Shown: positions 1 to 47,004 of the stretch, piece after piece
Position numbering within the stretch: the stretch's first letter is position 1
Layout of the letters: each line of letters begins with the position of its first letter
Origin: Promicromonospora kroppenstedtii DSM 19349
GTDB taxonomy: Bacteria; Actinomycetota; Actinomycetes; Actinomycetales; Cellulomonadaceae
NCBI RefSeq assembly: GCF_000515355.1
Contig: NZ_KI911577.1
Span: 35,244 to 82,247 of the forward strand
DNA length: 47,004 nucleotides
Reading direction: 5' to 3'
Program-made: the position numbers and the translations under genes
The notes under the pieces: model-generated
Database searches by the model: none
The model's input: only the letters and a program-made list of their open reading frames with translations
What the model was told of the DNA's origin: nothing

Positions 1-191
1 CGGGGCTGGAGGGCGGCGAGGAGCCGGGCTCCCTCGTCCCGGTCGGCGAAGGGCACCTTCGCGCCGGAGACGGAGCGCTCCTCGTAGACGACGGCGTCGG
101 GGGAGTGGCGGGCGAGCCGCGCGCGTTGCTTGGCGATCGAGCCGGAGACTCGGGAGTCGAATGAGATCCGCGTATAGGCGTGGTCGGTCAT
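1..191 (-). CDS. int: Serine integrase, 5' part (duplicate of the right-end gene)
   Basis: These bases encode the first ~63 residues of the integrase whose complete copy is at 45484-46830. They include the start codon at 189-191 and the catalytic serine context YTRIS. The gene is not truncated biologically; it runs off the contig edge and is completed by the overlapping right end. See the 45484-46830 entry for function. Confidence 0.85.
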   Translation of the reverse strand, partial: MTDHAYTRISFDSRVSGSIAKQRARLARHSPDAVVYEERSVSGAKVPFADRDEGARLLAALQP

Positions 192-259
192 GCTGGGACG
201 ATACCTCGTAACTCCGTTGCCGGGAAGGTCTTGCGGGGGACGGAGTCACGAAACGACGA

Positions 260-290
260 AGGCCCCCGTCCCAGGTAGGGGCGGGGGCCT
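260..290 (-). terminator. Rho-independent-type terminator
   Basis: The arms AGGCCCCCG and CGGGGGCCT form a GC-rich hairpin just after the stop codon of the 303-578 gene. On the minus strand it is followed by TTCGTCGTTT, a weak T-rich tail. It separates that gene from integrase and is repeated at 46898-46928. Confidence 0.75.
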
Positions 291-302
291 GGCGGGGGTG
301 GG

Positions 303-578
303 TCAGACGAAGACCTCGCGGTTCGGGTCCCAGTTGCCGACGTACGACAGCACGCGCGCGGGTGTGTTGTCGCGGACGGTCACCTTCCGGCGGTCGCCTC
401 CGCCGACGGGGAAGACGGGGAGGGTCATGTACTCGCCGCGCGCGTCGCCGCCGAACGCCCAGCCGTACGTGTCGAGCACGTACTCGGTGCCCCGGATCTC
501 GACCCGGAACGGCCAGCGGCCCTCGACCGAGTCGGTCAGCACAGCGAAGGTGCTCGGGGTGACAGTCGTGGAGGCCAT
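303..578 (-). CDS. Hypothetical protein, 91 aa
   Basis: I do not recognise this protein. The ATG at 576-578 is chosen because AAGGAGG lies six bases upstream. The upstream extension of the frame runs through a promoter/operator and is not coding. The product is beta-rich looking, with no membrane segment and no cysteine pair. It is the last gene before integrase in the direction of transcription and is closed by the terminator at 260-290. The operator-bearing promoter at 651-680 should drive it, which suggests control by the phage repressor. Confidence 0.7.
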   Translation of the reverse strand: MASTTVTPSTFAVLTDSVEGRWPFRVEIRGTEYVLDTYGWAFGGDARGEYMTLPVFPVGGGDRRKVTVRDNTPARVLSYVGNWDPNREVFV

Positions 579-650
579 GAGGGCCCTCCTTCCTGGCCCG
601 AGGGCCGGACGTGGAAGCCGGCCGATCCGGCTCCCTGGGGGAGTGCCTCT

Positions 651-680
651 ACCGTAAGTCACGCAAGGCACCTTGCGCAA
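651..680 (-). promoter_or_regulatory. Sigma70-like promoter with embedded operator dyad
   Basis: On the minus strand TTGCGC (675-680), an 18-nt spacer and TACGGT (651-656) look like -35 and -10 boxes. The inverted repeat CGCAAGG-CA-CCTTGCG at 662-677 fills the spacer, so a bound protein would block polymerase. The layout matches the sites at 12417-12445, 44458-44486 and 45315-45343. Confidence 0.55.
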
Positions 681-689
681 CTCACGTGG

Positions 690-923
690 CTACTTCCCTC
701 CGTTCTTCACCCGCCAGGCGTCGAGCAACGGCGCGCGGAACCCGCCGAAGGGCTCCTCGCCGGGCAGCTCGACGACGGGGGCGGCGAGGATGCCGGCGGC
801 CTGGAAGGCGGCGGTCGAGGCGGGGGTGAGCGGGACCTCGACGAACTCCAGGCCGTGGCGGTCGAGGTAGCGCTTCACGGCGTCGCACTGGACGCAACGA
901 GGCTTGGTGTGGACAACGATCAC
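690..923 (-). CDS. NrdH/glutaredoxin-like redoxin
   Basis: This 77-aa protein has a short thioredoxin fold pattern. A beta strand (IVVHTKP) leads to the redox site CVQC at residues ~10-13, and an APVVEL segment carries the cis-proline. Size and motif fit NrdH redoxins, which supply electrons to class Ib ribonucleotide reductase; no phage reductase gene is visible, so it would serve the host enzyme. The start is GTG at 921-923, overlapping the previous stop as GTGA. It sits in a chain of overlapping genes below the sigma factor, suggesting co-transcription. Confidence 0.8.
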   Translation of the reverse strand: MIVVHTKPRCVQCDAVKRYLDRHGLEFVEVPLTPASTAAFQAAGILAAPVVELPGEEPFGGFRAPLLDAWRVKNGGK

Positions 924-1240
924 GGTCGGAGGAGGCCTCTCAGGTCGGTGAGGAACGCGCGCCAGGTGTAGCGCGGGCGGGGTGTGGGTTCGCGGTGGGG
1001 GCGAGCCGGCAGGTTCGACGTGCCGCAACGGTCGCACCAGAGGGCAGCCTCGCCCGTCGAGATCTCGACCCACCACAGGTGGTCGTGCGGATGCAGGGAG
1101 CACGTCTCGTCGGTAGGGGCGATCGTGTAGGCCGTCGGCTTAGCTGGCTCGCGCACGCGCTCGACCTCGGCGACGTCGGGCGGCTCGCCCGAGGCGCGGA
1201 AGCGGGCGGGCGGGATGCTCACGTGGAGGTGCTCGCTCAC
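920..1240 (-). CDS. Hypothetical protein with Cys/His pairs, 106 aa
   Basis: I do not recognise this family. Midway it carries C, HPHDH and CDRCG elements, which could bind one zinc ion, followed by a proline-rich stretch and a basic C-terminus. The start is GTG at 1238-1240, overlapping the upstream stop by four bases; the stop overlaps the next start the same way, so translation is coupled on both sides. Confidence 0.7.
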   Translation of the reverse strand: MSEHLHVSIPPARFRASGEPPDVAEVERVREPAKPTAYTIAPTDETCSLHPHDHLWWVEISTGEAALWCDRCGTSNLPARPHREPTPRPRYTWRAFLTDLRGLLRP

Positions 1241-1383
1241 CGCACATCACCCGGCTTGACCCACACGCGCGAGCCGTCGTCGGTGCGCTCGACGAGGAGC
1301 TCGCCGGTCTGGACCTGGGTGTCGACGACGTCGCCCGTCATGCGGACGCGGGTCGCCGGGTGCAGGAAGGTGATGGTGTCCAT
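1237..1383 (-). CDS. Small hypothetical protein, 48 aa
   Basis: The ATG at 1381-1383 has GGAGGAGAAC just upstream, inside the end of the sigma factor gene. The product looks like a small beta barrel with alternating valines and charged residues. It overlaps the following gene by GTGA and lies between sigma factor and redoxin genes. No function can be assigned. Confidence 0.65.
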   Translation of the reverse strand: MDTITFLHPATRVRMTGDVVDTQVQTGELLVERTDDGSRVWVKPGDVR

Positions 1384-1384
1384 G

Positions 1385-2248
1385 TCAGTTCTCCTCCGCG
1401 AGAGCCACGCCAAGGGCCTTGCGTGACTGGCCAAGCGCCTTCTGACGCTTGCGCTGCACGGTCGCCTTCGAGAGGCCCATGCGGTGGCCGATCTCCGGGT
1501 CGGGGACCGGCTCGTACTCGGTGAAGCCGTAGGCGAGCTCGCAGATGCGGGCCTCCTCGTCGGTCATGGCGGCGAAGGCCATGTCGACGAGGATCTTGTC
1601 CTCGACGTCGACCACGGGGGAGGGGGCGAAGATCGGGGCAGCGGTGACGCCGTAGCCCTTCTCCTTCGCGCTGCCGTCGGCGTCGTCGGTCTCCGCGTCG
1701 AGCGAGTCGGCGCCGACCGCGGCGCGGACGTCGCGGAAGGTCTCGCGGCTCATGCCGAACTCGGCGGCCAGGTTCTCCGCCGCGTCGAGGTCGCCGTCGG
1801 CGGCCCGCACGATGCCGTAGAAGCGCGAGAGCGTGCGGGTCGGGATGGCGAAGGCGGGAGCCGCCTCGACCTCCTCGGACAGGGCCCGGTTCAGGCGGTG
1901 CACGAGGTGCCCGGCGAGGCGCGGGTTCTGCTCCGGGTCGTGCTCGGCGATGGCCTCCAGGAAGCCGACCAGGGCCGCGGCCTGGAGGTCCTCGATCGAG
2001 CGGGAGGAGGTGCCGTAGTCGGCGGCGGTCGGGGAGAGCTGGCCGTCGAAGACGCCGCCCTTGAAGCGCGAGACCGCGGCGCGGATAGCGGGGCCGTAGG
2101 CGTCGAGGAGCGCCATCTTGGCGGCCTCGGGGTCCGTGTGGTCGACGCCAGCGGCGTGACCCTGGGCAACGCGGATGAGCTGGGCCTCGGTGACCTCGTC
2201 GAGCGAGAGGTCGGCGTCGGTGTAGCGGAACACGCTGATTTCAGACAT
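1385..2248 (-). CDS. Phage sigma-70-like factor
   Basis: This 287-aa protein has the layout of a sigma70 family factor. Residues ~83-120 match region 2, with a DLQAAALVGFLEAI segment and an HDPEQ stretch resembling the core-binding and -10 recognition helices. Residues ~140-180 have a region 3-like helix-turn-helix. Residues ~225-280 resemble region 4: E-x-I-G-x-R-M-G-L-S-K-A-T-V is a clear HTH. An acidic linker (~185-205) separates regions 3 and 4. The ATG at 2246-2248 is chosen because the upstream extension crosses the operator. It could be a sigma-like HTH regulator that does not bind core polymerase. I infer that it reads the GAGCCG-N11 promoters listed below. Confidence 0.7.
   Translation of the reverse strand: MSEISVFRYTDADLSLDEVTEAQLIRVAQGHAAGVDHTDPEAAKMALLDAYGPAIRAAVSRFKGGVFDGQLSPTAADYGTSSRSIEDLQAAALVGFLEAIAEHDPEQNPRLAGHLVHRLNRALSEEVEAAPAFAIPTRTLSRFYGIVRAADGDLDAAENLAAEFGMSRETFRDVRAAVGADSLDAETDDADGSAKEKGYGVTAAPIFAPSPVVDVEDKILVDMAFAAMTDEEARICELAYGFTEYEPVPDPEIGHRMGLSKATVQRKRQKALGQSRKALGVALAEEN
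1406..1428. promoter_or_regulatory. Operator-like half-symmetric site inside the sigma gene
   Basis: The end of the sigma factor gene contains, on the minus strand, AGTCACGCAAGG followed by CCTTGGCGTG. This copies one full arm of the upstream operator at 2314-2341, with one inserted base in the other arm. The site may be functional or a by-product of codon choice. Confidence 0.25.
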
Positions 2249-2313
2249 GGCAAATAGGCCCTTCGTGGGGTGACGGTGTCCCGGAGATCGAGCGACCTCG
2301 GGGCGATGAGTGC

Positions 2314-2341
2314 GAGTCACGCAAGGTGACTTGCGTGACTC
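2314..2341. promoter_or_regulatory. Operator, perfect 12-bp inverted repeat
   Basis: The arms GAGTCACGCAAG and their exact complement are separated by GTGA. This is the longest and most perfect copy of the CGCAAGG family in the window. It begins two bases downstream of the -10 box of the sigma gene promoter, where a repressor would overlap the transcription start. Confidence 0.7.
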
Positions 2342-2342
2342 A

Positions 2343-2372
2343 TGTGTAACACGGCGCGAGAGGCGAATGCAA
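2343..2372 (-). promoter_or_regulatory. Sigma70-like promoter of the phage sigma factor gene
   Basis: On the minus strand TTGCAT (2367-2372), 18 nt and TACACA (2343-2348) form a plausible host-type promoter in a short AT-richer stretch. The operator at 2314-2341 follows at once, and the sigma gene starts about 95 nt downstream. Confidence 0.5.
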
Positions 2373-2422
2373 GGCGCTTTCGCAGGTCTTTAGATTTCTT
2401 CACCCGGGCAGATGCACGACAA

Positions 2423-2461
2423 AGCCCCCTACCGCTGGCAGATGCAGTGCGGTAGGGGGCT
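2423..2461 (-). terminator. Terminator after the DUF4406-like gene
   Basis: A 13-bp stem, AGCCCCCTACCGC with its complement, encloses a 13-nt loop. On the minus strand it is followed by TTTGTCGTG. It sits 17 nt past the stop of the 2478-2768 gene and insulates the sigma factor promoter. Confidence 0.85.
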
Positions 2462-2477
2462 GTCGTCTAGTGCGGTA

Positions 2478-2768
2478 CTACGCCGGGAGCCGCTCCGGCT
2501 CCACGGAGAGGGCCTCGGCGAGGTTGACGACGGACACGCCCATCGCCGTGGCGAGCGTGAGCTCGACGTCCGTTGCCGAGCCGATCTCCCAGCCCGGGAG
2601 CTCGACGACGACGTCGGCTTCGAGCACGCGCTCGACGGTCCAGCGGAGAGACCCCGCGAGGTCATCCGGCGCCGAGACCGGCGTCCAGACGCTGTAGCCG
2701 GCGCGACGGAGCAGGCTCGCCGGCGTGTCGAAGTCGGAGTCGCGGGGTCCCGCGAGCCACGCCTTCAT
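2478..2768 (-). CDS. DUF4406 / nucleoside deoxyribosyltransferase-like protein
   Basis: This 96-aa protein starts with WLAGPRDSD and continues with AGYSVWTPVS, an acidic-tryptophan helix, ADVVVELPGWE and GSATDVELTLATAMG. That order matches the Rossmann-like nucleoside 2-deoxyribosyltransferase superfamily and its small phage relatives (DUF4406). The glutamate in the VELTLA helix would be the family's active-site position. The exact substrate is unknown. The ATG at 2766-2768 overlaps the upstream stop as ATGA. It ends the DNA polymerase operon, before a strong terminator. Confidence 0.65.
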   Translation of the reverse strand: MKAWLAGPRDSDFDTPASLLRRAGYSVWTPVSAPDDLAGSLRWTVERVLEADVVVELPGWEIGSATDVELTLATAMGVSVVNLAEALSVEPERLPA

Positions 2769-3124
2769 CGAGAGCCCTCGCCGTCGTAGCGGGTGAGTGC
2801 TCGGTCTAGCTCCCGGCGGCGCTCGGTCAGCGCCTTCGCTGCGTGTTCGAGCACGCGATCCGCTCGGGATGTTGCCCCCCGCAAGGCCAGACGCCTGGCG
2901 TCTAGCACTGTGTCTGCCGTGGGGTCGGAGGGACGGCCGCCGGACGATCGCTCGGTAGTGTCGTCGCGGGGTCTCGGGACGGGAGACGCTTCCCACTGGC
3001 GGGCGTAAGCGTCCGGGAGTAGTGCGAGTAGTGCATCGGTCTCTTCTCGAATGACACGCGCGAGATGTGCAACGACGGAGTTGCCCGGGGCCTCGCTGGG
3101 GTTGCTGGGGGATGTTTCAGCCAT
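2765..3124 (-). CDS. Hypothetical protein, 119 aa
   Basis: I do not recognise a named family. The protein is mostly helical, with a helix around residues 15-45, a polar disordered middle rich in Pro, Arg and Asp, and a charged helix at 85-115 that could be a coiled coil. It overlaps the following gene by four bases and lies 66 nt below the polymerase gene, so it belongs to the same transcript. Confidence 0.6.
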   Translation of the reverse strand: MAETSPSNPSEAPGNSVVAHLARVIREETDALLALLPDAYARQWEASPVPRPRDDTTERSSGGRPSDPTADTVLDARRLALRGATSRADRVLEHAAKALTERRRELDRALTRYDGEGSR

Positions 3125-3190
3125 TTAACGGACACTCCTCAGGATCGTGACGCGGAACAGTGGGTGAAGTGGGTCTCACTGGCGGGTGAT

Positions 3191-5026
3191 TCACGCGGGG
3201 GCGCCATAGCCATGTCCCCAACTGGGCCCATAAACCTCCGGCTCGGCGACGATCGGCACGCCGTAGAAGTCGGGGGTCTCCATGAGGCGGCCAATCTCGT
3301 GTATCGCCTCCTCGGCGTCGGCCGCGGGGGCCTCGGCGATCAGCTCGTCGTGGACCGGGAGCCGGAGCAGGTCGCCCATACCGGCGTCGAAGATGTCGAC
3401 GATCGCCTGGGCGAGGAGGTCGCGGGCCGTGGACTGCACGACGTAGTTCGTCGCCGCGTAGATGCGGTCCCGGTCAAGGGGCAGGTGCCGGCCCGAGAGG
3501 GTGACGACTTCCTTCTTGCCGTACTCCGCGCGGTTGCCGAGCTTCTTGGCGTAGCGCTTGATCCCGGGGAAGGTGGCGTCGTAGCCCGCGAGGGCCTCGC
3601 GAACCTGCTCCATGGGCGCGCCGGTCTGGCGCTGGATCGTCGTGGCCCCGCCGCCGTACACCTTGCCGAAGCCGACCGCCTTCGCGATCTTGCGGTGCCG
3701 CTTCGTGAAGTCCGGGCCGTAGACCATCTTCGCCGTAAAGGAGTGGAGGTCTTCGCCGGCCCGGATCGCCTCAATCATGGTCGGCTCCTCCGCCAGCGCC
3801 GCGAGGACGCGCATCTCGACGGCCGCGTAGTCGGCGGCGATGATCAGATTCCCCGGCTCGGCGATGACCGACCGGCGGATCTTCCAGTCACCGGAGGGGA
3901 GCTGCTGAAGCGGCGGGGTCGAGACGGACATGCGCGCGGTGCGGGCCTGGAGGCCACCGATCACGGGGTGGATGCGGTCGTCCGGGTCGCGGAGGTCGAG
4001 GAAGGCTTGCGCGTAGGACTTGCCCCACTTGCCGGCGCGCTTCGCGTGGGCGACAGCGTCGGCGAGCGGGTTCGGCTCGCGAGACTCCATGCGCTCCCAC
4101 TGGAGGTCCAGATCCGCGAGCGGGAGGAGGATCTCCTTGGAGACCTTCAGCGCACCGCCGTCGGTCTCCTCGGTGAGCTCCTCGCCCATGGCGACCAGCG
4201 CGGAGGCGACCTGCACAGGTGAGTTCACGTTCGCCACGCCGTACCGCGCGGCGCGTGCCTCGTGCTCCGCCGCCTCAGCCGCAAGGTCCCCGGTCAGCTT
4301 CTCCACGTACGGGAGATCGAGGAGCATTCCCTTGCGCTGAAGCAAGGCGAGGAGCGTCGCGAGGTGGTGCTCGAACTGCGAGAGGTGGTTCAGCCCGAGG
4401 TCCCGGACCATCGGCGCGAGCTCGTCGAACAGGCGCCGGGCCGCGAGCGGGTCGAGGCCGGCGTACTCGACATAGACCGGGTGGTCGATGTCGATCAGCG
4501 CCCAGCCGGTCTCCCTCGTCGCCTTGTACTCCTTGCGGAAGATCGCGTGTAGCTCCTTCTCCGTGTCGGGCACCGTCGGGTCGACGTAGATCTCGGCGAG
4601 CTCCTTCAGCCTCAGGCCCGTCCCCCCCTCGTGCCGCTGCCGCGGGTCGAGGAGGTGGGCCATGATGCGCGTGTCGAACGCGCGGGGGCCGAGCTCCTCG
4701 ATCGTCACGCCGAAGTCGTGGTCGATGACCTGGAGGTCGAAAGGCGCGTTATGGAGGGTGAAGTGCCGCGGCTGCCGGAGGGCTCGCACGATCGCCTTCT
4801 CGAACATGTCGGCCCGGAGCACGTAGGCCGTGTCCCGGTTGCCGAACTGCACGAGGCGGCAGGCGAAGCCGCGCGAGTAGATGTTGAGGCCGGTGGTCTC
4901 GGTGTCGAGGCCGAGCACCTTGTCGCCGCGGGCGAGGAAGTCGTCGAAGGCGTGGAGGTCGCGGGCGCTCTCCACGTAGTTGATGGTCACCTCGTCGCCA
5001 GCGAGGCGGCGGGTTGTCGTTCTCAT
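3191..5026 (-). CDS. DNA polymerase I (family A) with 3'-5' exonuclease
   Basis: This 611-aa replicative polymerase has an N-terminal DEDD exonuclease: DTET at 41-44 (Exo I), HNAPFD at 92-97 (Exo II) and an Exo III-like YAGLDPLAARRLFDEL segment. The palm and fingers follow: motif A with DYAAVEMR near 397, motif B with RxxxKAVGFGKVYGGG near 445, and motif C HDE near 559. It lacks a 5'-3' flap nuclease domain, as is usual for phage polymerases. The ATG at 5024-5026 is chosen over an earlier in-frame start because the earlier part overlaps a terminator and another gene. It works with the primase-helicase encoded just upstream. Confidence 0.95.
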   Translation of the reverse strand: MRTTTRRLAGDEVTINYVESARDLHAFDDFLARGDKVLGLDTETTGLNIYSRGFACRLVQFGNRDTAYVLRADMFEKAIVRALRQPRHFTLHNAPFDLQVIDHDFGVTIEELGPRAFDTRIMAHLLDPRQRHEGGTGLRLKELAEIYVDPTVPDTEKELHAIFRKEYKATRETGWALIDIDHPVYVEYAGLDPLAARRLFDELAPMVRDLGLNHLSQFEHHLATLLALLQRKGMLLDLPYVEKLTGDLAAEAAEHEARAARYGVANVNSPVQVASALVAMGEELTEETDGGALKVSKEILLPLADLDLQWERMESREPNPLADAVAHAKRAGKWGKSYAQAFLDLRDPDDRIHPVIGGLQARTARMSVSTPPLQQLPSGDWKIRRSVIAEPGNLIIAADYAAVEMRVLAALAEEPTMIEAIRAGEDLHSFTAKMVYGPDFTKRHRKIAKAVGFGKVYGGGATTIQRQTGAPMEQVREALAGYDATFPGIKRYAKKLGNRAEYGKKEVVTLSGRHLPLDRDRIYAATNYVVQSTARDLLAQAIVDIFDAGMGDLLRLPVHDELIAEAPAADAEEAIHEIGRLMETPDFYGVPIVAEPEVYGPSWGHGYGAPA

Positions 5027-5059
5027 CGGGCGGGCCCTTTCGTTAGCGGGTGCACGAGA

Positions 5060-5089
5060 CCCCCGCACCTCGTCGAGGAGATGCGGGGG
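5060..5089 (-). terminator. Terminator between zinc-ribbon gene and polymerase
   Basis: Arms CCCCCGCA and TGCGGGGG, with an inner CTC/GAG pairing, form a strong hairpin 12 nt past the stop at 5101. It lies within about 35 nt of the polymerase start, so it may act as a partial terminator that reduces polymerase expression. Confidence 0.6.
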
Positions 5090-5100
5090 CCGGGGGAGGG

Positions 5101-5304
5101 TCAGGAACGGAGGCCGGCCCAGCAGTCCGGGCAGGCGCCGAACCGCAGGGTTCCGTCGTCGGTGAACGCGAGCCAGCACGCCGGGCAGATGGATTCCGCC
5201 CGGTCGAGACCGAGACCCTCGGAGCCCTCCTCGCGGAGGGTCTCGGTCAGGGCGTCGGCGTAGACGTGCTGGGCCCGGCTGTAGGGCAGGACGAGCGCGG
5301 GCAT
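5101..5304 (-). CDS. Small zinc-ribbon protein, 67 aa
   Basis: The C-terminal half has CPACW and CPDCW, 16 residues apart, a classic four-cysteine zinc ribbon. The N-terminus is helical. The ATG at 5302-5304 follows AAGGGAG. A copy of the GAGCCG-N11 motif at 5377-5405 lies 73 nt upstream, within the end of the primase gene. Its place between primase-helicase and polymerase suggests a replication or transcription accessory role, which is inference. Confidence 0.7.
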   Translation of the reverse strand: MPALVLPYSRAQHVYADALTETLREEGSEGLGLDRAESICPACWLAFTDDGTLRFGACPDCWAGLRS

Positions 5305-5319
5305 GGCCGCTCCCTTCGG

Positions 5320-7803
5320 TCAGAGCACGTCGTCGAGGCTCGGGCCCTTGGACGGTGCATCGGGGGTTACAGGGAGGGAATCGGCCCGCGGCGCCGTATC
5401 GGCTCGCTCTTCTTCGGGGTCAATTCCCTTGTCGGTCTGGCGCATGCGGCGGATGCCCTCGAACGCCATGCCCTGCTTCCCTCGGCGCTTCGGGTGGCCG
5501 CGCTCTTCCAGGGCCCGGAAGAACGTTTGCCGGGTCCAGACCTCGCGGGCGGGGAGGTTCTCCTCCGTGGCCCACGCGAGGTAGGCCTCGAAGAGGAGCT
5601 TCCCCTCGACGCGGCCGGCGCCGGAGTCGGCGACGTACACGCCGGGCAGGAAGCCCGCGAGAGCGTCGGACGTCTCGCGGTACTCGGACGTCGCGTTGCG
5701 CACGACGTCGGGCTCCTGGAGGCCGGACCGGAACCACTCGATCGAGCCGCGCACGGCCCACGCCAGGATGCCGGCGCGCTCCGCGAGGAGCTTCTCGCCG
5801 AGGCGGTGGTCGCGCTCCTCGGGGGCGAAGAACCGCTCCCAGGGGATGAGCTTCACGCGGCGCCAGAGGCCCTCGTCCTGCCCGCGAAACTCGGGCTTAA
5901 AGTTGGTCGCCAGCATGAGGAGGAACGTCGGGCGGAACTCGAAGAACTCCTTCCGCATGAAGCGCGCGGCGATCAGGTCCTTTCCGGTGACGCGCTTCAG
6001 CACGGCCTCTGCCATGCGCCGGCCCTGGTCGCCCTCGGACGCCATGACCAGGCGCGCACCCTTCAGCGCGGCGAGGTCGTTCGGGATGCCGCCCGAGGGC
6101 TTCTCCTCGAACGTGCTGAACGGCGTCGTCACGGTGTGCTCGCGGAAGACCTCCGTCAGCGTGTCCGTGAAGACGCTCTTCCCGTTGGCCCCCTTGCCCC
6201 AGAACACCGTGAAGGCCTGCTCGTCGGTGCGGCCGGTGATGCCGTAGCCGACGAGCCGGCGCATGAAGGCCGGCATGGCGGGGTAGGCCGGGAAGACCTC
6301 GTCGAGGAACGCCTCCCAGCGCGGGGCCCGTGCGTCGGGGTCGTAGTCGATCTCGACGCGCCGGGTCAGGAGGAGCGCGGGGTCGTGCGGGAGGAGCTCG
6401 CCCGTGCGGAGGTTCACCACTCCGTTCGCCACGGCGAGGAGGTCCGGGTGCGTGTCGAAGTCGTTGATGTCGACGGACACGCCCGGCAGGGCAGCGAGCT
6501 CCTTCAGCGCCGCGTCGATCCCGCGGGAGCTCTGCGAGTGCGCGGCCCAGCGGAGCCAGGCACGGACGTGCTTCGGCAGGGCGCCCGACTCCGTCGGCGT
6601 TGCCGCGGCGGCGAGGTCGTTCGCGATCTGGGCGATCCGGTCGGCCGCCTCCTGGACGAAGGCGCGCGTGCGGTCGAGCCGGTCGGACCTCCAGACACCA
6701 GCCTTGAGGAGGAAGAAACCAGCCTCAGGGCTGTACTTCACGCCGGAGCCCTGGGCCTCGACGTACGCCGCGACGAAGCGGGCGTTGCCGAGGTCCGTCA
6801 GCGGGTAGCGGTTCTCGTCCCGGCCCCGGAGGACGGCCGCCGAGGAGGTCTCCTCCGTGGTCTCCGAGATGGCACGGACGACGTTCGTCGCGAACCGCGC
6901 ACCGTCCCGCTCGCGCCAGTCAGTCAGGTCGAGGTCGTCCGGGACGGGCAGGATCTTCACGCGCACGCCGTGAGCGATCAGCCCTTGCGCGAGGTTGGCC
7001 GCGAAGGTCCGGCCGGCGGCGTCGCCATCGCCCGCGATGACGGCGAGCCGGTCGCCGATCATCTCGGCCACGGCCTCGACGGCGACGGGGTTCGTCGCGA
7101 GGCCGGCGCCCCGGATGCCGACCGTGTCGTAGCCCAGGGCGACGCCGGTCAGCGCATCCCCGGGACCTTCGCAGACGAGTACCTCGTCCCAATCCGAGGC
7201 GCCCTCGAACCAAGCGACCTTGGCCCAGCTCGCCCCCTCGGGGGACTTCGGGCCGAGCCACCGGACCTGGGCGTCCTTGGCAAGTGCCCGAGCCTGGTAG
7301 CCGCGCGGGACGCCGTCCTTGTCGTTGAACGGGACGACGAGGCGGGCCCCGCCCGGGAGGTCGTCGGCGTAGCCCAGGCCGAGGCGGTAGGCGTCGTCCT
7401 CGCCGATGCCGAAGCGACGGGTCGCATACCCCAGCGCCTCCAGTGCAGCCGCGCTGCCCTCCTCCGGGCCACGTCGGAGCATGGCCGACCAGTGGTCGAG
7501 GTCGACCGCCAGCCGCGCCACGTCCTCGACGCTCGCCGGGGCGTCGGTGCTCGTCGCCGGCGTGAAGTCGACGTCGCCGGGCTTCATCGTCGCGAGGTCG
7601 CGCATCGTCAGCCCGAGGGCCTCGACCACCTTCGGTGTCGGGCAGCCGGCGCGGCAGCGCACGAGGACCTTGCCCTTGTCGGCCACGGTCAGCCGGAGCG
7701 ACTGGCGGGAGTCGGAGTGCGCCGGGCAGTGGACGAGGACGCCGTCGTCGGTGTGCTCGACGTCGTCGAACTTGGAGATGAGGTCGGCGAGGGTCTTGGT
7801 CAC
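5320..7803 (-). CDS. DNA primase-helicase (Toprim plus D5/SF3 type)
   Basis: This 827-aa fusion has a zinc-binding N-terminus (Cys26, His29, Cys50, Cys54), a Toprim domain with CEGPGDAL near 211 and DGDAAG near 258, and a D5-type superfamily 3 helicase. The helicase has Walker A GKGANGKS near 536, then SEGDQG, a TNFKPEF sensor segment and a GLWRRVKLIPW arginine-finger region, and a C-terminal winged-helix-like part. It would prime and unwind phage DNA for the polymerase. The start is GTG at 7801-7803, overlapping the methyltransferase stop as GTGA. The longer upstream frame is a shadow of that gene. Confidence 0.92.
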   Translation of the reverse strand: MTKTLADLISKFDDVEHTDDGVLVHCPAHSDSRQSLRLTVADKGKVLVRCRAGCPTPKVVEALGLTMRDLATMKPGDVDFTPATSTDAPASVEDVARLAVDLDHWSAMLRRGPEEGSAAALEALGYATRRFGIGEDDAYRLGLGYADDLPGGARLVVPFNDKDGVPRGYQARALAKDAQVRWLGPKSPEGASWAKVAWFEGASDWDEVLVCEGPGDALTGVALGYDTVGIRGAGLATNPVAVEAVAEMIGDRLAVIAGDGDAAGRTFAANLAQGLIAHGVRVKILPVPDDLDLTDWRERDGARFATNVVRAISETTEETSSAAVLRGRDENRYPLTDLGNARFVAAYVEAQGSGVKYSPEAGFFLLKAGVWRSDRLDRTRAFVQEAADRIAQIANDLAAAATPTESGALPKHVRAWLRWAAHSQSSRGIDAALKELAALPGVSVDINDFDTHPDLLAVANGVVNLRTGELLPHDPALLLTRRVEIDYDPDARAPRWEAFLDEVFPAYPAMPAFMRRLVGYGITGRTDEQAFTVFWGKGANGKSVFTDTLTEVFREHTVTTPFSTFEEKPSGGIPNDLAALKGARLVMASEGDQGRRMAEAVLKRVTGKDLIAARFMRKEFFEFRPTFLLMLATNFKPEFRGQDEGLWRRVKLIPWERFFAPEERDHRLGEKLLAERAGILAWAVRGSIEWFRSGLQEPDVVRNATSEYRETSDALAGFLPGVYVADSGAGRVEGKLLFEAYLAWATEENLPAREVWTRQTFFRALEERGHPKRRGKQGMAFEGIRRMRQTDKGIDPEEERADTAPRADSLPVTPDAPSKGPSLDDVL
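5377..5405 (-). promoter_or_regulatory. Candidate phage promoter P6 (GAGCCG-N11-CGGGCCGATTCC)
   Basis: On the minus strand GAGCCG is followed after exactly 11 nt by CGGGCCGATTCC, the spacing shared by the other copies. It lies inside the 3' end of the primase gene, 73 nt upstream of the 5101-5304 start. Confidence 0.5.
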
Positions 7804-8546
7804 GCGGTCACCGCCTTCAGGAGTCGGGCACCGACGAACTCGGTGTAGGCAGGGGGGATTGCTTCGGCGAGGAGTACGCGGTCGTCGAGCCAGTCGATGC
7901 CCATAGCGGTCTGCCACTGCTCGACGCTGCCCTTGCCGCCACCGTTGCCGTAGACGGCGAAGTAAGGGCCCTCGTACCACTGGCCGTGCCGGTAGCCCGC
8001 GACACGGCCGCGGTGCGGGGCGTGCTCGGGCGCTTCGGTCGACCAGCGGCCAAGCTCGAAGTAGCGGTGCCGGATCACGCCGAGCCCGAACGTCTCGCCG
8101 CACAGGGTCAGATCCCGGCGCATGGTTGCGCCCTGGACGTTCTCGATCACGTACGGCAGGCCGACGGCGTCGAGGAGCTCGCGCGTCTCTGGGATCAGGT
8201 CGACGTGATCGTCCTTCCAGCCGCGGGCCCGGTTGCCCTTGGTGAGGGCGGTGTTCGCCTGGCACGGCGGCGAGGCGTGGATCGCCGCAAAGTCGGAGCG
8301 CCGGAGGAACTCGACGGGGCGGCCAGGCGCGTTGCGGTCCTCGAACCAGACGTGCTCGCCGCGATCGAGGCGGCGGAGGATGTCGAGCGCGCTGGTCGAG
8401 CGGACCGGGAACGGGTAGTGGTCCGCGCGGTCCTGGTCGAGCTCGACGCCGTAGACGTCGAACCCGGCTCGGTGGTAGCCCATCGCGGCGCCACCGCCGG
8501 CGCTGTAGAGGTCGAGGATCTTAGGTCGTGCGTCGGTGGCCGTCAC
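7800..8546 (-). CDS. C5-cytosine DNA methyltransferase
   Basis: This 248-aa protein has the ordered motifs of m5C methyltransferases: motif I DLYSAGGGAAMG near residues 12-23, motif IV SPPCQ near 95 with the catalytic cysteine, motif VI ENV near 135, a motif VIII-like RHRYFEL, and a C-terminal motif X-like segment. The target-recognition region is short, which fits phage orphan enzymes. It would methylate phage DNA against host restriction. No cognate endonuclease is recognisable; the nuclease encoded just upstream looks like a resolvase. The start is GTG at 8544-8546. P5 lies 42 nt upstream, and the stop overlaps the primase start. Confidence 0.9.
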   Translation of the reverse strand: MTATDARPKILDLYSAGGGAAMGYHRAGFDVYGVELDQDRADHYPFPVRSTSALDILRRLDRGEHVWFEDRNAPGRPVEFLRRSDFAAIHASPPCQANTALTKGNRARGWKDDHVDLIPETRELLDAVGLPYVIENVQGATMRRDLTLCGETFGLGVIRHRYFELGRWSTEAPEHAPHRGRVAGYRHGQWYEGPYFAVYGNGGGKGSVEQWQTAMGIDWLDDRVLLAEAIPPAYTEFVGARLLKAVTA

Positions 8547-8569
8547 GCGGCTACCTCCTTCAGGTCGGG

Positions 8570-8935
8570 TCAGTCGGTGTCGAGGACGGAATCGGCCTGA
8601 GGGGTCGTCACGGCTCGCACGAGTTGCGGGAAGTCGCCCAGGCGCATCACGACGTAGGCGTCCTCGATCGGCTTCCGCGGGCGCTTGACCACGGCGACGC
8701 CGAAGGGCATGCGGGCGTGGCCCTTCTGGACGCGCACGCCCTCGACGCCCTCGCGGATGCCGGTGAGGATGTCGCGGTAGTTCTTGGCCTGGAGGACAAA
8801 CGGCGGAGAGTGGATATCGCCGACGTCCTTGTGCCCCTCCTGGCGCGGGCGGTAGGCGAAGATGCCGGCCTCGACGAGGTAATCGCGGACCTGGCGCTCG
8901 AACAGGGAGCCCTTGCGGGCGTTGGGGTTGGTCAC
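8570..8935 (-). CDS. PD-(D/E)XK nuclease, Holliday-junction-resolvase-like
   Basis: This 121-aa protein has a glutamate in a FERQVRDYL helix, then DVGDI and LQAKN. That is the E...GD...(D/E/Q)xK order of Hjc/VRR-NUC-type nucleases. In phages these usually resolve or trim branched DNA during replication. It could instead be a restriction-like enzyme paired with the methyltransferase, but its size and motif argue for a resolvase. The start is GTG at 8933-8935, overlapping the upstream stop by four bases. Confidence 0.65.
   Translation of the reverse strand: MTNPNARKGSLFERQVRDYLVEAGIFAYRPRQEGHKDVGDIHSPPFVLQAKNYRDILTGIREGVEGVRVQKGHARMPFGVAVVKRPRKPIEDAYVVMRLGDFPQLVRAVTTPQADSVLDTD
8588..8616 (-). 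promoter_or_regulatory. Candidate phage promoter P5 (GAGCCG-N11-CAGGCCGATTCC)
   Basis: This motif sits inside the last codons of the nuclease gene, 42 nt before the methyltransferase start. Upstream it carries CGCAACTCGTGC, shared with P1 (CGCAACTCGTGT). The encoded residues (AVTTPQADS) show no reason for such conservation. Confidence 0.6.
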
Positions 8936-9225
8936 GTAGCCGCCCCGCACGACGGGCAGGGCTCGCTGAAGACGTCGCGGATGGAGCCCGAGGCGTCAGA
9001 CGGGAAGGCGACCCCGTGCGGGAGGCCGTCCGGGCACTTCACGGCGTCGATGAGCGCGCTGCCCTCGGCCTCGACGGCGCTGACGAGGGTCACGAACGGA
9101 TCCCACTCCTCGCCCTTGCCGAAGGCCGGCGCGAGCTCGGTCGAGAGCCACATCGCGAGCGGGTTCGACTCGGCGTCGAGGAGGCGGTTCTTGAACCGGC
9201 GCATCGCCGGCAGGTCGTGAGTCAT
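8932..9225 (-). CDS. Hypothetical protein, 97 aa
   Basis: I do not recognise this protein. It is largely helical and ends in CPSCGAAT, half of a zinc-binding pair. Its ATG (9223-9225) directly abuts the inverted repeat at 9226-9239, whose AAGGAG also serves as the ribosome site. It is the first gene of a unit running through nuclease, methyltransferase and primase. Confidence 0.65.
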   Translation of the reverse strand: MTHDLPAMRRFKNRLLDAESNPLAMWLSTELAPAFGKGEEWDPFVTLVSAVEAEGSALIDAVKCPDGLPHGVAFPSDASGSIRDVFSEPCPSCGAAT

Positions 9226-9239
9226 GCAAGGCTCCTTGC
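9226..9239. promoter_or_regulatory. Operator-like dyad containing the ribosome-binding site
   Basis: On the minus strand GCAAGG-AG-CCTTGC ends immediately before the ATG of the 8932-9225 gene. A bound repressor would block elongation. As RNA, the stem would pair part of the Shine-Dalgarno sequence. Confidence 0.5.
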
Positions 9240-9250
9240 GTGGATACGAC

Positions 9251-9290
9251 GAAGGCCCCCGGCGGTCCGGGTGGACTGACGGGGGCCTTC
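9251..9290 (-). terminator. Terminator after the RDF-like gene
   Basis: The perfect 10-bp arms GAAGGCCCCC and GGGGGCCTTC enclose a GC-rich loop about 30 nt past the stop of the 9322-10035 gene. A TTCGTCG tail follows on the minus strand. Confidence 0.8.
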
Positions 9291-9321
9291 GAGGGGCGGT
9301 GCCGCTAGGCGGCGGGGTGGA

Positions 9322-10035
9322 TCAGGCCTTGCCGTGGAGGGTCAGCGTCGGCTTGGTGTAGCGGACCGTCTCGCCGGCGCGTTCGCCGTTCTTCGCGACG
9401 AAGGAGACCTCCTCCAGGGCGAGCGTGGCGCGCACCTTGGAGCCGTCCTCGCTCAGGTCGGCGAGCTCCTCCTCGACCTCGTGGTAGGAGAGGTCCGAGA
9501 CCAGCGACCAGGAGCCCGACTGGAACTTGAAGATCCCGAGGTCGGGCTCGTCCGCCAGGCGGAACCAGAGCTGAATGCGCGGCTCGGCGCCGACGCCCTT
9601 CTTCGCCTCAGCCTTGCGCTCCTTGAAGGACTGACCGGCCTGCGGGTCGGGCTGGCCCTTGTCCTCGTCCGGGTAGGTGATCGTCTCGCCGTCGGAGACG
9701 CGGATGATCCCCTTCCGGCCGTAGAGAACCATGTCCTGACGGAGGGCCTTGGAGCCGTCGAGGATGATCTCGACCTCGGTCGCCTCGGTGAAGACCTCCA
9801 GGCCGTCCTCGCCCTTGGTCTCCCACTCCTCGACGCCCTTCGGGGCGCCCAGCAGGGCGACGAGCTTGTCGGCGACCTCGGGGTCCCCGGTCGTGACGCG
9901 CCAGTCGCTCAGCGCGACTGGGCGGTCGTTCTCGACGTAGCCGGAGCGGAAGCGGCCGACGACGTCGTCCGAGAAGCTCGACTTCTTCTTGGGGGCGTTC
10001 TCGCCGGTCTCGTCGCCGAAGATCTTCAGTGCCAT
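9322..10035 (-). CDS. phiC31 gp3-like recombination directionality factor
   Basis: This 237-aa protein resembles the phiC31/phiBT1 gp3 family, whose founding members switch their serine integrases from integration to excision. Recognisable segments are DDVVGRFRSGY, ALSDWRVTTGDPEVAD, SDGETITYP, LADEPDLGIFKFQSGSW and LALEEVSFVAKNG. phiC31 gp3 is 244 aa, so the length fits. The gene lies in the replication module, far from integrase, as in phiC31. P1 is 65 nt upstream and a terminator follows, making it a single-gene unit. The family call rests on remembered sequence pattern and was not checked by search. Many homologues are annotated only as hypothetical. Confidence 0.72.
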   Translation of the reverse strand: MALKIFGDETGENAPKKKSSFSDDVVGRFRSGYVENDRPVALSDWRVTTGDPEVADKLVALLGAPKGVEEWETKGEDGLEVFTEATEVEIILDGSKALRQDMVLYGRKGIIRVSDGETITYPDEDKGQPDPQAGQSFKERKAEAKKGVGAEPRIQLWFRLADEPDLGIFKFQSGSWSLVSDLSYHEVEEELADLSEDGSKVRATLALEEVSFVAKNGERAGETVRYTKPTLTLHGKA

Positions 10036-10099
10036 GTGGGTTCTCGTCCTTCTGTGGAAGGTGGGCGCGGCGCCTGTTGGCTTGCGCGGTGTCGGAGTA

Positions 10100-10128
10100 G
10101 GAATCGGCCTGGGGGCCGGGTGCGGCTC
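10100..10128 (-). promoter_or_regulatory. Candidate phage promoter P1 (GAGCCG-N11-CAGGCCGATTCC)
   Basis: On the minus strand this copy is preceded by CGCAACTCGTGT and lies between the stop of the 10162-10539 gene and the RDF-like start. Its 29 bases are identical to P2. Confidence 0.65.
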
Positions 10129-10138
10129 ACACGAGTTG

Positions 10139-10154
10139 CGGGAGGGCCCTTGCG
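10139..10154. promoter_or_regulatory. Imperfect operator-like dyad
   Basis: On the minus strand CGCAAGG-GC-CCTCCCG follows the stop of the 10162-10539 gene by a few bases and precedes P1. One arm matches the operator family exactly; the other is degenerate. Confidence 0.35.
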
Positions 10155-10161
10155 TGGTGGG

Positions 10162-10539
10162 TCAGGCCGGCATGGGCGTGGCCGGGGGCCGCGAGATCTT
10201 CGGGCCCGGGGCGCCGGAAGCGTCCGTGGCGAGCCGCGCCCAGCCGAGGACCGTGGCGATCTTGGCGGAGCGACGGGCGCCCATGTGCTGGAGCACTGCC
10301 TCCATGACCGCTACGGCCTTCGTCCCGGATACCTCCGCGTGGAACATGGCCGCGTTGGGGTACGGCTTCAGCGACAGCCGGACCTGGGCGCCCATGAGGG
10401 TGGCGGCGCGACCGACGACGTCGCGGTCGGACATGCCGACGCGGACGCGCGGGTACTTCTTGCGGTGGAGGTCGAAAGTCCCCTCCCCTTCGAGGAGGCC
10501 GGCAAGCCAGATGGCGTCTTCGCGGGAGATCTCAGGCAC
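10162..10539 (-). CDS. LAGLIDADG-like protein, single motif, 125 aa
   Basis: The N-terminus has WLAGLLEGEGTFDLH, a good match to the first helix of LAGLIDADG homing endonucleases, where the acidic residue at its end binds metal. Only one motif is present and the protein is short, so it would act as a dimer or may be a domesticated DNA-binding protein. A later segment (VGRAATLMGAQV) resembles the family's following strand and helix. It is free-standing, between the Cas4-like and RDF genes. The start is at 10537-10539, overlapping the upstream gene by 8 nt. Confidence 0.6.
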   Translation of the reverse strand: MPEISREDAIWLAGLLEGEGTFDLHRKKYPRVRVGMSDRDVVGRAATLMGAQVRLSLKPYPNAAMFHAEVSGTKAVAVMEAVLQHMGARRSAKIATVLGWARLATDASGAPGPKISRPPATPMPA

Positions 10540-10747
10540 GGTTGGCCTCCTTGTTGATCTGCCGCACCTCGGCGGCCTTTTCGGTGAGCAGTGCGGCGAA
10601 GTTGTCGGCCTCGTCGGGCGAGAGGAAGAGGTCGAGGTCGTCAGCGTCCGGCACGAAGAACGCGACGCGGACGTCCTCCCCGGGCCACGGGAGGAAGTCC
10701 CGCTCTACCTGGACTGCCTCACCAGATCGGAAGGTGAGGTCGCTCAT
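10532..10747 (-). CDS. Hypothetical protein, 71 aa
   Basis: The ATG at 10745-10747 overlaps the Cas4-like stop as ATGA. The product has a beta-rich first half (FVPDADDLDLF) and a helical C-terminus. No family is recognised. Coupling to the Cas4-like gene suggests a shared recombination or replication role. Confidence 0.6.
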   Translation of the reverse strand: MSDLTFRSGEAVQVERDFLPWPGEDVRVAFFVPDADDLDLFLSPDEADNFAALLTEKAAEVRQINKEANRA

Positions 10748-11565
10748 CGGCGACCACCCCGGCGGCCGGTCTCCTCGACGATCGACTCGATCGCGACGCC
10801 GTTGCCGAGGACACTCTTCGACGTCTCCCGGTCCCACTCCCAGATCTGCCGGAGTGCGAGGAAGATCTCGAAGAGGCTGTCGTCGATCCGCGCAGGGACC
10901 ACCTGACCGCCCTCGGGGCGGGCGTGCACGACGATGCCCGCGTCGAGGTGCGGGATGTCGGCCTTCGTGCCGTCCGGGAGGATGATGTAGTCGGCGTTCT
11001 TGTACGCCGTCTCCTGGAGCGCGACCTCGGCGTGCACGCCGGAGCGCGTTGTTTTCCAGTCACCGATGGTGGTCATCCGCTCGCCCGTGTCGGGGTCGGT
11101 GACCTTCGCGATGAAGTCGAAACTGCCGGCGTAGCCGTGGGTCTCGGACCAGACGGTCTCCTCCAGGAAGAGGAACTCCGGCTCGAACTGCTTCTCGAAG
11201 CCCTTGAAGATGCCGACGTAGGGCTTCAGCTCCTCGCGGACGCGTCCGACCTCCTCGCCGCGCGCGAGGCGCTCGAACAGGTCGTGCACCTCCGTGCCGG
11301 CCTCGGCCGCCTGGGCGGTGTCGCGGTCCGGCGCCCGCTTCAGCAGGTCGACGGCGGCGCTCTTGTCGTTCATGGCGAGCGTGACGACGGCGCCGATGTT
11401 GTTCACGGCGTACTCGGCGACGCTCTTCGAGGCCCAGAACTTCAGGAAGCCCTTGGGCAGCATGTTGAGGACGCTCGTCACGCCGGGCACCTTCCGAGCG
11501 CTCTCGGGGTGCACGTAGAGGCGGCTGCCGCCGCGCTTGATCGTGTTGATCTTCGGGTTCGTCAC
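10744..11565 (-). CDS. Cas4-family/RecB-like PD-(D/E)XK exonuclease
   Basis: This 273-aa protein carries a RecB-type nuclease core: a histidine/glutamate helix (HDLFERLA near 90), GSFDF with the metal-binding aspartate near 150, and GDWKTT near 168 with the D-x-K pair, followed by LQETAYKN, the QxxxY-like helix. This matches the Cas4/PDDEXK_1 exonucleases common in actinophage replication modules, where they process ends for recombination. I see no four-cysteine iron-sulfur cluster typical of CRISPR Cas4. The start is GTG at 11563-11565. P2 lies 38 nt upstream. Confidence 0.85.
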   Translation of the reverse strand: MTNPKINTIKRGGSRLYVHPESARKVPGVTSVLNMLPKGFLKFWASKSVAEYAVNNIGAVVTLAMNDKSAAVDLLKRAPDRDTAQAAEAGTEVHDLFERLARGEEVGRVREELKPYVGIFKGFEKQFEPEFLFLEETVWSETHGYAGSFDFIAKVTDPDTGERMTTIGDWKTTRSGVHAEVALQETAYKNADYIILPDGTKADIPHLDAGIVVHARPEGGQVVPARIDDSLFEIFLALRQIWEWDRETSKSVLGNGVAIESIVEETGRRGGRR

Positions 11566-11602
11566 TAGGTGACTCCCTCTCTCGTTCGGTGGGGACGAGA
11601 GA

Positions 11603-11631
11603 GGAATCGGCCTGGGGGCCGGGTGCGGCTC
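11603..11631 (-). promoter_or_regulatory. Candidate phage promoter P2 (GAGCCG-N11-CAGGCCGATTCC)
   Basis: The motif is identical to P1 over 29 bases. It lies between the 104-bp dyad element and the Cas4-like gene, 38 nt from its start. Confidence 0.7.
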
Positions 11632-11655
11632 ACCTTGCAGGCAAAACAGTTCGAT

Positions 11656-11759
11656 GGTGTAGAAGGTGTAGAAGTTGTAGGTCTCCCTAGTTACCTCTCA
11701 AGAAAACAAAACCTTGAAGGGTAATAAGAGAGACCTACAACTTCTACACCTTCTACACC
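11656..11759. repeat. 104-bp dyad element, copy A (30-bp perfect arms)
   Basis: The arms at 11656-11685 and 11730-11759 are perfect inverted complements. Each arm contains two tandem GTGTAGAAG units and a third variant, TTGTAGGTC. The 44-bp core is AT-rich for this genome and holds an imperfect inner dyad (TTACC..TCAAG / CTTGA..GGTAA). It follows the candidate repressor gene and precedes P2. Copies B and C lie at 44494-44597 and 45351-45454. Confidence 0.9.
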
Positions 11760-11789
11760 CCTCGGGGGCGTGGAGGTGCTCCTCCGGCG

Positions 11790-12410
11790 CTAGTCCGTGG
11801 CGCTGAAGAGCGGGGCGCCGCCCTCCTCGGCGACGGGCCGGACGGCCACGCGCTTGGACAGGCGGCGCGCGGTGCTCTCCAGGTCTTCGAGCGTGGCCTT
11901 CGCGACCTCCGCGGCGTGCGGGTCGAGGCGTGTCAGCTCGGCCCCGTCGACCTTCGCTAGCACGGTCGCTGCCGCGGTGATCGCCATCAGCGAGCCGCCG
12001 GCGACGTCGCGGGACGTGAGGGCGCGCACGACGGCGCGGTCTTGCTTGCGGTGCTCCTGGTTCGCCTCGGACTGCGTCTGAGGCTTCAGCCCGTGGTCCG
12101 CCAAGGTCTCCTTGTCGACGGACTCGCGCATGATCTCGCTCAGGTGCCAACTCACCGACGAGCGGATCGAGTTCCGGCGCTCGGCCGGGACGCCCGCCTC
12201 CGCGTAGACCTCGCCGACCCAGCGCCGGTAGGGGTGCGTGCGTCCGGCGTAGTCGGGCTCGCCGTCCCCGCGCAAGAAGTGTTGCCGGGCCTCGAACAGG
12301 ACCTCGGCGAACGCGCGCACGTGCGGCGTTCGCTCCTCGACGGGGGCCGCGAGGTAGCGGCGCATGTGCTCTACCGCTTGGCGCTGTAGGGGCGCGAGAC
12401 TCGGTTCCAT
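11790..12410 (-). CDS. Candidate DNA-binding regulator / immunity repressor, 206 aa
   Basis: I do not recognise a named family. The protein is helical and basic: residues ~60-105 (RRWVGEVYAEAGVPAERRN then SSVSWHLSEIM) could form a helix-turn-helix, and the C-terminal half is alanine-rich helix suited to oligomerisation. The context makes it a repressor candidate. Its promoter (12417-12445) contains the phage-wide operator dyad, and the -10 box is six bases from the ATG, predicting a leaderless transcript as in several phage repressor genes. It is closed off by the 104-bp dyad. This function is inference. Confidence 0.55.
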   Translation of the reverse strand: MEPSLAPLQRQAVEHMRRYLAAPVEERTPHVRAFAEVLFEARQHFLRGDGEPDYAGRTHPYRRWVGEVYAEAGVPAERRNSIRSSVSWHLSEIMRESVDKETLADHGLKPQTQSEANQEHRKQDRAVVRALTSRDVAGGSLMAITAAATVLAKVDGAELTRLDPHAAEVAKATLEDLESTARRLSKRVAVRPVAEEGGAPLFSATD

Positions 12411-12416
12411 ACCTAC

Positions 12417-12445
12417 ACGGTAGCCCACGCAAGGGGCCTTGCCCA
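12417..12445 (-). promoter_or_regulatory. Operator-bearing promoter of the candidate repressor
   Basis: On the minus strand TGGGCA (12440-12445), 17 nt and TACCGT (12417-12422) align with the other operator promoters. GCAAGG-GG-CCTTGC at 12429-12442 lies in the spacer. The ATG at 12408-12410 begins six bases past the -10 box and has no Shine-Dalgarno sequence. Confidence 0.5.
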
Positions 12446-12481
12446 GCGGGCGTGCCCCAAATCACCCCGAAACGACAGAAA

Positions 12482-12510
12482 GCCCCGGCCCTCACGAGGA
12501 GGGCCGGGGC
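12482..12510 (-). terminator. Terminator after dNMP kinase
   Basis: Arms GCCCCGGCCCTC and its near-complement enclose ACGA. On the minus strand the tail is TTTCTGTCGTTT. It insulates the candidate repressor promoter from upstream transcription. Confidence 0.85.
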
Positions 12511-12517
12511 CGGAGTA

Positions 12518-13096
12518 TCAGAAGCGGAGGTCTCGGGCAAGCGCGACAAGCTCGTCGGCCGTGCCGGAGTTTCGGATGGTGAAATCGGTGGGGTAGTCGG
12601 CGAGCTCAGTCTCAGACGGGTGGGTGTCCGTTGAGACTAAGTCCGGGCGGACGATGCGGACGAGGATGCCGCCGTCACGTTGGATCGCGTCGGCCTCGTT
12701 CTTGTAGCGGACGTCCGTGATGACGACGCCGGGAGCGCCTTCCATGAGCGCACCCGTCGCCTCCGCGAGGCCGGCATTCAACCAGAAGCCCGGGCCGCGA
12801 CGGCGCACGGCCTGCCCGCTCTGCTGGAGGAGGCGCCGGGCCTCGGGGCCGTAGGGCGTGTCCTTCAGGCCCTCCCAGCCGCCGTAGATCTGGAGAGCCT
12901 GCAAGAGCCGGATGGTCGGCTCGGGCTGCCAGGGCGGCGTGATGAGCCACGGGTCGATCTCCTCGACCATCTCGCGGAGCGGGTCGGCGAACGCGACGCG
13001 GGTGTAGCCCCGCTCGACCAGGCCGGCCGCGAAGGTGTCTTTGCCGGACCTCTTCACGCCGACCAGGCCGATCAGGGGGTGCGGGATGTCGGTCAC
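12518..13096 (-). CDS. Deoxynucleoside monophosphate kinase
   Basis: This 192-aa P-loop kinase has GVKRSGKDT at residues ~13-21, FADPLREM shortly after, a G-x-R-x-x-LQ-like middle (RRLLQQSG) and VITDVRYKNEADAI, all typical of the phage dNMP kinase family. It would phosphorylate dNMPs from degraded host DNA to feed replication. The start is GTG at 13094-13096, overlapping the upstream stop by four bases. Confidence 0.85.
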   Translation of the reverse strand: MTDIPHPLIGLVGVKRSGKDTFAAGLVERGYTRVAFADPLREMVEEIDPWLITPPWQPEPTIRLLQALQIYGGWEGLKDTPYGPEARRLLQQSGQAVRRRGPGFWLNAGLAEATGALMEGAPGVVITDVRYKNEADAIQRDGGILVRIVRPDLVSTDTHPSETELADYPTDFTIRNSGTADELVALARDLRF

Positions 13097-13347
13097 TCGA
13101 CCACCTCCCAATTGTCGGCGCGCTCGACGCGGCCGGAGACGGGCTCGTTGCGGTACGCGCCGCCCCACGTCGCCCGATCCCGCGCACCGTTCAGGTGCGA
13201 CGTGATGACGGCCTTCGCGGTGCGCTTCCGGTCCCAGGGGCCGAAGCGTCGCTCCTTGCCGTCGGCGTAGACGAGGACGGCCGAGAAGACGGCGTCGCGC
13301 TCGGCGTCGTCCTTGTAGCCCTCCCAGGCGGCGCCTACCTGCCTCAC
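13093..13347 (-). CDS. Hypothetical protein, 84 aa
   Basis: No family is recognised. The protein has an acidic N-terminal helix, a short beta hairpin (FSAVLVYADGKERRFG) and a basic middle. It begins at GTG 13345-13347, overlapping the previous gene by four bases, and ends overlapping the kinase start. Confidence 0.6.
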   Translation of the reverse strand: MRQVGAAWEGYKDDAERDAVFSAVLVYADGKERRFGPWDRKRTAKAVITSHLNGARDRATWGGAYRNEPVSGRVERADNWEVVE

Positions 13348-13511
13348 TCACCCACCGCCGCGAACTCGACGAGCGTCTTGTCGGTGGTCTCGTCGTACTC
13401 GGCCATGACCGGGCGCACGAGCCCGTGACGGGGCGAGTCGTAGAGCATCGGGTCGGCGTTGCGGACGTCGCCGGGGTAGTGCAGGCGGCCGACGATCTCG
13501 GTCTCTTCCAT
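13344..13511 (-). CDS. Small hypothetical protein, 55 aa
   Basis: The ATG at 13509-13511 opens a 55-codon frame with overlap on its downstream side (GTGA). GGAGGACTGACC lies upstream. The product is acidic, with a YDETTDKT segment. No family is recognised. Confidence 0.55.
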   Translation of the reverse strand: MEETEIVGRLHYPGDVRNADPMLYDSPRHGLVRPVMAEYDETTDKTLVEFAAVGE

Positions 13512-13513
13512 GG

Positions 13514-13687
13514 TCAGTCCTCCCGGTTCCCGCGCACGAAGGCGGCCTTGCGGGTGAGGCGTGTCGCCTCGTTCCGGAGGTGGTTCGCCCGCTTGGGGTC
13601 CTTGGCGTGCTTCGCCTGCGTAGCGAGCTCCTCGGCCTTCTTGTGGAGCTGGTCGATGGCCTTGTCGGGGCGGTCGAAGAAGCCCAT
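13514..13687 (-). CDS. Small basic helical protein, 57 aa
   Basis: A lysine- and arginine-rich helix runs through nearly the whole protein (DKAIDQLHKKAEELATQAKH), suggesting a coiled coil or nucleic-acid binding. The ATG is at 13685-13687, just after the stop of the 13690-13806 gene. Function unknown. Confidence 0.6.
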   Translation of the reverse strand: MGFFDRPDKAIDQLHKKAEELATQAKHAKDPKRANHLRNEATRLTRKAAFVRGNRED

Positions 13688-13689
13688 GG

Positions 13690-13806
13690 TCAGCGGCCCC
13701 CGATCATCGTCACGGTGCCGTCGGCGTGCGTGATGCTGTAGCCGGTCGGCGTGGTGCGGACGACGACGGGCTTGTCGTCCTTGTCCAAGTAGGTTCCAGG
13801 GCGCAT
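13690..13806 (-). CDS. Very small hypothetical protein, 38 aa
   Basis: The ATG at 13804-13806 has GAAGGAGG seven bases upstream and the stop is two bases before the next start. The product is a beta-rich peptide ending in VTMIGGR. It is the first gene below P3, 40 nt from the motif. Confidence 0.55.
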   Translation of the reverse strand: MRPGTYLDKDDKPVVVRTTPTGYSITHADGTVTMIGGR

Positions 13807-13845
13807 GGCGGCCTCCTTCGTGCGGTCTGTACTGCCTGACGAGGA

Positions 13846-13875
13846 GGTAATCGGCCTGGGCCACCGGAGCGGCTC
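13846..13875 (-). promoter_or_regulatory. Candidate phage promoter P3 (GAGCCG-N11-CAGGCCGATTACC)
   Basis: The motif lies directly after the terminator at 13892-13922 and 40 nt before a gene with a strong ribosome site, the arrangement expected of a promoter opening the nucleotide-metabolism operon. Confidence 0.65.
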
Positions 13876-13891
13876 ACCCCAAAATGCGAAA

Positions 13892-13922
13892 AGCCCCCGC
13901 CCTCGCGAGGAGGACGGGGGCT
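13892..13922 (-). terminator. Terminator after the lysis membrane gene
   Basis: Arms AGCCCCCGTCCTC-like and complement enclose a GCGA loop; the minus-strand tail is TTTTCGCATTTT. It ends the late transcript that carries the tail and lysis genes. Confidence 0.85.
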
Positions 13923-13929
13923 AGAGGCG

Positions 13930-14112
13930 TCAGTCGCCGGACGGGAGGCCCGACTTGGGCGGCGTGGCGGCGAACCCGCCGGCGGCGAGGAAGGCCAGCG
14001 AGACGGCGACGATGTCCTCAGCGGACAGGCCATCGCCGACCAGCGGCCCGGTCACGGCCAGGGCGCCGGCCAGGCCAGCGAGGAGGGCGTTCACGATGCG
14101 GTTCTTGAACAT
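13930..14112 (-). CDS. Small membrane protein, putative holin
   Basis: This 60-aa protein has two hydrophobic helices, ~7-24 and ~33-50, separated by an acidic turn, and a short polar tail. It sits last in the lysis cassette after endolysin and the 14123-14368 protein. The ATG at 14110-14112 gives the compact class II-like holin shape. A holin would permeabilise the inner membrane to release endolysin. Holins are too diverse for a sequence-only family call. Confidence 0.6.
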   Translation of the reverse strand: MFKNRIVNALLAGLAGALAVTGPLVGDGLSAEDIVAVSLAFLAAGGFAATPPKSGLPSGD

Positions 14113-14122
14113 GGATCTCCGA

Positions 14123-14368
14123 TCAGGGGGTGAGGTTGATGCTCTGGAGCAGGAGCACGAGCCCGCCGAGGACACCGACGCCGCCGCCAACGGCGGACAG
14201 GAGGCCCATCGGCGAGACGGTCTTGCGGTCCTCGACGATGCGGAGGCGGGCCTCGTGGTCGTCGAGTTTCGTGCCGTGCTGCCCGAGGACGAGGTCGAGC
14301 TTCGTCTCCATCCGGGCCAGAGCGACCCGGGTGTCGACGTTCTCGTCGTCAGGCGAGGCCGGGGTCAT
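14123..14368 (-). CDS. Membrane-anchored coiled-coil protein, holin-associated
   Basis: This 81-aa protein has a heptad-rich helix at ~12-48 and one C-terminal transmembrane segment at ~57-77 (LLSAVGGGVGVLGGLVLLL). This resembles XhlA-type lysis proteins. It overlaps the endolysin stop as ATGA and precedes the two-helix membrane protein, so it is probably part of the lysis machinery. Confidence 0.6.
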   Translation of the reverse strand: MTPASPDDENVDTRVALARMETKLDLVLGQHGTKLDDHEARLRIVEDRKTVSPMGLLSAVGGGVGVLGGLVLLLQSINLTP

Positions 14369-15033
14369 GCGGCCTTGACGGCGCGGGCGATGGCGGACTT
14401 CGTCCACTTGCCCACGACGCCGTTACGCAGGAAGTAGCCGCGGGCACGCTGGAAGCGGCGGACGAGGGCGTAGGTGCCCATGCCGAAGTCACCGTCGTCC
14501 GCGATCTCGATCCCGCGCTTCGCGTAGATCTTGTTCAGGTCGCGCTGGAGCTGCCGCACCTCGGGGCCGGACGAGCCCAGGCCGAGCGACCGGCCGCGGG
14601 GGCGGTTGATCGTGTGGCGCACGCGGGCACGGCCCGAGCGCTCCCAGTGCCACGCCTCCTCGCGGCCGCCACCCTGGCGGGCCCAGTAGGGGTGCTGCCA
14701 GCCGTACCGGCCGGCGTTCGCCCGCATCCACTCGTGCTCCGTGGAGCCGAAGCGGTTGATGTTCGAGGCGAAGTCCACGGCGAGGCCCCAGCCGTGGTTG
14801 GACGTGCCGGGGACGGCGGCCAGGCCGGGGCCCTTGCCGACGGGCGGCGGCTGGTAGAGCCGCTGCTGCGACGCGAGGGTCCGGTAGGTGTCGGTGGCGC
14901 GGAGCGACCGGTAGAACTTGCTGGCGAACGCCAGGGCGAGGCTGTCGGCGTCGCGCGCGGCGGACTTGGTCAGCCGGCCGCCGATGACGGTCTCGCGGAG
15001 GGAGCTGTCGGGGAGCATGCCGTTGAGTGCCAT
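14365..15033 (-). CDS. Endolysin: M15/VanY-type peptidase with peptidoglycan-binding domain
   Basis: This 222-aa protein has an N-terminal D,D-peptidase-like domain with zinc-site residues in SNHGWGLAVDF (~78-88) and WHWE (~128). A PG_binding_1 domain follows at ~145-222 (LGLGSSGPEVRQLQRDL ... DFGMGTYALVRRFQ). It would cut peptide stems of the host wall at the end of infection. No signal peptide is evident, so export depends on the adjacent holin-like proteins. A strong terminator (15067-15097) lies between tail genes and this gene. Confidence 0.88.
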   Translation of the reverse strand: MALNGMLPDSSLRETVIGGRLTKSAARDADSLALAFASKFYRSLRATDTYRTLASQQRLYQPPPVGKGPGLAAVPGTSNHGWGLAVDFASNINRFGSTEHEWMRANAGRYGWQHPYWARQGGGREEAWHWERSGRARVRHTINRPRGRSLGLGSSGPEVRQLQRDLNKIYAKRGIEIADDGDFGMGTYALVRRFQRARGYFLRNGVVGKWTKSAIARAVKAA

Positions 15034-15066
15034 GTTCGCTAGGCCCTTCTGTTTTTGGGTATGAGA

Positions 15067-15097
15067 AAGGCCCGCTCCCCGGGAGGAGAGCGGGCCT
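15067..15097 (-). terminator. Terminator before endolysin
   Basis: Arms AAGGCCCGCTC and GAGCGGGCCTT enclose a GC-rich loop; TTTCTCAT follows on the minus strand. It lies after the 15113-15388 gene. Any endolysin-specific promoter must lie in the ~35 nt downstream, where I see none clearly. Confidence 0.8.
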
Positions 15098-15112
15098 TGC
15101 GGTGAGGGTGGA

Positions 15113-15388
15113 TCAGGCGGGCGGAGCGGGGGCCAGGATCTGGCTCACTCCGAGGCCCCGCCGGACCTGTGCCGACACGAGCGGGGAGTCGGCCAGCAGC
15201 GCGAGGAGCGCTTCGAGCGCAGGCTCCAGGACAGGCGCGGGGAAGTAGCCGTAATCGCCCGTGTTGGGGATCTTGGCCGTGGCGTACACCGGGCCCTCCG
15301 CCGTCTGTAGCGTGAGCTCCACGACGTAGGTGTACAGGTCGCTCGTGTGTTCAGTGTCCGGGTCGGGGGTCGGGGCAGACCATGCCAT
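15113..15388 (-). CDS. Hypothetical tail-region protein, 91 aa
   Basis: No family is recognised. The N-terminus is polar; residues ~18-50 are beta-rich and the C-terminal half is hydrophobic helix (LEPALEALLALLADSP). It follows the receptor-binding protein gene and ends at a terminator, so it is likely a late structural or assembly protein. Confidence 0.6.
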   Translation of the reverse strand: MAWSAPTPDPDTEHTSDLYTYVVELTLQTAEGPVYATAKIPNTGDYGYFPAPVLEPALEALLALLADSPLVSAQVRRGLGVSQILAPAPPA

Positions 15389-15421
15389 GCGGGCTCTCCC
15401 TTGGGGTTGAGGTCAGTGGAG

Positions 15422-18400
15422 TCAGAGGAGGTAGTTGATGGACGACAACGAGACGTTGACGCTCGCCGAGGTGCTGTGCCCGTTCATCTGAATCCGCCCG
15501 TCGTCAAGTACGCGGAGACGGGCGGCGACGGCTGTGCCTACGTAGAGGAAGCCGTCGCGGTAGGTCCCCGCCTCCGGACGGGCGGCGACCGATGTCGGGA
15601 TCTGCACGGGGAACGTGTTGCCCGATGTCCCGGAGGTCCCGGCGGCCGTCCCCTTGAAGTAGACGGCGTCCCCGATGCGGCGCACCAGGGGCGGGTTTCC
15701 CGCCTCTGCGGAGAACCCCGACAGGACCATCATTGCCACCCACCCGGTGTCGTACGCTGACGTAAACTTGCCCGTGGCGTCGAACTCCAGCGGCCCCCAG
15801 CGCCCCGACCCGTCGCCGCGGACCTCGAAGATCGACTTCGTTGAGTCCGACGGCATGGTCCGCGCCGAGCGCATACGCGCGGGCGTGGCGCCCGGGAAGT
15901 TGGACACCGACGGCGGGGCAGTGCCCGAGGTGACCAGGAGAGTTCCCCGGTCCCGGATCGCGCTGGTGTAGTTGACGGACTCCTGGAGCCACATCCCAGA
16001 CCCGGAGGCAGGCGGTGCTGCTCCGGTCTTCCCGTAGATGCGGGAGATGTTCGGGTCGTCAGCGAGCCCCGTGTAGGGGACCTGTGCCGGTGTGATGCGC
16101 ACCCACGACCGCTTCAGCGGCTGGAAGGTGCGGATACCGCCGATCACGGTCTCGTGCGTGCCGCCGGAGGTCTGGCCGTCGTAGAACGTCTGAGCCAGGT
16201 GCCACGTGTCGAGGGCCGAGTCGGTCCACGTCATCGCCGAGTGGCGGTAGGCGCGGTTGTCCAGCCCGAGCGTACGGAAGCGGGACGTGGTCGGGTCCCA
16301 CCAGCCGGTGGCCTTCGACGATGGCGGGCTCCACGTCTCGGCGGGCTGGTGTACGCCGGACGCGTTGTAGACGCGGAAGGTCGACGTGCCGTTGTACGAG
16401 ACGATGAAGCGCGCCGAGCCGAAGTCTGCGGCCGTCCGCATGAACGTCCAGGGGCTGTTGGTGAGCTGACCACCGACGGGCGTGCCGCTGGACACAACGG
16501 TCTCGGCGATCGTCGTCCCGCCTACGGGCGTGCTCGTGTCCATGCGGTAGAACCGGGGCCCGCCGCTGAACGACTCGACTACCCAGACGTTGTTGCCGTC
16601 CATGGCGAGCTGCGGCTCGCGGGACGTGTTCTGGCGGATGTACTGCCGGAACCGGTTGGTCTGCGTGTAGTCGTAGATGTACCACTCATCGTTACCCTCC
16701 CAGCGGAGCATGAACCGCCACTCGCCGTCAGTGCCCACGGCGCCAGACGTCACATGCCAGTCAGACGGGAGATCCCACAGGTCGTTGAACGTGCCGCTCA
16801 GGTTCATGTACCACACACGCGCGCCACCGGTCGGGACCCGCTGTATGAACGCGAAGGCGTTCCAGGCCGGCACGTAGCTGGCGCCGCTAATGAGCGAGGC
16901 GTCGAGCCCGAAGGTACCGAGGCTGCCCGTGCGAGGCGTGGTGTCCTGCGTGACGTTCTCCCAGAAGGAGCCCACCTGCGGGGCCGCCACGGGGGCGGCG
17001 ATCTGCTCGGCGAGCGAGATGACTGAGTCCTTCGCGAACTCGTTCAGCGTCGAGTAGAACGAAGCGCCGCCGGTCACTGTCAGGCCGTCGGCCTGCACCT
17101 CGCCGCGGAAGTAGGCGTCCTCGGAGGGGTCGGTGGGCAGGTTGACGCGGGTCTCATCGGCGCTGTTGTAGAGCCGGAGACCGTTGGTATCCATCTCCAC
17201 GCGCTGGCCGGCCTCCGCGGTAGTGATGCGGGAACCGAGGAGGAGCTCCCCGGCGAACGCCTCACCGGTGATAGAGCCGGCGCTGATCTGGTCGGCCGTC
17301 ACAGAGTCGACGGCGAGCGCACGCGCGGTGATCGAGCCGTCGACCACGAGCGAGGCGTCAGCCATGGGTCGCATGCTGACGTCGGCGACCTCGAACACGG
17401 AACCCACGGCGCCCGACGTGTGGATCGAGACAGACAGCTTGTCGTACGTTGTCGGCACGGTGAGGGTGCCCGTTAGGGTCACCCACTCGCCGGCAACGGC
17501 GTCTGCGGCGTCGAGGTCCTCGGTCACGGTCGGCCAGAAGTTGGCCGAGCCTGCGCGGTAGAGTCCCGCGCGGATACGGAGAAGCCCGGCGGTGCCGGAC
17601 ACGAGACGAGCCCGCATCGTAAACCGGTAGCTCTGCCCGTGCTCAACAGTCGTACCGCTCGCGGTCAGCTTGTACGCGTCATTCGTCGTGCCCTGGTCGG
17701 CCAACAGCGGCGTCACCCGCAGGACGTTTGTCGTGACGGCGTCGGGGCCGTCGGTCACGCTGACGACCGTCGAGTTGCCGCCGCTCCACCCGGCCGGCGC
17801 GCCCGTGCCGATGCCGAAGTCGGGGTTGATGAGGAGGTTCTCTGTGCTGGCGATGAGGAGCTTGTCCAGCGTCATCGACTTCGCGGCGATGCGGGCAGCG
17901 GAGAGTGTGCCCGTAGTGACCTTCGCGGCGTCGAGCGTCGAGATGGTCGCGTTGGTGAGCGTCTGAGCGGCCCAGGTGTTGCCCGTGGGCGCGCCCGTGC
18001 CGACCGTGCACAGGTACTGCGCGGTGATCGTCGAGCCGGAGCGCACCCAGAAGATGTCGCCGGGGCGGCCGGGCGTGGTGGACGTCGGCGCCGCGCTGCC
18101 GTAGGTGATCGTGTTCTTACCGTCGGCCGTGAGCTGCGCGGCGTCCGCGTCGCTCTGGGCCTCGGCAATGGCGTCGGTGACGGCCTCGTCGATGGCGGCA
18201 CTCGGGACCTGCGCGGGCATGCCCGAGGCCTCCGGCCCGAGGGCCGAGGCGAAGGTCTCGTCGACCGAGTCCTTCGCGATGAGGGCTACGTGGTAGGTCG
18301 TCCCGTAGGCGAGCGTGGTCTCGGGGGTGCCGAAGCTGCGCACGGTCATGGTGGTACCGGCCAGTTCGCCGGCGAGGGTCGCGGCGCTGGGGACTACGGG

Positions 18401-19069
18401 CGACGTCGCGGAGATGTGCACCTCGTAGACGACAGGGTTCGGGTGCACGACGCCGGCCCAGCGGAGCATGAGCGCGCCGAATCCGGGGGTGATCGTGGGG
18501 GCGCCCGGGGTGACGGGCTCCTCCGGCTCGGGGCCGCCCGACGGCGGGAGCGTCGAGGGGTCGATCACGGAGCCATCCATGACCGGGGCCTGCCCGATGA
18601 TGTTCAGGACAACGAGCTCGTCGCCGCGGTACGCGAGCGCGACGGCCTCGCCGATGACGCCTGACTCGGGGTCGGGGTCGCGGATGCCCTCGGGGAGGTA
18701 GGGGATCAGGGCGTGGTCGACGGTCGCGACGAGCGAGTCGCCGGCCTGCTCGATGCCTTCGACGAGGATCTGCGCGAGCGTCTCGACGACGGGGGCCGAC
18801 GTCGCGGCGTCCCAGACGTCAACGCGGGTGTCGATCTCCCACAGTGCGGCCGTGGGGGCGGCGAGGATGACCTCTCCCGACTCGTCGTCAGCGCTGGTGT
18901 ACGTGACTACCTCGGCGCCGCCCAGGAGGAGGGCGCCGCCGTCCGGGTCGAAGTCGGCCGTGTCCTCGACGAGGAGCACGGTCGCTCCCGCGGGCGCCTC
19001 CTCGGCGAGCGTGCCGCCAAGGGGCACGGTGTTCACGGCGGCAACGCGCCCGGTGAGGTCGTACGTCAT
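15422..19069 (-). CDS. Minor tail protein / tail tip fibre, 1215 aa
   Basis: The protein is modular. A ~180-residue N-terminal region has a VLLVED.ADF..DGG.LLLG pattern typical of phage structural proteins. A fibronectin III-like domain follows (~190-290). A stretch of short repeats (TTGTLSAARI, SAGSITGEAF) is common in tail-tip proteins, with a carbohydrate-binding-like jelly roll between (ENLLINPDFGIGTGAPAGW, ~410-570). A long C-terminal half contains many Trp/Tyr blades, possibly beta-propeller-like, then a final beta domain. It most likely binds the host surface. It overlaps the upstream minor tail gene by four bases. Confidence 0.75.
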   Translation of the reverse strand: MTYDLTGRVAAVNTVPLGGTLAEEAPAGATVLLVEDTADFDPDGGALLLGGAEVVTYTSADDESGEVILAAPTAALWEIDTRVDVWDAATSAPVVETLAQILVEGIEQAGDSLVATVDHALIPYLPEGIRDPDPESGVIGEAVALAYRGDELVVLNIIGQAPVMDGSVIDPSTLPPSGGPEPEEPVTPGAPTITPGFGALMLRWAGVVHPNPVVYEVHISATSPVVPSAATLAGELAGTTMTVRSFGTPETTLAYGTTYHVALIAKDSVDETFASALGPEASGMPAQVPSAAIDEAVTDAIAEAQSDADAAQLTADGKNTITYGSAAPTSTTPGRPGDIFWVRSGSTITAQYLCTVGTGAPTGNTWAAQTLTNATISTLDAAKVTTGTLSAARIAAKSMTLDKLLIASTENLLINPDFGIGTGAPAGWSGGNSTVVSVTDGPDAVTTNVLRVTPLLADQGTTNDAYKLTASGTTVEHGQSYRFTMRARLVSGTAGLLRIRAGLYRAGSANFWPTVTEDLDAADAVAGEWVTLTGTLTVPTTYDKLSVSIHTSGAVGSVFEVADVSMRPMADASLVVDGSITARALAVDSVTADQISAGSITGEAFAGELLLGSRITTAEAGQRVEMDTNGLRLYNSADETRVNLPTDPSEDAYFRGEVQADGLTVTGGASFYSTLNEFAKDSVISLAEQIAAPVAAPQVGSFWENVTQDTTPRTGSLGTFGLDASLISGASYVPAWNAFAFIQRVPTGGARVWYMNLSGTFNDLWDLPSDWHVTSGAVGTDGEWRFMLRWEGNDEWYIYDYTQTNRFRQYIRQNTSREPQLAMDGNNVWVVESFSGGPRFYRMDTSTPVGGTTIAETVVSSGTPVGGQLTNSPWTFMRTAADFGSARFIVSYNGTSTFRVYNASGVHQPAETWSPPSSKATGWWDPTTSRFRTLGLDNRAYRHSAMTWTDSALDTWHLAQTFYDGQTSGGTHETVIGGIRTFQPLKRSWVRITPAQVPYTGLADDPNISRIYGKTGAAPPASGSGMWLQESVNYTSAIRDRGTLLVTSGTAPPSVSNFPGATPARMRSARTMPSDSTKSIFEVRGDGSGRWGPLEFDATGKFTSAYDTGWVAMMVLSGFSAEAGNPPLVRRIGDAVYFKGTAAGTSGTSGNTFPVQIPTSVAARPEAGTYRDGFLYVGTAVAARLRVLDDGRIQMNGHSTSASVNVSLSSINYLL

Positions 19070-20253
19070 CGCTTGCCCCTTCGTCGAATGGTCTTCTTGC
19101 TGGGCGTGAGGCGCTTCAGGTAGCCGACCGGCATGGGCGGCGCACCGTTCGGCGCGAGCGGGATCGCGAACTTCCGGAGGCGGAACTTCAGCGTGAAGTC
19201 CGGCGTCTGGACGCTGACCATGTCGTCAGGGTCGAGATGCGGGACCGGGAGCGCGTCGAAGGAGACCTCCACGGCCTCGCGGATGCGCGATTCCAGGAGG
19301 CGTTCGGCGTACTCCTTCGCCGCGGCGTGGGAGCGGATCGAGGCGTTCTCCACCCGCTCGACCAGGTAGCGCGGCGCGCCTTCCCGGCCCATGCGGAACG
19401 GGGACAGGGGGTGGCTCCGCGGGGCGACGACGGTCGCCGATACGGCGCCCATCTTCCCGTTCGGCGGCTGCCCCTTGACGGAGATCGTGTTCTTGACGTC
19501 CGCCATCTGGTAGTTGATCGCGACTTCGCTAACGATGCTGCCGCCCGTGCCCGGCTTGAAGACGTACTTCACGGCCCGGGAGTGGTTCCGCATCACGAGG
19601 ATGCCGGCGCCGTTGTAGAAGAGCTGTTTGTCGATCGAGCGGGACAGGCTCCGGGCGGCGGACCACACCTGAGCGAAGCGGTCCAGGGACCGGGCCTTCG
19701 GCAGGGTCAGGCGCTTGCCGTACGAGTTGCGGAAGTCCGGGATGGAGAAGCGGGTCTCGCCGGCGCGGCTGCTCATGAGCACGCGGATGGCGCCCACGAC
19801 CGTCATCCCCTTGCGGAGCGTGATCGGGGTCCACACGGCGCCGAGAGCTAGTGCCTCCTTGCCCTGTGCTTCGACCGTGACCGTGACGCCCTCCCGGGAC
19901 AGCCCGGTCACGGGGCCCGTGAAGACCGTCGCGAAGACGTACCGGTCGAGCTCCTCGACGTGCACGCCGTAGCGAACGCGGATCATCCGGTCGGCGTAGA
20001 TGGCGCCGTCGTCGGGGCTGTCGGTGTCGAAGTTCAGGGAGTGGCTCGGGTCGAGGAAGGTCAGGGTCGCGGACCGCGTGACCTCGGCGTCGGCATCGAC
20101 GTTCACCTGCCCGTCAAGGAGCGTGTGCGAGACGGACGACAGGACGCCGCCGTTCAGGGTCAGGACGTCAACGTCGATGCGCCGCGTGTGCGAGGAGCGG
20201 AGGGCCGCTTCGTACGCCCTCCGCTCCTCTGTGGTGAGCCCTAGAGTCATCAT
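19066..20253 (-). CDS. Minor tail protein, tail-tip hub-like
   Basis: This 395-aa protein starts at ATG 20251-20253. Early segments (RIDVDVLTLNGGVLSSV, and SATLTFLDPSHSLNF) and a later DMVSVQTPDF resemble the DUF5047/hub family of actinophage tail tips. Position between the distal-tail-like protein and the fibre fits a baseplate hub. It contains no lytic motif that I can see. Confidence 0.7.
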   Translation of the reverse strand: MMTLGLTTEERRAYEAALRSSHTRRIDVDVLTLNGGVLSSVSHTLLDGQVNVDADAEVTRSATLTFLDPSHSLNFDTDSPDDGAIYADRMIRVRYGVHVEELDRYVFATVFTGPVTGLSREGVTVTVEAQGKEALALGAVWTPITLRKGMTVVGAIRVLMSSRAGETRFSIPDFRNSYGKRLTLPKARSLDRFAQVWSAARSLSRSIDKQLFYNGAGILVMRNHSRAVKYVFKPGTGGSIVSEVAINYQMADVKNTISVKGQPPNGKMGAVSATVVAPRSHPLSPFRMGREGAPRYLVERVENASIRSHAAAKEYAERLLESRIREAVEVSFDALPVPHLDPDDMVSVQTPDFTLKFRLRKFAIPLAPNGAPPMPVGYLKRLTPSKKTIRRRGKR

Positions 20254-20274
20254 GTGGCGCGGGGCTCCTTACGG

Positions 20275-22531
20275 TCAGACGACGGCGTCGAAGGGGAGGT
20301 CCCCCACCTGCCAGAAGTCGAACGAGACGTTCTTGTAGACCTCGCCCGCGCGCGTCTTGGGCGACGGGGAGATCGTGATGTTGCCGACCAGCGCCTCGAA
20401 GGACATGTCGCCGGCGATGAGCTGAACCGTCTGGTACGGCCGCTCCTTGATGGCGTAGAGGTCGGCCTCCATGGCTCGGAAGGTCTTCCCGAAGCCCGCC
20501 ATGAGCGCGCCAGAGAGAGACCCCTCCAGGCCGCGCATGCCGTTCACGATGCGCACGGGCTGCGTCGAGCCGATCGGCGTGTAGACGCTGGCGTCGTCCT
20601 CCATCGACCACGTGCCCTCGTCGTTGCCCATGAGCGTGACGTTGATGTCGCGGTCCCGGTCGATGAGCCAGATACCCTCCACGGGCACGGCGTAGTAGAC
20701 GTCCGGGTTGGTCGCCGACGTGCGCCCGTTGACCACGGCGCGCACCTCGTAGCGGTGCGACCAGTTCGGCCGGGAGCCGTGCGAGCGGTAGCGGTAGGTC
20801 GTGCCGGAGACGTAGACGTCCTCGGCGTCGACCGTGCGGGAGATCCGGCCGTCGCGAAGGATCACGAACCGGTCCGGGGTCGTCGAGCGCTGCCACTCGA
20901 TATCGACGGTCGGCGTCTGCCCGACCTGAGCGACGCTCAGTCCGGTCACGCCGCCTACTGCTACGTCGGTGTCGAGGTGGAAATCGGCCTGGGCCTGGGC
21001 GTAGGTGGGATCGACCGGGGGTCGCTTCGCGGTTCTGGGAGTCCCAGACCCGCACCTTGACGCGGTAGGTCCAGTCATCGAAGAGGTACCCGCTCGGGAT
21101 CGTCAGCGACGTCTCCGAACTCTGGCGCTCCTTCGAGTCGTAGACCGGCCGCGAGAGGTCCGTTACGTGGTAGACGAGCACGCGGTAGCGGACCTGCGTC
21201 CCGCCCGTCACCGACCAGATGATCGGGGGCGAGCTGTCGTAGGCAGCGCCAGCGCCGAGGTTCGAGATCGTGACTGTCGGCTTGACTCGGCGGGTCATGG
21301 GGACGGGCTCGGACCATGTCGACCACAGGCCGGCGCCGTCCCGCGCCTGGACTCGCCAGTTGACCGTCTGGCCGTCGGACATGCCGGCCCATGCGGCGGA
21401 GCCGCCGACGAGCGACACGTTGTCGACGTAGTGCACCTCGCCGAGCGCTGCGGAGGAGAACTGCACCTCGGCACGCACCGTCGCGGCGCTGGCCGGAGCA
21501 ACGGCGGTCACCGTGCGGGCGGCGAACGACGTGGTGTTGTTGCTGGCGGTGCCTGTGCTCGTCGTGACCTCGGCCCCTGCGGCGTTGAACCACCGCAAAC
21601 GCACGAACGACGAGCGCACGGTCGACGCGGCGCGGACGACGGCGTCGACCGTGTAGGTCTGGCCGGGGACAACCGGGAAGAGGTCCGAGTAGGCGTACGC
21701 GTTGCCCGCCGCGACAGCCGTCACCGACAGTGCGCCCGGCCCGGTGTTGACCGGGGTAGTCACCCGGGCGAGCGTCGCGTTGTTCCCCGTCCAGCCCGTG
21801 GTGTTCGTCGAGAAGGAGGGGTTGGGGAGTCGCTGGGCGGCGATCTCGGCGAGGTCGACGTCAGACGACGTGGTGAGCACCTCGCCGGAGTCGTAGACCG
21901 GCGACGAGAAGCTCTCGGAGGTCGAGACCTGCACGCGCGCTGACGCGAGCTCCGTGTCGCCCGACACGTCCTCGTAGGCGAACGTCACATGCGGGAGCGC
22001 GAGAGACGTAGCCGCCTCGGACGGGCGGAGGTCTGTCGGCTGTGAGGGGTTGTCGGCCCAGGTGACCGTGAGGGTCGGGCCGTTGGCGGAGTTGAAGCCG
22101 TAGAACTGGTGGGTGGCCGTCGCGGTCGTGGCGATGCGCCAGCCGTAGTTCTGGAGCCCGCCGGCCCAGGCCTGGACGAAGCTCGTCACGTCGATCTGGA
22201 CCGTGTCGCCGTCGGACAGGGAGCCGACGACCGCCGACCCCGCGGAGGGCCCGCCGGCCGGCATGTTGTTCCAGTTGAGCCGGGACGCCTTCCACGAGGC
22301 AGTTGCCCGGCGAGCACTGACGGTCCGGGTGCCCGTGGAGGACCCCCGGGCCGTCAGTGTGAGCGTGGCCGACGTGACCGTAGCGCCCGCGGGGACGGGG
22401 CTGCGGAGCCAGACGAACGCATTGGCGATGCCGTCGCGCACCTTCAGGGCAGGCTCGCGCGGGTGCGCCAGGTTGGGATACCCGGAGCTGGCCCAGGCAT
22501 CGAACCCTGAGCGGACGGTCTGTGTGCTCAA
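20275..22531 (-). pseudogene. Minor tail protein, one-base frameshift (distal tail-like)
   Basis: The gene starts at ATG 22529-22531 and reads well to about residue 503 (VRVWDSQNREATP), then meets a run of five Gs at 21017-21021. With four Gs the frame continues as VDPTYAQAQADF to a stop at 20275, giving 751 aa. The N-terminal ~175 residues form a TSP3/DNRLRE-type beta domain (WNNMP, DVTSFVQAW). Fibronectin-like and carbohydrate-binding-like domains follow, and the C-terminus resembles distal-tail proteins. Other G/C-run discrepancies in this contig make a sequencing error more likely than true inactivation. Confidence 0.75.
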
Positions 22532-22547
22532 TGCGTCCTCCTAGTGG

Positions 22548-25500
22548 TCAGTTCATCCGGCGGGTGGTGCCGGCGAACTCGTTGGCGTCGTCGATGGCGT
22601 CCTCCGCGATCTCGCGGAAGTAGCCCGTGCCCTTCTCCCAGTTCGTGATGACGAGCTCGACACGGCGGCCGTCGGCCGTCCGGGTCTGCTGCCCCTGCCC
22701 GCGCTCGTAGCGCCGGGCCTCGGCGATCGAGGAGACGACGCCAGCCTTCAGCGCCTGGGACTCGGCCGGCGTGAGCACGGCCTCGGGCTTGCCGGTCAGG
22801 TTCAGACCGACGCCGCCGTTAGGCAGCCATCCGCCCTGGTCGAACAGGCCCGACCAGACGCCACCGTTCTTCATCGCCCAGTGGACGTGATCCCAGTGGT
22901 CGCCGCGGGTCGGCTCCCCGAACATGTAGTTCTGCCCGTTCCAGATCTGCCGCCCGTTGGCCGGGGAGTAGATCAGCTCGCGCGAGTTCGGGAAGTGCTT
23001 GGCGATCCAGTTGAAGATCGCCATCGAGGGCGTGACGTCGATCGCGCGGCCCTGGCCGTGGTAGGACGGGGTCCCTACGGCCGTGATCGCGCCGGGGCGG
23101 AATGCCGAGTTCAGCGAAGCGCCCGGGAAGGCGTTCTTCACGACGTTCCACTGCGCCTGCCAGCCCAGAGCGGGCCCGGCCGGCTTGCCGCCTCCGGCGA
23201 GGTCGGACCCTCCGGCCATGCTGCCGACGAGGCTCTTCGCCTTGTCGATCAGTGCGCCGACCGCCTTCTTCGGGAGCTGCGATGCGATCTTGCCGAGCGA
23301 GCCGCCGCCGACCCGTCCGAGGACGGAGGCGAGCGGCTTCGACAGAAGGTCGCCGAGCGCCCCGGCGGGGTCACCGAGGAACTTGCCGACGGACGAGGCG
23401 ACGTTCTTCACGCCCTGCCACGCATCGCCGGCCCAGCCCCAGACGCCGCCATCCTTGAACGCCTGACCCTTGCGGGCACGAGCGTTCAGGGCAGCAACGC
23501 CGGCGGGACCGCCGACGGCCCGAGTGAACTCGGGTCGCATGATGGCCTCGCCGCCCGAGAGCGACAGCCGGCCGCCCGTGGGCGAGTAGAAGTCGTGGAC
23601 GTCGCGACCCGGCGTGTAGCCGGGCAGGACGCCACCGGTCGCGTAGCCCTTGATCGGGTCGACAGGCGGGAGCGTCAGGTCGAGCCCGACAGCGTCGGCG
23701 ATCTTGTCCCAGGTGGCCTTTATGCCCTTGGTGTAGACCGTCTCGATCACGAAGTTGATCGGAGCTGCCGTGGCGGCCTTGATGCCGTCCCACGCCTTGC
23801 CGATCACGGTCTTCGCCGCACGGAATGCGGCGCCGATCACGTCGAGCCCTCGCCGAAGCGGGGTGAACGCCTTGTCTCGAATCCATCCCCAGGCAGCGGA
23901 GGCCACCGTCTTGATGCCGTTCCACACGGGCCGGATGACCCGCTCGAACACGATCCGAAGGCCGAGGCCCATGATGCGGAAGCCGAGCGCGATGGGCGTG
24001 AAGACCCACCGGTCGAGCCAGTTCCACATAGCGGAGGCGCCACGCTTGATGGCGTCCCAGGTCGGCCGGATGACCGTCGCCCAGATGACGCGGAGGCCGA
24101 GGGCCATGATCGCGAAACCGCGACCGATCGGCTCGAAGACCTTCGCCCTCAGGGCGGCCCAGAGGCCGACGGCCACGGCGCGGATCACGCGGAAGAGCGG
24201 GGCGCCGGTCTTCGACCAGGCCCAGGAGGCGCCCTTCCACAGGAGCGCCCAGCCTGTCGCCCACGTCACGAAGATGACGCGGATGACGGTCCACGCGACG
24301 CGGATAGCGCCGGCGATGGCGTTGAAGACTGGCCGGATGACGTTCCCGTAGAGCCAGCGGGCGGCGATGGCGAGCGCGTCCCACGCCGTCTTCAGTGCGG
24401 GCCAGGCCGTACCTGTCCACCAGCCGACGACAGCGCCCATGGCGGCCTTGATGCCGCCCCAGACGGTCGTCACGATCGCCTGACCGGCCTTGGTCTTCGT
24501 GAAGAAGAACGCCAGGCCGGCGACGAGACCAGCGATGCCGACGATCAGGAGGCCGATGGGGTTCGCGGCGAGGGCTACGTTCCAGACCCAGGTAGCGGCG
24601 GCGATGGCCAGGATCACCCCGGCCATGACGCCGAGGCCGACGGCGAGCGGGCCGACGATGTCGAGGTTGTTCCCGACGACGTCGGCGAGCTTGGTCAGGC
24701 CGCCCGCGAGGGAGGACACGACGGGCGCGACGCCGATGCCGACCTTCAGGCGGAGGGTCTCCCACGCGCCGGACAGGCGCTCCAGCGCGCCGGCGGTGCC
24801 GCTCATGCGGGCCCTGGCGGCGTCCTCGGCGGCGCCCTGGTCCCTGGTCGCCTTGATGTACACGCCGAGGCCCTTCGCGCCCTCGGTCATGAGGACGGAG
24901 GCGGCGCGCGAGGCGTCCGACCCGAAGATCGTGTTGAGGGCCGTGGTGCGCTGGGCCTCGGAGAGTCCGCCGAGGCCGTCCTTCAGTTGCTGTGCTACCT
25001 CCGTCAGCGAGACAAAGTTGCCGTTGGCGTCGGTGAAGTCGAGGTTGGCGTCCTTCATAGCCGTGGCGGCCTTGGCCGTCTGCGGCACGAGCCGCGAGAG
25101 CATCGTCTTCAGCGAGGTACCGGCGTCGCTCCCCTTGATGCCGGCGTTGTCGAACGCCGCGAGAGCGCCGACCGTGTCGTTCAGGTTGAGGCCTGCGTTC
25201 ACGGCGCCTGGGCCGACCTGGCTCAGGGCGTGGCCGAGGGACTCGACGGACGCGGTCGAGGCGTTCGCGCCGCCGGCGAGGGCGGCGGATACGACGTTCA
25301 TCTGATCGCCGGAGAGCTTGAACGTGTTCAGCGCGTTCGAGGCGATCTCGGCAGCCGACGCGAGCGTCGTACCGCCTGCGGCGGCGAGCTGGAGTGTGCC
25401 CTCCAGTGCGCCGGCCTGGATCGTGGCGGCGCTCAGGCCGCCCTTGGCGAGCTCCTGCATGGCGTCGGCGGCCTCGTTAGCCGAGAACGACGTCGATGCG

Positions 25501-25829
25501 CCCAGGTCGAGGGCGAGCTTGTTCAGCTTCGCCATTTCCTTCTGCGGCGCGCCCAGGGTGGCAGCCGTGACGTTCATCGTCTGGGAGAACTTCTTCTCCA
25601 GGTTGACCGACGACGCGACGATGCCGCCGATCCCGGCGACGACGGCCAGCGCGGGCCCCCGGAGGCCATCCATGCCCTCGCCGAACCTCTTGCCGAACCG
25701 CCGACCGGCCCGCTTACCGGACCGGTCGGCTTCGTTCTCGCTCGCCCCGAGCGCTTGCTTCACGCCCGGGGCGATCTTGCTGGTCTCCGGCAGGATCGGG
25801 AGGTAGGCAACGGCTAGCTCAACGGCCAC
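22548..25829 (-). CDS. Tape measure protein with embedded peptidase-like domain
   Basis: This 1093-aa protein begins at GTG 25827-25829, six bases after GAGGAGG; an ATG eleven codons earlier has no such site. Residues ~50-340 match the phage tail tape measure domain (VNLEKKFSQTMNVTAATLG). A hydrophobic region at ~380-450 may cross the membrane. Roughly 60-residue modules repeat at ~480-700 (VIRPTWDAIKRGASAMW / VIRPVWNGIKTVASAAW). Near the C-terminus SYHGQGRAIDV (~923) and HWDHVHW (~977) give the H-x6-D...H-x-x-H pattern of M15-like peptidases. It sets tail length and probably opens the cell wall during DNA entry. Confidence 0.92.
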   Translation of the reverse strand: MAVELAVAYLPILPETSKIAPGVKQALGASENEADRSGKRAGRRFGKRFGEGMDGLRGPALAVVAGIGGIVASSVNLEKKFSQTMNVTAATLGAPQKEMAKLNKLALDLGASTSFSANEAADAMQELAKGGLSAATIQAGALEGTLQLAAAGGTTLASAAEIASNALNTFKLSGDQMNVVSAALAGGANASTASVESLGHALSQVGPGAVNAGLNLNDTVGALAAFDNAGIKGSDAGTSLKTMLSRLVPQTAKAATAMKDANLDFTDANGNFVSLTEVAQQLKDGLGGLSEAQRTTALNTIFGSDASRAASVLMTEGAKGLGVYIKATRDQGAAEDAARARMSGTAGALERLSGAWETLRLKVGIGVAPVVSSLAGGLTKLADVVGNNLDIVGPLAVGLGVMAGVILAIAAATWVWNVALAANPIGLLIVGIAGLVAGLAFFFTKTKAGQAIVTTVWGGIKAAMGAVVGWWTGTAWPALKTAWDALAIAARWLYGNVIRPVFNAIAGAIRVAWTVIRVIFVTWATGWALLWKGASWAWSKTGAPLFRVIRAVAVGLWAALRAKVFEPIGRGFAIMALGLRVIWATVIRPTWDAIKRGASAMWNWLDRWVFTPIALGFRIMGLGLRIVFERVIRPVWNGIKTVASAAWGWIRDKAFTPLRRGLDVIGAAFRAAKTVIGKAWDGIKAATAAPINFVIETVYTKGIKATWDKIADAVGLDLTLPPVDPIKGYATGGVLPGYTPGRDVHDFYSPTGGRLSLSGGEAIMRPEFTRAVGGPAGVAALNARARKGQAFKDGGVWGWAGDAWQGVKNVASSVGKFLGDPAGALGDLLSKPLASVLGRVGGGSLGKIASQLPKKAVGALIDKAKSLVGSMAGGSDLAGGGKPAGPALGWQAQWNVVKNAFPGASLNSAFRPGAITAVGTPSYHGQGRAIDVTPSMAIFNWIAKHFPNSRELIYSPANGRQIWNGQNYMFGEPTRGDHWDHVHWAMKNGGVWSGLFDQGGWLPNGGVGLNLTGKPEAVLTPAESQALKAGVVSSIAEARRYERGQGQQTRTADGRRVELVITNWEKGTGYFREIAEDAIDDANEFAGTTRRMN

Positions 25830-25840
25830 GTCGGGCCTCC

Positions 25841-26263
25841 TCACATGGTCCCGGCGAGCCACGCCTCCATCTCGTCGATGGAGACAGCGCCCTTGCCGTA
25901 GGTGGTGCTCTCCGGCTCGACGCCGGGGCGGGGAATGGGCTTGGGGTACTCGTGACGCCGGCCTCCGCCGCGCTGCCAGTTCGCGACCCTCAGGGCGTCA
26001 GCGACCTCGGCCAGGAGGAGCGCGTCGAGCGACCACTCGTGGTCGTCGGGGTGCGTCGCCCGGTAGAAGGCCGAGGTGCGGGGGAGGTGCCGGATCACGG
26101 CGTAGAGCTCGTGCCAGGCAAGGGCGTCGGTGCCCGCGTGACGAAGACGGAGCCCGAGGGCGATGAGGTCGGCCTCGATCGCCTCTCGGTGCTCGTCGTC
26201 GTCGAGCGTCTCCAGGAGGGCGTGCAGGTCGGCGAAGCCGAGCCCGTACACCGCCCGGATCAC
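25841..26263 (-). CDS. Tail assembly chaperone, downstream part
   Basis: This 140-aa frame lies between the first chaperone and the tape measure, the standard position of the frameshifted (GT-like) chaperone. It opens with the FADLHALLETL helix, then a WHELYAVIRHLP segment and a basic Pro-rich tail. It can start at GTG 26261-26263, four bases after the upstream stop. The frame stays open only about five codons upstream, in the +1 register. It may be made by ribosomal frameshift at CAG-TGA or by re-initiation. Confidence 0.75.
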   Translation of the reverse strand: MIRAVYGLGFADLHALLETLDDDEHREAIEADLIALGLRLRHAGTDALAWHELYAVIRHLPRTSAFYRATHPDDHEWSLDALLLAEVADALRVANWQRGGGRRHEYPKPIPRPGVEPESTTYGKGAVSIDEMEAWLAGTM

Positions 26264-26267
26264 GCGG

Positions 26268-26531
26268 TCACTGAAACGCGGCGCTCAGCTCCCGCATGAG
26301 CTTCTTGCCGAACGCCTGGAACTCCTCGGAGGTCATCTCGTCGATGACCTCGACGACGTCCGCGCCGGCGACCTCCTCCAGGATCGTGAAGGTGAGGTCG
26401 AGCTCGTCGCGCCGGCGGTTGGCACGGAGCCACTTCGGCGAGCGGACGACGGAGAGGGACTTCTCGAAGGTGTAGGTCTCGCCGTTGTGGTCGAAGGAGA
26501 ACAGGTCGGCGGTCTTGGTGGTGTCGCTCAT
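26268..26531 (-). CDS. Tail assembly chaperone, upstream part
   Basis: This 87-aa acidic/helical protein has an N-terminal FSFDHNGETYTFE strand and a C-terminal helical half ending in SAAFQ. Size, composition and position (tail tube gene upstream, tape measure downstream) fit G-type chaperones, which coat the tape measure before tube polymerisation. Confidence 0.75.
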   Translation of the reverse strand: MSDTTKTADLFSFDHNGETYTFEKSLSVVRSPKWLRANRRRDELDLTFTILEEVAGADVVEVIDEMTSEEFQAFGKKLMRELSAAFQ

Positions 26532-26589
26532 GGCTGCTAGGCCCTTTCGTTCGTGGTGGTGCTAGGCCCAGGGGTGGAGCAAAGAAGAG

Positions 26590-26628
26590 CCCCTCCCGGA
26601 GCGGGCCTAGCGGGGGCTCCGGGAGGGG
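26590..26628 (-). terminator. Terminator after the major tail protein
   Basis: Perfect 12-bp arms CCCCTCCCGGAG and CTCCGGGAGGGG; the minus-strand tail is CTTCTTTGC. Probably a partial terminator that gives high tail tube and low chaperone/tape expression. Confidence 0.8.
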
Positions 26629-26638
26629 TAGCTAGAGG

Positions 26639-26658
26639 CGCGCAAGGGGCCTTGCGCG
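26639..26658. promoter_or_regulatory. Operator-family dyad after the major tail gene
   Basis: CGCGCAAGG-GG-CCTTGCGCG is a perfect inverted repeat starting a few bases past the stop. On the minus strand it shares TGACCTGTCGCGCAAGG with the site at 30081-30098. No promoter is evident, so it may act as a roadblock (stoperator-like). Confidence 0.55.
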
Positions 26659-26663
26659 ACAGG

Positions 26664-27242
26664 TCAGGCGGTCGGCTTGCCGTCGTCGATGTACTTCACG
26701 GCGTTGGCGTTGAGGTCCGTGTCACGGAACGCCTCGATGGTCACCGTGTAGCCGATGAGCTCGCCGTCGTTGTAGGTCACCTCGCCGACCTCGTTCACCT
26801 GGCCGTCCGGGACGTGGATGCGGATCTTCGCGTCGCCGTCCTTCATCTCGAAGACGAACGACTTGTGCGGGAGCACGTCGGCGTTGATCTTCACGGTCCG
26901 GAGGGTGCCGGCGGACGGGGTCGCGGCGGTCACGGTGACGTTGTCGTCGCCGTAGACGGCCTTCAGCACGTCGGTGTTCAGCGTCTCCAGGAAGGTGAAG
27001 CTGTACGAGACGGAGAAATCGGTCTGGAGGACCTTGACGATGTCACCGCCCCAGGCCTTGACCTTCTCGGTCGACCGGTCGGTCGTCTCGGTCAGGCCGT
27101 CCTCGCCGACGTAGCCGGCGCTGACGAAGGCAGCGTCGAGGGCGGTCGTGGCGTCGGTCGGGGCGGTGGCGCCGAGCGGGCCGATGCGGACGCCGCCGGT
27201 CGCGAGCGGCTTGCCCGCGACGATGTTCGCAGAGTTGCTCAT
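26664..27242 (-). CDS. Major tail protein (tail tube)
   Basis: This 192-aa protein has the beta-rich character of phage tail tube subunits: SVSYSFTFLETLN, YTVTIEAF near the C-terminus and GEVTYNDGELIGY. It lies upstream of the chaperone pair, in the standard order, and is followed by a terminator. The ATG is at 27240-27242, overlapping the upstream stop. Confidence 0.85.
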   Translation of the reverse strand: MSNSANIVAGKPLATGGVRIGPLGATAPTDATTALDAAFVSAGYVGEDGLTETTDRSTEKVKAWGGDIVKVLQTDFSVSYSFTFLETLNTDVLKAVYGDDNVTVTAATPSAGTLRTVKINADVLPHKSFVFEMKDGDAKIRIHVPDGQVNEVGEVTYNDGELIGYTVTIEAFRDTDLNANAVKYIDDGKPTA

Positions 27243-27433
27243 GCTGCGGTCTCCTTCTGGGAGTCAGAGCCCGCGCGGCGTGTCCGTCGGGGGCGTTCGG
27301 GGGTAGGGGTTTCGGCCTCTTCGTCGGCCGGGGCCTCGTCGAGAAGCCAGCCCGCCGCGAGGTGCGACTCGACGCGCTCGTCGGCGACGTCGATCACGAC
27401 GGGCGGGTAGATGTGCGGGTGGCGGACCTTCAC
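27239..27433 (-). CDS. Small hypothetical protein, 64 aa
   Basis: The first ~35 residues look folded (VVIDVADERVESHLAAGWLL), resembling the short head-tail or RPN-like proteins found at this position. The remainder is a Pro/Glu/Arg-rich tail. It overlaps both neighbours by four bases in the connector-tail tube operon. Confidence 0.6.
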   Translation of the reverse strand: MKVRHPHIYPPVVIDVADERVESHLAAGWLLDEAPADEEAETPTPERPRRTRRAGSDSQKETAA

Positions 27434-27822
27434 AGAGGGACTCCTCGGGTCTGGAGCTGGGCCGTGAACTGGTAGCAGTCCTGCCCGCTCTCGGGGTCGG
27501 GGAAGTACTGGAGGCCGCCGACCTCGTTCACAGCGCTGACGTAGCCCTGAGGCGTGCTCGTCTGGGCGAGCGCGTACACATGGGCGTGCACGCGGCGGGC
27601 GAGCTCAGAGGCCGCGACGGAGTCGGGCCCCCACGCCTGGAACACGACCATCGGGCGGTCGGTGACCCGGTCTCGGCGGGGGCCCCCGACGCGGACCAGC
27701 TTCACGAAGGAGGCGGGACGCGCTGCGGGGACCTTCGTCACGACTTTGACGGGGGCGACGAGCGGCTTCAGGTAGGCGAGGAGAAGCGCCTCGACGTCCG
27801 GGAAGATGACGGCGTCGGTCAT
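27430..27822 (-). CDS. Tail terminator protein
   Basis: This 130-aa protein has the alpha/beta pattern of tail terminators: an N-terminal helix (VEALLLAYLKPLV), strands VVTKVP and SFVKLVRVGG, FQAWG, a long helix with ASELARRVHAHVYAL, and a final strand with YQFTAQLQTRG. It is located between gp10-like and tail tube genes, where the terminator lies in HK97-type phages. Confidence 0.75.
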   Translation of the reverse strand: MTDAVIFPDVEALLLAYLKPLVAPVKVVTKVPAARPASFVKLVRVGGPRRDRVTDRPMVVFQAWGPDSVAASELARRVHAHVYALAQTSTPQGYVSAVNEVGGLQYFPDPESGQDCYQFTAQLQTRGVPL

Positions 27823-28070
27823 GAGCCTCCGCCCAGGGCCCGGAGGAGCGCGTGCTCCTTGGCCTCGCGCCGGATGCCGGCGTAGGTCTTGGTCACGACG
27901 TAGCCGCGCGAGCGGCTCTTGCCCGGCTCGACGTCGGCCGCATAGTCCTCGGGGTGGCCGGTCGCATCGACGATGCGGTCGACCTGCTCCTGAAGGGCTG
28001 CCTCGACCTCAGGGGATCGGCGGATCTCCTCGAAGGCCGGGAGGTTCCAGCGGATCTTGACTCGTGCCAT
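27819..28070 (-). CDS. HK97 gp10-like head-tail connector, 83 aa
   Basis: The protein is short and basic, with WNLPAFEEIRRSPEVEAAL and VVTKTYAGIRREAKEHALL, the pattern of gp10-like tail-completion proteins. Its place between stopper and terminator supports this. The ATG is at 28068-28070. Confidence 0.65.
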   Translation of the reverse strand: MARVKIRWNLPAFEEIRRSPEVEAALQEQVDRIVDATGHPEDYAADVEPGKSRSRGYVVTKTYAGIRREAKEHALLRALGGGS

Positions 28071-28073
28071 GGG

Positions 28074-28418
28074 TCAGCCCTCCACACGCTTCAGGTTGAG
28101 GATGATCCCGGCGAAGCTGGGGCCCTTGAAGGGGTTGCGGGTGTAGTCGCCGGCCTCGCCCTCCTGCTCCCACTCCTCGCCGTCCACGACGTAGCGGTCG
28201 TGAGGGCCGAGGGCCGCGCCGGCGGGCACGAACACGGTCATGAGCGTCATGACGGCCATGCGGCCGGCCACGGGCTCGACATCGGCGAGGGACGCCGTCG
28301 GGGCGATGCCGTAGACCGAAAGGTCGACGGGTGCGGCCCAGGCGTCTACAGGGTTGCCGTGCGCGTCTTCCGCGCCGGGCTCGTAGACACGGTGCCCGAT
28401 CGTGTACTTCGCCCTCAT
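28074..28418 (-). CDS. Head-to-tail stopper
   Basis: This 114-aa protein starts at ATG 28416-28418, overlapping the adaptor stop. It is a small beta barrel (YTIGHRVYEPG, LSVYGIAPTAS, VVDGEEWEQEGEAGDY) matching the gp16/HK97 stopper family that plugs the portal after packaging. The longer upstream extension is a shadow. Confidence 0.75.
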   Translation of the reverse strand: MRAKYTIGHRVYEPGAEDAHGNPVDAWAAPVDLSVYGIAPTASLADVEPVAGRMAVMTLMTVFVPAGAALGPHDRYVVDGEEWEQEGEAGDYTRNPFKGPSFAGIILNLKRVEG

Positions 28419-28861
28419 GGGCGGTACGTCATTCCGAGCTGGAACCAGTACGCCGGACCGGCCTCTTCGGGCCACTCGGGTGTCTGGTCGATGGTGAAGG
28501 CCCTGCCCTCGCGAGTGTTGCCGAGGTCGGCGCGGTCCTCGTCGGTGAGGTACATCTCGCCGGGCTGTGACCCGCCGAAGGTGCGGCCCTCGGTGAAGGC
28601 GCCGGCCCCTTCCTGTACCTGCCGGTAGCCCTCCGGGTTGCGGAGGAGCCGGATCACCATGCGGGCCGCGACCTTCTGGACGCGGAGCAGGGGGACTGCG
28701 GGCGGATCGGCGGCCAGCCGCTCGGGCAGGTCGGGGAACTCTCGGAGGATCGTGTCCTCTGCGTCTTCGAGTAGCCGGGTGAGCTGCTCGTCGGTCGCGG
28801 GGATGTCGCTTCCGAGCCACCGGTCGGTGACGTCGGCGGGCTCAGTCCAGATGAGCGCCAT
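28415..28861 (-). CDS. Head-to-tail adaptor
   Basis: This 148-aa, mostly helical protein has the usual adaptor layout: DEQLTRLLEDAEDTILREFPDL, a helix with VAARMVIRLLRNPEGY, and a C-terminal beta part. Similar proteins (gp15/gp6-like) dock under the portal. It follows the head-fibre-like gene and a terminator. Confidence 0.78.
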   Translation of the reverse strand: MALIWTEPADVTDRWLGSDIPATDEQLTRLLEDAEDTILREFPDLPERLAADPPAVPLLRVQKVAARMVIRLLRNPEGYRQVQEGAGAFTEGRTFGGSQPGEMYLTDEDRADLGNTREGRAFTIDQTPEWPEEAGPAYWFQLGMTYRP

Positions 28862-28884
28862 AGCGCCTCCTTCCGGGGACGGGA

Positions 28885-28914
28885 GAGGGAGCGACTCCGA
28901 AGAGCCGCTCCCTC
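28885..28914 (-). terminator. Hairpin terminator after the head-fibre-like gene
   Basis: Arms of 13 nt with one mismatch (GAGGGAGCG...CGCTCCCTC) enclose a TTCG tetraloop on the minus strand. It separates the capsid genes from connector genes and may tune expression. Confidence 0.7.
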
Positions 28915-28920
28915 AGGGGG

Positions 28921-29142
28921 TCACGGGGCGAGAACGCCGCGCGTGCGGAGCTTCGCGAGGAGCGCGTTGAAGTTCGTAACGAGCCCCGCGACGTCCGTCG
29001 CCGTGGAGTTGGCCTGAGCCGTGGCGGTGCCGGTCAGGACGTCGACCGAGTCGCCGTCCTCGTCCGTCAGAATCACGGTCGGCGCGAACTTGCCGGCCGT
29101 GGGCGTGTCGCCCTGGGCGACCTTGAACTGTCGGTCAGCCAT
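28921..29142 (-). CDS. Small capsid-associated / head-fibre-like protein, 73 aa
   Basis: The protein has an N-terminal beta part (FAPTVILTDEDGDSVDV) and a C-terminal TDVAGLVTNFNALLAKLRTRG segment. Such endings are typical of short head-fibre or decoration proteins encoded directly after the capsid gene. The start is ATG at 29140-29142. Decoration is inferred from position and pattern. Confidence 0.6.
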   Translation of the reverse strand: MADRQFKVAQGDTPTAGKFAPTVILTDEDGDSVDVLTGTATAQANSTATDVAGLVTNFNALLAKLRTRGVLAP

Positions 29143-29145
29143 GGG

Positions 29146-30042
29146 TCACGCGTCCGCGTCGGTGACCTTGACGAACTTGTCCAGGTCGCGGACGGCGAAG
29201 CCGAGGTGTGCGATCACGCGGAGCGCGAACATGTCCTGCTGGAACAGGTCCACGTAGTCGCGCTCGGCGCCGACGCCGGCGGTCCGGTCGATCGTGGCCT
29301 CGGTCGAGACCGCGACGGTGATGTCCTGGACCACGCCGTAGAAGGCGTTGCCGGCCCACTGACCGGCGTAGCCCAGCACGTTCGGGGTGCCGGCCTTGAA
29401 CGCGTTGCGCGAGTAGGTCAGGTCCGAACCGAGGATGCTCGGCGTGTTCGGGCTCGTGGTGAGCGAGTTGCCCAGCAGCGGGTTGCCGTCGCCGTCGCGG
29501 GCCACCAGCAGGGTCTTGCGAGCCTGCGGGGCCAGGACGTAGCCGTCGGTCACGCCGCCGGCCTCGTAGACGGCCGAGTCGATCGCCACGGCGTCGCCGT
29601 AGGTGTCGGTGGTGCCCAGGCCCAGCGCGGAGGCGCCGGCGAGGGAGTCGAACGCGTTCGCCTCGGCGGTGGCGTGCAGGGCCTTCAGGTCGAAGGCGGT
29701 CGCCAGCGTCTTCGGCAGACGCTCGGAGAGCGCGGCGAAGAGGGCCGGGAGGTCGCGCTTGAACTCGTTCGAGAACAGCTCGATCAGGGCGACCTTGCGG
29801 GGCCGGATCGACTTGTTGCCGAACGAGGCCTCGCCAACCTTGATCTTCTCGGTCTCGCCGACCCACGAGGCGACGGGGTCACCGGTGATCAGCGGGACGT
29901 CGATGCCGACGCCGGGCAGGTCGATGCGCGTCGACTTCTGCATGACGACAGAGGCCTCCTGGGCGTCCTGCCAGATCTGCGAGGAGACCTCGGCCGGCAG
30001 GAGGATGCCCGAGGCATCCCGGGAGTGCGGAACAGCAGGCAT
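29146..30042 (-). CDS. Major capsid protein, HK97 fold
   Basis: This 298-aa protein fits the HK97-like capsid family: an N-terminal arm (LLPAEVSSQIWQDAQEASVV), the E-loop region with WVGETEKIKV, the spine helix region (LFSNEFKRDLPALFAALSERL), a P-domain and a C-terminal FALRVIAHLGFAVRD strand. It has no N-terminal protease-cleaved delta domain; scaffold is encoded by the preceding gene. The ATG is at 30040-30042. Confidence 0.9.
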   Translation of the reverse strand: MPAVPHSRDASGILLPAEVSSQIWQDAQEASVVMQKSTRIDLPGVGIDVPLITGDPVASWVGETEKIKVGEASFGNKSIRPRKVALIELFSNEFKRDLPALFAALSERLPKTLATAFDLKALHATAEANAFDSLAGASALGLGTTDTYGDAVAIDSAVYEAGGVTDGYVLAPQARKTLLVARDGDGNPLLGNSLTTSPNTPSILGSDLTYSRNAFKAGTPNVLGYAGQWAGNAFYGVVQDITVAVSTEATIDRTAGVGAERDYVDLFQQDMFALRVIAHLGFAVRDLDKFVKVTDADA

Positions 30043-30080
30043 GGGTTATGCCCTTTCATCTAGGGGGGATGCGAGAGTCA

Positions 30081-30098
30081 CGGGAGGACCCTTGCGCG
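30081..30098. promoter_or_regulatory. Imperfect operator-family dyad before the capsid gene
   Basis: On the minus strand CGCAAGG-GTC-CTCCCG follows the scaffold stop within TGACCTGTCGCGCAAGG, the same 17 bases as at 26639-26658. One arm is exact and the other degenerate, like the site at 10139-10154. Confidence 0.4.
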
Positions 30099-30103
30099 AC
30101 AGG

Positions 30104-30601
30104 TCAGTTGAAGAGCCCGTCCAGCGCTTCGACGAAGGAGTCCTTCGCGCTGGGGGTGCCGCCCGTGGTCCGGCCCTGTGTCGGGGTCGGCTTGGGGGCG
30201 GGGGACTTGCGACCCGCGAGTCGTTCGGCCAGTGCTCGGAGGGTCTTCTCGTCGCCCTGGACACCGTCCAGGACAGTGACGTCCTCCTTGGAGAGCTCCA
30301 GGTCGACGGCGATCTTGTAGCGGATGAGCGCGGCCTCGGCCGTCTCGGCGCGCGTGACGGCGTCCGTCAGGGCCTGTGACCCTGCCGCCAGGTCGGCGGC
30401 TGCCTTCTCGGCGTCGGACATCGAAGATCGCTTCAGCTCGGCGAGCTCGGTCGCGGCCTTGGCGTTCGCCTTGGCCTTGTCCTCGTGCTTCCGGGCGTGG
30501 CCCTTCCACTCTTCGAGCTGGGCGGCCAGGTCCTCGGCGGTCGGGGCGGGGGCGGTGCCCTCGGCCGAAGCCTCGGTGCCAGTGTTCGCGGTGTCGCTCA
30601 T
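30104..30601 (-). CDS. Capsid scaffolding protein
   Basis: This 165-aa protein is charged and helical. A disordered N-terminus rich in Ala, Thr and Glu is followed by a long coiled coil (~25-110; LEEWKGHARKHEDKAKANAK) and a basic Pro-rich tail. This composition and its position just before capsid are typical of actinophage scaffolds. The ATG is at 30599-30601. Confidence 0.8.
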   Translation of the reverse strand: MSDTANTGTEASAEGTAPAPTAEDLAAQLEEWKGHARKHEDKAKANAKAATELAELKRSSMSDAEKAAADLAAGSQALTDAVTRAETAEAALIRYKIAVDLELSKEDVTVLDGVQGDEKTLRALAERLAGRKSPAPKPTPTQGRTTGGTPSAKDSFVEALDGLFN

Positions 30602-30645
30602 GGTGTTTCGTCCTCCCGTGCGGGTGATCGGATCGCCCCGTGCGG

Positions 30646-30669
30646 GGCTGGGGTTACTGCGTCCCAGCC
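30646..30669 (-). terminator. Possible hairpin between MuF-like and scaffold genes
   Basis: GGCTGGG and CCCAGCC arms plus an adjacent GCCCCGTGCGGGGC palindrome form local hairpins in the 93-nt gap. No T-rich tail follows, so attenuation is possible but unproven. Confidence 0.35.
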
Positions 30670-30694
30670 CGGCGGCTGGAAGATATGGGCGGCC

Positions 30695-31387
30695 TTAGTC
30701 CAGGCCGCGTAGGAACTCGCGCACTCGGGCGCGGTCTGCCTTGGTGGGGTTGCGCTTCGAGGCCATGTACTGAATGACCGACGCGGGCTCTCCGCCGCCC
30801 CATGAGGGTTCGGCGATGCAGTCGCAGTGGTCGTGCGAGGCGAAGCGCGCGGTGTCGGCGCTGTAGACGTTGCCGCGGCCGATGAGCATTCGGCAGAAGG
30901 CGCACGAGTCGCCGTTACCGACCCGACGCCATCCGACGGATTCCGGATCGCTCGCCGCGTTCGCCCTGACCGTGTCCCGTGCGGGAATCAGGGTGAGCCG
31001 GTTCGTGACGCCGGAGAGGTTCGTGAGGGCGGTCTCGACCGCTAGAGCGAGGTCGTCCTCGGCGGTCCAGAGCGGGCCGAGCGCCCAGCGGGTGGCGGCC
31101 TCCACCTGCTCGACCGGGACAAGTTCGTCAGGGAGTACGGCGCTGTACGGACGCCGCACGTCAGGGGACGAGTCTCGGAGCTCCTCGTAGAAGTCCGCCG
31201 CGTCCGCCGCGCCGATCTCTCCGTAGGTCTGCACGAGGTCGGGCAGGAAGGAGAGGAGGGCGTTTTGCGTCGCGGAGGGGTCGGAGGTGTCCAGCGTGCG
31301 CCAGAACGCCTCCAGGTCTGCCACGGTGAGCGTTACCAGGTCGGCCTGTGCCGATCGAAAGTCGGCCGTGACGGCGCTACTCGCCAT
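30695..31387 (-). CDS. MuF-like minor head protein
   Basis: This 230-aa protein has a helical N-terminal half and a C-terminal metal-binding module: CAFCRMLIGRGNVY, then HDHCDC. This is the CxxC...HxHCxC pattern of SPP1 gp7/MuF-like head morphogenesis proteins. It is encoded after the portal and overlaps it by 11 nt, in the usual order. It probably sits inside the head at the portal and may be ejected with DNA. Confidence 0.8.
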   Translation of the reverse strand: MASSAVTADFRSAQADLVTLTVADLEAFWRTLDTSDPSATQNALLSFLPDLVQTYGEIGAADAADFYEELRDSSPDVRRPYSAVLPDELVPVEQVEAATRWALGPLWTAEDDLALAVETALTNLSGVTNRLTLIPARDTVRANAASDPESVGWRRVGNGDSCAFCRMLIGRGNVYSADTARFASHDHCDCIAEPSWGGGEPASVIQYMASKRNPTKADRARVREFLRGLD

Positions 31388-32798
31388 CGCCGGTCACCTC
31401 GGGGGCTGCGGGGGTCTGCCCGGCCAGCCGTGCGGCTGTCGCGGCCTGGGCGATCCCGTCGCGGCGGGCCTTCGCGTCGGCGCGGCGCTTCTCGCTCTTC
31501 AGCGTGCGCTGTTCCGCCTGGCTCAGACCCATGCGGTCGTAGGTGACCGTGGAGTCCGCCGGCAGGACGCCGGCAGCGACGTACTTCGAGACCTCGTCGG
31601 CGGCAGCGGCCCGGGTGGGGGTTGCGGCGTCGCGCCACTTGGTGGTGACGTCGCCGTAGGCCTCGGGGATCGCGCCGTCGCGGATCAGGAGCGCCAGGGC
31701 CCCGACCTCGCGCCAGCCGCGGCCGAACGTGGCCTGTCGGCGCTCGGCCTTCTTGATGAGGCGCGCTTCGAGGGCCCGGATGGCGTCGGCCGACGGCGGG
31801 TTGGCCGTCGAGATGCCGAGGTAGGTCAGCGGGATAGCGGCCTCGGCCGAGACGAGCTCGGCGTAGCCGCGGATCATCTGGAGGTAGGGCGTCGGGGGCG
31901 CCGGCTCGAACTGGCCGACCTCGACCTTCGGGTCCTCAGGGTCGGCGTCGGGGTCCTTCGGGACCGCCAGAACGCGGCCCTGGACGGCGTCCCATCCGGA
32001 CTTGGGCTGCCCGTCCGGTCCGCTGAACCACGACTCGGCCGCGTTCAGTAGGTAGCGCTGCGGGGCCTGGTAGAACCCGCGGTGCACCTTCATGCCGAGG
32101 AGCGACTCGACGGCCTCGTCCGTGTAGGAGCGGAGGGCCGGCGTGATCTCGGAGCGACCACCACGGCGCGAGCCGCGGGGTCGGTTGGGGAGCTGCACGA
32201 CGCGAACGCGGTTCATGCCGTGCTCGTCGCGCTCGACCTCGGCCCAGCCCCAGCCGACGCGACGGACGCGGACGTCCGAGTTCGGCAGGAAGAGGGTCAG
32301 CTCCTTGACCTGGCCGTCCTCCTCGGCGTCCACGGCTACGGCCGAGGAGAGCCGGCGGAGGCGCCGGTCCCACTCGCCGGTCACGCGGTCCGAGGACTCG
32401 ACCGTGATCAGTGCGTCGGGCTCGCCGACGTCGCCGCGGCCTACGATCGCGAAGCCGGAGCCCGTGATGAGTCCGTCAAGGTGCCCGGCGGACGCCTCGA
32501 CGTCGAGGTCGTTCTCGGTGTAGAGGCGCTGGAGGCCGAACGGGTCGTTGCCGGACGGGTCCGTCCAGCCGAGGAAGTCGAGGCGCTCCTCCAGGACGTC
32601 TACCGCGGTGCCGGCGAAGCCGACGGCCAGCTTGACGGCCCGGTACTTCGGCGGGAGGTTCGCGAGACCGACGTCGGCGATCCGTTGCTTTGCCTCGTAG
32701 TAGTCGTTCTTGATCTTGTTGCGCCGGCGGAACCGTCCGAGCCGTTCGAGGTGGTAGTCGATCAGCTCGGCCTCTTCGCGAGGGAGGCGGGTAACCAT
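31377..32798 (-). CDS. Portal protein (SPP1 gp6-like)
   Basis: This 473-aa protein matches the Phage_prot_Gp6 portal family. The N-terminal clip/wing region contains YYEAKQRIADVG and LPPKYRAVKLAVGFAG; a central ITPALRSYTDEAVESLLGMKVH helix follows, with later SANPPSADAIRALEARLIKKAERRQ-type tunnel helices. It forms the dodecameric channel for DNA entry and exit. The ATG is at 32796-32798, 21 nt past the large terminase stop. Confidence 0.9.
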   Translation of the reverse strand: MVTRLPREEAELIDYHLERLGRFRRRNKIKNDYYEAKQRIADVGLANLPPKYRAVKLAVGFAGTAVDVLEERLDFLGWTDPSGNDPFGLQRLYTENDLDVEASAGHLDGLITGSGFAIVGRGDVGEPDALITVESSDRVTGEWDRRLRRLSSAVAVDAEEDGQVKELTLFLPNSDVRVRRVGWGWAEVERDEHGMNRVRVVQLPNRPRGSRRGGRSEITPALRSYTDEAVESLLGMKVHRGFYQAPQRYLLNAAESWFSGPDGQPKSGWDAVQGRVLAVPKDPDADPEDPKVEVGQFEPAPPTPYLQMIRGYAELVSAEAAIPLTYLGISTANPPSADAIRALEARLIKKAERRQATFGRGWREVGALALLIRDGAIPEAYGDVTTKWRDAATPTRAAAADEVSKYVAAGVLPADSTVTYDRMGLSQAEQRTLKSEKRRADAKARRDGIAQAATAARLAGQTPAAPEVTGDGE

Positions 32799-32819
32799 GC
32801 GGGCCTCCTTCGGAGGGGT

Positions 32820-34292
32820 CTACGACATGACGACGACGCGACGGGGCGCGGACGACTCAGGTCGAGCGGGCTTCAGGGAGAGGCCGTACGCGGCGAAGGT
32901 CACGGCCACGAGCGGCGTAATGTCGGTGGCGGTGTCCTTGCGGTGCCAGGCCCAGGCGTCGCCGAGCGGGCGCTTCCGTGCGCTGGCGAGGGCCTCGTTC
33001 AGAACGGGCTGGTCAGGGTGGGAGAGGCGCTGGAGGGCGGGCAGGTCGTTGCCGTCCTTGTCCTTCTGCGGGACGCCCATGGCGAGGTCGTAGAACCCGC
33101 CGCATGCGGCGACGACGTCGCGGGTCGAGATGACCTGCACACGACGGACCCGGAGGCGCTTCAGATCGGGCAGGAGCGCGGCGCCGGCACCGCCCGAGTC
33201 CACGATCACGGCCTGGTGGGGCCACCGGTCGGTGAGCTCCTTCAGGCGTGGCGCGAGCCAGCCGGTTCCCTTGCGGTTCTCGATCGCCTGGACCATGACG
33301 CGGCCGTCGGCGAGCCATCCGGCGACACCGATCGAGGCGCGTCCGCGGTCCGGCGAGACGTCGATCGCGAACACGACACGGCCCTCGGGGTCGGACTCGC
33401 CGGCGAGGGCGGCCCAGGTGTCCTCCGGGATCACGGCGAGGGAGGCGAGGCCATCCCACATGCCGAGCCGCTCGCGCGAGAAGGTCTCCTCGTCCATCGA
33501 GAAGAACTCGTCGCGGATCGTGTCGATCGAGATACGACCGGGGCACGCCGGGTTGGCGCGGCGCCAGGTCGCCTCGTCGTCGATGGGGTCGTCCTTGTCG
33601 GCGGACCACTCGAAGTAGGCGAGGCGCTCGTCGATCTCCTTCAGCGCGACCTCACGGAGGCGGGTGAAGACCTCGCCGTTCATGGTCGGACTCGGCGGCG
33701 TGCCGAAGAGCCAGATCTGAGGGTTCGGGCGGGCGGAGATCGTCGGCAGGATCGCGGCGAAGGTGTCCTCGGAGAGCTCCTGTGCCTCGTCGAGGATCAG
33801 GAGGTCGGCGGAGAAGCCACGGCCCGAGTTCTTCGAGCGGGCGAAGAACTTGATCGTGCGGCCGTCGAAGGAGAGCGACTCCTGAGCGTTGGCCGTCTTG
33901 ACGACGAGCCGCCCGGTCTGCTCTGCCTTCCGGAGCGCCGGGTGAGACCGGCACAGGGAGAGGATGCGGTCGAAGCCGTTCTTCGCCGTCTTGAACTCGT
34001 GTGCCGAGTGGACGAGGAGCTTCGCGTCGGGGAAGGCGCCGAGGAGGAAGCCCAGCTCGATCGCCTCGATGATGGCGCCTTTGCCGTTCTGGCGAGGGAT
34101 CGAGCAAGCGACGCGGGGCGTCTTCCACATCCCGCCCATGGTCACGCTGAGGGCGTCGCGGAGTACCTCGATCTGCCAGTCGTCGAGCGTGAGCCCAACC
34201 GTCGCCGTGCGCTTCGCGATGTCGTCAGCGATCATCCCGCGGCGCGCGGGCGCCCACTTAAGACGCGGGGCCGAGGAGGTCGTCGAGTTCAT
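32820..34292 (-). CDS. Terminase large subunit
   Basis: This 490-aa packaging motor has an ATPase domain with Walker A-like SIPRQNGKG at ~64-72 and Walker B LLILDEAQ near 167, then FGTPPSP (coupling motif). The C-terminal RNase H-like nuclease has AIDVSPDRG near 310, VDSGGAG near 365 and a distal acidic segment. The ATG at 34290-34292 follows AAGGAGG by seven bases, inside the end of the small subunit gene. The earlier in-frame start crosses that gene and is rejected. Confidence 0.93.
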   Translation of the reverse strand: MNSTTSSAPRLKWAPARRGMIADDIAKRTATVGLTLDDWQIEVLRDALSVTMGGMWKTPRVACSIPRQNGKGAIIEAIELGFLLGAFPDAKLLVHSAHEFKTAKNGFDRILSLCRSHPALRKAEQTGRLVVKTANAQESLSFDGRTIKFFARSKNSGRGFSADLLILDEAQELSEDTFAAILPTISARPNPQIWLFGTPPSPTMNGEVFTRLREVALKEIDERLAYFEWSADKDDPIDDEATWRRANPACPGRISIDTIRDEFFSMDEETFSRERLGMWDGLASLAVIPEDTWAALAGESDPEGRVVFAIDVSPDRGRASIGVAGWLADGRVMVQAIENRKGTGWLAPRLKELTDRWPHQAVIVDSGGAGAALLPDLKRLRVRRVQVISTRDVVAACGGFYDLAMGVPQKDKDGNDLPALQRLSHPDQPVLNEALASARKRPLGDAWAWHRKDTATDITPLVAVTFAAYGLSLKPARPESSAPRRVVVMS

Positions 34293-34477
34293 CGTCGCCC
34301 TCCTTGTCCATCTCGGCGAGCTCGGCCAGGACCGCCTGAAGGCGGTTGGCAAGCGGGGCTTGGTCGCGGGGGGCTGTCGGTCTGGTCGAGCGCGTCCGCG
34401 AGGTAGTCGCGGAGGGCTTCGAGGGACGCGCGGTGGGAGCCGCCGGAGACGGCCGCGGAGAGGCTGGGGCGGCTCAC
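34258..34477 (-). pseudogene. Terminase small subunit, one-base frameshift
   Basis: From GTG 34475-34477, preceded by GAGGAG, the frame reads VSGGSHRASLEALRDYLADAL, typical of short actinophage small terminases, then is lost at a run of six Gs (34368-34373). With five Gs it continues RDQAPLANRLQAVLAELAEM to a TAA at 34258-34260, giving 72 aa and overlapping the large subunit start. The extra G is probably a consensus error, because an intact gene is needed for packaging. Confidence 0.72.
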
Positions 34478-34662
34478 AGGGCACTCCTCTAGGCGTATCT
34501 GAGGCTCACTCGGCCGAGGTGTAAAACCCCAGGTCAGAGGCCTAACTGTGGATGTGAGATCGTGGGGAGAGAAACGCCGTATGCCAAGAGACGACGTGCA
34601 GGCCACCCCGAGGGGTCATCCCCCAGGGGGCCGTATCGATGCCTGGGCGGGCCGTGAGCGGC
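34478..34662. other. Intergenic region, candidate cos site
   Basis: This 185-bp gap lies between the HNH nuclease and small terminase genes, where cos sites lie in HNH-terminase phages. It holds adjacent short GC palindromes (CCCCGAGGGG, CCCCCAGGGGG) near 34608-34632. I cannot identify the cut positions. Confidence 0.4.
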
Positions 34663-34947
34663 CTACCAGCGTCGGGTGGTGGGGAGCCGCGTCTCGTGTC
34701 TGCCGTCGTTCCTGCGGCTGTTACAGCGCCTGTGAGCAGGCTTCAGCGGGCCCGTGATGTGCCCGCCGCGTGCCAGTGGCGTTACGTGGTCGGCAGTGAA
34801 GGCCATCGCGTCGAGGTGGTGCAAGGACCAGTCGAAGGGTTGACCGCACAGCCAACAAGGCGTGCCGTGCTTACGAGTGCGCGCCTTCAGGGCAGCGCGT
34901 GCGTTGCGGTACGACATGAGGTCGCGCCGAGGATCAGCGTTACCCAT
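34663..34947 (-). CDS. HNH endonuclease next to terminase
   Basis: This 94-aa protein has CWLCGQP, DHVTPLARGGH and LKPAHRRCNSRR, a complete HNH/beta-beta-alpha metal site with a four-cysteine zinc clamp. Phages with 3' cos ends often encode such an enzyme beside terminase, and it assists DNA cleavage during packaging. The ATG at 34945-34947 begins one base after the upstream stop. Confidence 0.88.
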   Translation of the reverse strand: MGNADPRRDLMSYRNARAALKARTRKHGTPCWLCGQPFDWSLHHLDAMAFTADHVTPLARGGHITGPLKPAHRRCNSRRNDGRHETRLPTTRRW

Positions 34948-34948
34948 G

Positions 34949-35119
34949 TCAGCGCACCTGCTCAGGTGCGTGCGTGGGGCACAGTGCGACTACCTCGTCG
35001 GCGTCGTCCTTGCCTACGTACGGGGCAGGCATGCCACACACGGCCCTGCCCTGTGTGCGGGCCATGCACCTGTACCCGTCACGCCGGAGCACGCGGATAC
35101 GCACTAGGGCGTCAGGCAT
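34949..35119 (-). CDS. Small HNH-like zinc protein, 56 aa
   Basis: The sequence begins RIRVLRRDGYRC, the usual opening of HNH domains, and continues with VCG and ALCPTH, so four zinc ligands are present, but I see no HNH catalytic histidine pair. It ends two bases before the HNH gene and may be a partner or remnant of it. The ATG at 35117-35119 follows GGGAG. Confidence 0.6.
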   Translation of the reverse strand: MPDALVRIRVLRRDGYRCMARTQGRAVCGMPAPYVGKDDADEVVALCPTHAPEQVR

Positions 35120-35162
35120 GGCAGGCTCCCGGACATGGACTAGGTGAGTGAGGGCACACAAA

Positions 35163-35199
35163 AGCCCGACCCCTCGCCGTCATGGCGAAGGGCCGGGCT
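35163..35199 (-). terminator. Terminator upstream of the HNH genes
   Basis: AGCCCGGCCC and CCTTCGCC-type paired arms make a long hairpin; the minus-strand tail is TTTTGTGTG. It ends the tRNA transcript before the packaging genes. Confidence 0.85.
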
Positions 35200-35513
35200 G
35201 TGGCTCCTGTAGTCCGCGCGAGGCTCCCGGCATGGGAACCGGGTAGTGGGCGGCGTCGCGCGGTGCACCCATTTGAGCATCCGGAGGAGAGGCTTGGGCG
35301 ACGGCGCGCTCACAGGAGGGGCCGGCACCGGGCCTATAGGCATACGGTGTCGGCGTCATGCCTCGGGCGACGTGCTGGGCAGCGGTCGTTCCGAGGTCTT
35401 CGATGACCGGCCCGTGGCCGAGGCCAGAGGTGCCGGTAGATGAGGGTCCACTATCTCCCCGTGAACCAAGGGATTCGACTCCGGAGCGCATGACTTTGCT
35501 CCTCGGCCGGGCG
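35200..35513. other. Non-coding stretch between tRNA-Asp and the terminator
   Basis: I see no frame here with a ribosome site or family resemblance. The one long minus frame also runs through the tRNA genes. A hairpin near 35480-35505 (GGAGC/GCTCC with a 10-nt loop) recalls a decayed tRNA arm but does not fold as a tRNA. Nothing else is assignable. Confidence 0.5.
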
Positions 35514-35587
35514 CGCCTCGTACGGGACTTGAACCCGTGATCTCCCGCTCGACAGGCGGGCGTCCACTCCATCTGGACCGACAAGGC
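35514..35587 (-). tRNA. tRNA-Asp (GTC)
   Basis: The minus strand folds as a standard 74-nt cloverleaf. The acceptor is GCCTTGT with ACGAGGC; the D stem is GTCC/GGAC; the anticodon stem CCCGC/GCGGG has loop CTGTCGA (anticodon GTC); the T arm is ACGGG-TTCAAGT-CCCGT. CCA is not encoded. Confidence 0.9.
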
Positions 35588-35642
35588 ATGAGGCAGTAGG
35601 TGAGTTGCGTGATGCCTATCCCGCCTCCCGTCGCCCCGTCGG

Positions 35643-35686
35643 GCCACAGGTCCGGACTCGAACCGGAGACTCACGCACCTACCGCG
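35643..35686 (-). pseudogene. tRNA-like 3' fragment
   Basis: On the minus strand TCCGG-TTCGAGT-CCGGA forms a perfect T arm, followed by CCTGTGG like an acceptor 3' strand. No matching 5' half exists, because tRNA-Glu directly precedes it. It is a tRNA remnant, or the 3' end of a host tRNA gene carried as an old attachment site. Confidence 0.5.
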
Positions 35687-35757
35687 TAGCACTACCGGGA
35701 TTCGAACCCGGACCGGACGGTTGAGAACCGCCTAAGCTGCCGTTACTCCATAGCGCC
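35687..35757 (-). tRNA. tRNA-Glu (CTC)
   Basis: The minus strand gives a 71-nt cloverleaf. The acceptor GGCGCTA pairs with TAGTGCT using two G-U pairs; the anticodon stem GGCGG/CCGTC has loop TTCTCAA (anticodon CTC); the T arm is CCGGG-TTCGAAT-CCCGG. The D stem is weak. CCA is not encoded. Confidence 0.85.
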
Positions 35758-35864
35758 CTGCCCCGTCGGATGACGGCTGACGAGGAAGCCGAGACGGAGA
35801 GGACCTCAGTGCGTCCGCTAGTTGGTGTGGCGCGACGCATCGTGAGCCCTGCTCCGTCTACAGA

Positions 35865-35877
35865 GGTAATCAGCCTG
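35865..35877 (-). promoter_or_regulatory. Partial copy of the phage promoter motif before the tRNAs
   Basis: On the minus strand CAGGCTGATTACC matches the downstream half of the motif with one change. No GAGCCG is found 11 nt upstream. It lies about 108 nt before tRNA-Glu. Confidence 0.25.
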
Positions 35878-35884
35878 CGCACGT

Positions 35885-36094
35885 CTACACGTGTCCCATG
35901 CGGGCCTTCTTCTTCCGACAGCGGCCCGAGCACGTCACCTCATCGGCTCGGCCTGTGAGCGGGGCGCCGCACACGACGCAAGAGCCGTGTGAGGCGCGGC
36001 GGATGCGCCAGGCGAGACGCCGGCGGGCGGCCGCGGCGAGGGCCTCCGAGGAGGCGAACTCGTCCGCGTACCGCTCGGCGTGCGGCTCGATCAC
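35885..36094 (-). CDS. Small zinc-finger protein, 69 aa
   Basis: The helical basic N-terminus is followed by CVVCGAPLTGR and VTCSGRCRKKKARM, a treble-clef-like four-cysteine site common in actinophage and host small proteins of unknown role. The start is GTG at 36092-36094, overlapping the upstream stop. It is the last gene of the small-gene array, before the tRNAs. Confidence 0.68.
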   Translation of the reverse strand: MIEPHAERYADEFASSEALAAAARRRLAWRIRRASHGSCVVCGAPLTGRADEVTCSGRCRKKKARMGHV

Positions 36095-36288
36095 TCCGCC
36101 TCGCGGACGAGCACGGTGAACTTGCGCTCGTCGCTGCCGCCGTCTGAGAGCACGATCTCGACGAGACGCTCCTGTGAGCCTCCGCCGGCGTGCATGGCGC
36201 CGACGAAGTAGCCGAGGCCGTCGTGATACTCGCCGTCGAGCGAGTCGGCGATCAGGTCGGCGACCTCGGTCACGGTGGGCTCTGCCAT
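36091..36288 (-). CDS. Hypothetical protein, 65 aa
   Basis: The ATG at 36286-36288 has AGGAGG four bases upstream. The product is a compact alpha/beta protein (VADLIADSLDG; LVEIVLSDGG; KFTVLVREAE). No family is recognised. Confidence 0.62.
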   Translation of the reverse strand: MAEPTVTEVADLIADSLDGEYHDGLGYFVGAMHAGGGSQERLVEIVLSDGGSDERKFTVLVREAE

Positions 36289-36296
36289 GGTGCCTC

Positions 36297-36632
36297 CTAG
36301 TGCGTCGGGACGATCAGGCGGACGTGGTTCGACGCGAGCGGCTCGATGCGCACGCTCTGCGACGCCTGGAGTACGAGCGAGCCGTCGTAGGGGTCGACCT
36401 CGGCGATGACGTGCCGGTAGCCACCCAGCTTGAACTGAACCTGCTCGCCCTTCCGCGCCGCCAAGCGCGGGTGCTCGTCGTATGGGTTCGCCACGGCGAC
36501 GGCGTCGTCGGGCATCTCCTTGTCGGCGTACTCCTCGAAGTCGGCGGCGAGGTCGTCGAGCTTGCTCCGGAGCCGTTCGAGCTCGGCCTGTACCCACTTC
36601 GGGAGCTTGGCCTCGCGGGGGTCGTTGGTCAT
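36297..36632 (-). CDS. Hypothetical protein, 111 aa
   Basis: An N-terminal charged helix (WVQAELERLRSKLDDLAADF) that may form a coiled coil precedes a beta-rich C-terminal domain. The ATG at 36630-36632 overlaps the preceding stop. Function unknown. Confidence 0.62.
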   Translation of the reverse strand: MTNDPREAKLPKWVQAELERLRSKLDDLAADFEEYADKEMPDDAVAVANPYDEHPRLAARKGEQVQFKLGGYRHVIAEVDPYDGSLVLQASQSVRIEPLASNHVRLIVPTH

Positions 36633-36973
36633 GCGTTCACCTTTCCGGCGTCGTGGAGGATCTCGAAGGGGCCGAGGGCAGCGGCCGGACCGCCGTCGGC
36701 GGTGTCGACCCACTCGCCCGCGACGAGCGCGTAGATGGCGAAGGCCGTCCGGATCAGGCTCCCGTCGGTCGTCGGGAGGGCGGGCTTGTTCGCCTCCGCG
36801 AACGCCTGGAGGTCGGCAGCCAGCTCGGCGGCGGCAGCGGGCGTGAGGTAGGTAGCGCCGGTCGTGCCGGAGAGGCTGTAGACGGGCTCGCCCTTCTGGC
36901 GCCCGTCCGGGGCCTCCTCGAACGGCGTGCCGGTCAGCGCGTCGCCGTCCTTGTCGGTGTAGCTGAAGTTCAT
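36629..36973 (-). CDS. Hypothetical protein, 114 aa
   Basis: The first ~50 residues are beta-rich (FSYTDKDGDALTG, PVYSLSGTTGATYL) and resemble other short phage array proteins; a helical C-terminus (ELAADLQAFAEAN) follows. The ATG at 36971-36973 overlaps the upstream stop. No family is recognised. Confidence 0.62.
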   Translation of the reverse strand: MNFSYTDKDGDALTGTPFEEAPDGRQKGEPVYSLSGTTGATYLTPAAAAELAADLQAFAEANKPALPTTDGSLIRTAFAIYALVAGEWVDTADGGPAAALGPFEILHDAGKVNA

Positions 36974-37308
36974 CTCGCGGCCTCTCTCTTCGCTCGGTTC
37001 TTCTCGTTGACGAGCCGCCGGGCTTCCTCGGGGCTCACGTACGTCTTCTTCGTGTGAACCCGCTTGATGCGCTCCGGCCGGAAGCTCCGGCACACGCGCA
37101 CCTTGCGGGGCCCGCCGTGGCCGGTGACCCACTCGACGCCGGCGGGCGTGGTGACGTGCTCGACGAACCGGAAGCGGCCCGGCTCGCCGTAGACGCTGAA
37201 CTCCGTGCCGGGGCCGATGTGGCGGCCCTTGGCGCTCGTGTGGGTCGTCGAGCGTGTCCAGTCGGCGGAGGGGTCGTGGTGGGGGACGGGGACGCGGCGC
37301 TTAGCCAT
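36970..37308 (-). CDS. Basic hypothetical protein, 112 aa
   Basis: The protein is strongly basic, with a small beta barrel (IGPGTEFSVYGEPGRFRFVEHV) and a C-terminal arginine-rich helix (EEARRLVNEKNRAKRE). It might bind nucleic acid. The ATG at 37306-37308 lies within the previous gene's end. Confidence 0.62.
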   Translation of the reverse strand: MAKRRVPVPHHDPSADWTRSTTHTSAKGRHIGPGTEFSVYGEPGRFRFVEHVTTPAGVEWVTGHGGPRKVRVCRSFRPERIKRVHTKKTYVSPEEARRLVNEKNRAKREAAR

Positions 37309-37510
37309 AGGACTTCCCGCCGATCAGTAGGTAGCCCGCCGACGCGGGTCGCTCCCGGAGCAGTGCGAGGAGGCTCTCGCGCTGTAGGGGCGTGAGTGCG
37401 ACACGGGAGTAGTCCGCTAGCGCGTCGGCCTGGCGGCGTATGCGGACCTCTCTCGCCCGACGCTCCCGGGCCTCCTTCGTGCGCAGGCGGTGCGCGGCGG
37501 GGTCAGCCAT
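37301..37510 (-). CDS. Basic helical hypothetical protein, 69 aa
   Basis: An arginine-rich N-terminal helix is followed by LTPLQRESLLALLRERPAS, which could pack as a small helical bundle. It overlaps both neighbours by eight bases. No family is recognised. Confidence 0.6.
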   Translation of the reverse strand: MADPAAHRLRTKEARERRAREVRIRRQADALADYSRVALTPLQRESLLALLRERPASAGYLLIGGKSYG

Positions 37511-37712
37511 CGGCCACCACCGTCACTATCGCGAGCACAGCGAACGAGACGGCCCAGAGGACGGGCCACCACTCCTTGCACCATGCCCAGGCCCGGGCGA
37601 GGGCCCGGTCGGCAGCCTGCGCCTTGCGCCGCCAGCGGTAGGGCCTCGTGCGGCGGTGGGACTCCTTCAGGAGCCGCCGGAGCTCGGCGCGGTCCTCGTC
37701 GGCGCTACCCAT
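37503..37712 (-). CDS. Small membrane protein, 69 aa
   Basis: A charged N-terminus and basic middle lead into one transmembrane helix at ~50-67 (LWAVSFAVLAIVTVVA), so the N-terminus should be cytoplasmic. The ATG at 37710-37712 overlaps the 37705-37851 gene. Confidence 0.62.
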   Translation of the reverse strand: MGSADEDRAELRRLLKESHRRTRPYRWRRKAQAADRALARAWAWCKEWWPVLWAVSFAVLAIVTVVADG

Positions 37713-37851
37713 GCTTGATCCGATCGAGGGCCCAGGCGACCCTGTAGGCCGTCCGGATGACGCCGTCGAGGAGGGCGGTCCTCAGGTCCGCGGCGAACCG
37801 GTCCCACGCCTCGCGGAGGTCGTCGAACTCGTCTGGGGGCTCGGCGGTCAT
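37705..37851 (-). CDS. Small helical hypothetical protein, 48 aa
   Basis: This short frame runs from ATG 37849-37851 to TAG 37705-37707 and overlaps genes on both sides in the tight array. The product is one amphipathic helical unit (FDDLREAWDRFAADLRTALL). Overlap spacing supports it more than similarity does. Confidence 0.55.
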   Translation of the reverse strand: MTAEPPDEFDDLREAWDRFAADLRTALLDGVIRTAYRVAWALDRIKHG

Positions 37852-38084
37852 CCCGTCACCGCCTTACGCAACGCCGCGAGCCGCTCCGCGCCGGAGTCGG
37901 TGGCGGGGACGAGGAGGATGTGCGGGCCATACCCGGCGACGACTCCGGACGGGGTGTCGATGCCGTCGTAGGTGACGTCCCCGGCGAGGACCCACTCGCG
38001 GGCTAGGTCCTTCACCCAGACGTCGCCGTCGCAGTCGGTCACGACGGACAGGGCGGGCAGTGCCTCCAGCTCTTCCGCGTTCAT
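37848..38084 (-). CDS. Hypothetical protein, 78 aa
   Basis: The N-terminal half resembles a small beta barrel (ALSVVTDCDGDVWVKD), a shape repeated in several proteins of this array. The C-terminus is helical. It overlaps its neighbours by four bases. No family is recognised. Confidence 0.62.
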   Translation of the reverse strand: MNAEELEALPALSVVTDCDGDVWVKDLAREWVLAGDVTYDGIDTPSGVVAGYGPHILLVPATDSGAERLAALRKAVTG

Positions 38085-38374
38085 GCTTCCTCCCTCAGGT
38101 CTTCAGAACGGACGCCGGTCTCGGCCAGCCGCTCCGCCATCTCGGCGAGCTCCACCACGACGGCGGCGGGCTCCATGACTCCGAAGCTCGACCCGTCGGG
38201 CGAGCCAGCTTCGATGTGCGTCTCGGGCCGCGGCTCCGGCACGACGCGGGGCTGCCCCGGGCCGACGCCCGAGGGCGGGGCCGCGACGTCGACCTCCCAC
38301 ACGGCCGTGATGGCCGTGGGGCGGAGGTAGAGCGGCTTGCCGGAGCGGGCGGTGAGTTGGATGAACTCGATCAC
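38081..38374 (-). CDS. Hypothetical protein, 97 aa
   Basis: The start is GTG at 38372-38374, overlapping the upstream stop. An N-terminal beta part (FIQLTARSGKPLYLRPTAI) recalls flagellar FlbD-like short proteins. A proline-rich linker and a C-terminal helix with repeated AE residues follow. Function unknown. Confidence 0.6.
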   Translation of the reverse strand: MIEFIQLTARSGKPLYLRPTAITAVWEVDVAAPPSGVGPGQPRVVPEPRPETHIEAGSPDGSSFGVMEPAAVVVELAEMAERLAETGVRSEDLREEA

Positions 38375-38577
38375 TGGCGGGCCCCCGCGTCGTGCAGGAC
38401 GGTGAAGCCACCGTCGCGGATCAGCTCGACGGGCCACGGGCTGTCGAACTGGTTGAACCACTTCGCCGGGTGGTAGCCCTCGCCGAGGCGGCGGAGCTGT
38501 AGGGGCACGCTGCGGCCCCTGTCATGGCCCAGGATCATCGAGCCCGGCGTCCTCGGGAGGGTGTCTTCGTCGCTCAC
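38371..38577 (-). CDS. Hypothetical protein, 68 aa
   Basis: The start is GTG at 38575-38577, overlapping the upstream stop by four bases. The product has GYHPAKWFNQF and WPVELIRDGGFTVLHD. No family is recognised. Confidence 0.58.
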   Translation of the reverse strand: MSDEDTLPRTPGSMILGHDRGRSVPLQLRRLGEGYHPAKWFNQFDSPWPVELIRDGGFTVLHDAGARQ

Positions 38578-39074
38578 GGGCGGGCCTCCTTCAGCAGGGC
38601 GAGCACGCGGTCGGCGGCGAGCTCGGGGTCGACCTCGACGAGCACGCCGGACGCCAGGAACGGGTTCGGCGTGGTCTCGTTGCCGCCCTTGATCGCCTTC
38701 GCCAGCGCCTCGCGGGTCGGCAGGGCGGGCGGGGCGTCGGAGGTGAAGTCGGCGACCTCGTCCTCGGCGTGGGCGAACCAGCCGCCGATGAGGTGGTCGG
38801 AGACCCACGGGCGCTGTCGAGGGTCCCGGTCGTCCGGCTGCACGCGCATGACGCGAACGCCGGCCTTGCCGGAGACCGTCGCCGTGCCCGCCGTGCCCGG
38901 CTCGGGCCGGGCCGGCACCGGCACCTCGCGGCGGACGATGACACCGAAGCGGTCGTCGGGCACGCGCGAGACGACGTCGCCGGGCTGGAGGAGGCCCGTG
39001 TGGTCGACGTGGACCTCTTCGGTCGTGGTTTCGGGCTTGTGCGGCAGTACCTTGAACTTGCGGGGCTCAGCCAT
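38574..39074 (-). CDS. Hypothetical protein, 166 aa
   Basis: This is one of the larger proteins of the array. The first half is beta-rich (LLQPGDVVSRVPDDRFGVIVRREV, a KOW/SH3-like pattern) and the C-terminal half helical (TREALAKAIKGGN; AADRVLALLKEA). The ATG is at 39072-39074, overlapping the 39067-39207 gene by eight bases. No enzyme motif is visible. Confidence 0.62.
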   Translation of the reverse strand: MAEPRKFKVLPHKPETTTEEVHVDHTGLLQPGDVVSRVPDDRFGVIVRREVPVPARPEPGTAGTATVSGKAGVRVMRVQPDDRDPRQRPWVSDHLIGGWFAHAEDEVADFTSDAPPALPTREALAKAIKGGNETTPNPFLASGVLVEVDPELAADRVLALLKEARP

Positions 39075-39207
39075 TGCTCTTCTCCTCACGGTTCCTGCGG
39101 GTCATGAGCTCGATCTCCAGGTCGACGACCGCCTTCTCGATCTCGGCGTCGGACGCCAGGAGGTAGCCGGGCGCGAGCGGGTCCTTGTTGGTCTCGGTGT
39201 CAGCCAT
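39067..39207 (-). CDS. Small hypothetical protein, 46 aa
   Basis: This 46-codon frame from ATG 39205-39207 has AAGGAGCTCACCC upstream. It overlaps genes on both sides. The product is one acidic helix (DAEIEKAVVDLEIELM) and a basic tail. Confidence 0.55.
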   Translation of the reverse strand: MADTETNKDPLAPGYLLASDAEIEKAVVDLEIELMTRRNREEKSNG

Positions 39208-39493
39208 GGGTGAGCTCCTTGCGGACGAGGTCGTCGATCCTGTCGGCGACGAGGTCGACGACGCTGTCGGCGAGGAACGCGTCGCCGATGTCGCGCGTGT
39301 CGTACGGGCGCCAGGCCGCGATCTCGTCGCGAAGCTCTTCGAGCACGGCCAGGCGAGCCGACGGCAGCACGGCGGCGAGGGCGTGGCGGGCGAGGTGGTC
39401 GGGGGACTCGGGCAGCTCCTGGCCGAAGGAGGCGGCGAGGATCTCGTCAGCCGCCTTCTCGACCAGCTCGGCCGGCACGTCTTCGGGCTTCAC
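39200..39493 (-). CDS. Hypothetical helical protein, 97 aa
   Basis: The start is GTG at 39491-39493, preceded by GAAGGAGG. The sequence VEKAADEILAASFG and ARHALAAVLPSARLAVLEELRDEIAAW resembles short helical proteins of unknown role in many actinophages. It overlaps the upstream stop by four bases. Confidence 0.62.
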   Translation of the reverse strand: MKPEDVPAELVEKAADEILAASFGQELPESPDHLARHALAAVLPSARLAVLEELRDEIAAWRPYDTRDIGDAFLADSVVDLVADRIDDLVRKELTHG

Positions 39494-39894
39494 GTCGTTG
39501 CCTCCTTCTCGCGCGTGGCCAGCTCGAACCGCAGGTTCCGCAACGCGCTCTCGATGGCCTCGTCGGTCGCGAGGGTGTAGAAGTCGCCGAGCACCTTCAC
39601 GGGCTCGGGGGCCAGGGCCTTCGGGAGGCCGTCGAACCACTCCGCCTCGGCGTCGACCGCGGCGGCCTGAGCCTCGGAGTAGATGGGCTCGTCCTCGACG
39701 GGTTCGAGGTCCTCCTCGGCCACGTGGTGGTAGAGCGGCTGGGGCACGAGCTTGTTCGGATGCTTGCCGTAGACGTACCAGACGCCGGACGTGGCCCGGC
39801 TCCGGAGGGTCACGACCACCCCGGGGGAGAAGGGGTGTCGCGGGTTCGAGTTGCCGACGATGCGCGCCTTACCGTTGGCGCGGAGCTCGCTCAT
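39490..39894 (-). CDS. Hypothetical protein, 134 aa
   Basis: The N-terminal ~50 residues look like a small beta barrel (GVVVTLRSRATSGVWYVYG). The rest is acidic and helical (AQAAAVDAEAEWF; DEAIESALRNLRFEL). The ATG is at 39892-39894, overlapping the upstream stop. No family is recognised. Confidence 0.6.
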   Translation of the reverse strand: MSELRANGKARIVGNSNPRHPFSPGVVVTLRSRATSGVWYVYGKHPNKLVPQPLYHHVAEEDLEPVEDEPIYSEAQAAAVDAEAEWFDGLPKALAPEPVKVLGDFYTLATDEAIESALRNLRFELATREKEATT

Positions 39895-40388
39895 GCCGCC
39901 TCCAGGTCGTCCGGGTGGACCCACTGGTGGAGCCCGTCCATGCGGCGCGTGCGCCACGCCTCGGGGTAGCGGTCAAGCACGGCTGCCGGCCCGAACGCGT
40001 CGAGGCCGTCGGAGTTGCCGGGCTCGGAGACCAGCTCGACGACTTCGCCGATCTTGTAGGCGTGCTCGGGGGAGCCGTTCCCGGTCACCCGCACCTTGTC
40101 GCCGACGGCGAATGGCTTCTCGTCACCGATGAACTCGGCGATCTCCTCGACCGGGGCCGGCGTGCCGTAGTGCTCGACGGTGGTCGTCGGGGCGGCGGTG
40201 ACCTCCAGGCGGAGGCCCAACGTCGTCAGCACGGCGCGGACGTCGTTCGCCGGGACGGGCTCGCCGAGCTCGCGGAGGGCGGTCTTGAAGGCATAGATCG
40301 CGGCCTGAGCGGCGGTCACCGAGGCAATCGTCGGGTCGCTGTGCATGGGGATGACGGACACGGTCTTGTCGCTCTCGTGGACGCTCAC
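39891..40388 (-). CDS. Hypothetical protein with KOW/SH3-like segment, 165 aa
   Basis: The N-terminal half is helical (SVTAAQAAIYAFKTALRELG). From ~90 onward AVGDKVRVTGNG and KIGEVVELVSEPG have the pattern of KOW/SH3-like barrels, as in several other proteins of this array. The GTG at 40386-40388 overlaps the upstream stop by four bases. Confidence 0.62.
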   Translation of the reverse strand: MSVHESDKTVSVIPMHSDPTIASVTAAQAAIYAFKTALRELGEPVPANDVRAVLTTLGLRLEVTAAPTTTVEHYGTPAPVEEIAEFIGDEKPFAVGDKVRVTGNGSPEHAYKIGEVVELVSEPGNSDGLDAFGPAAVLDRYPEAWRTRRMDGLHQWVHPDDLEAA

Positions 40389-40498
40389 GGGCGGCCTCCT
40401 TGGATGACGGCGCGGACGATGGGGGCGACGACGTGCGTCGCGACGAGGGCCCAGGTGAGGGCCGAGGCGAACCAGGCGGCGAGGTCTCGGGCGGTCAT
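40385..40498 (-). CDS. Very small membrane protein, 37 aa
   Basis: The ATG at 40496-40498 gives a peptide that is nearly all one transmembrane helix (LAAWFASALTWALVATHVVA). It overlaps both neighbours by four bases. Confidence 0.55.
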   Translation of the reverse strand: MTARDLAAWFASALTWALVATHVVAPIVRAVIQGGRP

Positions 40499-41022
40499 GA
40501 GCGGCCCTTCAGCGCGTCGCGTAGCGGGACGAGGTCGGGCGTCGCGTGCTTGGCGCACACGGGGTACGGCGGAGCACCGCCCTCCCACTTGTCCTCACGG
40601 AAGGCAACAGCCGGACCGTTGCACGGGCGCGAGGCGTCCTCGTCCCAGCGCTGCACTTCCTCGTAGCACTCGGCAGGCTGCGCGGCCTCATGCCGGCGTG
40701 CCAGAGCCTCCAGGTCCTCGCGGAGGTTCGCGTTCTCGGCCTCGGCGCGCTGCCGGGCGTGGACCTCGTCGTTCCACCGGGCTTGCCAGTCGCCGGCGGC
40801 GGCCAGGTTGGCTGACGCCTGCTCGTGAGCCTCGGCGAGTTCGGCCTCGGCCCGCGCGAGGCGCTCCTCCGCGACTCGGAATCGGTCCTCCGCCACGCGG
40901 GCGGCGGTCCGGTACTCGCCGACGTAGCGCTCGTTGCGCTCTACGGCGGCTGTGACGATGTCGGCCCCGTAGGCGTCCGGGTTGATGACGCGGAGGAGGC
41001 CCTCCATCAAGGCGCTAGCCAT
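40495..41022 (-). CDS. Coiled-coil protein with C-terminal Cys/His residues, 175 aa
   Basis: Residues ~25-115 are a long heptad-rich coiled coil (FRVAEERLARAEAELAEAHE). The C-terminal part holds CYEEVQRW, RPCNGP and YPVCAKHATP, which may bind zinc. The ATG is at 41020-41022. It could bridge a nucleic acid and a protein, but no family is recognised. Confidence 0.62.
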   Translation of the reverse strand: MASALMEGLLRVINPDAYGADIVTAAVERNERYVGEYRTAARVAEDRFRVAEERLARAEAELAEAHEQASANLAAAGDWQARWNDEVHARQRAEAENANLREDLEALARRHEAAQPAECYEEVQRWDEDASRPCNGPAVAFREDKWEGGAPPYPVCAKHATPDLVPLRDALKGRS

Positions 41023-41335
41023 GGTTCGGCTCCTCTGCGGTCGGGTACTCGTCGAGCTGGGCCACGAACTTGGCGACCTCGGCCTCGATCGGGTCGACCG
41101 GGGCGGCGGGCGTCTCGGGCTCGGCCGGCGGCGGCGGGACGATCGAGCCGTGCGCGCGCTCGTCCGCGGCCACGGCGGCGGTGATCGCGAGCTGAAGGCG
41201 CGGGAAGGTGCCGGGCGGGTACGCCGTCACGAGGGCGACGGCCTCGGCGACGATGACCTCCATCGCCGGGTTCAGGGACTCGTGGCGCTTGCCGCACCCC
41301 GGGCAGACCGGGTGGCGGTGGAAGGGGTTGCGCAT
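41015..41335 (-). CDS. Hypothetical protein, 106 aa
   Basis: The N-terminus has HPVCPGCGKRH, one zinc-binding pair plus histidines, followed by a helical body (VIVAEAVALVTAYP; LQLAITAAVAADERAH) and a proline-rich segment. The ATG is at 41333-41335, one base before the preceding stop. Confidence 0.6.
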   Translation of the reverse strand: MRNPFHRHPVCPGCGKRHESLNPAMEVIVAEAVALVTAYPPGTFPRLQLAITAAVAADERAHGSIVPPPPAEPETPAAPVDPIEAEVAKFVAQLDEYPTAEEPNHG

Positions 41336-41336
41336 G

Positions 41337-41558
41337 TTAGGCCCTCCTCCGGTCGACGCTGTAGCGGCGGTGAAGGCGGATCATCTTGCGGGCACGGCGC
41401 GCGGCGGGGCCGTAGCCATAGATCCCGGAGTAGTGGCCCTCGCCGATCGGGCGCCCGAGGTAGTAGGGCACCACCTTGGCGAAGCGCCCTCCGGCATCTC
41501 CCGTGCCGTCGATGGTTCGGATCTCGTAGCCGGCGGGCGGGGTGTACTTGCCGAACAT
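41337..41558 (-). CDS. Hypothetical protein, 73 aa
   Basis: The ATG at 41556-41558 is followed by a glycine/tyrosine-rich segment (GEGHYSGIYGYGPAARRARKM) and a basic tail. It starts just after the RNA ligase stop and is probably co-transcribed. No family is recognised. Confidence 0.6.
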   Translation of the reverse strand: MFGKYTPPAGYEIRTIDGTGDAGGRFAKVVPYYLGRPIGEGHYSGIYGYGPAARRARKMIRLHRRYSVDRRRA

Positions 41559-41560
41559 GG

Positions 41561-42115
41561 TCAGGCTCCCTTCGGCTGGTCGTCGTTCTCGATCAGGACC
41601 TTGAAGACCTGGCGGGCGGCGGCGTGGTAGACGACGACGCCCTCGGGGGTGGCGAAGCCGCGCTCGGCGGCGGAGCCCTTCTCGACGAGCTCGTCGAGGA
41701 CGTCGGCGACGATGTCCGTCGCGAACGGGCCCTGGTAGAGCACAGGCACCGTGTGCAGGAGGCCGTCGGACTCCTCCGCGAGGGCGCCGTAGCGGCCCAC
41801 GTTGAACAGCGAGAAGCGGCGCTCGTCGAGGCCGTAGCCCCGCTGGATGCCCTTGCCCCACCACTCACCGAAGTGGCGGCCAGGGCCGAGGAGCGGGAGG
41901 AGGGAGTCCTCGTGCTCGGCCACCCAGGCGGCGAAACCGAAGTTGTCGGTCGACTTGCCCGGCGTGCTGAGGCGGGTACGCGACTGGGCGGCGACCTGGC
42001 CGTCCTCGGTCACGATCACGGCGGCGTTCGTGCCGTCGATCTTCTCCGTGATGATGCAGTCGCGGAACAGGCGGGGCGTCTTGGGCCAGCCCTCGAAGGT
42101 GATCGGGGCGCTCAT
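41561..42115 (-). CDS. RNA ligase (minimal nucleotidyltransferase)
   Basis: This 184-aa protein has TEKIDGTNA with the presumed adenylated Lys25 (motif I), RFSLFNV (motif IIIa-like), PEGVVVYH (motif IV) and VFKVLIEN (motif V), in the order of ATP-dependent Rnl2-type RNA ligases. It ends soon after motif V, so a separate C-terminal domain is lacking. In phages such enzymes repair tRNAs cut by host defence nucleases; no kinase-phosphatase partner is visible. The ATG is at 42113-42115. It is second in the unit behind P4. Confidence 0.78.
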   Translation of the reverse strand: MSAPITFEGWPKTPRLFRDCIITEKIDGTNAAVIVTEDGQVAAQSRTRLSTPGKSTDNFGFAAWVAEHEDSLLPLLGPGRHFGEWWGKGIQRGYGLDERRFSLFNVGRYGALAEESDGLLHTVPVLYQGPFATDIVADVLDELVEKGSAAERGFATPEGVVVYHAAARQVFKVLIENDDQPKGA

Positions 42116-42297
42116 CGGTTGCCCCGGCGGGCGACGCGGGCGGCCTTGTTGGCGGCGCGACGGCGGGCCTTCACGTGGGCCGGGACGGTGCCCTCGTACA
42201 TCGGCCGGTCTCGGAGCGCCAACAGGATGGCGAGCTGCGTCCGCTTCAGCGGCGAGAGCGGCGGGAAGAGAACGTTAGCGAGCGGCGTCGGGTTCAC
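42112..42297 (-). CDS. Small basic hypothetical protein, 61 aa
   Basis: The GTG at 42295-42297 follows GAGGGAG by seven bases. The C-terminal third is very basic (HVKARRRAANKAARVARRG), so nucleic-acid binding is likely. The stop overlaps the RNA ligase start. P4 is 40 nt upstream. Confidence 0.6.
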   Translation of the reverse strand: MNPTPLANVLFPPLSPLKRTQLAILLALRDRPMYEGTVPAHVKARRRAANKAARVARRGNR

Positions 42298-42336
42298 GGT
42301 GGGGCTCCCTCGTCTGGGGTTTCGTTCTGACGAGGA

Positions 42337-42366
42337 GGTAATCGGCCCGGGGAGGCGCGGCGGCTC
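42337..42366 (-). promoter_or_regulatory. Candidate phage promoter P4 (GAGCCG-N11-CGGGCCGATTACC)
   Basis: The motif sits directly after a terminator and 40 nt before the first gene of the 42.3-35.9 kb array. AACTCGTGT precedes it, as in P1. It could drive the entire array. Confidence 0.68.
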
Positions 42367-42429
42367 ACACGAGTTTGTGTTCAGTTCTGCGGGCCGTTCG
42401 CCGAGGCTGAACACGGGCCCGAACACGCC

Positions 42430-42465
42430 AAAGGCCCCGGCCCCTCCGTGTGGAGGGCCCGGGGC
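42430..42465 (-). terminator. Terminator after the lipoprotein gene
   Basis: A long stem (AGGCCCCGG plus CCCTCC and complements) closes on ACAC; the minus-strand tail is TTTGGCGTG. It forms the downstream boundary of the lipoprotein unit. Confidence 0.85.
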
Positions 42466-42485
42466 CTACAGGTACAACCGAGTAG

Positions 42486-42950
42486 CTACAGCCCGGCTGC
42501 CGCGACGCCGTGCGCGGCCTGCTCGGGCGTGAAGCCGTCGAACTCAAGTTGATCCTGTAGCTCTGGCCCGGACATAGGCATGACGTCGAGATAGCCGGCG
42601 GCAGCCTCGTCTGCCTCCGCGGTCCAGTCGGCGCCGACGGCCTTCACGGCGTACTTGGCGTCCGCCGTCGAGTGGCCCTCGAACGTGAGCTGTTCCGTGA
42701 GGCCGCTCGCCGAGATCGCCATGATCTCGACGTAGCCCTCGGCGGCCAGGCGGGCCTGTTCCTGGGCGACGGACTCGGCCGGCTCCTCGGCCTTCTTCTC
42801 GGCGGGCTCCTTGGGCTTGGACGCCGGCGCGGACGACGTGGTCTCGTCGACCGGGGCGGGATCGGCCGCGGGGTCGGCCGGCACGGAGCACGCCGCGAGG
42901 CCGACGGCCAGGGTCAGGGCGGTCAGGGTCGCGGCGATGGGGGTACGCAT
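42486..42950 (-). CDS. Ltp-type superinfection-exclusion lipoprotein
   Basis: This 154-aa protein has a lipoprotein signal peptide ending in LAVGLAAC (Cys21), a Pro/Glu/Lys linker, and two repeats at ~71-110 and ~118-154 (EGYVEIMAISASGLTEQL / AGYLDVMPMSGPELQDQL). Each matches the short helical repeat of the host cell surface-exposed lipoprotein (Ltp) family. The streptococcal phage TP-J34 member blocks DNA injection by other phages from outside the membrane. The gene has its own terminators on both sides, as expected for a gene expressed in lysogens. The target phage is unknown. Confidence 0.75.
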   Translation of the reverse strand: MRTPIAATLTALTLAVGLAACSVPADPAADPAPVDETTSSAPASKPKEPAEKKAEEPAESVAQEQARLAAEGYVEIMAISASGLTEQLTFEGHSTADAKYAVKAVGADWTAEADEAAAGYLDVMPMSGPELQDQLEFDGFTPEQAAHGVAAAGL

Positions 42951-43021
42951 GGGCTTGCCTCTCTGGGGTGGACGGTGCGTAAGTAGAGAGGGCCGCGGGG
43001 CGCGATCGTGACGCGGGTCGG

Positions 43022-43058
43022 CACGAGGAACGGCCCCGGACCATACCCGTCCGGGGCC
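43022..43058 (-). terminator. Terminator upstream of the lipoprotein unit
   Basis: Arms GAACGGCCCCGGAC and its complement are perfect over 14 bp with a short loop (on the minus strand GGGTATG). It blocks read-through from the 43089-43384 genes into the lipoprotein gene. Confidence 0.85.
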
Positions 43059-43088
43059 GTTCAGTTGGGAGGATACACGCCGCGACGG

Positions 43089-43175
43089 CTACGCGTCGTT
43101 GAGGTCGGTGGGCCAGTCGCGGCAGCAGTCGGCGAAGTCGTCGAGGAGCGCGTCGTCGAGGTCGTCGAACGTCAC
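43089..43175 (-). CDS. Tiny acidic protein, 28 aa
   Basis: A GTG at 43173-43175 overlaps the upstream stop as GTGA and reads to TAG 43089-43091. The peptide is nearly one acidic helix (FDDLDDALLDDFADCC). Coupled overlap is the only support. Confidence 0.4.
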   Translation of the reverse strand: MTFDDLDDALLDDFADCCRDWPTDLNDA

Positions 43176-43384
43176 TGCGGGCGGTAGATCCGGTCAACGT
43201 CGAAGTCGGACTTGCGGACCTCGACCCAAGGCCTGAGCGTGGCCGTGTCGGCGGACAGGGCGACGATGGTGCCGACGATCTCCGTCCGCTCCGCTCCCGA
43301 CGTCGAGAGGCTGATACGGTCGCCGACCTCGACCTCGTCCCAATGGGCCGTGCCGTGGTCGCGATGGGTTGTCCAGACGGTCAT
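43172..43384 (-). CDS. Hypothetical small beta-barrel protein, 70 aa
   Basis: DEVEVGDRISLSTSGAERTEIVGTIVAL-like strand spacing suggests a KOW/SH3-type barrel, related in style to the 1237-1383 product. The ATG is at 43382-43384. The unit lies between two terminators, so it must have its own promoter or depend on read-through. Confidence 0.6.
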   Translation of the reverse strand: MTVWTTHRDHGTAHWDEVEVGDRISLSTSGAERTEIVGTIVALSADTATLRPWVEVRKSDFDVDRIYRPQ

Positions 43385-43406
43385 GTCGGAATCCTAGACG
43401 CAAGAG

Positions 43407-43443
43407 CGAGGCCCCGGCTCCCTATGCGGGGGTCGGGGCCTCG
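43407..43443 (-). terminator. Terminator after the 43504-43998 gene
   Basis: Arms CGAGGCCCCG and CGGGGCCTCG, with further inner pairing of CCCCCG-like bases, form a strong hairpin; TCTTGCGTCT follows on the minus strand. Confidence 0.75.
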
Positions 43444-43503
43444 TGTGGTCCAGCGCCGGGCGTGCGCCGTGAGGCAAGGCACGCGGGGCGGGGTCCGGGC
43501 GGG

Positions 43504-43998
43504 CTACTTCGCGGTGCGCGGGTCGAGCGGCGGGCGGGTGGGCCAGGTCCGGCCGCACTCGTCGCAGCCGAAGAGGCCGGGCTCGCCAGCAACGCCGTGG
43601 TGGGCGTCGAAGTGCTTACACGGCGGGGCCTCGGCACGGAGCGTGTGGCGGTGGCCGTCCGACATCGTGTAGGAGCCGTCCTCGTTGGCGGCGCGCACGA
43701 TGGGCGAGCGGCGGGGCAGCTCGGCGACGATCGGGGCGTCGGACTTCCCGACGATGTTGTCGAGCATGCGGACCATGCCCTGTGCGCTGACTTCGCCGGG
43801 TCGGTTGCGGTGGCGGTCGGCGAAGGCGCGGATCGCGGCGACCTGACCACCGGTCTCCAGGGCGCGGGCGGTGAGGGCGTGGATCAGGTGGTCGCGGGCG
43901 GTGATTGCCGTATCGACGGCCTCGGCGATGGCCTCGTAGGCGTCGCGGTCCGGGTCGGTGTCGTAGAGGGCCCTGATCTGGGCGGGGGTGTCGCTCAT
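43504..43998 (-). CDS. Hypothetical protein with zinc-ribbon C-terminus, 164 aa
   Basis: The N-terminal ~100 residues are helical (YEAIAEAVDTAITARDHLIHAL). The C-terminus has CKHFDAHH and FGCDECGRTW, a His/Cys zinc site. The ATG at 43996-43998 follows AAGGAGCAC. It is the last gene below the operator-promoter at 44458 and may act in lysogeny, though no family is recognised. Confidence 0.62.
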   Translation of the reverse strand: MSDTPAQIRALYDTDPDRDAYEAIAEAVDTAITARDHLIHALTARALETGGQVAAIRAFADRHRNRPGEVSAQGMVRMLDNIVGKSDAPIVAELPRRSPIVRAANEDGSYTMSDGHRHTLRAEAPPCKHFDAHHGVAGEPGLFGCDECGRTWPTRPPLDPRTAK

Positions 43999-44032
43999 GG
44001 TGTGCTCCTTGGGGTATGTAGGAGGCGGGCGG

Positions 44033-44164
44033 TCAGTACAGGTAGCGGTCGGCGAGCCAGAAGATCAGGACGGCGAGCGGGATGCCGCCCACCACGACGC
44101 CCACGGCGAAGGCCAGGACGTCGAGGGCGAGGGTAGCGAGCGCGCGGGCTAGGCGGCGGAGCAT
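44033..44164 (-). CDS. Small membrane protein, 43 aa
   Basis: The protein has a basic N-terminus (MLRRLARALA) then one long hydrophobic span (~11-37; LDVLAFAVGVVVGGIPLAVLI). The ATG at 44162-44164 overlaps the upstream stop region. The first 23 residues recur in the chimeric frame at 44812-45024. Confidence 0.58.
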   Translation of the reverse strand: MLRRLARALATLALDVLAFAVGVVVGGIPLAVLIFWLADRYLY

Positions 44165-44166
44165 GG

Positions 44167-44451
44167 TCAGGCGACCCCACGGGGCCCCATCTTGGCCTGC
44201 ATGGCGTCCATGCGGCCGAACGGCGGCTGGTGGGCCTTCTGCACCATCGAGTGGCGGCCCTTGGCCGTGCCGCAGATTGCGGCGGCCATCTTCTCGTTGA
44301 CCTCCGCCCGCAGGGGGAGGGCCTGGCCCGTGCGAGCGGCGAACGCCTTGCAGTGCTTGCAGGCGCACTCGACGGTGACGGTCGGGATGTCCGTGCGGGG
44401 CTCGTTGCCCATGGTGTCCTCCTGGTCAGTTGGGCCGGTTCCTCCGGCCAT
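44167..44451 (-). CDS. Cys-motif small protein, copy 1 (94 aa, possible leaderless start)
   Basis: Two starts are possible. ATG 44449-44451 lies six bases after the -10 box, predicting a leaderless message. ATG 44410-44412 has AGGAGG five bases upstream, giving 81 aa. The product contains CACKHC near residue 30 and a basic C-terminus. No HTH is visible. It is the first gene after integrase, under the operator-promoter, so it may be a lysogeny regulator. The end reads GPRGVA here and GPWVA in copy 2. Confidence 0.6.
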   Translation of the reverse strand: MAGGTGPTDQEDTMGNEPRTDIPTVTVECACKHCKAFAARTGQALPLRAEVNEKMAAAICGTAKGRHSMVQKAHQPPFGRMDAMQAKMGPRGVA

Positions 44452-44457
44452 GGCACC

Positions 44458-44486
44458 AGCGTAGCCACGCAAGGGCACTTGCGCAA
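44458..44486 (-). promoter_or_regulatory. Operator-bearing promoter, copy 1
   Basis: On the minus strand TTGCGC (44481-44486), 17 nt and TACGCT (44458-44463) fit a sigma70 promoter. The dyad CGCAAG-GGCA-CTTGCG (44468-44483) overlaps its upstream half. Confidence 0.6.
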
Positions 44487-44493
44487 CCCTCAG

Positions 44494-44597
44494 GGTGTAG
44501 AAGGTGTAGAAGTTGTAGGTCTCCCTGGTTACCCCTCGAGAAAGTAGTTCTTGAAGAAGTAACTAGAGAGAGGTACACCTTCTACACCTTCTACACC
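44494..44597. repeat. 104-bp dyad element, copy B
   Basis: The left arm at 44494-44523 equals copy A; the right arm at 44568-44597 has three mismatches to perfect symmetry. The inner core is unlike copy A except for its own TCAAG/CTTGA-like dyad. One base (G against A) differs from copy C. Confidence 0.9.
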
Positions 44598-44626
44598 ATC
44601 GGGGGCCTCCGGCCTCTCGCCCGGCG

Positions 44627-44959
44627 TCAGTCGTCTATCTGCCCGGCGAGGTAGTCGGGCTCGGCCTCCGCTCGGTGCACCTTCTGATCGATAGGCAGGC
44701 GGCCCGGTTCGACCACCCAGGGCCCGACCCGGAGGAGGAGCGAGGTCCGGTCCTCCTCGTCGGCCCGTTCCCAGACCTGAGCGAAGGTCTCGCCGGTCGG
44801 GACCTCTTCGGTCACGGTCGCGGTCGGAGGGCCTCAGCATCGCGGAGGGCGGCCTTGGCGCGACGGTAGGCGCGATAGGTGGTGTCCTCGTCCTCGTCGG
44901 TGACGGCGGCATCCTGGGCAGCTCGGGCAGCGTCGAGGCGGAGGCGGGCAAGCGCGACG
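44627..44959 (-). pseudogene. Duplicated integrase 3' end
   Basis: This region repeats the last ~110 codons of integrase, from the coiled coil to the stop. One G is missing near 44826-44829, which splits the frame into two parts. It has no integrase start and is not expected to be functional. Confidence 0.8.
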
Positions 44960-45024
44960 CCCACGGCGAAGGCCAGGACGTCGAGGGCGAGGGTAGCGAG
45001 CGCGCGGGCTAGGCGGCGGAGCAT
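44812..45024 (-). CDS. Chimeric frame: membrane N-terminus joined to integrase coiled coil
   Basis: From ATG 45022-45024 the frame encodes the first 23 residues of the 44033-44164 membrane protein (in copy 2), crosses the duplication junction, then reads the integrase coiled-coil part (LARLRLDAARAAQDAAV) to a stop at 44812. The 70-aa product exists only because of the duplication. It may be an assembly or duplication by-product. Confidence 0.4.
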   Translation of the reverse strand: MLRRLARALATLALDVLAFAVGVALARLRLDAARAAQDAAVTDEDEDTTYRAYRRAKAALRDAEALRPRP

Positions 45025-45026
45025 GG

Positions 45027-45308
45027 TCAGGCGACCCACGGGCCCATCTTGGCCTGCATGGCGTCCATGCGGCCGAACGGCGGCTGGTGGGCCTTCTGCA
45101 CCATCGAGTGGCGGCCCTTGGCCGTGCCGCAGATTGCGGCGGCCATCTTCTCGTTGACCTCCGCCCGCAGGGGGAGGGCCTGGCCCGTGCGAGCGGCGAA
45201 CGCCTTGCAGTGCTTGCAGGCGCACTCGACGGTGACGGTCGGGATGTCCGTGCGGGGCTCGTTGCCCATGGTGTCCTCCTGGTCAGTTGGGCCGGTTCCT
45301 CCGGCCAT
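45027..45308 (-). CDS. Cys-motif small protein, copy 2
   Basis: The leaderless start ATG is at 45306-45308; the alternative with AGGAGG is 45267-45269 (80 aa). It contains CACKHC and a basic, methionine-rich end (MDAMQAKMGPWVA). It differs from copy 1 only at the C-terminus, by three single-base run differences that restore frame. Function unknown. Confidence 0.6.
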   Translation of the reverse strand: MAGGTGPTDQEDTMGNEPRTDIPTVTVECACKHCKAFAARTGQALPLRAEVNEKMAAAICGTAKGRHSMVQKAHQPPFGRMDAMQAKMGPWVA

Positions 45309-45314
45309 GGCACC

Positions 45315-45343
45315 AGCGTAGCCACGCAAGGGCACTTGCGCAA
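45315..45343 (-). promoter_or_regulatory. Operator-bearing promoter, copy 2
   Basis: Same as 44458-44486: TTGCGC (45338-45343), 17 nt, TACGCT (45315-45320), dyad at 45325-45340. It lies between the dyad element after integrase and the small Cys-motif gene. Confidence 0.6.
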
Positions 45344-45350
45344 CCCTCAG

Positions 45351-45454
45351 GGTGTAGAAGGTGTAGAAGTTGTAGGTCTCCCTGGTTACCCCTCAAGAAA
45401 GTAGTTCTTGAAGAAGTAACTAGAGAGAGGTACACCTTCTACACCTTCTACACC
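45351..45454. repeat. 104-bp dyad element, copy C
   Basis: The element starts about 30 nt past the integrase stop. Left arm identical to copies A and B; inner dyad TCAAGAA/TTCTTGA. The position could serve as a strong terminator for integrase, or as part of an attachment site. Confidence 0.9.
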
Positions 45455-45483
45455 ATCGGGGGCCTCCGGCCTCTCGCCCGGCG

Positions 45484-46830
45484 TCAGTCGTCTATCTGCC
45501 CGGCGAGGTAGTCGGGCTCGGCCTCCGCTCGGTGCACCTTCTGATCGATAGGCAGGCGGCCCGGTTCGACCACCCAGGGCCCGACCCGGAGGAGGAGCGA
45601 GGTCCGGTCCTCCTCGTCGGCCCGTTCCCAGACCTGAGCGAAGGTCTCGCCGGTCGGGACCTCTTCGGTCACGGTCGCGGTCGGGAGGGCCTCAGCATCG
45701 CGGAGGGCGGCCTTGGCGCGACGGTAGGCGCGATAGGTGGTGTCCTCGTCCTCGTCGGTGACGGCGGCATCCTGGGCAGCTCGGGCAGCGTCGAGGCGGA
45801 GGCGGGCAAGCGCGACGGCTTCGTCTCGGACGGCGGTCGAGTCAGTCGTCACGCGCTCGAAGACGGGCAGCCGGCCGAAGCGGCGGAGGAACTCGGCCTC
45901 GACGTAGCGGTCGGCGTTGACGCGGATGACGGAGGCGGCGGGCTGGCCGGGCTCATGCCGGACGCCGCGGCACCGGTAGGTGGCGTGGGCCGGGTTGGCC
46001 GCGGCCTGGAAGTAGAGCCGCTCGCCGCACACGCCGCACTCGTAGGCGCGGCCGTGGCCCTCGGTCCGGGATCGGTGCGGCTTCGTCGGCCGGGCAAGGT
46101 GGCCCTGGAGCTTGCGCCACTCGGGCAGGCTGAAGACGGCCATGTCGGGGTCGAGCCGGACGCCGTCGGACGTGGCGTCGAGGATGCCGGCGAGGCGCGG
46201 GTTCCGCAGGAGGCGACCGAAGGCGGGTGCGCCCATGCCGGCACGCTCCGCCCACGCGCGTTGCGGCTCGCCACGGAGGATCGCGGCGACGGCGTCGCGC
46301 AGGAGCGGGGCCTCCTCGGGGTGCGGCCGGAGCACGAGCCCGCGGCCGGCCGGGTTAGGTACGGACTGGAGGCCGAACGGCGCCGAGCCGACGGCGTGCC
46401 GGCCCTCGGCCGAGAACTGGGCGAGCGACTCGCGCCGGCGTTCGGCGACGATGCCCGCTTCGAGCTCGGCGATGGCCCCGAGGAGCGTCAGGAGGAAGCG
46501 GCCCATGGGCCCGCTCGTGTCGATCGACTGGTCGACGAAGACGATAGACGCGCCCTCGCGCTCGATGCGCTCGACGAGGTCAAGGAGGTCGCGGACGTTG
46601 CGAGCGACGCGGTCGATCTTCGTCGCGAGCACGCGGTCGCCGGGCTGGAGGGCGGCGAGGAGCCGGGCTCCCTCGTCCCGGTCGGCGAAGGGCACCTTCG
46701 CGCCGGAGACGGAGCGCTCCTCGTAGACGACGGCGTCGGGGGAGTGGCGGGCGAGCCGCGCGCGTTGCTTGGCGATCGAGCCGGAGACTCGGGAGTCGAA
46801 TGAGATCCGCGTATAGGCGTGGTCGGTCAT
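45484..46830 (-). CDS. int: Serine integrase (large serine recombinase)
   Basis: This 448-aa protein has the serine recombinase catalytic domain: Ser10 in YTRIS, arginines in ATKIDRVARNVR (~70-80), and GRFLLTLLGAIAELEAGIVAERRRE (~125-150, in part). A recombinase domain follows (GSAPFGLQSVPN ~185), with a zinc-ribbon-like region (ECGVCG near 267, RCRG) and a coiled coil at ~340-385 needed for synapsis. It would integrate the phage and, with the gp3-like protein, excise it. It is short for the family but complete. The ATG is at 46828-46830. attP is not located. Confidence 0.92.
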   Translation of the reverse strand: MTDHAYTRISFDSRVSGSIAKQRARLARHSPDAVVYEERSVSGAKVPFADRDEGARLLAALQPGDRVLATKIDRVARNVRDLLDLVERIEREGASIVFVDQSIDTSGPMGRFLLTLLGAIAELEAGIVAERRRESLAQFSAEGRHAVGSAPFGLQSVPNPAGRGLVLRPHPEEAPLLRDAVAAILRGEPQRAWAERAGMGAPAFGRLLRNPRLAGILDATSDGVRLDPDMAVFSLPEWRKLQGHLARPTKPHRSRTEGHGRAYECGVCGERLYFQAAANPAHATYRCRGVRHEPGQPAASVIRVNADRYVEAEFLRRFGRLPVFERVTTDSTAVRDEAVALARLRLDAARAAQDAAVTDEDEDTTYRAYRRAKAALRDAEALPTATVTEEVPTGETFAQVWERADEEDRTSLLLRVGPWVVEPGRLPIDQKVHRAEAEPDYLAGQIDD

Positions 46831-46897
46831 GCTGGGACGATACCTCGTAACTCCGTTGCCGGGAAGGTCTTGCGGGGACGGAGTCACGAAACGACGA

Positions 46898-46928
46898 AGG
46901 CCCCCGTCCCAGGTAGGGGCGGGGGCCT
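46898..46928 (-). terminator. Terminator, right-end copy
   Basis: Same AGGCCCCCG/CGGGGGCCT hairpin as at 260-290, seen again because the contig ends overlap. Confidence 0.75.
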
Positions 46929-46940
46929 GGCGGGGGTGGG

Positions 46941-47004
46941 TCAGACGAAGACCTCGCGGTTCGGGTCCCAGTTGCCGACGTACGACAGCACGCGCGCGGG
47001 TGTG
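46941..47004 (-). CDS. 3' end of the 303-578 hypothetical gene (overlap copy)
   Basis: The last ~20 codons of the 91-aa protein (VLSYVGNWDPNREVFV) are repeated here because of the contig overlap. It is not a separate gene. Confidence 0.8.
   Translation of the reverse strand, partial: TPARVLSYVGNWDPNREVFV

Follow-up and report, generated by a model that had tools for sequence, protein, structure and literature searches.

Candidate promoters of a phage sigma factor appear to change recognition code together with it among related temperate actinobacteriophages

Sigma proteins encoded by phages can drive temporal switching of transcription, as SPO1 gp28 and gp33/34 and T4 gp55 do, and the system proposed here resembles them in this respect; among those proteins we know of no series of alleles, each with a promoter set to match. 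The RNA polymerases of T7, T3 and K11 are single-subunit enzymes with few promoter specificities. They offer a further likeness: the divergence between related phages lies in a few bases, which a small region of the enzyme reads. Here the reader would be a sigma factor and there are at least 15 triplets in the predicted -10 element. Orthogonal ECF sigma/promoter pairs reportedly comprise sigma families with mutually distinct promoters, but those are bacterial and lack the sigma3 domain, whereas the present proteins would be phage alleles at one locus.

In the passages of PMC8948821 that treat them, phiEco32 gp36 and phage 7-11 gp47 are sigma70-family proteins that guide host core RNA polymerase to dispersed phage promoters, much as we propose here. 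The two are about 15% identical and are held to have been acquired independently, and their promoters serve middle or late genes, with a bipartite consensus of 16-nt spacing in 7-11. In contrast, the phages compared here carry one orthologous sigma in many alleles with differing -10 triplets, and the genes that the predicted promoters would serve belong to replication and small-gene modules; the structural genes tested are not among them. Passages of PMC6550527 present the stoperators of Cluster A mycobacteriophages as a basis of repressor-mediated superinfection immunity. There, too, related temperate phages vary in the sequence of many dispersed cis sites in step with a single trans factor, but here the factor would be positive and the sites have promoter geometry; their orientation and start linkage also argue against stoperators. 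For Microbacterium phages of clusters EC and EI, passages of PMC7302621 report repeated, uniformly oriented, start-linked intergenic motifs and a sigma gene, with the function left open. The sequence found here differs from those repeats, and we find the predicted promoter in cluster EH and Zeta1847, for which the same passages describe no such repeat.

The window, the whole 47,004-nucleotide stretch of the Promicromonospora kroppenstedtii DSM 19349 assembly that was analysed, contains six exact matches to GAGCCG-N11-CRGGCCGATT, all on the minus strand and each shortly upstream of a gene, and none on the plus strand. Judged from sequence, these six sites are very probably promoters used by host core RNA polymerase together with the phage's sigma factor P0001. 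The sites and the genes around them are as follows.

42340..42367, minus strand: putative promoter 1 (TGAGCC 42367-42362; GGC-CGA-TT 42347-42340), predicted +1 at 42331, leader 34 nt; upstream of a small-gene module (GTG 42297)
13849..13876, minus strand: putative promoter 2, predicted +1 at 13840, leader 34 nt; upstream of a 31-codon ORF (ATG 13806), the first of the dNMP-kinase operon
11605..11632, minus strand: putative promoter 3, predicted +1 at 11596, leader 31 nt; upstream of the exonuclease gene (GTG 11565)
10744..11565, minus strand: exonuclease (PHROG 298), predicted target of promoter 3
10102..10129, minus strand: putative promoter 4, predicted +1 at 10093, leader 58 nt; upstream of the recombination directionality factor (RDF) homologue (ATG 10035)
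9322..10035, minus strand: RDF homologue (PHROG 9220; named RDF after the annotation of relatives at this position), predicted target of promoter 4
8590..8617, minus strand: putative promoter 5, predicted +1 at 8581, leader 35 nt; within the preceding ORF's 3' end, upstream of the DNA methyltransferase (GTG 8546) and primase
7800..8546, minus strand: DNA methyltransferase (PHROG 363), predicted target of promoter 5
5320..8265 (start uncertain), minus strand: DNA primase (PHROG 6088), downstream of promoter 5, with promoter 6 in its 3' end
5379..5406, minus strand: putative promoter 6, predicted +1 at 5370, leader 66 nt; within the primase gene's 3' end, upstream of a 67-aa ORF (ATG 5304) and DNA polymerase I
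3191..5026, minus strand: DNA polymerase I (PHROG 17), downstream of promoter 6
2320..2335, no strand: palindrome CGCAAG-N4-CTTGCG, operator-like, upstream of the sigma gene
1385..2248, minus strand: putative phage sigma factor P0001, 287 aa (sigma2, sigma3-like, sigma4; region 2.4 helix about 112-128, recognition helix about 261-279)

A preliminary description of this DNA had reported six minus-strand copies, two of them lying within the gene before, at its 3' end; all six are present and exact, those at 5379 and 8590 being the intragenic pair, and the distances to the start codons agree. The sharing of ACTCGTG immediately upstream by several copies is borne out at three of six sites (8590, 10102 and 42340). 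As to its terminator or dyad elements directly ahead of three copies, dyads were seen only by eye before some sites; a terminator scan of positions 1-15000 lists none directly before 13849. A terminator-like dyad was noted by eye ahead of promoter 2. The chance recurrence of the motif in shuffled sequence, named there as a refuting outcome, did not occur, with no exact match in 100 dinucleotide shuffles. With up to three mismatches allowed, the window gives nine matches against 2.9 expected (largest shuffle eight), so that only the exact set is clean. An ordinary sigma70 promoter scan of window positions 1-15000 returned no promoters.

Across the whole 5.8-Mb assembly the motif has 15 matches and its reversed control none. 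The match-bearing stretches on all five contigs (C14, C15, C19, C21 and C28) are copies of this phage, leaving no exact motif in the host part of the assembly. The exact pattern in IMG/VR hit 17 contigs with one match each, none with two or more, and was taken as chance. A nucleotide search of window positions 25001-47004 in 'near' mode found no phage.

By comparison across genomes, the window sites are one form of a predicted promoter family in temperate Arthrobacter, Curtobacterium and Microbacterium phages that encode a homologous sigma factor, with the consensus TG(A/G)G(C/T)(A/C), 13 or 14 nt, then GGC-NNN-(C/T)T. GAGCCG is thus the local form of a wider putative element, which corrects the first reading; in the window the hexamer is TGAGCC at four sites and CGAGCC at two, with 14 nt to GGC in all. 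The motif scan of related phages proposed earlier gave a syntenic pattern. In the 220 nt upstream of four orthologous genes (dNMP kinase, exonuclease, RDF and primase/methylase) in 29 phages, a triplet-blind search found the element before 107 of 113 starts, against a background of 30 in 2000 stretches. The phage's own modal triplet was present at 104 of these, the other three matches belonging to Sooty (two) and Caron (one). Ten genomes together have 75 sites on the coding strand versus three on the opposite strand, none in the structural arm, and none before the terminase, capsid or tape-measure genes (0/10 each). In the ten-genome table, 'dNMPK' for the window refers to the small ORF heading the dNMP-kinase operon, and the GardenState RDF is counted with its start placed 216 nt inside the annotated start, which would itself be a miss. 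The intragenic position of promoter 6 is kept in 9 of 10 named relatives, as judged from site positions and annotated gene ends. The earlier suggestion that the motif opens replication and small-gene modules fits this distribution, in which it precedes replication genes but none of the late genes tested. Two phages whose sigma homologues are more remote (about 30% identity), Dismas (searched over its whole genome) and CliffHanger (over 15.0-41.2 kb), showed no such motif, and none was found in 20 kb of a host-family genome with a sigma homologue (G593, locus L096).

The same comparison gives the start geometry. The gap from hexamer to GGC is 13 or 14 nt in 164 of 165 strict sites, and at the ninth base beyond the motif 90% of them have a purine (G 72%, A 18%, C 0%). 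In 12 strict sites an ATG lies exactly at offset 9, as in leaderless starts. The purine and these ATGs suggest that transcription starts there, with the hexamer near -36 to -31; all six window sites have G at this predicted +1 and the same hexamer-GGC gap. This geometry, with its predicted start, agrees with that of a sigma70-type promoter, whose -35 and -10 elements are spaced by about 17 bp and whose purine start lies 6-9 nt downstream. An RNA-level element, in which a 5' leader hairpin pairs CCTCC with the Shine-Dalgarno sequence to control translation rather than transcription, could draw on the CTCCTC after the motif, which by eye can pair with the downstream Shine-Dalgarno sequence at several sites, for example 11605. 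It is nonetheless scarcely credible, as most of the CCTCC stretch precedes the predicted start and in the leaderless relatives there is no leader that could fold. Start-associated sequences (SAS/ESAS) were rejected as an identity for the motif, since SAS sits at the ribosome-binding site and the window motif ends well upstream of the start codon, with leaders of 31-66 nt. The motif might instead bind another phage regulator (an activator, repressor or antiterminator) over ordinary host promoters. Start-linked repeats of unknown function in other actinobacteriophages, as described in passages of PMC7302621, and the operator-like palindrome carried by this phage favor such a regulator, but the mostly one-strand orientation, the fixed distance to a purine start and the leaderless ATGs speak for promoters.

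The protein that would read these promoters lies just under the Pfam cut-offs (Sigma70_r4, 23.8 bits against 24.1; r2, 17.5 against 24.0) and matches the PHROG 351 RNA polymerase sigma factor family (E 3e-15). Among 17 sigma homologues scanned, r4 matched in eight and r2 in seven at E 1e-3. Homologous proteins in the listed phage records are mostly named only 'DNA binding protein'. An AlphaFold model (pLDDT 77.6, pTM 0.45) matched sigma chains of RNA polymerase complexes among the Foldseek rows listed. It superimposes on RpoS region 2 with Z 13.0 over 96 residues (rmsd 2.3) and on full-length sigmas with Z about 12 and a large rmsd owing to domain placement, values that, as the comparison tool warns, are not rare for helical proteins. 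The model points to a sigma2-sigma3-sigma4 fold of the sigma70 family. ECF sigma factors lack sigma3, and the confidently modelled helices 137-178 between sigma2 and sigma4 would rule out that class.

Promoters of the FliA/WhiG type have a -35 of TAAA and a -10 of GCCGATAA, which the window -10, GGCCGATT, resembles; the phage protein also matches NCBIfam FliA_WhiG weakly (E 7e-4, far below the family cut-off). A FliA-like -10 was the first idea and was dropped once relatives showed other triplets. That the sites serve a host alternative sigma factor of this type is highly improbable: the -35 here is TGAGC or TGGGC, the exact motif is missing from the host part of the assembly, and the resembling triplet is swapped for 14 others in the syntenic promoters of relatives.

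This variability between phages was invisible in the first reading, which was based on one phage. We examined 50 loci and assigned the NNN triplet in 38, which hold 15 values. The other 12 (L039, L040, L043, L044, L045, L046, L048, L049, L051, L054, L055 and L096) are short, duplicate or without a modal triplet. TCT at L109, L111 and L118 was missed by the pattern and read by eye, a GGT/GCT tie in Caron (L102) was set to GGT by hand, and several short loci rest on two sites. After removal of three sigmas more than 90% identical to another, 35 of 38 remained for covariation. Triplet distance tracks sigma residues 117-128 best (partial r 0.40, 0/2000 permutations, done for the top windows only and with p values uncorrected for scanning). 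In 28 phages the sigma reached r 0.39 versus control maxima of 0.18 each for exonuclease, RDF and polymerase. Primase windows were also high, at 0.38 in the C-terminal tail, the part whose DNA contains the promoter, and at 0.31 once the last 60 columns are set aside. Sigma windows 55-66 (0.35, 28 phages) and 87-104 (0.25-0.28, 35 sigmas) were raised too. Mutual information by single column is scattered, with residues 111-132 holding 6 of the top 24 columns. Nearest-neighbor prediction gained modestly from region 2.4, with seven exact triplets versus three from the rest of sigma, of 35 at the strictest cut. Arg121 accompanies G at triplet position 2 in 8/8 cases, versus 4/21 without Arg, a residue chosen post hoc (p 0.03-0.06 on independent pairs). 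Covariation of the -35 with region 4.2 (r 0.44) was rejected as not specific, since primase (0.49) and polymerase (0.47) windows were higher with -35 distance. In a follow-up of triplet-less loci that was not blind, earlier locus results having been seen, region 2.4 led us to expect GGT for L039 and L054 and CGA for L043-L045. Sites were found, most having C instead of T as the first -35 base, along with a few wrong-triplet matches.

Comparison of close relatives brings out the co-switching. Of 33 pairs with DNA polymerases at least 93% identical, drawn from 14 Arthrobacter phages, 30 differ in the triplet. Region 2.4 is 9-48% identical in those 30 and 82-100% identical in the three same-triplet pairs. 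Phives (AAC) and Janeemi (CGA), both listed on A. globiformis B-2979, have sigmas 58% identical, and their exonuclease, RDF and polymerase are 98-100% identical. That the triplet differs here along with the phage sigma gene also counts against a host FliA/WhiG-type factor. As for another phage regulator, of sigma, exonuclease, RDF and polymerase only sigma follows the triplet over the 33 pairs, and of 20 genes in Phives and Janeemi one 58-residue ORF alone is more diverged than sigma. In three other differing-triplet pairs several further genes, small ones included, are absent or as diverged as sigma, which leaves some room for a small regulator; we consider such a factor very unlikely overall. 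The preliminary proposal that the protein at 1385-2248 reads the motif is instead supported by promoter geometry and the apparent triplet/sigma co-switching. In close relatives, sigma factor and promoters appear to have changed recognition code together many times. This apparent allele-like switching is the new part, phage sigma promoters as such being already known.

We infer the following binding, temporal order and orthogonality. Sigma domain 4 would contact the TGAGCC hexamer (-36 to -31), and recognition of the triplet at -13 to -11 within GGC-NNN-(C/T)T would fall to the region 2.4 helix, with transcription beginning on the purine 9 nt beyond the motif. The sigma gene is preceded by the palindrome and lacks the promoter motif, as it does in all 29 phages (0/29), which suggests that sigma is made first, from another promoter. 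It would then turn on the dNMP-kinase operon, exonuclease, RDF, methylase/primase, polymerase and the small-gene block, in effect a middle phase, and the RDF promoter would couple excision to replication. Because triplet and region 2.4 change jointly in relatives, each sigma allele would mainly serve its own promoter set. We regard as evenly balanced the broader proposal that a single locus in otherwise near-identical temperate phages harbors many highly divergent sigma alleles, each with its own -10 triplet, and that 6-10 dispersed promoters, one intragenic in primase, switch along as selection favors orthogonality toward relatives that co-infect or are resident, with parts of a simple code (Arg121 and the middle-position G) having arisen more than once.

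These phages would thus offer, within a single family, at least 15 naturally occurring sigma/promoter specificities, near-isogenic pairs included. The joint change of a trans factor and its dispersed sites, with incompatibility between relatives as a possible driver, is directly testable on laboratory hosts. The consensus may also serve as a rule for locating middle promoters and predicting where transcription starts across the dozens of phages sequenced from this group, and it would give a function to proteins that have mostly carried only a DNA-binding label in the listed records.

The bipartite motif GAGCCG-N11-CRGGCCGATT, which the preliminary description took for a phage-specific promoter, is indeed present as six exact copies, all on the minus strand, and was found in none of 100 shuffled copies of the window. 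The whole 5.8-Mb assembly holds 15 copies, spread over five contigs, and none of the reversed motif; the motif-bearing stretches of contigs C19, C21, and C28 are phage as well. Within this draft actinobacterial assembly, the window represents a single unit of a 46.6-kb phage, with its first 366 bases repeated at the window end. The remainder of contig C14, and contig C15 with it, is made up of further pieces of that phage (97.9–100% identity for pieces longer than 300 nt). Outside the window, these five contigs are a patchwork of fragments of this phage, with pieces about 100 nt apart, a pattern such as noisy sequencing of plentiful phage DNA would give, and this genome assembly is inflated by the phage. 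A tandem duplication with a period of 857 nt lies at 44071-45817; since a second phage copy in the assembly (L098) aligns across both units, the duplication is probably genuine rather than an artifact.

Two other elements recur in the window:
11652-11760, 44487-44604, and 45344-45461: inverted-repeat element of about 110 nt (GGTGTAGAAGGTGTAGAAGTTGTAGG...), one copy immediately upstream of the exonuclease promoter
662-677, 2320-2335, 26641-26656, 44468-44483, and 45325-45340: palindrome CGCAAG-N4-CTTGCG, five matches (none in 100 shuffles), including one that lies upstream of the sigma gene

The palindrome is likely an operator of early promoters. Stretches resembling TTGCG/CTTACG precede the sigma gene in several of 15 relatives, as judged by eye.

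The best DNA-level phage matches ("near" mode) cover replication genes only, and homologues of the sigma-like protein P0001 are encoded in 203 phage records (E up to 0.01). We compared 10 whole and 18 partial genomes of sigma-bearing relatives. In almost every one, a shared two-part element, TG(A/G)G(C/T)(A/C), 13 or 14 nt, then GGC-NNN-(C/T)T, precedes the orthologous dNMP kinase, exonuclease, recombination directionality factor (RDF), and primase genes, with the NNN triplet differing among phages. We found 15 distinct triplets among 38 of the 50 loci examined, those of short loci being based on few sites.

Triplets of the -10 part
CGA: window phage, Sooty
GCA: KeAlii, Floof
GTC: Zeta1847
CCT: DrManhattan
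GGC: Cen1621
TCC: Lizalica
ACC: Elezi
CGT: BaileyBlu
GCT: Emotion
AAC, CCC, CCA, GGT, TCT, CAT: further phages

A triplet-blind search of the 220 nt before the starts of these four kinds of gene in 29 phages found the element at 107 of 113 starts. At 104 of the 107 the triplet is the modal one for that phage, and the other three starts belong to Sooty (two) and Caron (one); the background in the structural arm was 30 of 2000 random stretches. Neither of two phages with distant sigma homologues, Dismas (whole genome) and CliffHanger (15.0–41.2 kb), has the motif. By eye, host-like TAGAAT/TACAAT boxes lie shortly before several ATGs in these two genomes.

The geometry of the element is that of a promoter. 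With a gap of 11–15 nt allowed, the hexamer and GGC are separated by 13 or 14 nt in 164 of 165 strict sites. At the ninth base past the motif, 72% of these sites have G, 18% have A, and none has C, in a C-rich setting, and the preceding base is a pyrimidine in 84%. All six window sites have G at this ninth base. If it is +1, the triplet falls at -13 to -11 and the hexamer at -36 to -31, or one less where the gap is shorter; with the start predicted in this way, the layout is an ordinary sigma70-type one. An ATG starts exactly at the ninth base in 12 sites, leaving no room for a leader, and 10 of these are in the Microbacterium phages Zeta1847, Cen1621, and Honk, in which some of these promoters appear to give leaderless transcripts.

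Phages with a site whose predicted +1 lies at most 200 nt upstream of the gene start
Exonuclease: 27 of 29, leaders 27–36 nt
RDF: 28 of 29, one counted with a moved start
Primase or methylase: 28 of 29, leaders 21–39 nt
dNMP-kinase operon: 23 of 26

By the same criterion, no site precedes the sigma gene in any of 29 phages or the terminase, capsid, and tape-measure genes in 10 phages each, and none stands directly before polymerase I in 29. Ten genomes hold 75 coding-strand sites, none in the structural arm, and three on the other strand. Checked against annotated gene ends, a promoter lies 35–65 nt short of the primase gene end in the window and in nine of 10 named genomes (the exception is Zeta1847), a conserved placement that explains the site previously noted within a gene. 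Together, geometry and syntenic placement in these phages support the promoter assignment.

The protein proposed to read these sites, P0001, matches PHROG 351, RNA polymerase sigma factor (E 3e-15), with borderline Pfam hits to regions 2 and 4. Its structural model comprises sigma2, a helical middle, and sigma4, and matches solved sigma factors. A sigma factor that reads the triplet would be expected to covary with it in region 2.4. In a sliding-window test with overall relatedness removed, the strongest covariation with the triplet among 35 sigmas (r 0.40, equaled in 0 of 2000 permutations) fell within the region 2.4 helix, at residues 117-128. Among 27–28 phages, the sigma values were 0.39 at residues 117-128 and 0.35 at residues 55-66, the control maxima were 0.18 each for exonuclease, RDF, and polymerase, and primase gave 0.38 over the part of its gene that overlaps the promoter and 0.31 elsewhere. 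All 8 sigmas with Arg121 go with G as the middle triplet base, against 4 of the 21 that lack it; five to six changes on independent branches agree with this pairing and none disagree (p 0.03–0.06), for a residue chosen after looking. Residue 121 lies next to the residues with which sigma70 is known to recognize -12. A first scan also suggested covariation between the -35 and region 4.2, a signal that failed its control and was withdrawn. P0001 is very probably the reader, as originally proposed.

Triplet and sigma also switch together among close relatives. Mapped onto a DNA polymerase tree for 29 phages, the 14 triplet states imply 19 changes; shuffling gave a mean of 21.9, with a value this low in 2 of 200 runs. 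Polymerase identity is at least 93% in 33 pairs drawn from 14 Arthrobacter phages, and 30 of these pairs differ in triplet. Region 2.4 identity is 9–48% in the differing pairs (mean for the rest of sigma, 59%) and 82–100% in the three same-triplet pairs (89%), while exonuclease and RDF are 86–100% identical across all 33. The sigmas of Phives (AAC) and Janeemi (CGA) are 58% identical, against 98–100% for polymerase, exonuclease, and RDF, and of 20 genes only one 58-residue ORF (54%) falls below sigma; three other pairs with unlike triplets show additional small genes that have diverged or are absent. At the primase 3' end of these two phages, the flanks are near-identical and the -35 is common, with about 25 bp around the -10 differing. 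This difference alters the primase C-terminal peptide.

Phage sigma promoters have been described before, for example in phiEco32 and 7-11 (PMC8948821). Neither PMC11895437 nor the main text of PMC8758107, a paper on cluster AZ, contains the words "promoter," "motif," or "sigma." Portions of PMC7302621 describe repeats of unknown function in Microbacterium phage clusters EC and EI, and in those portions no such repeats are described for cluster EH or Zeta1847. Our literature search, which covered sources other than subscription papers and preprints, found no report of the motif. The larger finding, as read from these genomes, is what appears to be a series of sigma specificities that behave like alleles, each with a promoter set to match; we would guess that it is driven by the avoidance of cross-talk with relatives.
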